In this document: in pieces, positions 1 through 24,096 of the stretch
How the letters are laid out: each line of letters opens with the position of its first letter
How positions within the stretch are numbered: position 1 is the first letter of the stretch
Source of the DNA: a virus
Length of the DNA stretch: 24,096 nucleotides
Reading direction: 5' to 3' (one strand)
IMG/VR virus record: IMGVR_UViG_3300025154_000382
Span: 1 to 24,096 of that record
Notes under the pieces: generated by a model
Told to the model about the DNA's origin: nothing
What the model saw: the letters and a program-made list of their open reading frames with translations, nothing else
The model's database searches: none
Position numbers and translations under genes: made by a program

Positions 1-2345
1 TATGTAAACGCACCGGACAACCCATCATAGAATGATTTGCCAGCACTCAGCCAGCTTCCTCCGCCACCAGCATCCCCACCCATCATACTAGCCATCGCAC
101 CGCCAGCCCCACCAGCTCCAGCACCAGCTACGCCAATGTTGATAAGGAATTTCTGCACAGTCATCTTGTATAACATATCCAGCAGGTACTTCTTTATCGC
201 ATCGCCTATTTCCTTGAATGTATTTTTACCTTTATCGAGAATGTTGTTGAATGCTGTATGCGCGAAACCGTCAATCATTTCCCATTGCTTTTTAGCTTCT
301 TCTGTAGCTTTTTTAGCTGATTCAGCTATAGCATCAGCGGTAGTTTTTCCTTCTTCCGCTGCTTTCTTACGCTTCAATGCTGAAATATGCTCTTCAATCA
401 TTGCAATTTCTTTTGCATTGGCTTCAGTTTTCGGCGTAATAGCAAGATTCTGTTCCCATGTTGCAATGGTGTCATTCTCACGTTGTTTTGTCAGCGCATC
501 AATTTGCTCTTTCGTTTTACCGATAAGCGTATTCTCGAATTCTTGCTGTTTCGCTTTCTCGTTTATTGATGCAGTTTCCTTGTCAATCTCGTTCCAATAC
601 TTATTGCGGTATTCGATGCCATCTTGAAGTTGTTTTTTAAGTTCTGCATCAGCAGCTATTGATTTTTCTTTAGCGATATTCTGTTCATATAATGCAGCAG
701 TAGCAATTTTTTGTGCTTCAGTTCCTTTGTATGTTCCGTCAACTATTTTCTGCATCCATTTAACAGCTTCTTTTTCGCTGGCAGTTAATTTTTCAGATTG
801 CACTAAATCCAATTCATTAACAGCAAGACGCTCTTTAAGAGAGTTAATTAGTTTCTGTTCGGTGGATATTATTTCTTTTTTATTTTTATCCTGTCCGCCA
901 GTAATACTTTTCCACAATTCGTCTTGAGCAACAGCAGCATTATTAGCTGATTGCTCCATTCCAGAAAAAGCTCTAGCAGAATTATCTAATTCTGAAAGCA
1001 TCCTCTTTAGATTTTCCGCACCATCTGCACCAGCCTTTTTGAATCCTGACAAATCAAGTTTAGCAAATGCTAGAAATTGATTTACAGCGGTTCCAACTAA
1101 TGTAAATAATATTTTTGCTTCTATCATAAGGATTTGCATTCCCTGTGATATTTTACTCAAAAGCGGAGAAATCCATTTCAATACATCGCCTATTAACCCA
1201 AATACTCCGCCTATCAATTTTAATACTTCCCAGTATGCTTTAGCGGTCGCAACAGCTTCTGGATTTAATGTGAATTTTTTTGATACGTCATCTACTGTTC
1301 CAATGTAATTTGCAATATCCAATACGGCTTTCTTAATCGCACCAAAGCCTTCTTCATCGGATAACAGCATTGATAGCCGCGCCTGCAAAATATCCCATGC
1401 GCCAGTCAAAGTTTTGGAACGTACTTCATCGGCAACCACTAGGAAGCCACTAAGCCTATCTGTAAGCTCTTTAACTAACTTATCAGGGCCTTCTGCCTTC
1501 CATTGCTTTAACAATGCGTCAGTAACGCCTATAGACCGAGCCAATGTGCTTGATGCAGGTTGAATACCGCCCGATATAAGGTCTCGGACTTCTTGAACGT
1601 ATTGTTGTGAACTCAAGCCAAGTGACGATACTGCGATTGCGCCAGCGGTAGCCACTTTCTGTACTTGTTCAAGCGTCAACATAGCATTCAATCCACCTGA
1701 TATAGCAGCCTGATTGACTTCCATCAATCTGCCCATATCAATGCCGTATTTCATTGAATCTTGCTGAACTTGCTTGACATATTGACCGGATGCTGCCCAT
1801 GCTTGACCGAATGTTAAAGCCTTGCCATTAAGTTCACCCATTGATAGCAAGATACCAGCAACGCCTGTTTGAGCATCTTCTACGCGCTTCAACATTGCAG
1901 TGCCGAATAATGCCGGAGCAGCTAACGCGCCACCAAGCGCAATAACACCATACAAAGCACCAGTCATTTCAAATGTCAGCGATGCCATTGCTGCGGCGGT
2001 CTGGCGGATTGCGCCACGGTGACGGGCATTGCCGTGGATAGCGAGATTCTGCGCAGAAACAATATCGTGGTGCATACGATTGTATTCTTTGCCAACGATT
2101 ATGCCTGCCGCATGGTCGGCTTGAAGTTGTTTCATTGCGGCAGATAATGCTGTTGTTTTTTCCCTGCGCTCCGCCAATGATTTTATGCCAGCGCGTGAAT
2201 ACGCATCCTCTTCTTTTTGACTAGCTATTTGAGTGGCAGTAAATTTCTTTGTCGTTTCAGCAAGCGATTTTAATTCTCTATCTGCGCGAGATATTCCGGT
2301 TGTATCAACCTCAATCTTCAATGTCGCTAAATCAAAATCGCTCAT
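1..2345 (-). CDS. Tail tape measure protein (N-terminal 781 codons; 3' end outside window)
   Basis: This protein sets tail length and is threaded through the tail tube before DNA ejection. The frame is open from the ATG at 2345 to the window edge. The N-terminus (MSDFDLATLKIEVDTTG) is typical of lambda-H-like tape measure proteins. A charged coiled-coil stretch covers about residues 25-100 and a hydrophobic stretch about 118-150. A second hydrophobic block lies near the middle, followed by long Lys/Glu/Ala-rich helices and a Gly/Ala-rich segment near the left edge. A GGAGG site lies 7 nt before the start. The start overlaps the stop of the T frame as ATGA. Its size and its place directly after the G/GT chaperone are the main support. 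The family is inferred from these properties, not from a database match. Confidence 0.9.
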   Translation of the reverse strand, partial: MSDFDLATLKIEVDTTGISRADRELKSLAETTKKFTATQIASQKEEDAYSRAGIKSLAERREKTTALSAAMKQLQADHAAGIIVGKEYNRMHHDIVSAQNLAIHGNARHRGAIRQTAAAMASLTFEMTGALYGVIALGGALAAPALFGTAMLKRVEDAQTGVAGILLSMGELNGKALTFGQAWAASGQYVKQVQQDSMKYGIDMGRLMEVNQAAISGGLNAMLTLEQVQKVATAGAIAVSSLGLSSQQYVQEVRDLISGGIQPASSTLARSIGVTDALLKQWKAEGPDKLVKELTDRLSGFLVVADEVRSKTLTGAWDILQARLSMLLSDEEGFGAIKKAVLDIANYIGTVDDVSKKFTLNPEAVATAKAYWEVLKLIGGVFGLIGDVLKWISPLLSKISQGMQILMIEAKILFTLVGTAVNQFLAFAKLDLSGFKKAGADGAENLKRMLSELDNSARAFSGMEQSANNAAVAQDELWKSITGGQDKNKKEIISTEQKLINSLKERLAVNELDLVQSEKLTASEKEAVKWMQKIVDGTYKGTEAQKIATAALYEQNIAKEKSIAADAELKKQLQDGIEYRNKYWNEIDKETASINEKAKQQEFENTLIGKTKEQIDALTKQRENDTIATWEQNLAITPKTEANAKEIAMIEEHISALKRKKAAEEGKTTADAIAESAKKATEEAKKQWEMIDGFAHTAFNNILDKGKNTFKEIGDAIKKYLLDMLYKMTVQKFLINIGVAGAGAGGAGGAMASMMGGDAGGGGSWLSAGKSFYDGLSGAFT

Positions 2346-3102
2346 TTCGCGTCCTCCGCTTGAGAATTTAAGAAGCAATTATCAATCATCTTAATCGCCT
2401 TAATTTCCCATTGCTCTAATTTTATTTCATTTAGCCAGCACCAATCTTTTATGTCTGTTGGAGTAAGTGGATTAGCACCGAATCCGTTACTTCCGCGATA
2501 TTGATTCAGTTCACAAAACCATCGCCAAACATATACTACATTTTCTGGAAGCTCATCATAATCCAACTGCTCCGGCTTAATTCCAGTCGCTTTCCATGCT
2601 ACGTTCAAATGGTCGCGTAAGCTACATTTATCTTCTTGCCTTTTATTTAGCTCAAATTCATGTTTAGCATACGCGACCAGTTCTGAAATTAAGCCTTCAA
2701 AAAAAGTTCAACGTCGCCAATTGCTTCGTTAATCTGTGTGTAAATCCACGGATATTTCTTGTAAAGCATAATCGCGTTTTGAACATTGAACGGCAGTTCT
2801 TCGCCATTCGAGATAATACCGCGCCATCCCTTTGTGCAAAGGACTAGCAATTCGATATTCTCTGCTTCAATTTTTTCAATGGTGCGAGTTTCAGGGTCTT
2901 TGCCACGTTTTTTAGCAAAATCAGTTTTCCTGATATTTTCGTTTCCTCTGGCTCGCGTAAAATTACGGAATTCTGTTGAATCACTACCAAGAATGTTTAC
3001 GAACCATCCCATTGGTGTTTTCAGTTTAGGGTGTATTAGTTCTAATTCAAAGCCTTTGTCGCAGGCAGAGATTGTATCAAGTTCGGCTAAATCAAATGAC
3101 AT
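2342..3102 (-). CDS. Tail assembly chaperone GT fusion made by -1 frameshift
   Basis: The upstream frame (3102 to 2689) ends GAA CTT TTT TTG AAG GCT TAA. A slip of -1 on T TTT TTG (2704-2698) enters a second frame that is open to 2342, giving a product of about 253 residues. The second frame lacks a proper start: its only early start-like codon is a TTG at 2608 with no ribosome binding site, yet it is open right back to the slip site and continues as ELFFEGLISELVAYAKHEFE. Long-tailed phages typically make G and GT chaperones this way, and these bind the tape measure protein during tail assembly. Both flanking genes, tail tube and tape measure, fit that arrangement. The slip site is seen; its use is inferred. 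Confidence 0.8.
2689..3102 (-). CDS. Tail assembly chaperone, G-like short form (137 aa)
   Basis: This is the zero-frame product of the G/GT pair and is expected to be the abundant form, which coats the tape measure protein during tail assembly and is absent from the virion. It starts MSFDLAELDTISACDKGFEL and has no recognisable catalytic motif. The run EFRNFTRARGNENIRK near the middle, followed by TKGWRG and NAIMLYKKYPWI, is typical of phage tail chaperone families. An AAGGAG site lies 7 nt before the ATG. The gene follows the tail tube gene across a hairpin terminator, so its transcription may depend on partial read-through. Confidence 0.75.
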   Translation of the reverse strand: MSFDLAELDTISACDKGFELELIHPKLKTPMGWFVNILGSDSTEFRNFTRARGNENIRKTDFAKKRGKDPETRTIEKIEAENIELLVLCTKGWRGIISNGEELPFNVQNAIMLYKKYPWIYTQINEAIGDVELFLKA

Positions 3103-3142
3103 GGTATTGCTCCTTTTTACGTTTGTACTCGTCTTACAAAAT

Positions 3143-3172
3143 CCCGCTTCGATGTTGCTAGTCCGAAGCGGG
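3143..3172 (-). terminator. Hairpin terminator after the tail tube gene
   Basis: On the minus strand, CCCGCTTCG pairs perfectly with CGAAGCGGG across a 12-nt loop and is followed by ATTTTG. It lies 16 bases past the tail tube stop codon. The short T-run suggests a leaky terminator that would keep tail tube expression above that of the chaperone and tape measure genes. Confidence 0.7.
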
Positions 3173-3187
3173 GGTATTCAATTACTA

Positions 3188-4417
3188 TTAAACAACACTG
3201 GAATCCTGCACGACAATTGTCGTATTCAGCGTATTCGTACCAGTTCCACCAGCGGTATTCTCAAGTGCTACGAATGGCATAGTCATGGTCAGACCTTTTT
3301 CGCCATCGTCTTTATCAGCACCATTGATTTTGCAGACAGGAAAGATGAATACCATTACGTCAGAATTGGCAGTATTGTCAGTAGTGAACGCGGCAACGAT
3401 GGACACTTCCGTTTCAGCCAAGAAGTAATCGCGCATTGTTACGCTATCGAACAGAACGGACATATTGCCAGTTACGTCAATCATGCCGGGGAATACGTCA
3501 GCATCCACGTTTGAGCCTACAGTGCCACCCGGAACCGAATAGTTACCAGCGATACCGAAGTCCAGCGATGTAATCGTTGCAATCTTCGTTCCGGCAACAT
3601 ATACAGCACCGTTAGCAGCAGCCAGAGCGTTTCCGGAACGAAGAGCGGTAGGCGTAGTAAATACGCTTGCTGTTCCGGTGGTCATATTCAACCCCATAAT
3701 CGGGAAGTCAATCGTTGCCATGCCGGTTGCAGGAAGTTTCACATTCATTCCGGTGAAAGCGCAGTCTGTGAATTGTTCAGATTGAGTAATATCAGCGTAG
3801 TTACGCTCAATAGTCCAGTAATCACGCGCATGGCTTGATGTTGGAATGTAGTTGTGCTTACCGACAGACAATGCAGTTACGGAATCACCAGCAGCCTTCG
3901 CGCCAACAGCAACGCCGTCCAGCATCGTGCCAGTCATTACGGTTGCGGTAAGTGCGGTAATCAGGAAGTTATGCGTGTTATTCGGTACACCAGTTGTTGA
4001 CCAACCAGTCCAGCGAATTACCATTCCGATCTTAAAGCCTAGCGTCAGGAAGTTCGCCCCGGCAGTGGTAAATGTGCCAGATGCGCCAGTGGTTACAGCA
4101 GCGGTAACGTCAATCAATGCACCACTTGATACGCCAGCAGTCCATGCCGAAGAACGCAGTACAGAACCCATGAAGTCTTTGTAGGTTCCTACCGACAATT
4201 CACCATTGATAGTGCCGTCAACAGATATAACGCCATGCCGACCATCCGAACGCTGCATGGATGGTGCAATTTCGCTAGATTTGTAGAATGCTTTTTTCTT
4301 GTTAAGTGTCGCGGTAGTGCGACGATAGAGTTGTGCGCCAGAACCAGATGCGGCACTTCCAAGTGACGCTTGCTTTTTTGCCGCAAGTTGCGTGTATACC
4401 CCAGAGCTAATAGTCAT
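3188..4417 (-). CDS. Major tail tube protein (409 aa)
   Basis: This is the likely building block of the tail tube. The protein is rich in Thr, Ala, Gly and Val with a beta-rich pattern. The N-terminal part (MTISSGVYTQLAAKKQASLG) and the C-terminal part (DVFPGMIDVTGNMSVLFDS, then VAAFTTDNTANSDV) resemble siphophage tail tube proteins, including the standard threonine-rich beta strands near the C-terminus. At 409 residues it is longer than a minimal tube protein, and residues about 100-200 may be an inserted surface domain. A GGAGAA site precedes the ATG. It sits between the tail terminator region and the G/GT chaperone, has its own candidate promoter and leader hairpin, and ends at a hairpin terminator. 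All of this fits a highly expressed virion protein. Confidence 0.8.
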   Translation of the reverse strand: MTISSGVYTQLAAKKQASLGSAASGSGAQLYRRTTATLNKKKAFYKSSEIAPSMQRSDGRHGVISVDGTINGELSVGTYKDFMGSVLRSSAWTAGVSSGALIDVTAAVTTGASGTFTTAGANFLTLGFKIGMVIRWTGWSTTGVPNNTHNFLITALTATVMTGTMLDGVAVGAKAAGDSVTALSVGKHNYIPTSSHARDYWTIERNYADITQSEQFTDCAFTGMNVKLPATGMATIDFPIMGLNMTTGTASVFTTPTALRSGNALAAANGAVYVAGTKIATITSLDFGIAGNYSVPGGTVGSNVDADVFPGMIDVTGNMSVLFDSVTMRDYFLAETEVSIVAAFTTDNTANSDVMVFIFPVCKINGADKDDGEKGLTMTMPFVALENTAGGTGTNTLNTTIVVQDSSVV

Positions 4418-4466
4418 GTCAATTCTCCAAAAATAATTAAAGTTAAATTATCTGAGGAGGATATTC

Positions 4467-4492
4467 GTAGGTGAGGCTTTCGCGTGACCTAC
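4467..4492 (-). promoter_or_regulatory. Leader hairpin with GAAA tetraloop before the tail tube gene
   Basis: On the minus strand, GTAGGT and ACCTAC pair around an inner GC-GAAA-GC cap, giving a compact RNA hairpin in the tail tube leader. The leader also contains CCTCCTC (4460-4454), which is complementary to a Shine-Dalgarno sequence and could mask the GGAG before the ATG. The role is inferred. Confidence 0.4.
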
Positions 4493-4535
4493 TGCGTGCT
4501 CAGGGTATTACTGATTTGCTAGTCTTACATTTGAA

Positions 4536-4566
4536 ACTATACACTACTTTTCTTGATTAGTGTCAA
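4536..4566 (-). promoter_or_regulatory. Candidate promoter for the tail tube gene
   Basis: A perfect TTGACA (4566-4561) is followed after 19 bases by TATAGT (4541-4536) on the minus strand. The spacing is longer than the ideal 17. It overlaps the end of the 39-residue ORF upstream. A separate promoter would suit the need for many tail tube copies. Confidence 0.4.
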
Positions 4567-4663
4567 TCTCTTGCTGTTCTTTCAACCATATTTCCCAAGC
4601 GGCTAACATGCCCTTTGTGAAACGTATCAATGCTTGATGTAATCTTAATGTTGAAGGCTTCAA
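4544..4663 (-). CDS. Small protein of unknown function (39 aa, TTG start)
   Basis: This short ORF begins at a TTG with a GAGG ribosome binding site 7 nt upstream, inside the last codons of the tail terminator gene. It encodes an N-terminal basic helix (MKPSTLRLHQALIRFTKG), then an aromatic and acidic amphipathic helix (MLAAWEIWLKEQQEIDTNQ). The overlap with the gene before it suggests translational coupling. It fills what would otherwise be an unusual gap in a tightly packed operon. I do not recognise a function. It lies exactly between the tail terminator and tail tube genes, so a minor tail-assembly role is possible but unsupported. It may also simply not be made. Confidence 0.45.
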   Translation of the reverse strand: MKPSTLRLHQALIRFTKGMLAAWEIWLKEQQEIDTNQEK

Positions 4664-5070
4664 GCGAATACCTCAGCATAATAGCGGCAGCGAACGGGAA
4701 TTACCCAGAAGGCGTCCTGAACTGTACCCTGCCCGATTTCCGGTGTCTTTTCGATTATCACAGTTACTCCGCCATTCGTGAAACTTGAGCCACGTTTGAA
4801 TGTTGTGCGGATTAGCTCTGCACGGGTTGCTGCTGTAACTGAACCGTTGTTAATCGGATAATGAAGCTCGATGAATAGCAATCCACGTTCCTGATAATGA
4901 TTGTCGCCAAAGGTTGAGTTATCTGGCATTGATGGTACTAGGGTTACACGTTGGTAAGAAACTCCTGTAACTGGAATAAAATTTTGATTTTCCCATGATG
5001 TTGGCAAAGTAGGTGTCATGGCGAACAGACCGACCTCAAGTGCTTGGCGTACATTTACCAATCCGCTCAT
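4660..5070 (-). CDS. Tail terminator-like protein (136 aa)
   Basis: Tail terminators cap the growing tail tube and join it to the head connector. The sequence fits the DUF4128 / lambda-U-like group: a short N-terminal helix (VNVRQALEVGLFAM), then beta strands with the pattern YQRVTLVPSMPDN, QERGLLFIELHYP, a central helix ATRAELIRTTF, and a C-terminal strand ending VIPVRCRYYAEV. The length is typical. The start overlaps the stop of the preceding gp10-like gene as ATGA. The position between a gp10-like protein and the tail tube is the classic place for this gene. The family assignment rests on pattern and order. Confidence 0.65.
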   Translation of the reverse strand: MSGLVNVRQALEVGLFAMTPTLPTSWENQNFIPVTGVSYQRVTLVPSMPDNSTFGDNHYQERGLLFIELHYPINNGSVTAATRAELIRTTFKRGSSFTNGGVTVIIEKTPEIGQGTVQDAFWVIPVRCRYYAEVFA

Positions 5071-5573
5071 GCTATATTCCTCGCTTGCGCTACTGCCGTT
5101 CTAACGAACATCTTGGAATCATTCAGTGCGAGTTGAACCATGTGCGCGCCTGCACCTGCACCTCTTTCATTTGGCGGTGTCAGTTTCCATTTACTGATAT
5201 AAGGATGCGTACCTGTTTCCATAGCCATCGCGTAAGGTGCGTTATTGTAAATAAAATGTCTTGCGGCTGTCGGTGCTGCTTTGACTTCCATGAATCGCGC
5301 CATTGAAGTTGAACCACTTGCGTCAATAGTCTCTGGAAAATCACCACCTACACTACCGTGAGAATATGACCAACTACCTTTAAACTCACCCGCTTTGTAA
5401 GTCGAAGCAGGGCGCATCTTTTGCCACATATCAGACCACAATTCCCACCGTCCTACAGGGCTTCTTTCAACAATAGCCTTGCCCACCATTATCACAGTTC
5501 CTTGCGTTACATGCGCAAGTCTCCGCTGATACTTGGCTACATGTTTGGCTATTTGCTCTGCGAAGTCCGCCAT
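5067..5573 (-). CDS. HK97 gp10-like tail completion / connector protein (168 aa)
   Basis: The protein has the features of the HK97 gp10-like family: an N-terminal helix (FAEQIAKHVAKYQRRLAHVTQ), a short segment IVERSPVGRWE leading into FKGSWSYS, and the hallmark YAMAMETGTHP near residues 112-122, matching the family's Y-x-x-x-x-E-x-G-T signature. Members act at the head-tail interface or neck. It overlaps the 5' neighbour by 25 bases and the 3' neighbour by 4, so translation is probably coupled. The family call is fairly secure; the exact structural role is inferred from gene order. Confidence 0.75.
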   Translation of the reverse strand: MADFAEQIAKHVAKYQRRLAHVTQGTVIMVGKAIVERSPVGRWELWSDMWQKMRPASTYKAGEFKGSWSYSHGSVGGDFPETIDASGSTSMARFMEVKAAPTAARHFIYNNAPYAMAMETGTHPYISKWKLTPPNERGAGAGAHMVQLALNDSKMFVRTAVAQARNIA

Positions 5574-5776
5574 GATTTATCTTTTTGCTGTTTCGGCGCA
5601 TCATCAGCTTCGGCAATCACTACCACCTCGCCGCGCTTCGTAACAGTATCATCCTCGCCATTCGGCTGTTTGCATACGTTACCATCAGCATCGCGCAATA
5701 GGCATATAGCCTCGCCAGTTTCGGGATTGGCACTGATGCAGTCTTGAATCTCTATACCATTAAAAGTGACTCTCAT
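5549..5776 (-). CDS. Hypothetical protein (75 aa)
   Basis: A small acidic protein with a beta-rich first half (MRVTFNGIEIQDCISANPE, then GEAICLLRDADGN) and a charged C-terminal tail (DDAPKQQKDKSWRTSQSK). No family was recognised. A clear AAGGAG site precedes the ATG. The last 25 bases overlap the gp10-like gene, so it belongs to the connector gene block. Its location among neck proteins suggests a minor structural or assembly role, but nothing in the sequence shows this directly. Confidence 0.65.
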   Translation of the reverse strand: MRVTFNGIEIQDCISANPETGEAICLLRDADGNVCKQPNGEDDTVTKRGEVVVIAEADDAPKQQKDKSWRTSQSK

Positions 5777-5796
5777 TCTCTATACTCCTTTTTATG

Positions 5797-6162
5797 CTAC
5801 CTTCGGATAGTGCAATCGAACAAAATACAAGTTCCAGCGGGTGACAAGTCCTTTATATTCTTAATCTGAAAGGTAACTCCGCCAACTATCACTTGGTCGT
5901 TCAGGCTAGGCGCGACTCCATTAGCATCGAGATATAATCGTTTATCGCCTGCCTGAACAAGTGTATTGTTAATCATATCGTTGCCATATACAACTAAATT
6001 GTAATCGAATATCGCACCTTTGCGCGTGGTATCGGTTACGGTCGTTGTCGATGTTCCTGTTGAAGGATTATAGTCTCCCACAACGGTCGTTCTGAGCGTA
6101 ATATCCTGCCCGTGCTTCGTTAGCAGTTTTAACGCTTTATCCGCTAACTTTGCGTAATCCAT
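5797..6162 (-). CDS. Head closure / head-tail adaptor-like protein (121 aa)
   Basis: A small beta-barrel-type protein. It has an N-terminal helix (YAKLADKALKLLTKHGQDI), then strands with the pattern TLRTTVVGDYNPSTG, GAIFDYNLVVYG, DKRLYLDANGVAPSLNDQ and a final VTFQIKNIKDLSPAGT. This is the usual layout of phage head closure proteins, where the D-x-V-x-V-x-G-x-x-F/Y-x-I strand near the C-terminus is typical (here DQVIVGGVTFQI). The start codon overlaps the stop of the adaptor gene by one base (TAATG). It probably seals the connector below the adaptor ring. The assignment comes from fold pattern and synteny. Confidence 0.65.
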   Translation of the reverse strand: MDYAKLADKALKLLTKHGQDITLRTTVVGDYNPSTGTSTTTVTDTTRKGAIFDYNLVVYGNDMINNTLVQAGDKRLYLDANGVAPSLNDQVIVGGVTFQIKNIKDLSPAGTCILFDCTIRR

Positions 6163-6962
6163 TATTTAACCAACTGTACGCTAATGCCATTGCTATTCAG
6201 GTACGGTGAAAGCATCGCGTCAACGGAAGAATATCTAACGGCTTGTGCGGAGAATTCGCTGTACTTAATTGTAATCGGCCCGACGATTTCTTCTTTGACA
6301 TTCTGTGTGGCATCTGGCATCAACGAAGTTTCAGTAATTGATTTAAGCGCATATTCAGCGCAAGCGTTCTTAACTTCTACCGGAACGATAATGTCAGATA
6401 CCAGATAAGGATACGCGCCTACAGCACCGTGAACGAATGGCTCAAGATATACGAAACTGCGCGGCCAGCACAATGACTGTGTTGAAGTGCGTCTATACCC
6501 TTTCCAGCGTTGGCGATAGGCTTGAAGCATATATGCCGTAGCGCGTCTCACATAAGTTTCGCGGGTAGCGTCATTCGTAATCGCAGCCCAAGCGGTATTT
6601 CCATTCTTATCGTGATAGTCAGCGATATAAACCAATGTCGCATAAGCATCTGCATTAGCTACTTCAGTTCCATCTTCAACAATAAGCGTACTTGGAACGG
6701 CTACAGTCGTTGCACTATTGGCAATGGTGCTGCCATCCACATTGGTTGCAGTTACACGCCCTACAAGCGTATATCCTATGTCAGCCCTTGTGACGGTATA
6801 GGTAGATGCCGTTGCGCCCGTTATAGGCGTTCCTGCGCGTAACCAAGCGTATGCATAAGAATCAGGAACAACGTCCCATGTTCCGTCAGACAGCGTAAGT
6901 ATCTCACCGAACTCTACTGTTCCGGTTATCGCTGGCAGTACCGTATTAACTGGGGCGGCCAT
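6162..6962 (-). CDS. Head-tail adaptor (DnaT-like fold) with an N-terminal Ig-like domain (266 aa)
   Basis: Two parts can be seen. Residues about 1-93 form an Ig-like beta sandwich of the kind often found on phage virion proteins (NTVLPAITGTVEFGEILTLS, then W at about 37 in AYAWLRAG, then YTLVGRVTATN). From about residue 94 (IVEDGTEVANADAYATLVYI) it follows the so-called DnaT-like putative adaptor family, with paired helices ATRETYVRRATAYMLQAY, the tryptophan-rich WKGYRR and LCWPRS motif, and helix VPVEVKNACAEYALK. Such proteins form the adaptor ring under the portal. An AAGGAG site precedes the ATG. The fused Ig domain is unusual for an adaptor and may be displayed at the neck. Domain identities are inferred from sequence pattern. 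Confidence 0.7.
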   Translation of the reverse strand: MAAPVNTVLPAITGTVEFGEILTLSDGTWDVVPDSYAYAWLRAGTPITGATASTYTVTRADIGYTLVGRVTATNVDGSTIANSATTVAVPSTLIVEDGTEVANADAYATLVYIADYHDKNGNTAWAAITNDATRETYVRRATAYMLQAYRQRWKGYRRTSTQSLCWPRSFVYLEPFVHGAVGAYPYLVSDIIVPVEVKNACAEYALKSITETSLMPDATQNVKEEIVGPITIKYSEFSAQAVRYSSVDAMLSPYLNSNGISVQLVK

Positions 6963-6971
6963 CTAAACTCC

Positions 6972-7253
6972 TTATTTCTTTTTGATAGGATAAGGCTTCA
7001 ACTGGATTTCCTTGATAGGGAATTGCTTGCCAGCTTTTTTCAGATTCTTGATAAATGCCACTTCACGGTAGTTAGGCTTACCAAAAGTAACAATCATAGT
7101 CTCACCACGATTATTTGCTTTCGGCTTATTGTGCCATGTTGCCTTGACTACCAATTTATCGCTCAAATACTTTATAGCAGATTTCGCATCTTTAGTTGCA
7201 ATCAATGTAGCAGATACAGTAGCAATCCACTTGGTATCAATTTCAGTTTTCAT
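6972..7253 (-). CDS. Hypothetical basic protein (93 aa)
   Basis: A lysine-rich protein with a predicted alpha/beta pattern: strand IATVSATLIATKDAKSAIKYL, basic strand KLVVKATWHNKPKANNRG, strand ETMIVTFGKPNYREVAFIKN, and a C-terminal tail KPYPIKKK. The N-terminal half looks like a small fold that may bind nucleic acid, but no known motif was recognised. The start overlaps the stop of the gene before it by one base (TAATG), so it is part of the same connector operon. Its place before the adaptor gene suggests a virion or assembly role. Confidence 0.65.
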   Translation of the reverse strand: MKTEIDTKWIATVSATLIATKDAKSAIKYLSDKLVVKATWHNKPKANNRGETMIVTFGKPNYREVAFIKNLKKAGKQFPIKEIQLKPYPIKKK

Positions 7254-7630
7254 TACTTAACTCCAAGATTGGCAAATGCAGATGCCGCTGTGAAAAGCGT
7301 TTTACGCCCAGCCAAATGATGATATTTAACTTTGTTGGAATCCAGATAAGCCTTCAATTCTTCATCCGTCATCGCGTTAAAATACTCATTACTTCGGGTA
7401 TCTGGGATGTCAACAGTAATGATTGTTTTGGCGATAGGCTCTGGTTCCGGCTCAACAACTGCTGGCTCTTCAACTACAGGTTCCGGTTCTGGCTGTAATC
7501 CGATTACAGTATCAGGTTGTTTTTCCTGTTTTTCAGGTGGCGAAAATGAGAATCCACAGTATTCTACGCATTCACGCGCATCAACAGGGTCTTTTTCCTT
7601 CGGCGTTCCATCAGGTGCATAAACTAGCAT
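7253..7630 (-). CDS. Hypothetical protein with Pro/Glu linker and HeH/LEM-like C-terminus (125 aa)
   Basis: The N-terminal 35 residues contain two cysteines (RECVEYCGF). A low-complexity linker of Pro-Glu repeats (QPEPEPVVEEPAVVEPEPEP) covers about residues 47-66. The C-terminal part (MTDEELKAYLDSNKVKYHHL, then AGRKTLFTAASAF) resembles the HeH/LEM helix-extended-helix fold often seen in small phage connector-region proteins. An AAGG site precedes the ATG. One copy of the 15-bp dyad lies inside the gene, where it is read as TVIGLQ. Function is unknown; a neck or capsid accessory role is suggested only by neighbours. Confidence 0.65.
   Translation of the reverse strand: MLVYAPDGTPKEKDPVDARECVEYCGFSFSPPEKQEKQPDTVIGLQPEPEPVVEEPAVVEPEPEPIAKTIITVDIPDTRSNEYFNAMTDEELKAYLDSNKVKYHHLAGRKTLFTAASAFANLGVK
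7494..7508 (-). repeat. 15-bp dyad, copy 1 (inside a late gene)
   Basis: An exact TGTAATCGGATTACA on the minus strand, within the coding sequence of the Pro/Glu-linker protein. It is extended to an 18-base identity with copy 2 (ACTGTAATCGGATTACAG). Read as TVIGLQ. Confidence 0.9.
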
Positions 7631-7645
7631 TTGAATTCCTTATAT

Positions 7646-7669
7646 GAAAAGGGCGGCTGTTACACCGCC
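7646..7669 (-). terminator. Possible terminator hairpin
   Basis: On the minus strand, GGCGG pairs with CCGCC across an 8-nt loop and is followed by CTTTTC. It sits between the 55-residue protein and the next gene. The stem is short, so it is probably weak or may act only as an RNA-stabilising hairpin. Confidence 0.45.
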
Positions 7670-7675
7670 ATTGTT

Positions 7676-7843
7676 TTAATCAACATTTGATTGATCTTTA
7701 ATTATAGATAACCAGTGCTCGCATTCCTGAATGGCTCCGACAATCGCATTTCCATTAGCCTGAGCTTGGTTGAACCGCGCCTGCTCTTGTTCCAGATCCT
7801 TGCGCAATTCAACTAGCCGTGCTTTGATAGCTTCTTTATCCAT
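7676..7843 (-). CDS. Small coiled-coil hypothetical protein (55 aa)
   Basis: A short highly helical protein starting MDKEAIKARLVELRKDLEQE, with heptad-like spacing of Leu, Ala and Val. It ends in GAIQECEHWLSIIKDQSNVD. The ATG follows the stop of the upstream structural gene by only 3 bases, so translation is probably coupled or re-initiated. It is followed by a small hairpin with a T-run. Small helical proteins of this kind are common next to capsid and connector genes, where their role is usually unknown. No function is assigned. Confidence 0.65.
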   Translation of the reverse strand: MDKEAIKARLVELRKDLEQEQARFNQAQANGNAIVGAIQECEHWLSIIKDQSNVD

Positions 7844-7846
7844 GCT

Positions 7847-8704
7847 TTACCAATCCGCCACCACGCCACCGCTATCAGAAACATACAGCGGAATCATGTA
7901 GCTCACGTTTCCAATTCGAACGTGCAATCCCTTCTCACAAGTCGCAGCATTTGGGTCTGTGAACAACGTCGGGTCTTGAATTATAGGCGCGACTGTCGCA
8001 GCGTCGAAGTGAATCAACGCACGGGATATAGCTGCTGCTGTTTTGCGGATGCGCCAGATACTTCCGATTTGACCGCTGGCAACTTCGATGTCGTCGATTG
8101 AGGTTTCTTCGCCGCCTACGCTCGTGACATTCGCTTGGAAGCTCTTGAAGTTGACCGCAGCAACACCGCCAGATGTGAAAGTTGCGCCGTCAATGGTCGT
8201 TTTCATCCAGCGCGCAAATACGCCGACCGATGGTGCTGCCGCTGCTGAAAGGATTGTTGCACCCGTTGATACGAATGCGATGTCCTGTCCGCCGAACATA
8301 CTTTGGCATGATGCTGTAGCATCCATATATGGAAACGAACCAGCACCCAAAACCTCAGCAACACCAGTTGTATGCAATTCACGATAATCTGTATAAACCT
8401 GCGCCGGGGTGTCTGCTACAGTCCCACTAAAACTAGTCCATCCAGATGTTCTGGTAGGATTAACACTAGCTCCGCGAATAGCGTTGCAATTGCTAGGAAG
8501 AGTAGAGCCTTCAAGGTTAATTGGATGGCTCAATGGTGTACCGCTTGACAGATCAATAGCATCTGCCGTAATCGTTTCAAATGCACTTGCGCGCTCACTT
8601 GCTGGGAGATTTACTTCATCTTCAAGAGCAGCAGAAACAGTCTTTTTTTCAATATGCTGGATATTGTCATTGACTGCTACAACAACGTCAATAGTATTAG
8701 CCAT
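7847..8704 (-). CDS. Putative virion structural protein (285 aa)
   Basis: The protein is rich in Ala, Ser, Thr and Gly with a beta-rich pattern, begins MANTIDVVVAVNDNIQHIEK and ends VRIGNVSYMIPLYVSDSGGV. The composition and the C-terminal strand are typical of surface-exposed phage structural proteins. A perfect AAGGAGG site lies 5 nt before the ATG, suggesting strong expression. It lies between the cement-like protein and the connector genes, where a head fibre, decoration or minor capsid protein would be expected. The central region mentions no enzymatic motif that I can recognise. The family is not identified. Confidence 0.6.
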   Translation of the reverse strand: MANTIDVVVAVNDNIQHIEKKTVSAALEDEVNLPASERASAFETITADAIDLSSGTPLSHPINLEGSTLPSNCNAIRGASVNPTRTSGWTSFSGTVADTPAQVYTDYRELHTTGVAEVLGAGSFPYMDATASCQSMFGGQDIAFVSTGATILSAAAAPSVGVFARWMKTTIDGATFTSGGVAAVNFKSFQANVTSVGGEETSIDDIEVASGQIGSIWRIRKTAAAISRALIHFDAATVAPIIQDPTLFTDPNAATCEKGLHVRIGNVSYMIPLYVSDSGGVVADW

Positions 8705-8720
8705 AATGCCTCCTTGAGAA

Positions 8721-8746
8721 ATTGGGCGAACCGAAGCCCGCCCAAT
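8721..8746 (-). terminator. Hairpin after the cement-like gene
   Basis: On the minus strand, ATTGGGCG pairs with CGCCCAAT (8 bp). The loop contains a TTCG and the hairpin is followed by TTCTC. It lies directly between two structural genes. The T-tract is poor, so it may be a leaky terminator or a processing or stability hairpin. Confidence 0.5.
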
Positions 8747-8754
8747 TATTTACT

Positions 8755-9171
8755 TTAGTCTTTCGCAATAAATGCCGCGAAATTGATTCCGGTTGCAATA
8801 GCACCAGCTACTTCAGTATAAATACGGACATAACGGTAAGTCGTGCCATTCTGTTCATTGCGGAACGGAACAACAAAGCGACCTATGCCAGTGTCAGCAT
8901 CAGCAGGTGCAGTTGCATTTCCCATCTCGATTTCTGCCAAAGAGACAGAACCAGATGTCATTGCGGCAACATTTGAGCCTTCCAAACAGATGAGATAAAT
9001 TTCATCAGTTGAAGCAACTTCAACAGCAGAAACGTCCAGAACCAAGTAACCATCCACCAAGCCTGCACCCAAATCGAGGATGGTAGATTCAGTAGTGGTA
9101 GTCGTTACAGCACCAGCGGCCTTTAGAGAAAGGGCGTTGTCATAAGTGAATTGCGAGTAGATATTAGCCAT
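8755..9171 (-). CDS. Capsid cement / decoration-like protein (138 aa)
   Basis: A small beta-rich protein placed directly after the capsid gene. It reads MANIYSQFTYDNALSLKAAG, then TILDLGAGLVDGYLVLDVSA, then DEIYLICLEGSN, and ends with RFVVPFRNEQNGTTYRYVRI. This pattern and position resemble the Bbp16-type capsid cement proteins of BPP-1-like phages, which strengthen the HK97-fold shell at its surface. An AGGAG site lies 9 nt before the ATG. The similarity is from memory of the family pattern, so the specific family is less certain than the general role of an outer capsid protein. Confidence 0.6.
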   Translation of the reverse strand: MANIYSQFTYDNALSLKAAGAVTTTTTESTILDLGAGLVDGYLVLDVSAVEVASTDEIYLICLEGSNVAAMTSGSVSLAEIEMGNATAPADADTGIGRFVVPFRNEQNGTTYRYVRIYTEVAGAIATGINFAAFIAKD

Positions 9172-9185
9172 GTTAGCTTCTCCTA

Positions 9186-10112
9186 TTAAGCGGTTACTGC
9201 GGCATCAGAGATGCTCCACAGACGGGTTGCGGCACGACCATTGAATACGCCGAAGCCATTGTACCATTCAACACGGGTACGATATACAGGCGCGGTTTGC
9301 AACTCACCCATATCACGAACATCAATCCCGCCATTCTGCAAGCCCAACACGCCATCATTGCCGAAACTCAAGACATAGATAGATGTTGCAGTATCAGTGC
9401 CAGAAGTAGCAGCCTCGCTGAACGGAAGAATCGCAGTTCCGGTATTGTCCAAGTCGATGGTCATAATCGGCAGACCGTTGTAATACTCGATTGGAGCACC
9501 AAACTCATCACGCTCAAATGTCAAGAAGCCACCGATAGACGAACTACGCGATGCTTGAGTGATACGACGCTTCATTGCCTTGCTCATCAACAGATGGGTA
9601 GGATTCAATGTCTGGTCAATCGCCTCATCCAGCTTATTCAGAGACAATGCAGTACCGTTAGCGGTAGTACCGGCTTGAATCTTCTGCGAACCAGTAATAC
9701 GAGTTTGCAGACCATCAAACTCACGCGGGTCAGTTGCGGTATCACCCTTGACGAACTTGCGAGTCCATGCCAACGACAATGCGCGAATCTTCATCGCTTC
9801 GTGAACGGAACGCTGATTCATGCCCATCGTATCAATGATGAACTTGTCAACGTCCAAATCACCACCAGCGATAACCAGCGATTCAGTCAGAGGATTCAGA
9901 ACACCAGTAGAAGGCGTATAGGATTCATTCACGCCACGGAAACCAACACCGGGCAGACTTTCTTCACGATTGTATTTCAGCGCATTACCAGCGATGCCTT
10001 CAAAAGGAAGATTTTGGAGAATTGCAGACGAACCTGCATACATTTCGATAATAGCCTGACGAACTGCGTCGCCAGTTTCCAGCTTTGCGGCTTCCACAAG
10101 GGTTAGTGCCAT
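9186..10112 (-). CDS. Major capsid protein, HK97 fold (308 aa)
   Basis: This is the main shell protein. It starts MALTLVEAAKLETGDAVRQA, followed by a helix, a beta region around GNALKYNREESLPGVGFRGV, the long spine-helix region (LTESLVIAGGDLDVDKFIID), and a C-terminal domain with PIEYYNGLPIMTIDLDNTGT and VYRTRVEWYNGFGVFNGRAA. The N-terminal helix followed by the GDLDVDKFI segment and the closing RVEWYNGF strand is typical of phage capsids in the BPP-1-like group. I chose the ATG at 10112 because an AAGGAG lies 7-8 nt upstream. A longer frame to 10160 exists, but it lacks a ribosome binding site. Scaffold precedes it and a cement-like protein follows. Confidence 0.85.
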   Translation of the reverse strand: MALTLVEAAKLETGDAVRQAIIEMYAGSSAILQNLPFEGIAGNALKYNREESLPGVGFRGVNESYTPSTGVLNPLTESLVIAGGDLDVDKFIIDTMGMNQRSVHEAMKIRALSLAWTRKFVKGDTATDPREFDGLQTRITGSQKIQAGTTANGTALSLNKLDEAIDQTLNPTHLLMSKAMKRRITQASRSSSIGGFLTFERDEFGAPIEYYNGLPIMTIDLDNTGTAILPFSEAATSGTDTATSIYVLSFGNDGVLGLQNGGIDVRDMGELQTAPVYRTRVEWYNGFGVFNGRAATRLWSISDAAVTA

Positions 10113-10179
10113 GATGATACTCCTTAAAAAGTTGAGATTTATTTTCCATACCACGGTCATCCCGACCTAGTAAGTTTCG

Positions 10180-10207
10180 TTACACAGCACTCCGTCCCGA
10201 AGTGTAA
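10180..10207 (-). promoter_or_regulatory. Leader hairpin before the capsid gene
   Basis: TTACAC and GTGTAA pair on the minus strand in the gap between scaffold and capsid genes, with an alternative inner pairing CACT/AGTG. There is no T-run, so it is more likely an mRNA-stability or processing hairpin than a terminator. Confidence 0.35.
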
Positions 10208-10217
10208 TACGTTTCTA

Positions 10218-10964
10218 CTATTTACGTCCTGCTGCTGCCGCCCTCGCCGCTGTCAATCGCTCGACAGGTGGCAAGTTTGAAAAATCCTTCCCACCAACTT
10301 TCTGCGGTTTTCCTGTTGCCGGACTACCAGAAGATGTTACCTTGAATAGCCACGGCTTTGTAGCGCGACATCCTTCAAGATACTCTTCCGGCGAATATGG
10401 GCTTTTACCATCCTTCCCGATAACAACCGAACCATCTTCGTTATACTGTACTGCGCGACCATTTTCATCAAGTGCGAAAATAGTACGTAGATGACCAAGC
10501 AACATTTCATCTACTGCGCCAGTCTGAATATCTGAAATCTTGTTTGCGGCAGATCGGAAGGCATCATCAAGAACCCTATCCTTATAGGTATTCGCCTTTG
10601 ATTCTGCTGCTGCAATCTTGTCGCCTAATTCCTTCTTTTGACGCTCTTCTTCCAGTCGCCACTTTTCGGTGCGCTTCTGGAATACTTCATCAATCTTACC
10701 GTTGGCAATCAGTTGAGCTTCTTCGTCATTCTCAAACTTTGCCATAAATTCTTTTGTTTTCAGCGGGTCGATTCCGTCAAACTTCCTCAACGCTTCACGC
10801 GCTTCTTTTGCTGCCTGCCGTTCTTTCTCAAGCGCAGACTTCAATCCTTTAGTATCTTCAATTCCGTTTACATCCAGTTTGAATTTACCTTCACTTGCAA
10901 CATACATATCCTTCAATGCTTCCGGTACTGAATCCAATGTGTCAACAATAAGTTCAAGAGCCAT
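10218..10964 (-). CDS. Capsid scaffolding protein (248 aa)
   Basis: The protein guides capsid shell assembly and then leaves. It shows the expected features: an acidic N-terminus (MALELIVDTLDSVPEALKDM), a long charged coiled coil from about residue 40 to 130 (SALEKERQAAKEAREALRKF, then FQKRTEKWRLEEERQKKELG), and a small basic C-terminal part (ERLTAARAAAAGRK) suited to binding capsid subunits. It sits immediately before the capsid gene. A foreign-looking module separates it from the portal, its usual upstream neighbour. The ribosome binding site is weak. The assignment is from composition, coiled coil and gene order. Confidence 0.8.
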   Translation of the reverse strand: MALELIVDTLDSVPEALKDMYVASEGKFKLDVNGIEDTKGLKSALEKERQAAKEAREALRKFDGIDPLKTKEFMAKFENDEEAQLIANGKIDEVFQKRTEKWRLEEERQKKELGDKIAAAESKANTYKDRVLDDAFRSAANKISDIQTGAVDEMLLGHLRTIFALDENGRAVQYNEDGSVVIGKDGKSPYSPEEYLEGCRATKPWLFKVTSSGSPATGKPQKVGGKDFSNLPPVERLTAARAAAAGRK

Positions 10965-10985
10965 TTTATTTAACCATCCCAGTTA

Positions 10986-11001
10986 GTTATCACTTGATAA
11001 C
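10986..11001. promoter_or_regulatory. Operator-like palindrome, copy A
   Basis: GTTATCACTTGATAAC is a palindrome with 7-bp arms and a 2-bp centre. It lies between the endonuclease gene and the scaffold gene. It matches a second palindrome at 11682-11697 in 14 of 16 positions. A binding site for the nearby helix-turn-helix protein is possible. Confidence 0.5.
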
Positions 11002-11022
11002 AAGTTCATTGTAAATAACAAA

Positions 11023-11568
11023 TTAAAAATAGTCAAGTGAGCACTTACTACCATCATAATCAAAAGAATTAAGATATATATTTATTTCTTTATCAAATTC
11101 TATTCTTTTATCTTCAAGCGATTTTCTTATTCTATCCGCTTTCATTTTATCAGTTACTATAGGTCTTATTTTTTGCATTGCAATAGCTAGATTTTTTTTA
11201 TGATCTTCTGATAATTTTCTTCCGATCATCGCTTTTGATCTTTTTTCTTTTCCTTCATCAGACATTTTTATGCCTAATGAGCTTTTTGCAGTAGGATTTA
11301 AGTTGTATCCATTTTTAACTGAATCATAAATATCAATAGCGCGCTGTTCATACATTAAAAGATTATTTGTATCGCAAATTATCAATCTAATAAATTCAAA
11401 TGAATCCTCTCCATACTTATTCCACGCATGTTGTAATTTGTTATTACAATGTACATTGTGGCGCAATTTGCTTTTATGTTGCTTAAGTCTTATCTTAAAT
11501 GACTTTGTGCTGCCAACATATAATTTGCCATTTATATTATTTCTTATAGCATAAATACCAGAAATCAT
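11023..11568 (-). CDS. GIY-YIG family endonuclease, homing type (181 aa)
   Basis: The catalytic domain is clear. GIYAIRNNINGKLYVGS at residues 4-20 carries both GIY and YVG motifs. Arg27 follows in IRLKQH, Glu74 in LLMYEQRAID, and Asn91 in NGYNLNPTA. The C-terminal part (MSDEGKEKRSKAMIGRKLSE) resembles the NUMOD3-type DNA-binding repeats of homing endonucleases. Free-standing enzymes of this type cut intron-less or gene-less alleles and so spread themselves among related phages. The gene is markedly more AT-rich than the portal, scaffold and capsid genes around it, has no obvious ribosome binding site, and sits between portal and scaffold, which are normally adjacent. This fits recent insertion. 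Confidence 0.85.
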   Translation of the reverse strand: MISGIYAIRNNINGKLYVGSTKSFKIRLKQHKSKLRHNVHCNNKLQHAWNKYGEDSFEFIRLIICDTNNLLMYEQRAIDIYDSVKNGYNLNPTAKSSLGIKMSDEGKEKRSKAMIGRKLSEDHKKNLAIAMQKIRPIVTDKMKADRIRKSLEDKRIEFDKEINIYLNSFDYDGSKCSLDYF

Positions 11569-11622
11569 ATTCTATATATTATGTTAATATAACGTCGCAA
11601 GATTATGATACTAAAGAAAGAA

Positions 11623-11640
11623 TGTCAAGTATATTTGACA
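11623..11640. promoter_or_regulatory. Dyad with two outward-facing TTGACA hexamers
   Basis: TGTCAA-GTATAT-TTGACA is a perfect 6-bp dyad upstream of the endonuclease gene. On the minus strand its TTGACA could be the -35 of a promoter for that gene, with CATAAT or TAATCT as a weak -10. It could equally be an operator. Both roles are inferred. Confidence 0.4.
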
Positions 11641-11681
11641 TAACACATATTTTAAGCTGCATATATGCTAACGATTATTGC

Positions 11682-11697
11682 GTTATTACTAGATAAC
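11682..11697. promoter_or_regulatory. Operator-like palindrome, copy B
   Basis: GTTATTACTAGATAAC lies within the larger dyad GCGTTAT-TACTAG-ATAACGC (11680-11699) and directly touches the -35 of the rightward promoter. It differs from copy A at 10986 by two bases. Its place suggests control of the helix-turn-helix gene, perhaps by its own product. Confidence 0.55.
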
Positions 11698-11699
11698 GC

Positions 11700-11728
11700 T
11701 TGACACGATAATGCACATTTGCTATATT
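11700..11728 (+). promoter_or_regulatory. Strong sigma-70-type promoter for the inserted rightward module
   Basis: TTGACA (11700-11705), a 17-base spacer and TATATT (11723-11728) make a near-consensus promoter. Transcription would start near 11735 and run toward the helix-turn-helix gene, against the surrounding late operon. Confidence 0.75.
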
Positions 11729-11868
11729 TAATTGCTGGTGAATGCGCAGACTGATGCGTAACATTGCAGGTAAATGGTCATAGCCTAACTTAAGAGGTTA
11801 TCCTGACAGGAAATATGACATGCTGGATTAGTATCAGTACCAGCCACCAGTACCTAATAAAGGAATAT

Positions 11869-12075
11869 ATGACATCACTTGAACTAATCCAATTACGCCA
11901 TCGCTTTAAGCTAACACAGAATGAGGCTGCCAAAGCACTAGGATGCTCTCCAAGGGCTATATCGAATTGGGAGATAGGCACTACATCAATACCTGATTCG
12001 ATTGCGCTTGCTGCTAGTGCGTTTGCGTTTGGGTTGCCGCCGATGGGAGACAAGAAGTGTACTATTACACCATAA
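11869..12075 (+). CDS. XRE-type helix-turn-helix DNA-binding protein (68 aa)
   Basis: The protein is little more than a lambda-repressor-like helix-turn-helix: LELIQLRHRFKLTQNEAAKA followed by LGCSPRAISNWEIGTTSIPD, with the usual LTQ-x-x-A-A turn and the recognition helix around SPRAISNWE. It probably regulates transcription from the adjacent promoter. An in-frame ATG at 11815 also has an AGGA before it and would add 18 residues, but the domain normally begins within a few residues of the start chosen here, which has AAAGGA 4 nt upstream. Its 3' end overlaps the next gene by 19 bases. It runs opposite to the flanking structural genes. Confidence 0.75.
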   Translation: MTSLELIQLRHRFKLTQNEAAKALGCSPRAISNWEIGTTSIPDSIALAASAFAFGLPPMGDKKCTITP

Positions 12076-12491
12076 AACGGGAAAATAAAACGGATGTCTC
12101 CGTTTGTGTTCTTGATACTGATTATCCAGAATCAGATGAAAAGTATGATTTATGTGTTTGTCATTATACAAATATGATTTTCACAAGAAAAGATGGGATT
12201 GTAGTTGGTGGGGTTATTCCTCAAGCAAAAATTGCATATTTGTGCCACCCATTAGGTAGTGTTGCGCGTAAAGAATCAGTAAAACTATTTAATGAATACG
12301 AACAAAATTGCAACACTTGCAAATATCTTGAACGTATTAAATTCGACAAGAATGAATATAAAAGTGCATCTGGGTTGATGCCTGGAAAATGTTTAAGTCA
12401 AAACTCTAAACCATTATATAAACGTGAAGGTAATAGTATCTTATTTGCACCAGATGATTGTATGATTCAAGAGTGCTACGAATCAAGATAA
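12057..12491 (+). CDS. Cysteine-rich protein of unknown function (144 aa, GTG start)
   Basis: A GTG start with GGGAGA 6 nt upstream overlaps the helix-turn-helix gene, so the two are probably translated together. The N-terminal half is beta-rich with CVLDTDYPESDEKYDLCVCH. The C-terminal half carries a likely metal site: NCNTCKYLERI, then MPGKCLSQ, then DDCMIQECYE. Similar cysteine patterns occur in small uncharacterised phage proteins, and no function is known to me. The gene is AT-rich compared with the portal and terminase genes and has its own upstream promoter, so it behaves like a moron: an accessory gene placed in a structural operon and expressed separately, possibly during lysogeny or early infection. 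Confidence 0.7.
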   Translation: MYYYTIKRENKTDVSVCVLDTDYPESDEKYDLCVCHYTNMIFTRKDGIVVGGVIPQAKIAYLCHPLGSVARKESVKLFNEYEQNCNTCKYLERIKFDKNEYKSASGLMPGKCLSQNSKPLYKREGNSILFAPDDCMIQECYESR

Positions 12492-12632
12492 TTATTTCTT
12501 CTTCTTCGATTTGGCTTTCCTAGCTACACTCAATGCAATGGCGATTGATTGAACGGTACTTTTCCCGTGAGCCTTTTCAGTGCGTATATTGGCTGACACA
12601 GATCGTTTTGAGTAACCTTTGATAAGCGGCAT
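12492..12632 (-). CDS. Small basic protein, DUF6496-like (46 aa)
   Basis: The sequence MPLIKGYSKRSVSANIRTEK, followed by GKSTVQSIAIALSVARKAKS and a terminal lysine run, matches a very common small phage protein pattern (K-G-x-S-x-x-x-x-x-x-N-I-x-x-E, then Q-A-V-A-I-A-L-x-x-A-R-K). The function is not known. A strong GGAGG precedes the ATG. The stop is directly back to back with the stop of the rightward cysteine-rich gene, so the two transcription units converge here. It belongs with the portal-proximal late genes, and the highly basic tail suggests nucleic acid or protein surface binding. Confidence 0.75.
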   Translation of the reverse strand: MPLIKGYSKRSVSANIRTEKAHGKSTVQSIAIALSVARKAKSKKKK

Positions 12633-12635
12633 AAT

Positions 12636-12863
12636 TCATTCCTCCATTTCGTTAAACAACAATAACGTCATCAACATTTCCTCATCGTCATCAGATATTT
12701 CAATATTACCGTTTGTTGTCTGATTGATTGCATGATATTGCTCGCCATTAGCAGTAATTGCAGCTTGAGATACTGATTGCTGCTGTAATCCGATTACAGT
12801 TTCAATTATCAAGGATAATTGTCAATACTTCGGTAGCGGCGTTTGTTCGTAATCGCTAATCAT
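12636..12863 (-). pseudogene. ORF with an in-frame TGA at codon 14 (recoded, broken or shorter with a TTG start)
   Basis: An ATG at 12863, 4 bases after the stop of the preceding gene, opens MISDYEQTPLPKY and then meets TGA (12824-12822, followed by C). The same frame continues for 61 codons: QLSLIIETVIGLQQQSVSQA, then a Gln/Asn-rich part, then an acidic end (ISDDDEEMLMTLLLFNEMEE). The alternative start is a TTG at 12812 without a ribosome binding site. The spacing to both neighbours fits one gene, so this is either a nonsense mutation, read-through at a leaky TGA-C context, or a shorter gene. It also contains copy 2 of the 15-bp dyad. No family was recognised. Confidence 0.5.
12784..12798 (-). 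repeat. 15-bp dyad, copy 2 (after the portal gene)
   Basis: An exact TGTAATCGGATTACA on the minus strand. It lies in the ORF with the in-frame TGA and is again read as TVIGLQ. A TTGACA lies about 20 bases upstream on the same strand, without a well-placed -10. Confidence 0.9.
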
Positions 12864-12867
12864 AAGA

Positions 12868-13104
12868 TTAAGCATCGCAAGCCCTCTTCATCTTGTTAAT
12901 ATCTAACATCATATATGGAAGAATAAAAAACCATCCTTTCCATCCCGGCGCGTCACATACGCGGAATCCGAGTTTATCCTCTTTTTTATCCCACTGTTGC
13001 AAATGAAATGATGCACACCATCTGCTTTTAATTGACGGTTTAATGTAAATCGAAAACGGAAACAATCGTGGATAAAAATGCTTTCTTAATTCAAAGTTAA
13101 TCAT
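12868..13104 (-). CDS. Hypothetical protein (78 aa)
   Basis: An aromatic and basic small protein: MINFELRKHFYPRLFPFSIY, then IKPSIKSRWCASFHLQQWDK, then GFRVCDAPGWKGWFFILPYM. Two cysteines and several tryptophans stand out, but no known motif was found. The start overlaps the portal stop as TAATG, so it is translationally coupled to the portal gene. It could be a portal-associated accessory protein. This is suggested only by position. Confidence 0.6.
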   Translation of the reverse strand: MINFELRKHFYPRLFPFSIYIKPSIKSRWCASFHLQQWDKKEDKLGFRVCDAPGWKGWFFILPYMMLDINKMKRACDA

Positions 13105-14588
13105 TATGCGTTCCTAGTTGCCTGCATACTTCCGTCGGGCATCTTCTGAATTTTCGTCACAATAGCAGGTGGCGCAATTGGTTTTGGCATACCTGCTTCT
13201 ATAAGCGACTGTTCATCTGAGTACGAAATATGCGGAGGATAAAATTCTGAACGCTGCAAATATGAGAATATAGCATCCTTTGAAATCATACCGCCTTGCA
13301 TTGAACCGATTAGCGCGTTAATCATTTCAGGTGTCGGCGGCTCTTTGAAAAATTCTTTATTTAATTCAAATCGCACTGATTCAGAATCGTCTCCAGCCCA
13401 TTCAGCAAATGTCTTTAGTGCTATCGTAATACCGATACTGACTGAAATAGAAAGCGCTGACAAAATTGAGTTTTCTCCAGCGCGATAAATAATTGCCGTT
13501 GTACTACTTTCCGCTTGCACTCGGTGCTGCTCTAGTAATTTTGAGCCAAGTGTAATCATCTGTGATTCAAGTCGGTTCAATATATTTTCAAGCGCAGCGA
13601 ATCCAGATGTACCAACTTCAAGCAGTGTAGCCTTCGCAGCAGGATTTTCAGACACCAATCCTTTGCCCATTCCAAGATGGATTGATTCACCTTCTTTTAA
13701 TGAGAATCCAGCGAATACCGGAGTTGGGATTCCTGACCAATGTGTACCATTCGCCAAATCCGAGTACATTTGAAAATGTGAGACGCAAAGGTCGGCCAAA
13801 TCAATCATCATCGGTGTGTCAATTTCAGGGTCAACATTATCCGGCCCGATTATGAATAGCGGAATATAGCTCATCGGCTTGCCGTTCATTGTCGGATAAT
13901 AACGCTCAAGCTCCACATCGGTAGCCTGCCGATTCTTTTCCTGAACCTCGAATATCCTGACGCGATAAATGTCATTCTCATCCATATCCAATACGCGATA
14001 ACGAGTTACTACTGCATCCTCGAAATCATCAATCGGTATGTTGTGTTCTTCCTTGATTGTCGCCATTGAAAGCGCATATTTGTTATTGATTCTGCGCTGC
14101 TTCCAGTTGATAATCTGCTCGGCTTTGATTGTTGTTAGACTGGGACGGATATTCAGTGCTGTAGCGTCTGCAATAGTCATAGAATCGCTTGTTACTGGAT
14201 AATTTACCAGCAATCCAATGCGACCAACTTTCAGACATTCTTCGGAAATTTCTTGCGCCAATACATTTAACGGGATTCCTGTCAACGTAATATCATCGAA
14301 CATAGCAAGCGTATTAGGCGGTGCGTCAACCACTGCTGGCACACGCATGAGCATACCAATGAATCCAGATATTGTTCTATAGAGACTGTTGTACAGAACA
14401 GTCCTATTGAGTCTAGCTTGATATGCAGCAGGAGGTTCGTCTGTTAATGCTGGGAGATATTCTGTAGTCTTATCGCGGAGTGATTGAGTACCATTATAGA
14501 CATCGCGCATACGAGTCCAAAATGGTAGCATCTCAACATAACTTGGATGCTGCGTTCTAACGCCCTTATTCTTCTGTGCTTGTGCCAT
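13104..14588 (-). CDS. Portal protein, DUF4055-type (494 aa)
   Basis: The portal forms the dodecameric ring through which DNA enters and leaves the head. The sequence fits the DUF4055 portal group. The N-terminus is HPSYVEMLPFWTRMRDVYNG, followed by YLPALTDEPPAAYQARLNRT, then a helix-rich stem region (CVSHFQMYSDLANGTHWSGI, PTPVFAGFSLKEGESIHLGM). The C-terminal region has GTSGFAALENILNRLESQM and a long helix with EQHRVQAESSTTAI, which in portals is a conserved S-T pattern. The ATG at 14588 is preferred because GAGG lies 7 nt upstream. A longer frame to 14633 starts within the candidate promoter region and has no binding site. It follows the large terminase gene. Confidence 0.85.
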   Translation of the reverse strand: MAQAQKNKGVRTQHPSYVEMLPFWTRMRDVYNGTQSLRDKTTEYLPALTDEPPAAYQARLNRTVLYNSLYRTISGFIGMLMRVPAVVDAPPNTLAMFDDITLTGIPLNVLAQEISEECLKVGRIGLLVNYPVTSDSMTIADATALNIRPSLTTIKAEQIINWKQRRINNKYALSMATIKEEHNIPIDDFEDAVVTRYRVLDMDENDIYRVRIFEVQEKNRQATDVELERYYPTMNGKPMSYIPLFIIGPDNVDPEIDTPMMIDLADLCVSHFQMYSDLANGTHWSGIPTPVFAGFSLKEGESIHLGMGKGLVSENPAAKATLLEVGTSGFAALENILNRLESQMITLGSKLLEQHRVQAESSTTAIIYRAGENSILSALSISVSIGITIALKTFAEWAGDDSESVRFELNKEFFKEPPTPEMINALIGSMQGGMISKDAIFSYLQRSEFYPPHISYSDEQSLIEAGMPKPIAPPAIVTKIQKMPDGSMQATRNA

Positions 14589-14633
14589 GCGAATACCTCG
14601 CGTAACGAGTAATTTTCGCAAGGGTATCAGCAT

Positions 14634-14663
14634 ATTATAGAATATGCAAGTGTGTGCTTACAA
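14634..14663 (-). promoter_or_regulatory. Candidate promoter before the portal gene
   Basis: TTGTAA (14663-14658, overlapping the terminase stop), an 18-base spacer and a perfect TATAAT (14639-14634) on the minus strand. The start point would be near 14627, about 40 bases before the portal ATG. Confidence 0.45.
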
Positions 14664-16004
14664 ACCAGTTATGGTAGCGAACTGCATGACGTGATTCTTT
14701 TGAAGTTCCATAAAGCACCTAGATAATGAGTCACACTGATCGTCGTGAGAGCAATTTGGGAACCCTTCAAGTTCCTTAATTAGTTCTTCATTCCATTTTG
14801 CGCGTAACATTTTTACATTGCCAGAATTCAATTGGCTCGCAAAGGGTTCCGCCCTTGTTACCTTATCGCCTGATTCTGGGCTTGACGATATTCTGAATCC
14901 TGATAGCTTTCGTGTAAGATGTTGCGCCATGAATTTTCCTGCTGCACCGGGATCCACGGGCAGTGATTGCAATACACTAAGTCCGTCGCGGGTTGCTGTT
15001 GCAAGCAATGTATTCTCAACCTCTTCAGGCATTCCACGAAAACGCACAATATCGCATATTGTATATCTACCTTCATAATCGACGTGCAATAGTGCGCCCA
15101 CGCTGTAATCTGGGTCATTACCTTTCTTCTCGTCGTAGGCTGTACTTGCGAAGTCCCACGCACGCACAAAACGACCGCCAATCGGCATTACGTCAATATA
15201 CGATACATTTTTAGTAGTAAACACTCCACCCTCTTTAGCGATGCGAGGCTGCCCCATCCAAATATTTAGATACTTATCATAATCCATTTCCTTCATCTTC
15301 TCAGCAAGCATGATGGATGATTCGTCGGCTAGATTATTGTCAATATAATTGACGTGGATAAGAGTTACGTCTGGGTCTGGTGTTAGAACGAATCTACGGT
15401 ACACATAATCGTCAACATTACCTGTATTGAAGCCAATCCATATCTCTGCATCCTTGACACGGATAGTGGGGTCTAACTCATCGAACGTTTCTTCGGCAAG
15501 GTCAACTGCTTCCTCAATCCAGCATATCTTAGTACCTTCAAGAGATTTAATTTCTTTCATGTTGTGCTTCAATCCGCGAAACACAAAGTCAGTACCAGAT
15601 TTTCTATGGCGGATTGCATTCACAAGCACATTGAACTCGCCATCAAGGTGCAAGTCTTTTATTCTATTCTCAAGAACAGATAACACTGAGTCTGCAATAG
15701 TGGATTGAATCTGTCGGCAGCAAAGTACGGTTTGTTTTTCTTCCATTGCACGGAGAATTGCGGCAAGTGCAAAAGTCCAGGACTTCGCAGCCGCGCGTCC
15801 GCCATATGCCACATAATACCGAGTCCGCTTATGCCCTCTATCGACGATACGATGCTCTGGAATGAGGTATCCATTCTCAGGATTGATTATCCTGCGCTTG
15901 CTATCGAATGCGCCTTCTATCTCTTTGCCGTTGACGATGATAATCGGTGCGCGATTTTTCTCGAACAAAGGAAGCCATAATGGCGAGGGAAGCTCTAATT
16001 CCAT
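14658..16004 (-). CDS. Terminase large subunit (448 aa)
   Basis: This is the ATP-driven DNA packaging motor and nuclease, of the Terminase_3 (PBSX-like) type. Walker A is GGRAAAKS at residues 68-75. Walker B is ICWIEE at 160-165 with the catalytic glutamate. The motor continues with the coupling motif around WIGFNTGN. The nuclease domain begins at RAWDFAST (Asp284), includes LPVDPGAAGK, and ends in SHDDQCDSLS near residue 430. The ATG at 16004 is preferred; it has a GGA 6 nt upstream and gives a usual N-terminus (MELELPSPLWLPLF). A GTG at 16106 in the same frame would add 34 residues that do not look like part of the family. The Walker A has Ala residues where many relatives have Gly or Ser. 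Confidence 0.92.
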   Translation of the reverse strand: MELELPSPLWLPLFEKNRAPIIIVNGKEIEGAFDSKRRIINPENGYLIPEHRIVDRGHKRTRYYVAYGGRAAAKSWTFALAAILRAMEEKQTVLCCRQIQSTIADSVLSVLENRIKDLHLDGEFNVLVNAIRHRKSGTDFVFRGLKHNMKEIKSLEGTKICWIEEAVDLAEETFDELDPTIRVKDAEIWIGFNTGNVDDYVYRRFVLTPDPDVTLIHVNYIDNNLADESSIMLAEKMKEMDYDKYLNIWMGQPRIAKEGGVFTTKNVSYIDVMPIGGRFVRAWDFASTAYDEKKGNDPDYSVGALLHVDYEGRYTICDIVRFRGMPEEVENTLLATATRDGLSVLQSLPVDPGAAGKFMAQHLTRKLSGFRISSSPESGDKVTRAEPFASQLNSGNVKMLRAKWNEELIKELEGFPNCSHDDQCDSLSRCFMELQKNHVMQFATITGL

Positions 16005-16277
16005 ATTAAATCCAAATAAGGTGCATAACAGATACTCAGGTCGCTCAGTCGTTCGATATGTTCCCAACCGAATATCGGTCAACAGACCTCGATTTCTACC
16101 GTACACTTAAGTACGGCTATCCCGAACAAACGTCTTATGGGACGAACTGCCCTCAATGATACCTGTTATGCAAAACTGTTAAATTATCTACAATCCATTC
16201 CGCCATCAACTACAAAAACTATTAACATTACTCAATGAATTCAACTAGCTATTATTGACAGTTAATCCGCCATATCT

Positions 16278-16844
16278 CTAAATCTTCGGCAAAGTAACGC
16301 CAGTTTGACCTTGATACTTTCCGCCACGGTCTTTATACGAAGTCTCGCATACTTCATCAGCCCAGAAGAATAGGAATTGTGCGATACCTTCGTTGGCGTA
16401 TATCTTCAATGGAAGCGTAGTTGTATTGGATATTTCAAGCGTTACTTGGCCAGTCCACTCTGGTTCCAATGGCGTAACATTTATAATTGCACCGCATCTT
16501 GCATACGTCGATTTACCCAAGCAAATAGTAAGCACATTACGCGGTATCTTAAAATACTCAACAGTCCGTGTAAGCGCAAATGAATTAGGCGGAATAATAC
16601 AATAATCGCCTTTCACGTCAACGAAGCATTTTTCGTCAAAGTTCTTTGGGTCAACTATCGTACTGTTGATATTTGTGAATATCTTGAATTCGTCTGAGCA
16701 ACGAGCATCATATCCATAGCTTGAAGTGCCATAAGATACGATTCGTTTCCCATCAATTTCTTTCACTTGGTTTGAGCTGAATGGTGAAATCATGTCGTGA
16801 TTTTCTACCATCCTGCGAATCCAGCTATCAGACTTTATGCTCAT
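16278..16844 (-). CDS. dcd: dCTP deaminase (188 aa)
   Basis: Converts dCTP to dUTP, feeding dTTP synthesis. It matches bacterial Dcd in length and motifs: [10 protein letters not shown] and [12 protein letters not shown] near the N-terminus, the nucleotide-binding motif [16 protein letters not shown] (110-125), the EPEWTG motif, catalytic Glu137 in [22 protein letters not shown] and the C-terminal [12 protein letters not shown]. Host dUTPase would be needed for the next step. Its start overlaps the DUF3310 gene. In phages this enzyme usually supports DNA synthesis, so its place beside the terminase genes inside a late operon is a mosaic arrangement. Confidence 0.95.
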
Positions 16845-17052
16845 TTTCTCTCTTTTCTATTTCGCAATCTAAATACCAACGTGCTTTACGCAAATCTTCA
16901 ATTGCATTTCCTTTTAGGTCTGCCCTCCAAATATATTTCAGCGCATTACCTAAACAAAATCCCATGTGTTTCGTTATCTGGATTGTTTCGATTCCACTTG
17001 GATGGCTAGTATAATGCTTCGGATGATTTACGTTATCATTCGTTATCATCAT
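16828..17052 (-). CDS. DUF3310 family protein (74 aa)
   Basis: A compact match to the DUF3310 phage family: [20 protein letters not shown], then [20 protein letters not shown], then [20 protein letters not shown]. The family has the pattern H-P-x-H-Y, then I-E, then G-N-x-x-K-Y-x-x-R, all of which are present. Members are frequent in phages and are often annotated as possible nucleotide kinases, but no activity is established. It lies between the small terminase and dCTP deaminase and overlaps both. A role in nucleotide supply fits the deaminase next to it and is inferred. Confidence 0.85.
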
Positions 17053-17614
17053 AAATATCCACGTCAGTTACATTCTCAATCACTTTCTCTACTTGCTTAG
17101 GAGAGCTTAAAAAATTGAGAGTAAAAACTGGCCTACTATCAGCACTCAGCGTAACCTCTTGCGGAATAGACTTCTCGTTGAACTTCACCCTATCGCGTAA
17201 TCCGGCAATCTTCATGGCATGTTCAGCCCTAGCCTTTGCGATACCAGCTTGTGCCGCAGTCAGTTCCTCGCCCTTATTAGCCGCGTCCTCAAGGTACTTG
17301 GCAGCATCATCAGCAAGTGCCATCGCGGACGCTTGCATGGCCGGTTCTAGCGCGTCTCTGTGGAACGCCATCCACTTGATTAGCTGCTCACGCGATAGTC
17401 CAAGCTTCTTGGATGTATCGTCAAGCGTTAAACCATTCACCAGATAATTCAGTATCGCACCCGCACCACCGATAGCTTCGATGCGTCTGGCAGAATCCTC
17501 GCTTGGCGCAATCAGGTTCTTGATATTCTCGACACGCAATACCTTCATCGTCTCGTCATCAAGGGCGACTATTTTGTTATCGTCAACGATGGTGATTCCT
17601 TTTGCTCTACTCAT
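17036..17614 (-). CDS. Terminase small subunit (192 aa)
   Basis: The small subunit recognises the packaging site and regulates the motor. The central part has a helix-turn-helix (VNGLTLDDTSKKLGLSREQL, followed by IKWMAFHRD), then an alanine-rich coiled coil (ALADDAAKYLEDAANKGEEL) and the segment AAQAGIAKARAEHAMKIAGL that is common in this family, ending in an acidic tail. It is about 170 codons upstream of dcd and DUF3310 and two genes before the large subunit. Small subunits are normally next to the large one, so two metabolic genes are interposed here. The start overlaps the preceding gene by 4 bases. Confidence 0.75.
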   Translation of the reverse strand: MSRAKGITIVDDNKIVALDDETMKVLRVENIKNLIAPSEDSARRIEAIGGAGAILNYLVNGLTLDDTSKKLGLSREQLIKWMAFHRDALEPAMQASAMALADDAAKYLEDAANKGEELTAAQAGIAKARAEHAMKIAGLRDRVKFNEKSIPQEVTLSADSRPVFTLNFLSSPKQVEKVIENVTDVDIYDDNE

Positions 17615-17829
17615 TGCAGCTTCGGCACATCTTTAGGTTGAACTTCGCAGCAACCGCAATCGCATTCATTATCATCCTCTGCCATTTCGTTGCAGATAGA
17701 TTGCCACTGTGCCTTGTACATTGTCTTTAGTGTTGTCAATGCGCCAATGACTTCGCTATAGTTAGTTTCATCTGCATCAAACTTGTCGCCAATGAAGTCC
17801 ATCAAACTGTCAAACAGGTCTTTGCTCAT
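17611..17829 (-). CDS. Hypothetical acidic protein with C-terminal cysteine cluster (72 aa)
   Basis: Starts MSKDLFDSLMDFIGDKFDAD, contains a helical region (SEVIGALTTLKTMYKAQWQS) and ends with ECDCGCCEVQPKDVP. The C-x-C-x-C-C cluster may bind a metal. The family is not recognised. AAGGAGG lies 6 nt before the ATG, inside the end of the ribbon-helix-helix gene, and the two genes overlap as ATGA. Expression is therefore probably coupled to both the repressor-like gene before it and the small terminase after it. Confidence 0.65.
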   Translation of the reverse strand: MSKDLFDSLMDFIGDKFDADETNYSEVIGALTTLKTMYKAQWQSICNEMAEDDNECDCGCCEVQPKDVPKLQ

Positions 17830-17966
17830 GTTGCCTCCTTTTGTTTATCAAGCCATTCACCAACCGCCCGACGGATTATTTCGCTGACAGGCATTCCAGT
17901 CGCAAGTTTCGCAGACTTTAATCTTGCGAGCAATTCAAGCGGGAAATAAAGGTTGATACGTTTCAC
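17826..17966 (-). CDS. Ribbon-helix-helix (CopG/Arc-type) protein (46 aa, GTG start)
   Basis: The sequence MKRINLYFPLELLARLKSAK followed by GMPVSEIIRRAVGEWLDKQK is a complete ribbon-helix-helix fold: an N-terminal strand with alternating residues (KRINLYF), helix 1 (LELLARLKSAKLATG), the turn GMPVSE, and helix 2 (IIRRAVGEWL). Such dimers bind short palindromic DNA and usually repress. The GTG overlaps the phosphoesterase stop as GTGA. A longer reading from a GTG at 17981 has poorer spacing. It is a candidate, together with the helix-turn-helix protein at 11869, for binding one of the dyads in this genome, but nothing here shows which. Confidence 0.75.
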   Translation of the reverse strand: MKRINLYFPLELLARLKSAKLATGMPVSEIIRRAVGEWLDKQKEAT

Positions 17967-19180
17967 TTGATACTCACCCACGATTCCGTGTGTTCTGTTC
18001 GCTCAATAGCATCCGACACGTTCACCGGCATTGAGAATGTGATACCGTGGTCGCGGTGCGTTATCCACATTGCTTGGCGTGGATTTTCATACGGGAAATT
18101 ATTTGCATAGGCATATTCGTTATAGCCGCAAAGCGAGCCATTCACCATCAATCGCTGCAACTGAATCAACTGATGGAAGTGTCCGCCAATCATTGTGTCA
18201 TACGCCATGTTAATCTGCATATTGCGGCTTCTTTTTTTATGATCGCCGCGTGTTAAAGGCCCCAATGCTCCAATCATTGAATCGCCTCCCCTGAATTGGT
18301 CAAGGTGAGTAAGCAAGTATCTATGCCCATAAATCCGGTAGTAAGCATCCGGCCCACTTGGGATAAAGAACGTAACGCGCCTATCGTTCTTGAAATGCTT
18401 TTCCAGCAGCACATAAGTTAGCCAATCAAGCGATGTATATGCCCTATCCTTTGCGCGTATCTTAATAGTTGTGCGCCCATGATTGCCCGTAACACACGGC
18501 ACGAATACTTTGCCGAACTTATCAGCAAGCGTTTCTATGCACCATATAAGCGTTCCGAATAGGTCAACGACTGATGGTATCAATGGTATGTCATTAGTCT
18601 CTTTAAGCTCATCGTGGATGTCGCCTGATACCATATCGCCACCTAGCGCAACGACAATACCCGGATATTTCGGATTGACCATGTGATTATTCAGCAAATC
18701 GATTGCGCGATTTACAAGTTGCTTTGCGCGGTCTTGCGCTATTTCGATATTGTACTTATTTACACCACCGATTTGTGTCGGGTCAATCTTTTCACCCCAA
18801 TGCCAATCTGAACAAAGCAATGTCGGTACGCCCGGCGATGATTTTGGCGGATTGGAATCAATCAACCAATTTGGGGGGGCTGACGATGTTTCCGACAATC
18901 CAAATATCTTCGACCTGATATATTTGTCTGTCAGTTCATCGCGCTTATAAGATGACAATTGCGCTTCCAATGTCGCAATTCTATGTTTTGTTGTATCTTC
19001 ATTATTCTTTACTACAACACCGCTTGGCTTAAAACCGCGCCCTATTGCACGATCCAATCTATCATCAAACGTACTTCTTGGAATGCCAAGCATTTTTGCA
19101 GATTCAACTTTATTTTGACAAACAGAATAAGCATCTACTGCCGCTTGCAATTGTTCTTCAGTATTTAATGGCTGGCTCAC
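17963..19180 (-). CDS. Calcineurin-like phosphoesterase with N-terminal helix-turn-helix (405 aa)
   Basis: The C-terminal domain has the four metal-binding motifs of calcineurin-type phosphoesterases: SDWHWGE (about 124-130), GGDMVSGD (180-187), GNHGR (232-236) and GGHFHQ (332-337). Such enzymes cut phosphodiester or phosphomonoester bonds using two metal ions. Residues about 24-46 (KVESAKMLGIPRSTFDDRLD) look like a helix-turn-helix, so the enzyme may be tethered to DNA. The GTG at 19180 is preferred because GAGG lies 8 nt before it; a GTG three codons earlier is also possible. The substrate is unknown, and a nuclease role during replication or packaging is a guess. It overlaps both neighbours. 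Confidence 0.85.
   Translation of the reverse strand: MSQPLNTEEQLQAAVDAYSVCQNKVESAKMLGIPRSTFDDRLDRAIGRGFKPSGVVVKNNEDTTKHRIATLEAQLSSYKRDELTDKYIRSKIFGLSETSSAPPNWLIDSNPPKSSPGVPTLLCSDWHWGEKIDPTQIGGVNKYNIEIAQDRAKQLVNRAIDLLNNHMVNPKYPGIVVALGGDMVSGDIHDELKETNDIPLIPSVVDLFGTLIWCIETLADKFGKVFVPCVTGNHGRTTIKIRAKDRAYTSLDWLTYVLLEKHFKNDRRVTFFIPSGPDAYYRIYGHRYLLTHLDQFRGGDSMIGALGPLTRGDHKKRSRNMQINMAYDTMIGGHFHQLIQLQRLMVNGSLCGYNEYAYANNFPYENPRQAMWITHRDHGITFSMPVNVSDAIERTEHTESWVSIK
18061..18069 (+). other. DnaA-box sequence inside the phosphoesterase gene
   Basis: A perfect TTATCCACA. On its own, within a coding region, it is probably incidental; it is listed because two more perfect boxes lie in non-coding DNA. Confidence 0.3.
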
Positions 19181-19392
19181 GCGTGGCACCTCGGCTTAAA
19201 GAATTGGCAAGCAACATCTTCCATATCAACAGGAAGACCTCGTTTGAAATCAGGAACACCATCTTCCCATACAGGGGTTGGCGGCGATACCCAACAATGG
19301 TATTCTTTTGCGCCCTTAACCTTTCCATAGGAGCATACACCGCAACACTCACCGGGAAATTTTTGCTTAGGCAGTGCTGTAATCTTCGCCAT
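19177..19392 (-). CDS. Cysteine-rich hypothetical protein (71 aa)
   Basis: Starts MAKITALPKQKFPGECCGVC. Cysteines occur at CCGVC, then YHCWVSPP, then VACQFFKPRCHA, a spacing suited to one zinc or iron-sulfur site. The family is unknown. The ATG at 19392 was chosen because it follows the stop of the preceding gene by one base; a longer frame to 19470 would overlap that gene heavily. The stop overlaps the phosphoesterase start as GTGA. It is one of several small cysteine-rich proteins on both sides of the control region. Confidence 0.6.
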   Translation of the reverse strand: MAKITALPKQKFPGECCGVCSYGKVKGAKEYHCWVSPPTPVWEDGVPDFKRGLPVDMEDVACQFFKPRCHA

Positions 19393-19393
19393 A

Positions 19394-19603
19394 TCAAGGC
19401 TCGTCACAACAAATTGTATTTGATACGTTCGATGGATATACGTCAATCGGCTTTCCGATTGCTTTGACATATCTCAAATCACTCTCACGTTTCCGTGATT
19501 CAATGAGCATTGCGCTCAATTGTTTTGGCGTATATTCTATGAATTGACCATTCTCTACTAACTTAAAACTCAATACGCCATCAATAACGTTTTCTTCAAA
19601 CAT
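19394..19603 (-). CDS. Hypothetical protein (69 aa)
   Basis: Begins MFEENVIDGVLSFKLVENGQ and continues FIEYTPKQLSAMLIESRKRE, a strand-rich start with a helical second half, ending in VSNTICCDEP. No family was recognised. It has a very strong GGAGGTGAT ribosome binding site immediately before the ATG. It is the second gene of the leftward operon that begins with the leaderless zinc-ribbon gene. Confidence 0.65.
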   Translation of the reverse strand: MFEENVIDGVLSFKLVENGQFIEYTPKQLSAMLIESRKRESDLRYVKAIGKPIDVYPSNVSNTICCDEP

Positions 19604-19604
19604 A

Positions 19605-19805
19605 TCACCTCCCTCCGAAAATATCTTTCAAAAAATCCGGCATTCCACTTGAATGAGATTTATTACGATTACGATTTTGATAGATACTTTCTTTGATTAT
19701 GTCGTTACACGGCTTGCAATATACTGCCATGCCAGCGCGCACCTTCGCATCGCGCAATGTCGCCATGTATTTATCGCAATGTTCGCAATGGAGTTCGGTT
19801 GTCAT
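19605..19805 (-). CDS. Small zinc-ribbon protein, probably leaderless (66 aa)
   Basis: Starts MTTELHCEHCDKYMATLRDA, with a second knuckle VYCKPCND about 20 residues later, giving a four-cysteine zinc ribbon. The C-terminus is basic, then MPDFLKDIFGGR. The start at 19805 was chosen on promoter grounds: TTGACA, 17 bases, then TATATT places the predicted transcription start exactly on this ATG, and a longer frame beginning at 19832 lies inside the promoter. No ribosome binding site is seen for either. It is the first gene of the leftward late operon. Confidence 0.65.
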   Translation of the reverse strand: MTTELHCEHCDKYMATLRDAKVRAGMAVYCKPCNDIIKESIYQNRNRNKSHSSGMPDFLKDIFGGR

Positions 19806-19811
19806 TGGTGC

Positions 19812-19840
19812 AATATACATACATATACACATTCTGTCAA
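19812..19840 (-). promoter_or_regulatory. Main leftward promoter
   Basis: TTGACA (19840-19835), a 17-base spacer and TATATT (19817-19812) on the minus strand. The start site should fall at 19805, on the first base of an ATG, giving a leaderless mRNA. A dyad copy at 19856-19870 lies just upstream, centred about 58 bases before the start, a position typical of activator sites. Confidence 0.75.
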
Positions 19841-19855
19841 TTACTTTGTAAATAC

Positions 19856-19870
19856 TGTAATCGGATTACA
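19856..19870 (+). repeat. 15-bp dyad, copy 3
   Basis: Exact TGTAATCGGATTACA, 15 bases upstream of the leftward promoter's -35. It also occupies most of the spacer of a weaker minus-strand promoter-like pair (TTGACA at 19880-19875, TACAGT after 16 bases). Confidence 0.9.
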
Positions 19871-20052
19871 CTTTTTGTCAATAAATCTGTTCACGCTACC
19901 TGCTTTGTTCATTTTTGATGAACATTCCATAAATGTGCATGTTCGTTCCCAATTTGGGTATATCAGCCAAGTTTGCGCATGATGATTCGCATATAATTTA
20001 ACCAATATTCCAAATTACCAGCAGATTTTAATAAATAATGGCAAATCGGAAC

Positions 20053-20067
20053 TGTAATCGGATTACA
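20053..20067 (+). repeat. 15-bp dyad, copy 4
   Basis: Exact TGTAATCGGATTACA. It is flanked on both sides by CAAATC(G/C)G-like sequences (20042 and 20072), a possible secondary site. Confidence 0.9.
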
Positions 20068-20085
20068 CCTTCAAATCCGTGAAAA

Positions 20086-20118
20086 GTTATACTTCCTTTC
20101 TAGGATAAATAGTATAAC
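20086..20118. promoter_or_regulatory. Long dyad in the control region
   Basis: GTTATACT (20086-20093) and AGTATAAC (20111-20118) are perfect 8-bp arms, with a further TCCT/AGGA pair inside. There is no T-run, so it is more likely a protein site or cruciform than a terminator. Confidence 0.5.
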
Positions 20119-20209
20119 TCTATTCAAGAATCAGGAACTCACGATTACACTTGGTCACTTAGGATGGGACTATGTTAAACGTATTCTGTATTCAAGAATT
20201 AAGAATAGA

Positions 20210-20224
20210 TGTAATCGGATTACA
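20210..20224 (+). repeat. 15-bp dyad, copy 5
   Basis: Exact TGTAATCGGATTACA, 38 bases before copy 6, so the two could bind a protein on nearly the same face of the helix. Confidence 0.9.
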
Positions 20225-20247
20225 GAGTTTAGACTTTACTTTAAGAG

Positions 20248-20262
20248 TGTAATCGGATTACA
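20248..20262 (+). repeat. 15-bp dyad, copy 6
   Basis: Exact TGTAATCGGATTACA, 37 bases before the -35 of the rightward promoter, centred about 79 bases upstream of the predicted start. Confidence 0.9.
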
Positions 20263-20299
20263 CTTTTCTCACTGTTTAGCGTTACCGTGAAAATAGTTG

Positions 20300-20327
20300 T
20301 TGACTTGGTTGGTGGAATGTGGATAAT
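20300..20327 (+). promoter_or_regulatory. Rightward promoter before the structured RNA
   Basis: TTGACT (20300-20305), a 16-base spacer and GATAAT (20322-20327). Transcription would begin near 20334. The -10 overlaps a DnaA box (TGTGGATAA, 20318-20326), so DnaA binding could interfere with transcription. Confidence 0.6.
20318..20326 (-). other. DnaA box overlapping the rightward -10
   Basis: TGTGGATAA, the exact complement of the E. coli consensus TTATCCACA, in the non-coding control region. It supports an origin or replication-linked control. Confidence 0.5.
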
Positions 20328-20333
20328 GACTAC

Positions 20334-20460
20334 CTATCAGCCATTTGCGGGGCTAAATAAAGTGATGACCTAGTGTTATCAGGCATGTAGGGGAGAAATC
20401 CCGCCAACTTTATTTGGTACTGCAAACTACATGACCTGAAAGCACTAGGTCTTTTGTTTT
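20334..20460 (+). ncRNA. Structured RNA with a three-way junction and U-rich end
   Basis: GACCTAGTG (20367-20375) pairs perfectly with CACTAGGTC (20443-20451). The stem continues inward as TCAGG-CATGTAG (20379-20390) pairing with CTACATG-A-CCTGA (20427-20439) with one bulged A, so about 21-23 base pairs in all. At the top are two small hairpins, GGG-agaaat-CCC (20391-20402) and CCAA-ctttat-TTGG (20404-20417), and the unpaired joint TACTGCAAA. A U-rich tract CTTTTGTTTT follows the base of the stem, as in a terminator. A weaker outer pair ATCAGCC/GGCTGAT (20337-20343, 20461-20467) may extend the fold. It could be a small regulatory RNA or a leader switch. No known family was recognised. Confidence 0.6.
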
Positions 20461-20766
20461 GGCTGATGAAAAGTTACAAGCGATGTCAGACCTAAGTTTG
20501 CTGGCAACAAAGTCCAACTCAGAATGGAGCGCGCTCATAACAGGAATATCTGGACGCGGTAAGCAACCAGCGGATATTCCGGGCAGTGATACTGGGGGGA
20601 TAAGGGGAGAGTAAATCGCACATCGCGTCGAGGTTAGCACGATGACCCGCAAGGCTGACGAAACATACCTAATGCTCAAGTGCCAGAAGGTTGTAAAGGG
20701 ACTCCATTTCGCTAGGGATAGAGTCTCTACGCCCACAGACTCAGCACCAGAAGCTTAAAAGCGGTG
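20461..20766 (+). ncRNA. Second structured leader segment before the rightward operon
   Basis: No credible ORF is seen on the plus strand, but stems are frequent. GGAATATCTGG (20543-20553) pairs with CCAG-cg-GATATTCC (20567-20580). CAGT/ACTG and CATCG/CGATG hairpins follow. Then GAGTCT(C) at 20721-20727 can pair either with GGGACTC upstream (20698-20704) or AGACTC downstream (20737-20742), but not both. Last, CACC (20745-20748) can pair with the GGTG ribosome binding site (20763-20766) over a small GCT/AGC hairpin. The segment is G-rich and higher in GC than nearby genes. It may be a long untranslated leader or part of a larger RNA. Confidence 0.4.
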
Positions 20767-20775
20767 ATTGATAAT

Positions 20776-21213
20776 ATGACAGACGCAGAAAAGATAAAAC
20801 GCAAACTTAGATTGGCACAAGAGCGCGATGATAAGAAAGCGATACACCAAGAAACGGTAGTTAAGCCAATGATGATGTGCTTAACCAATGATGAAGTAAA
20901 GTTGATAAAAGAACGTAGAAAATCAAATCCAGTTAAGAAAATAGCAAAGCCAGTAAAAAAGAAGCCGTGTTGCAAAAAGTGCGGATTGCCAATAGCGTTT
21001 AAGAAAGTGGGCGATAAGTGGCATCCTACCAATATTGATGGCACAGATCATTGGGACTTATGCAATGCAACCAGACGCGAAGGAAAGCCGTTTAATCCTG
21101 ATACTGACACGCAATCATCTGGATTTATAACCGGAGAAAATTACATCGAAACTAACTGCGATTGCTTGGCGTGGGTTGGATGCGACAAATGTAGAATGGA
21201 GAATCATGCTTAA
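20776..21213 (+). CDS. Lysine-rich zinc-ribbon protein (145 aa)
   Basis: The first 60 residues are helical and very basic (MTDAEKIKRKLRLAQERDDK, then LIKERRKSNPVKKIAKPVKK). A four-cysteine ribbon follows: CCKKCGLPIAFKKVGDKWHP then WDLCN, and a second group NCDCLAWVGCDKCRM ends the protein. Such proteins often bind nucleic acid, which fits the basic region, but no family was recognised. The ATG at 20776 has GGTGA 9 nt upstream; a GTG at 20764 in the same frame is less likely. It is the first gene of the rightward operon and overlaps the next gene by 8 bases. Confidence 0.7.
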   Translation: MTDAEKIKRKLRLAQERDDKKAIHQETVVKPMMMCLTNDEVKLIKERRKSNPVKKIAKPVKKKPCCKKCGLPIAFKKVGDKWHPTNIDGTDHWDLCNATRREGKPFNPDTDTQSSGFITGENYIETNCDCLAWVGCDKCRMENHA

Positions 21214-21409
21214 AACCTGCCAAACTTGCAAACAATCCAAGCCACTAGGAGAGTTCTTCAGCCCACCACAAGGCGCGGCAACATCTTGGCAAGGTACTAG
21301 CGCGAATTGCAAACAGTGCCACAAGGAAGCGAAAGTGCCGCATGGCTACGGAGCATACGGCAACAAATGGACTTGCCCAGACGATACTCCGTTTGGACGG
21401 GAAGTGTAA
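21206..21409 (+). CDS. Small zinc-finger protein, HNH-associated type (67 aa)
   Basis: The sequence MLKTCQTCKQSKPLGEFFSP and the second knuckle NCKQCHKEAKVPHG match a common phage and bacterial zinc finger (C-x-x-C-x-x-x-K-P-x-x-x-F, then C-x-x-C) that is often found at the N-terminus of HNH or endonuclease VII-like proteins. No nuclease motif follows here, so it stands alone. GGAG lies 4 nt before the ATG. It overlaps the previous gene by 8 bases. Its stop codon TAA is part of dyad copy 7. Confidence 0.65.
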   Translation: MLKTCQTCKQSKPLGEFFSPPQGAATSWQGTSANCKQCHKEAKVPHGYGAYGNKWTCPDDTPFGREV

Positions 21410-21419
21410 TCGGATTACA
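21405..21419 (+). repeat. 15-bp dyad, copy 7
   Basis: Exact TGTAATCGGATTACA overlapping the stop codon of the zinc-finger gene, 69 bases before the PP-loop gene. Confidence 0.9.
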
Positions 21420-21487
21420 GATAGAAAGTGAAGCAGGGTAGGAAAGATGCCGGAAAGACTGCGAAATTATAATTGAATGGAATTAAA

Positions 21488-22255
21488 ATGATTGCATTAT
21501 CTTATGGTGGCGGAACTAACTCAGCGGCTATGCTTGTTGGAATGAATGAATTGGGCATTAGGCCTGATCACATAACTTTTGCTGATACAGGAGCAGAAAA
21601 GCCGCACACATATAAACATATTGAAATAATTGATAAATGGTTAATTGAAATTGGGTTTCCTTCAATAACTGTTGTAAATCAATTAAAACGTGATGGGACA
21701 TTAAATCAATTAGAACAATTATGCTTAGATAACAATATGCTTCCATCAATAGCTTATGGATACAAGAGTTGTTCATTGAAACATAAAGTAGCTCCACAAG
21801 ATAAATTTTTCAATAATCTTGATGATGCAAAAGAAATTTGGAATACTGGCGAAAGTATAATTAAATATATTGGATATGACGCAGATGAACATCATCGCGT
21901 TAAATTTCATAAATCAGAAGATGGTAAGTATATCTATCAATATCCATTGATAGAATGGAATTGGGGTAGGGATGAATGTATAAACGCTATTATCAGAGCA
22001 GGACTTCCTTTACCGGGTAAATCTGCATGTTTTTTTTGCCCATCAAGTAAAAAACAAGAAATTTTACAGTTGAAAAAAGATTATCCTGAGTTGGCAGAAA
22101 GAGCAATTATAATGGAGAAAAATGCACATCTAACAAGTGTAAAAGGCCTTGGAAGAAATTTTGCATGGAGTGATTTATATCTTGCAGATGAAAACCAAGG
22201 AAAGCTATTTTGTGAAAGTAATATAGAAATTGATTGTGGGTGCTACGATGGATAA
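21488..22255 (+). CDS. PP-loop ATPase, PAPS-reductase-like (255 aa)
   Basis: The ATP-pyrophosphatase PP-loop is SYGGGTNSAAML at residues 5-16, followed by FADTGAEKPHTYKHIEII, a conserved block of PAPS-reductase-like proteins. A CFFCPSSKKQEI motif near 181-192 is also seen in phage members. Real sulfate-assimilation enzymes have a different C-terminal cysteine motif, so sulfate reduction is doubtful. Known relatives modify nucleic acid bases or take part in DNA sulfur chemistry, and either would suit a phage. The start ATG at 21488 has GGA upstream; a TTG at 21473 is less likely. The gene is strikingly AT-rich (many AAA, ATT and TTA codons), suggesting transfer. Confidence 0.75.
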   Translation: MIALSYGGGTNSAAMLVGMNELGIRPDHITFADTGAEKPHTYKHIEIIDKWLIEIGFPSITVVNQLKRDGTLNQLEQLCLDNNMLPSIAYGYKSCSLKHKVAPQDKFFNNLDDAKEIWNTGESIIKYIGYDADEHHRVKFHKSEDGKYIYQYPLIEWNWGRDECINAIIRAGLPLPGKSACFFCPSSKKQEILQLKKDYPELAERAIIMEKNAHLTSVKGLGRNFAWSDLYLADENQGKLFCESNIEIDCGCYDG

Positions 22256-22439
22256 AAATAATGAGATATTAGAATTGGAATCATTATGTGAAATACTTTT
22301 TTCTGCATTATGCAGAGCACCACAATATCATAATGACCAATGTGATAATAATGCAAGAAAGCAAATAAGATTCGCAATAAATTTTGCAAGAAAAAGTAAA
22401 TCCATGAAAAGAATAAAAGAACGTATTGTTGGTGTATAA
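22248..22439 (+). CDS. Hypothetical protein (63 aa)
   Basis: Reads MDKNNEILELESLCEILFSA, then LCRAPQYHNDQCDNNARKQI, then a basic end (RKSKSMKRIKERIVGV). Three cysteines occur, but not in a CxxC pattern. The family is unknown. Its start overlaps the stop of the PP-loop gene (ATGGATAA), and it shares that gene's AT-rich codon use, so the two probably arrived and are expressed together. Confidence 0.6.
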   Translation: MDKNNEILELESLCEILFSALCRAPQYHNDQCDNNARKQIRFAINFARKSKSMKRIKERIVGV

Positions 22440-22457
22440 ATACAGCAAGCAAGCCAA

Positions 22458-22466
22458 TTATCCACA
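22458..22466 (+). other. DnaA box in the gap after the PP-loop cassette
   Basis: A perfect TTATCCACA followed by an AT-rich stretch, in the non-coding gap 22440-22577. Confidence 0.45.
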
Positions 22467-22537
22467 AACTAGATTTTTTCAAATTTACAATTAGCGCAGG
22501 TCGATTAGCAAAATAACTAACACTTTTTCTATTTGTA

Positions 22538-22546
22538 TGCTATAAT
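22538..22546 (+). promoter_or_regulatory. Extended -10 promoter for the downstream zinc-ribbon genes
   Basis: TGC-TATAAT is an extended -10 with a perfect hexamer (22541-22546). The -35 region TAACAC is poor, as is usual for this promoter type. Start near 22553, just before the ATG at 22578. Confidence 0.6.
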
Positions 22547-22577
22547 GCTTGATATTTGGATTGATTGGAGAAGAGAA

Positions 22578-22853
22578 ATGAGTGATACAGCAAAATGTGC
22601 AATTTGTGGTGAACCAATGCCGATAGGCGAGGAAATGTTCAAGTTCCACGGATATAGCGGAGATTGCCCAAAGCCGCCAGTACCGAAACAGCCAGTTAAG
22701 CAAAAAATACCGGGATTGGTATGGGCTGTTGCCGCAAAGGACAAACGCACAGTATCAATGATGTTCGACACCAACGAACAGGCTAATGCGTTCGTGGCAT
22801 CTGTTGATGCTGATGAACCGCATATCGTAGTTCACGAAACGGATAAAAAATGA
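22578..22853 (+). CDS. Zinc-ribbon-start hypothetical protein (91 aa)
   Basis: Starts MSDTAKCAICGEPMPIGEEM with a C-x-x-C knuckle and a later DCPKPP, so it probably binds one zinc. The second half is an alpha/beta segment (GLVWAVAAKDKRTVSMMFDT, then NEQANAFVASVDADEPHIVV) without recognised motifs. GGAG lies 7 nt before the ATG, and an extended -10 promoter lies just upstream. A longer frame to 22533 starts within the promoter. It overlaps the next gene as ATGA. Confidence 0.7.
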   Translation: MSDTAKCAICGEPMPIGEEMFKFHGYSGDCPKPPVPKQPVKQKIPGLVWAVAAKDKRTVSMMFDTNEQANAFVASVDADEPHIVVHETDKK

Positions 22854-23053
22854 CAAAAGCAATTGCGACATGGGTTGTAGAACTTAACTGTACCTGCCCC
22901 TTGTGCGGGGATAGGGTTGATTTGCTCGACTACGCGGATTTCTGGGATGGTAGGAAGCTCGACGTGCCTGAGCATGGAACAGAGAGAAGTAGGGATATTG
23001 ATGTAAGGTGTCCTAAGTGCGAAAACGAATTTACTGTAGATTGCGAATACTGA
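22850..23053 (+). CDS. Zinc-ribbon protein (67 aa)
   Basis: A clear four-cysteine ribbon: VELNCTCPLCGDRVDLLDYA with CxCxxC, then VRCPKCENEFTVDCEY. Proteins of this shape are often small nucleic acid binding or adaptor proteins. The family is not recognised. Its start overlaps the preceding stop as ATGA, so it is translationally coupled. Confidence 0.7.
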   Translation: MTKAIATWVVELNCTCPLCGDRVDLLDYADFWDGRKLDVPEHGTERSRDIDVRCPKCENEFTVDCEY

Positions 23054-23054
23054 T

Positions 23055-23375
23055 ATGGGCATTATTGAAGAAAATAAAGATGAGTGGTGTGATGACTGCC
23101 ATTCCTATACACATAAGAGCGGGAATCCGTGTTTAACTATGGAGAAGAAAATGCAAGTGATTAAGCTGGAAGTGATTATTATTGACATGGATGAGCTGGG
23201 GGCTGAAGAGATCAAAACTGTGATCGAAAATCAGCGATACCCAAACCATTGTATTTCGCCGTATGTGCGCAAAATGGATGTGCGAGAAATAGGCGAATGG
23301 AGCGATAAACATCCGATGAACTATCTAGATAAACGGGAATCGGAATTAGTCCGCTTGTTCGGGCATAACGTATAG
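23055..23375 (+). CDS. Hypothetical protein with possible internal start (106 aa)
   Basis: The first 32 residues carry a metal-site-like cluster (EWCDDCHSYTHKSGNPCLTM). A second domain follows from MQVIKLEVIIIDMDELGAEE through IKTVIENQRYPNHCISPYVR to EIGEWSDKHPMNYLD, a pattern I have the impression of seeing in small phage proteins of unknown function. The ATG at 23151, which begins this second domain, has GGAG 6 nt upstream, a better site than that of the first ATG. Two products, or a shorter gene of 74 residues, are possible. No function is assigned. Confidence 0.6.
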   Translation: MGIIEENKDEWCDDCHSYTHKSGNPCLTMEKKMQVIKLEVIIIDMDELGAEEIKTVIENQRYPNHCISPYVRKMDVREIGEWSDKHPMNYLDKRESELVRLFGHNV

Positions 23376-23377
23376 CC

Positions 23378-23572
23378 ATGAACGACGACAAAAAAATATC
23401 CGAGTTAGCTTACAGGCTTGAAACCGACAACGATACCCGTATTCTAATCGCAACTCACTTCTTCACAGCCGAGAAAGCAAAGCAGCTAATGCGCGATGCA
23501 GGATACGGCGTTACAGGTACGGATATTCTTCACACAACAAAGTTGATGCTGCAAGACGTTCAAGATAGATAA
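23378..23572 (+). CDS. Hypothetical protein (64 aa)
   Basis: A helical acidic protein: MNDDKKISELAYRLETDNDT, then RILIATHFFTAEKAKQLMRD, then GYGVTGTDILHTTKLMLQDV. No motif was recognised. It follows the previous gene by 2 bases and ends the run of rightward genes. The ribosome binding site is weak. Confidence 0.55.
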   Translation: MNDDKKISELAYRLETDNDTRILIATHFFTAEKAKQLMRDAGYGVTGTDILHTTKLMLQDVQDR

Positions 23573-24096
23573 GATTAGCATTCCCATATCAACGCACCAC
23601 TACCACCAAGCAATCGCGCTAATCAGCTTCCTGACACGGATACGGGCTATCTGATAGCAAGTCAGATTATCTAGAAATCCGCTATTTTTCAAATCTGAAT
23701 TCAACTCACGACAATTCACCATCTGTAATCGGATTACACTTAGGATACTTCTATCGCAAATTGAATCGCATACAGGGATAATGATGGGATGATAATATAA
23801 TAGCGTCGCATCTTGGGGGTGATTGCGTTTGAAAAAAAGTATAGGGAAGGTTGGCGTCGATTTCAAGAGGAGGGGCAAAAGGTGAACACAATCAACAGCT
23901 TACGAGGGGCGCGCTCTTGCGTATGTTGGTGACTACTAACGTGACGCAATTTGCGGCACTATTGTGACGAATTTTGTCACTTATCTGCGTTATGTCAAAC
24001 GTATCGAGCTGCCTATATTTTAGGCAATCGTGCTGTAAGTCAATAGGCGCGACATTCTAGCAAATAGTTATGCACAATGGCATGATGTGGCATGGT
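23573..24096. other. Right-end region without a clear gene
   Basis: It contains an inverted pair GATTAGC/GCTAATC (23573-23579 and 23618-23624) that may end the rightward transcript, although there is no T-run. It also has dyad copy 8, a GTGAC/GTCAC dyad (23964-23980) and a GCCTA/TAGGC hairpin (24011-24025). A 37-codon GTG ORF (23819-23932) encodes a basic peptide (MIAFEKKYREGWRRFQEEGQ) but has no convincing ribosome binding site. An internal GTG at 23881 follows GAGGAGGGG but gives only 16 codons. The region may be the control region of a further operon to the right. Confidence 0.4.
23724..23738 (+). repeat. 15-bp dyad, copy 8
   Basis: Exact TGTAATCGGATTACA in the non-coding right end, followed by CTTAGGAT, a sequence also seen after the half-site near 20143. 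Confidence 0.9.

Follow-up and report, generated by a model that had tools for sequence, protein, structure and literature searches.

The window (the whole 24,096-nt stretch analysed) represents part of the genome of an uncultivated siphovirus and carries eight exact copies of the 15-mer TGTAATC-G-GATTACA. When we recounted them in the window, every coordinate and strand given by the first-pass annotation was borne out (Table 1). The leftward late region has two copies, both within predicted frames, and the divergent early region has four (19856-20262), the remaining two being farther right; a promoter-like match at 80 bp or less is missing at four of the eight sites. The repeat had been claimed to exceed chance by far. 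Indeed, with up to three mismatches on both strands we obtained 17 matches (the eight sites read twice, the reverse reading differing at the central base alone, plus one three-mismatch match at 3124), against a mean of 0.75 and a maximum of 4 in 100 shuffles, and a chance origin was set aside. The window has no variant with one or two mismatches, and the 15-mer is its only odd palindrome with an arm length of 6 or more that is repeated three times.

Table 1. The 15-mer sites of the window, with the neighbouring promoter-like sequences and a candidate regulator
Feature	Position	Strand	Context
15-mer site	7494..7508	-	within 125-aa late gene 7253-7630; codes VIGL of TVIGLQPEPE
15-mer site	12784..12798	-	within predicted 58-aa frame 12636-12812 (TVIGLQQQSVSQ), weakly called
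46-aa ribbon-helix-helix protein	17826..17966	-	PF01402, E 5e-7; weaker candidate reader
Promoter-like PL	19812..19840	-	TTGACA, 17-bp spacer, TATATT; consensus match, candidate only
15-mer site	19856..19870	+	upstream of leftward promoter-like PL, centre at about -58
15-mer site	20053..20067	+	divergent early intergenic region
15-mer site	20210..20224	+	left border of 23-bp spacer shared with the 20248 site
15-mer site	20248..20262	+	upstream of rightward promoter-like PR, centre at about -79
Promoter-like PR	20300..20327	+	TTGACT, 16-bp spacer, GATAAT; consensus match, candidate only
15-mer site	21405..21419	+	overlaps stop end of 67-aa frame 21206-21409
15-mer site	23724..23738	+	left flank homologous to sites of G001, G002, G008 and G016

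The 15-mer is also present in related phages, which hold up to nine exact copies, and seven contigs of the window's family (family 1), picked as 15-mer carriers, contain 46 copies in 121 kb. The 7494 site recurs at the equivalent place in L046, L014, L017, L397 and G021, with G or C at the centre and the other 14 bases identical. The in-frame motif of the 12784 type is found in the relatives G015, G019, G020, G022 and G026 and is absent from the equivalent gene of G001 and G002. Constraint acts at the DNA level: across six orthologous loci the 14 arm bases are all preserved in frame, the centre flipping between Gly and Arg. Both flanks of the 19856 site are conserved in G001, G002, G003, G004 and G011, and the left flank of the 21405 site is homologous at sites of G001, G008 and G015. 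In the right arm of family 1 the central G is uniform (34 of 35 distinct sites).

Beyond its carriers the 15-mer is rare: sets of loci fetched by other criteria, 866, 890, 953 and 444 kb in size, gave 3, 0, 2 and 0 matches, respectively, and these five matches represent three sites, each within the ParB-like gene of a contig that is also among the 15-mer scan matches. An apparently complete scan with a 17-mer returned 32 stretches on 28 contigs, 22 of them from the window's family. Four of the other six hold a ParB-like gene (L030, L075, L032 and G007), none was detected in L040, and G010 matches G007 at 99.5% identity along 22.8 kb that lack the ParB-like gene of the latter. A nucleotide search of phages gave no match.

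Several explanations were rejected. A repeat shared with hosts finds no counterpart among paired 15-mers 12-42 bp apart in genome_contigs (no match) or in the 60 bacterial loci retrieved through their ParB-like genes, from which the 15-mer is absent. An RNA hairpin was set aside because a one-base centre would give a poor loop. As a promoter element, TGTAAT fits a -10 hexamer at some sites only, and the spacing of a LexA box differs from that of the 15-mer.

In unrelated viral contigs, the 15-mer lies repeatedly within a gene for a ParB-like protein. Among the 15-mer matches listed in IMG/VR (at least 117 loci), HMM search identified a ParB-like gene in eight, seven of which have the 15-mer inside the gene; a ParB-like gene and the identical 15-mer occur together in G009, G023, G024, G007, L030, L075, L032, L124 and L210. 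The protein family (phrog_1033) combines a ParB N-terminal fold, a helix-turn-helix and a coiled coil. Foldseek matched it to ParB (6sdk, E 1.5e-6), Noc (7nfu, 2.2e-5) and KorB (8qa9, 6.5e-5, and also 8qa8), with modest TM-scores of 0.28-0.41 of the query. Profile matches in the PDB were to sulfiredoxin and ParB, and Pfam ParB_N matched one of the four proteins tried, with a score under the cut-off. A ParA-like frame adjoins the ParB-like frame in G007 (by eye) and none was noted in the gene lists of family 1 and family 2. The family-1 contigs, which do not close the genome, gave no ParB-like gene at E 1e-3 (best E 2.2 and 0.21 in separate searches). Walking toward the missing part with a primase query returned G001 and G002 only, and a tail-protein query returned 22 loci, all without 15-mers and without ParB-like genes.

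The sites might instead be operators of family-specific regulators, most simply of the 46-aa ribbon-helix-helix protein, which would repress PL and PR, with convergence or other regulators acting elsewhere. Ribbon-helix-helix proteins read palindromic heptads; this one is conserved in 11 family-1 contigs, its gene sits in the operon behind PL, and sites lie near both PL and PR. However, its best match in the other 15-mer contigs is not significant (E 0.99, in G009), ParB-like genes contain the site in those contigs, and many sites are distant from promoter-like sequences or within late genes. We consider this reading unlikely.

In-gene palindromes are not restricted to the 15-mer. Across the ParB-like family, 226 frames gave 174 distinct proteins and, once two without sequence were dropped, 172 genes. 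An odd palindrome with arms of at least 8 is present within 210 bp 3' of the recognition helix code in 66 of the 172, versus 1 of 172 for an equal earlier stretch of the gene and 18 of 3307 random windows. With the 15-mer carriers removed, the counts are 58/163 after the helix, 0/163 in the earlier stretch and 16/3118 in random windows. Lowering the arms to at least 6, we observed an odd palindrome after the helix in 80 of the 172 genes and none in 92. The gene's own core is single-copy within the fetched locus in 60 of 71 homologues, and whole contigs contain 1-5 core copies in 14 of 18 records. The complete phage MW202545 has its own palindrome eight times, scattered, two of these in its ParB-like gene. 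No odd palindrome was found in the ParB-like gene of Acidovorax phage AP1, and no repeated palindrome within the 38 kb examined of Paracoccus phage R3.

The bases of these palindromes covary with two recognition-helix residues, named here a and b. In the 71 genes with palindrome arms of at least 7, an acidic residue at a goes with C at -5 (17/19, versus 4/52 in the others), His at a with G (15/16 versus 2/55) and Gln at a with T (17/18 versus 14/53), and all 23 genes that encode Pro at b have A at -3. When one protein was kept per 80%-identity cluster (57 clusters), we obtained 16/18 versus 4/39 for acidic residues, 12/13 versus 2/44 for His, 9/9 versus 13/48 for Gln and 15/15 for Pro at b. 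An earlier count gave 18 G, 1 C and 3 A for the Ser/Thr proteins, where p = 8e-9 refers to A versus not-A. Two close pairs show residue and base changing jointly: L165 (QP, CTACTAATC) and L317 (QS, CTACTAGTC), 93% identical elsewhere, differ by a Pro/Ser exchange coupled with an A/G exchange, and the 87% identical L196 (HP, GTGGAATT) and L198 (HS, GTGGAGTT) behave likewise. The rule at b is weaker at 60% clustering (p = 0.10), a small held-out set gave no confirmation of Pro versus Ser/Thr (3/3 and 1/3, p = 1), and the longest palindrome of L163 (KS) contradicts it. Among the carriers with the 15-mer in the gene, five of seven fit Pro at b (L146, L143, L148, L030 and L032). L124 (RD) and L210 (HS) do not fit at b, L210 having in addition two palindromes that do, and in L030 a second palindrome matches residue a better than the 15-mer does.

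On this basis, we regard it as somewhat more probable than its opposite that the eight copies are loading or operator sites, of the parS or KorB-operator type, for a phage ParB-like protein in phrog_1033. Like those sites, the 15-mer is a short palindrome with constrained arms in several copies per replicon. The resemblance to KorB/ParB-type operators proposed in the first-pass annotation thus holds in part and on indirect grounds: it gains from the 15-mer inside ParB-like genes beyond the window's family, from the ParB/Noc/KorB fold and from the covariation of palindrome and helix, and it loses from the lack of a ParB-like gene in the family-1 contigs. We infer that the window's phage encodes such a protein in the unsequenced part of its genome; it would bind the eight sites and thereby regulate transcription, possibly with a clamp or CTP step. 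A dimer would read both 7-bp arms via the two variable recognition-helix residues and leave the single central base pair unread. At the divergent early promoters, the site cluster may allow the protein to repress or co-ordinate early transcription, and the scattered sites within and between late genes could be additional loading points or distal operators, comparable to those of KorB on RK2.

We give still less credit than to the ribbon-helix-helix reading to the idea that the sites are recombination joints, the 15-mer being kept because cassettes are swapped at it, whether by a recombinase, by a homing nuclease or through homology-based exchange. A single site of G002 corresponds to a site-gene-site arrangement in G001, the outer flanks matching, segments A and B stand in the window in the order opposite to that of G002 and G004, and the 23-bp spacer between the 20210 and 20248 sites is replaced in G001 by about 1.6 kb, G001 and G002 having different 1.6-kb inserts between sites. 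Homology breaks occur at 22 of 34 sites, versus 308/1097 right-arm and 204/483 intergenic controls, in the window, G001 and G002 only, and at 49 of 66 sites versus 1114/2219 intergenic controls in nine contigs; however, the same arm is mosaic throughout and the comparisons are not independent. Genes for homing-type endonucleases are common, but both flanks are conserved at 17 of the 66 sites in the nine contigs, and tblastn between the site-bearing families, whose genomes are incomplete, found no recombinase common to them. Moreover, recombination leaves unexplained the palindromes in ParB-like genes that track the recognition helix. Since the sites are often at mosaic junctions, recombination is a side effect at the very least.

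Least probable of the three is hijacking, where the window's phage would lack a ParB-like gene and its sites would attract a ParB made by a plasmid or phage in the same cell, for example the G007 element. The family-1 contigs yielded no ParB-like gene, G007 has ParA-like and ParB-like frames as well as four 15-mers whose outer bases are the AC...GT that family 1 prefers, and hijacking of a plasmid parABS is reported for SGI1 (PMC10954446), but the family-1 genome is incomplete and 6 of 157 ParB-like loci are close to genes distantly related to the portal or terminase genes of family 1.

Returning to loading sites of a ParB-like protein, a broader proposal seems to us evenly balanced. The family would be a widespread, self-addressed one, with the palindrome in its own frame just past the helix code and a two-residue code predicting the genome-wide sites; one such protein would have its addresses at the eight sites of the window, which would also be seams for module exchange. 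As the probable recognition palindrome is inside the gene in many relatives, the address could be read from the gene, and as it is within the frame, protein and address would move together. If so, global regulatory sites of uncultivated phages could be annotated from one gene. Dispersed perfect palindromes without a known reader were already described for Cluster O (PMC4351075); here we propose a reader family and a recognition code open to single-residue and single-base swaps. Mainly in the open literature, including parts of PMC12704722, PMC4351075, PMC11790492, PMC7383237 and PMC6536676, we found no description of recognition sites within phage ParB-like genes.

Among known systems, the stoperators of cluster A (L5-type) phages, to which the first-pass annotation pointed, are similar in being numerous repressor-type sites distributed along a phage genome. 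As described in portions of PMC4351075, cluster A sites are asymmetric and oriented with transcription, whereas the 15-mers are palindromic with a centre flipping between G and C in orthologues, so that the stoperator idea as stated is unsupported. The same portions describe in Cluster O mycobacteriophages 17-bp dyads, more than 30 invariant palindromes of which about one third are coding, of unknown function and with some indels between repeats. Invariant-arm palindromes across genes and intergenic regions are thus common to both; in Cluster O, with its more than 30 copies, the arms are 3 bp apart, unlike ours. In Firecracker, we found none of the 27 repeat copies (41-kb stretch) in the ParB-like gp94 and one in the helix-turn-helix gene gp75.

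With chromosomal ParB/parS and Noc/NBS the family shares the fold, and the motif makes residue a the counterpart of ParB R173/Noc Q158, the residue that reads base 1 of the site in excerpts of PMC7383237. Unlike these systems, ours has phage proteins, different site sequences, in-gene sites and a ParA-like partner only in G007 (by eye). Like the 15-mer, the KorB operator is an odd palindrome centred on a single G/C. Compared with KorB on RK2, the sequence is another one, no KorA partner was identified, no reader gene was seen in the window's family, and sites lie within late coding frames and, in relatives, within the reader's own gene. The KorB sites of plasmid RK2 are, in excerpts of PMC11790492, scattered palindromes near and far from promoters, and the two systems have in common scattered palindromic sites on a mobile genome and a candidate reader with the ParB fold.

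We confirmed that the eight exact copies of the 15-mer which the first-pass annotation had claimed for the window are all real. The record is a virus fragment of 24,096 bp. Its leftward genes, at 2.3-19.8 kb, include those for the portal, the terminase large subunit, the major head and scaffold proteins, and its rightward frames start near 20.7 kb; identity of the portal with relatives in named phages is near 31-32%. Among the related contigs (family 1), G001 and G002 each carry nine exact copies and G011 eight, G002 having in addition one variant with one mismatch and one with two. The flanks of the distinct sites prefer aC...Gt (C at -1 and A at -2, each 30/41; G at +1, 22/41; T at +2, 20/41). 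The centre is G or C; on the plus strand it is G in 34 of 35 distinct right-arm sites of family 1, and it occurs in either orientation in the left arm. At one late-gene site the arms are identical across six orthologous loci (two with the same sequence) and the centre swap changes Gly to Arg; the site is absent from this gene in G019, G020 and G022. The uniform central G of the right arm stands against this flipping centre in late genes.

The 15-mer was also found outside family 1. In three members (G009, G023 and G024) of a second phage group, which also comprises G013 and G017 and whose members are related to one another by DNA, it lies within a gene coding for ParB-like N-terminal motifs and a helix-turn-helix. 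Among the 15-mer scan matches listed (at least 117 loci), at least eight have a ParB-like gene, with the 15-mer inside it in 7/8. Scanning with a 17-mer yielded 32 stretches, which lie on 28 contigs. Family 1 accounts for 22 of these contigs, and four others have a ParB-like gene; one more is a partner contig of the viral contig G007, and in the last no such gene was detected. The ParA-like and ParB-like frames of G007, together with the 15-mers of this contig, look by inspection like a partition locus. By tblastn at E 0.01 we detected no regulator common to family 1 and either the second group or the G007/G010 element; the matches were limited to GIY-YIG, HNH-type and a 46-aa protein.

Four of five such ParB-like proteins fall in phrog_1033, ParB-like partition protein (PHROGs), the fifth being a 120-aa fragment; Pfam ParB_N was found in one of four tried, scoring below the cut-off. 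Searching PDB with the A1 profile matched sulfiredoxin and ParB. An AlphaFold2 model built from alignment A2 (42 sequences; pLDDT 88, pTM 0.60) has, in order, a ParB-like N domain, a helix-turn-helix (helices 121-128 and 132-139), a long helix, a weak stretch at ~161-180 and a coiled coil, and its top Foldseek matches are ParB, Noc and KorB. In G024, the 15-mer codes for residues ~163-166.

Protein searches gave 80 loci, then 60 bacterial loci, then 80 more with overlap; together with the 15-mer carriers, 174 distinct ParB-like proteins were retained. An odd palindrome with arms of at least 8 follows the recognition helix in 66/172 genes, as against 1/172 earlier in the gene and 18/3307 random windows; without the 15-mer carriers, the counts are 58/163, 0/163 and 16/3118. 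Odd palindromes of ~15-41 bp lie directly after the helix-turn-helix in distant ParB-like genes of Planctomycetes, Acidobacteria and others (loci L269, L292, L258, L273 and others). In the mycobacteriophage Firecracker, gp75 is a possible candidate reader of the Cluster O repeat.

We then compared two residues of the recognition helix, a and b in the motif VS-a-b-F, with bases -5 and -3 of the palindrome. Acidic a goes with C at -5 (17/19 vs 4/52, p 9e-11), His with G (15/16 vs 2/55, p 2e-12) and Gln with T (17/18 vs 14/53, p 3e-7), p values which, like those after clustering, include no correction by a tree. For b and base -3 we observed Pro:A 23/23, Ser:G 10/12 and Thr:G 3/7. All four trends persist after clustering at 80% identity; at 60%, p is 7e-4, 6e-5 and 0.02 for the a rules and 0.10 for the b rule. 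In held-out loci, counted row by row, acidic:C holds in 11/12 and His:G in 8/9; the b rule, with too few cases, was not confirmed (P:A 3/3, S/T:G 1/3). By motif, residue a aligns with ParB R173 and Noc Q158, which were shown to read the first base of parS/NBS (PMC7383237). The complete phage MW202545 (QS) has eight copies of its own predicted palindrome, two within its ParB-like gene, and whole contigs of relatives have 1-5 copies of theirs in 14/18 records and none of a control pattern. In the 15-mer itself, base -5 is T and base -3 is A; b = Pro fits in 5/7 carriers with an exact in-gene 15-mer (L030 and L075 taken as one).

Features of the window, of other viral contigs (G) and of fetched loci (L)
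Feature	Location	Residues a, b	Remark
15-mer carrier	G024	AP	
15-mer carrier	G009	AP	
15-mer carrier	L032	AP	
15-mer carrier	G023	VP	
15-mer carrier	L030	HP	
15-mer carrier	L075	HP	
15-mer carrier	G007	HN	tandem sites and one-mismatch site within ParB-like gene
15-mer carrier	L210	HS	
15-mer carrier	L124	RD	
ParA-like and ParB-like frames	L137:3515-5946 (G007)		four 15-mers at contig ends
Cluster O 17-bp repeat, one copy	L398:16969 (Firecracker)		inside helix-turn-helix gene gp75
TnpB-like OrfB protein (PF07282, PF01385)	L135:2754-3869 (G002 15754-16869)		end ~150 bp before 15-mer site
GIY-YIG or HNH endonuclease gene	window 11023-11568		
GIY-YIG or HNH endonuclease gene	L132:2114-2935		
GIY-YIG or HNH endonuclease gene	L132:4492-5100		
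GIY-YIG or HNH endonuclease gene	L134:12463-12999		
PL, leftward promoter-like sequence	window 19812-19840		
PR, rightward promoter-like sequence	window 20300-20327		
Betaproteobacteria-1 RNA (RF02932)	window 20543-20663 +		50.6 bits vs gathering score 49.4; just downstream of PR-like promoter
Small early frame	window 20764-21213		
Small early frame	window 21206-21409		zinc-ribbon resembling N-terminus of HNH proteins; conserved 15-mer site follows

When family-1 contigs are compared, homology frequently ends at 15-mer sites. Where G002 has a single site, G001 has site-gene-site, and the outer flanks of the two match. Two early segments are swapped in order in G002, G004 and G011, and in G001 ~1.6 kb stands in place of a 23-bp spacer of the window. 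With strong flanks (window, G001, G002), homology breaks in 22/34 site comparisons vs 308/1097 right-arm and 204/483 intergenic controls; a broader, noisier count gives 49/66 vs 1114/2219 intergenic and 5644/16825 genic controls. Because the region is mosaic anyway, we consider recombination to be at least a side effect at these sites. The GIY-YIG and HNH endonuclease genes lie close to portal, terminase and early regions and are, at a guess, of the homing type.

The surprising part is the probable address inside the putative reader's own gene, with a proposed readable code. A global regulator, KorB-like by analogy, would load at the 15-mer sites, the missing link being the putative reader gene of family 1. 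Judging from gene neighbourhoods, it is plausible, no more, that this gene lies in the missing part of the genome, since 6/157 ParB-like loci are near distant relatives of family-1 portal or terminase genes. Four family-1 sites are at about -58 relative to PL-like promoters; for PR-like promoters, five sites fall between -67 and -80, and some of the remaining sites are in late genes. Operators of KorB are reported to precede promoters, either by 4-10 bp or by distances of 45 to more than 1,000 bp (PMC11790492).

Follow-up and report, generated by a model that had tools for sequence, protein, structure and literature searches.

The sequence analysed here (the window) is an IMG/VR virus record of 24 kb (24,096 nucleotides). 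Terminase, capsid and exonuclease genes are read leftward, and a rightward operon starts with the element of interest, at 20334-20467. An ORF at 11023-11568 on the minus strand, starting MISGIYAIRNNINGKLYVGSTK, appears by eye to be GIY-YIG endonuclease-like. A sigma-70-like promoter, reported upstream of the hairpin in a first-pass annotation of this DNA, was indeed present at 20300-20327 on the plus strand (TTGACT-16-GATAAT, 10/12 match), and we infer that transcription starts at approximately 20333-20336. On the 5' side of the promoter lies a 15-bp palindrome, TGTAATCGGATTACA (20248-20262, no strand assigned), which is one of eight exact copies in the window (7494, 12784, 19856, 20053, 20210, 20248, 21405 and 23724). 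A search for this pattern on both strands with up to three mismatches gave 17 matches, as against 0.75 expected by chance, and four exact copies fall within 19856-20262. These palindromes are probably operators of some regulator.

All features of the element are on the plus strand. Its principal hairpin (fold T) has a stem of 21 bp, composed of an outer part, P2o (20367-20377/20441-20451, 11 bp), present in the fold and in an alignment of eight sequences, and an inner part, P2i (20381-20390/20427-20437, 10 bp), whose 5' strand carries the conserved AGGCAUGUAG. The 3' strand of the whole stem thus spans 20427-20451. The stem had been described as long and interrupted by one bulge; the bulge is a single A (20434), and a 3x3 internal loop is present as well. 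The two apical hairpins and the U-rich 3' tract of that description were also found: the apical hairpin P3 (GGGA-GAAA-UCCC, 20391-20402) forms in both folds considered here, and the U-tract, UUUUGUUUU, follows the stem directly at 20452-20460 and occurs in all homologues. The limits proposed for the structure, 20334-20460, were correct as far as they went, but the element reaches 20467, as AUCAGCC at the presumed 5' end of the transcript (20336-20342) pairs with GGCUGAU (20461-20467) to form P1. This helix is kept in all members. Because its 3' strand is made only after the U-tract, P1 was dropped as part of any decision made at that tract, and its conservation counts against the leader model proposed below. 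Folding of 20300-20480 gave a z-score of -6.4, and none of 200 shuffled sequences folded as well.

No Rfam 15 family was found over 20334-20467, the best overlapping match being snoU13 at 15.7 bits (cut-off 46), and direct searches in phage genomes together with E-value-mode Rfam scans likewise revealed no known family. To that extent the element is, as first proposed, an RNA of no recognised type; a weak match to a known family farther downstream, considered below, had been overlooked. A literature search, with most subscription journals outside its scope, found no paper describing the element. A tRNA was rejected on analysis of the element, and an HDV-like ribozyme was considered and dropped, as no equivalent of P4 or J4/2 is seen.

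The original description involved one fold. The hairpin exists, but a second, competing fold (R) had been missed, and it covaries even better. In fold R, a 5' arm at 20344-20363 (PK1a, 20344-20350; PK2a, 20356-20363; repeat I4) pairs with a 3' arm at 20407-20426 (PK2b, 20407-20414; PK1b, 20420-20426), which lies within the loop of the T hairpin. Hairpin H2 (20364-20380, with 20364-20369 paired to 20375-20380), which belongs to fold R, keeps the terminator stem's 5' strand occupied. H2 is kept with different letters in different alleles: UGAUGAC/GUUAUCA in the window, UGAUAAC/GUUAUCA in L107 and UAAUAGCC/GGUUAUUA in L123. The same is true of H0, an early hairpin (AGCC/GGCU, 20339-20354) that is incompatible with both P1 and fold R. 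H3 (GGC/GCC) did not vary among the five alleles in which it was checked. The conserved AUGUAG at 20385-20390 is predicted to be left free in R, and its partners are the bases with which the invading strand of T begins, which suggests that it may act as a toehold for invasion of R by T. Because the linker between the R 5' arm and the 5' strand of the T stem is only 2-3 nt, and the R 3' arm abuts the 3' strand of that stem, the 15 and 21 in-line pairs could hardly coexist. On this geometric argument the full R and T folds would be mutually exclusive; a three-dimensional pseudoknot with sharp kinks, or the pseudoknot combined with the inner stem only, is a possible alternative geometry.

Homologues were obtained by blastn on contigs with related exonuclease or terminase genes (L006, L071/L073/L074 and L076), by pattern scans of IMG/VR (L084, L107 and L131) and by a search of phage records (MW202573, here L123). 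They represent approximately six independent alleles plus near copies, L006, L074 and L076 being mutually close. When the first seven sequences were used to build a covariance model, it detected L131, which was not among them, at 92.7 bits. The pattern matches L126, L130, L135-L138, L087-L106 and L108-L114 lack the element and look like chance; those in genome contigs (L115-L121) were about as numerous as chance would give, and L121, the one inspected, is unrelated. In L084, L107 and L123 the promoter is equally placed (9-10/12, spacer of 17 nt), and in the inspected alleles a sigma-70-like promoter ends a few bases 5' of AUCAGC in P1, at a near-constant distance. A GAAC-N4-GTTC box lies between the -35 and -10 hexamers of the element promoter in L107 and L131 (L128:4389-4400; approximately 1077-1088 for the L131 promoter); it resembles the LexA-type box of some bacteria.

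In the eight-sequence alignment, 99.1% of 319 base-pair cells (T stem, P3 and the pairing of the R arms) were kept, whereas sliding the partners by 1-3 columns left 34-45% paired. Double compensatory changes were observed in 19 of 40 pairs, a level reached by none of 500 shuffles, these counts not being probabilities; the test was run on seven sequences also. The R arms were paired in 120/120 cells, with double changes in 10 of 15 pairs. This is apparent from the arms themselves: AAUAAAGU/ACUUUAUU in the window, AAGAAGGU/ACCUUCUU in L006, AAUCAGGU/ACCUGAUU in L084 and CUGUUAGU/ACUAACAG in L123. Lack of covariation had been named as one result that would count against the proposed RNA, and a hit to a known Rfam family as another; no family covers the element and covariation is strong, and folding against shuffles and compensatory changes together indicate a real hairpin that is conserved as RNA. 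The pairing helices are the most variable part of the alignment, and the core is conserved; the core, AGGCAUGUAGGG..CCCGCC, could be a binding site unrelated to termination. In a further allele, L005, PK2 is not clear, and the 5' arm did not stand out clearly from shuffled versions of it (76/500).

Folding of the growing transcript, computed as the minimum energy of truncated RNAs and not as kinetics, gave R (about -27 to -37 kcal/mol) until nt 104-111 and then T (-39 to -53 kcal/mol at the U-tract). The flip was predicted at nt 105-112, 4-15 nt 5' of the U-tract, in eight of eight nascent transcripts, one of them being that of L005, the RNA of which has no sequence match to that of the window beyond P1. 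The predicted energies of the two folds are balanced at the stop point. The arrangement is thus that of a terminator and an antiterminator, in that two conserved folds, exclusive by geometry, are present and one of them is a hairpin followed by a U-tract.

The two folds, their compensatory conservation, the promoter spacing, the U-tract and a module exchange described below are computed results; upon them we build a model of transcription start, termination, toehold invasion and regulation. According to this model, 20334-20467 is probably a co-transcriptional terminator/antiterminator leader (an attenuator) at the 5' end of the rightward phage transcript. As the RNA emerges, the 5' arm (20344-20363) would pair first with 20407-20426, and this state would hold the two strands of the later stem apart. 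Once 20427-20451 had been made, its first part would invade at the unpaired AUGUAG, converting R to T, so that a 21-bp hairpin would stand directly 5' of UUUUGUUUU, the layout of an intrinsic terminator. T is predicted to win as polymerase arrives at the U-tract, and some share of the transcripts would therefore stop there, yielding an RNA of approximately 125 nt. The timing of the R-to-T transition would govern whether polymerase reads on into the operon, and this timing would be set by factors that slow or speed the transition, such as a bound protein or RNA, or pausing. The first-pass annotation had offered three functions, and a leader switch deciding the expression of the rightward genes appears to be the best fit of these, because both mutually exclusive folds are conserved.

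The general kind, a phage leader with a decision at a terminator, is already known, and no family matches the element. In the lambda pR'-tR' leader (6S RNA), a phage promoter gives a short terminated leader, with read-through into the operon, and Q and pR'-tR' lie between ninG and the terminase genes. The element is similarly located in L107 and L131, 3' of ninB and ninG and 5' of the terminase genes, and by analogy the leader would occupy the pR'-tR' position in at least these two phages. No match to PF06530, the sole Q family searched, was found in eight records, most of which are fragments. Terminated and read-through forms also exist for IsrK, an sRNA/mRNA of Gifsy-1 (PMC4825925). With both systems the element would share a phage promoter, a short leader with a terminator layout and an operon beyond; unlike them, it has its own conserved antiterminator fold, and no sequence relation to either was found. 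Exclusive antiterminator and terminator folds are also a feature of the expression platforms of riboswitches and attenuators, but the element contains no known Rfam aptamer and its alleles have no downstream gene in common. Depending on the phage, the element is followed by a small Lar-like ORF, by methyltransferases acting on adenine or cytosine, or by small ORFs before the terminase (names partly assigned by eye), which argues against a gene-specific riboswitch; that candidate was rejected.

Alternatively, the element might be one domain, static and pseudoknotted, of a longer phage RNA (300-600 nt) of the GOLLD or ROOL kind that acts in trans; such an RNA would extend downstream with the U-tract inside the fold and no stop. 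GOLLD and ROOL are non-coding RNAs that phages encode and whose function is not known (PMC12286853); they are far larger than the element. In keeping with such an RNA, non-coding stretches of approximately 260-500 nt follow the element in all members but L076, and are homologous within L084/L107/L123 and within L005/L131 (z 9.8); P1, moreover, closes off the 5' domain with the U-tract inside it. The stretches are nevertheless of unrelated types, those of the window and L071 resembling each other chiefly in their first 60 nt, and a single 400-nt RNA common to all was rejected on this ground. They fold no better than shuffles, and in L107 and L123 they continue straight into the following ORF; L076 has the 5' element but no such stretch, and no GOLLD or ROOL match was found in Rfam. 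A larger RNA of this kind is rather unlikely. Among these stretches, L107 5720-6010, L125 1295-1580 and L123 4054-4312 are homologous non-coding segments of approximately 260-300 nt with some covarying pairs, which reach, or nearly reach, the next ORF. Two tRNA genes were identified by Rfam at 1670-1832 of the related phage contig L071.

The overlooked match mentioned above is to RF02932 (Betaproteobacteria-1 RNA), at 20543-20663 on the plus strand, with a score of 50.6 bits that is barely above the cut-off of 49.4. It does not overlap the element and is a separate downstream module. A blastn search with the RF02932 consensus also identified it in Acidovorax phage AP1 (OM049504, 11881-11979), between a primase gene and a small ORF, and there the 5' element is lacking. 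In genomes from a single bacterial class, neither RF02932 (274 genomes) nor model R1 (369 genomes) gave a match, but no positive control gave a signal either, so that this negative carries little weight.

Comparison of the related phages revealed that the locus is replaced as a unit. Identity between L107 and L131 is 93-98% across ninG and terminase, yet the element loci of these two phages could not be aligned by blastn (L128 4368-5016); judged by sequence, the locus is an exchanged module. The window and L005 have a common promoter, and their similarity ends at 20341, inside P1, after which a different RNA with the same layout follows, while L131 and L123 show 86% similarity as far as P1 extends and diverge thereafter. 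The borders of the exchanged segments thus fall in the P1 strands.

Self-specific pairing and module exchange together leave room for a trans-acting version, in which a short terminated RNA would pair through its loop with the 5' arm of nascent leaders of the same allele, block R and enforce termination, so shutting that operon; the outcome would be immunity or copy control exerted by RNA only and specific to the allele. The P4 CI RNA provides a precedent, being a leader RNA that controls premature termination via self-complementary segments (PMC4825925); the element shares the self-complementary segments but differs in anatomy, and no C4 (P4 CI) match was found in Rfam. The 5' arm and loop are computed to pair at an average of -23.9 kcal/mol within alleles, as against -11.4 kcal/mol between them, so that the alleles look nearly orthogonal in pairing. 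The replacement of the locus between almost identical flanks would be expected under selection for diversity, and the pairing helices vary most around a conserved core. However, the loop is partly paired in free T-fold RNA, pairing in cis alone accounts for the self-complementarity, and a search of the records for an integrase gave none, so that lysogeny is conjectural. Action in trans is, on balance, unlikely.

Very doubtful, too, is a nascent structure that binds host RNA polymerase and makes it resist pauses or terminators farther along the operon, as does HK022 put. The put RNA is characterised by binding to the zinc-binding domain of beta' and by suppression of termination at distal sites. 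In the accessible part of its published description, put is approximately 70 nt long with two stem-loops, and putL lies at the transcription start (PMC9378689). Like put, the element is a presumed cis RNA with which a phage transcript begins, and it goes with no specific downstream gene; the lack of a PF06530 match in the eight largely fragmentary records would accord with such a mechanism. It does not have the put anatomy, however, and that same part of the description mentions neither a competing fold nor a U-tract (PMC9378689). The single terminator-like site found downstream in the window operon is the element itself, and the widely varying sequence suits an RNA-RNA switch better than a conserved polymerase surface. 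An ordinary terminator or DNA-level inverted repeat (an origin or protein site) with no RNA function is almost certainly wrong, since single base pairs covary in two competing one-strand RNA folds at a near-constant distance from the promoter, even though operator-like palindromes adjoin the element and inverted repeats are found at phage origins.

Control of phage operons is usually credited to proteins (N, Q and repressors), and RNA-only cases such as HK022 put are few. If the trans-acting reading were true, phages would escape by trading their entire promoter-proximal RNA module for another, and the occurrence of unrelated RNA alleles in near-identical phages would thereby be explained. A bistable, conserved leader that is exchanged as a module among near-identical phages, and that in some of them lies in the late-gene position, would be a new RNA decision point.
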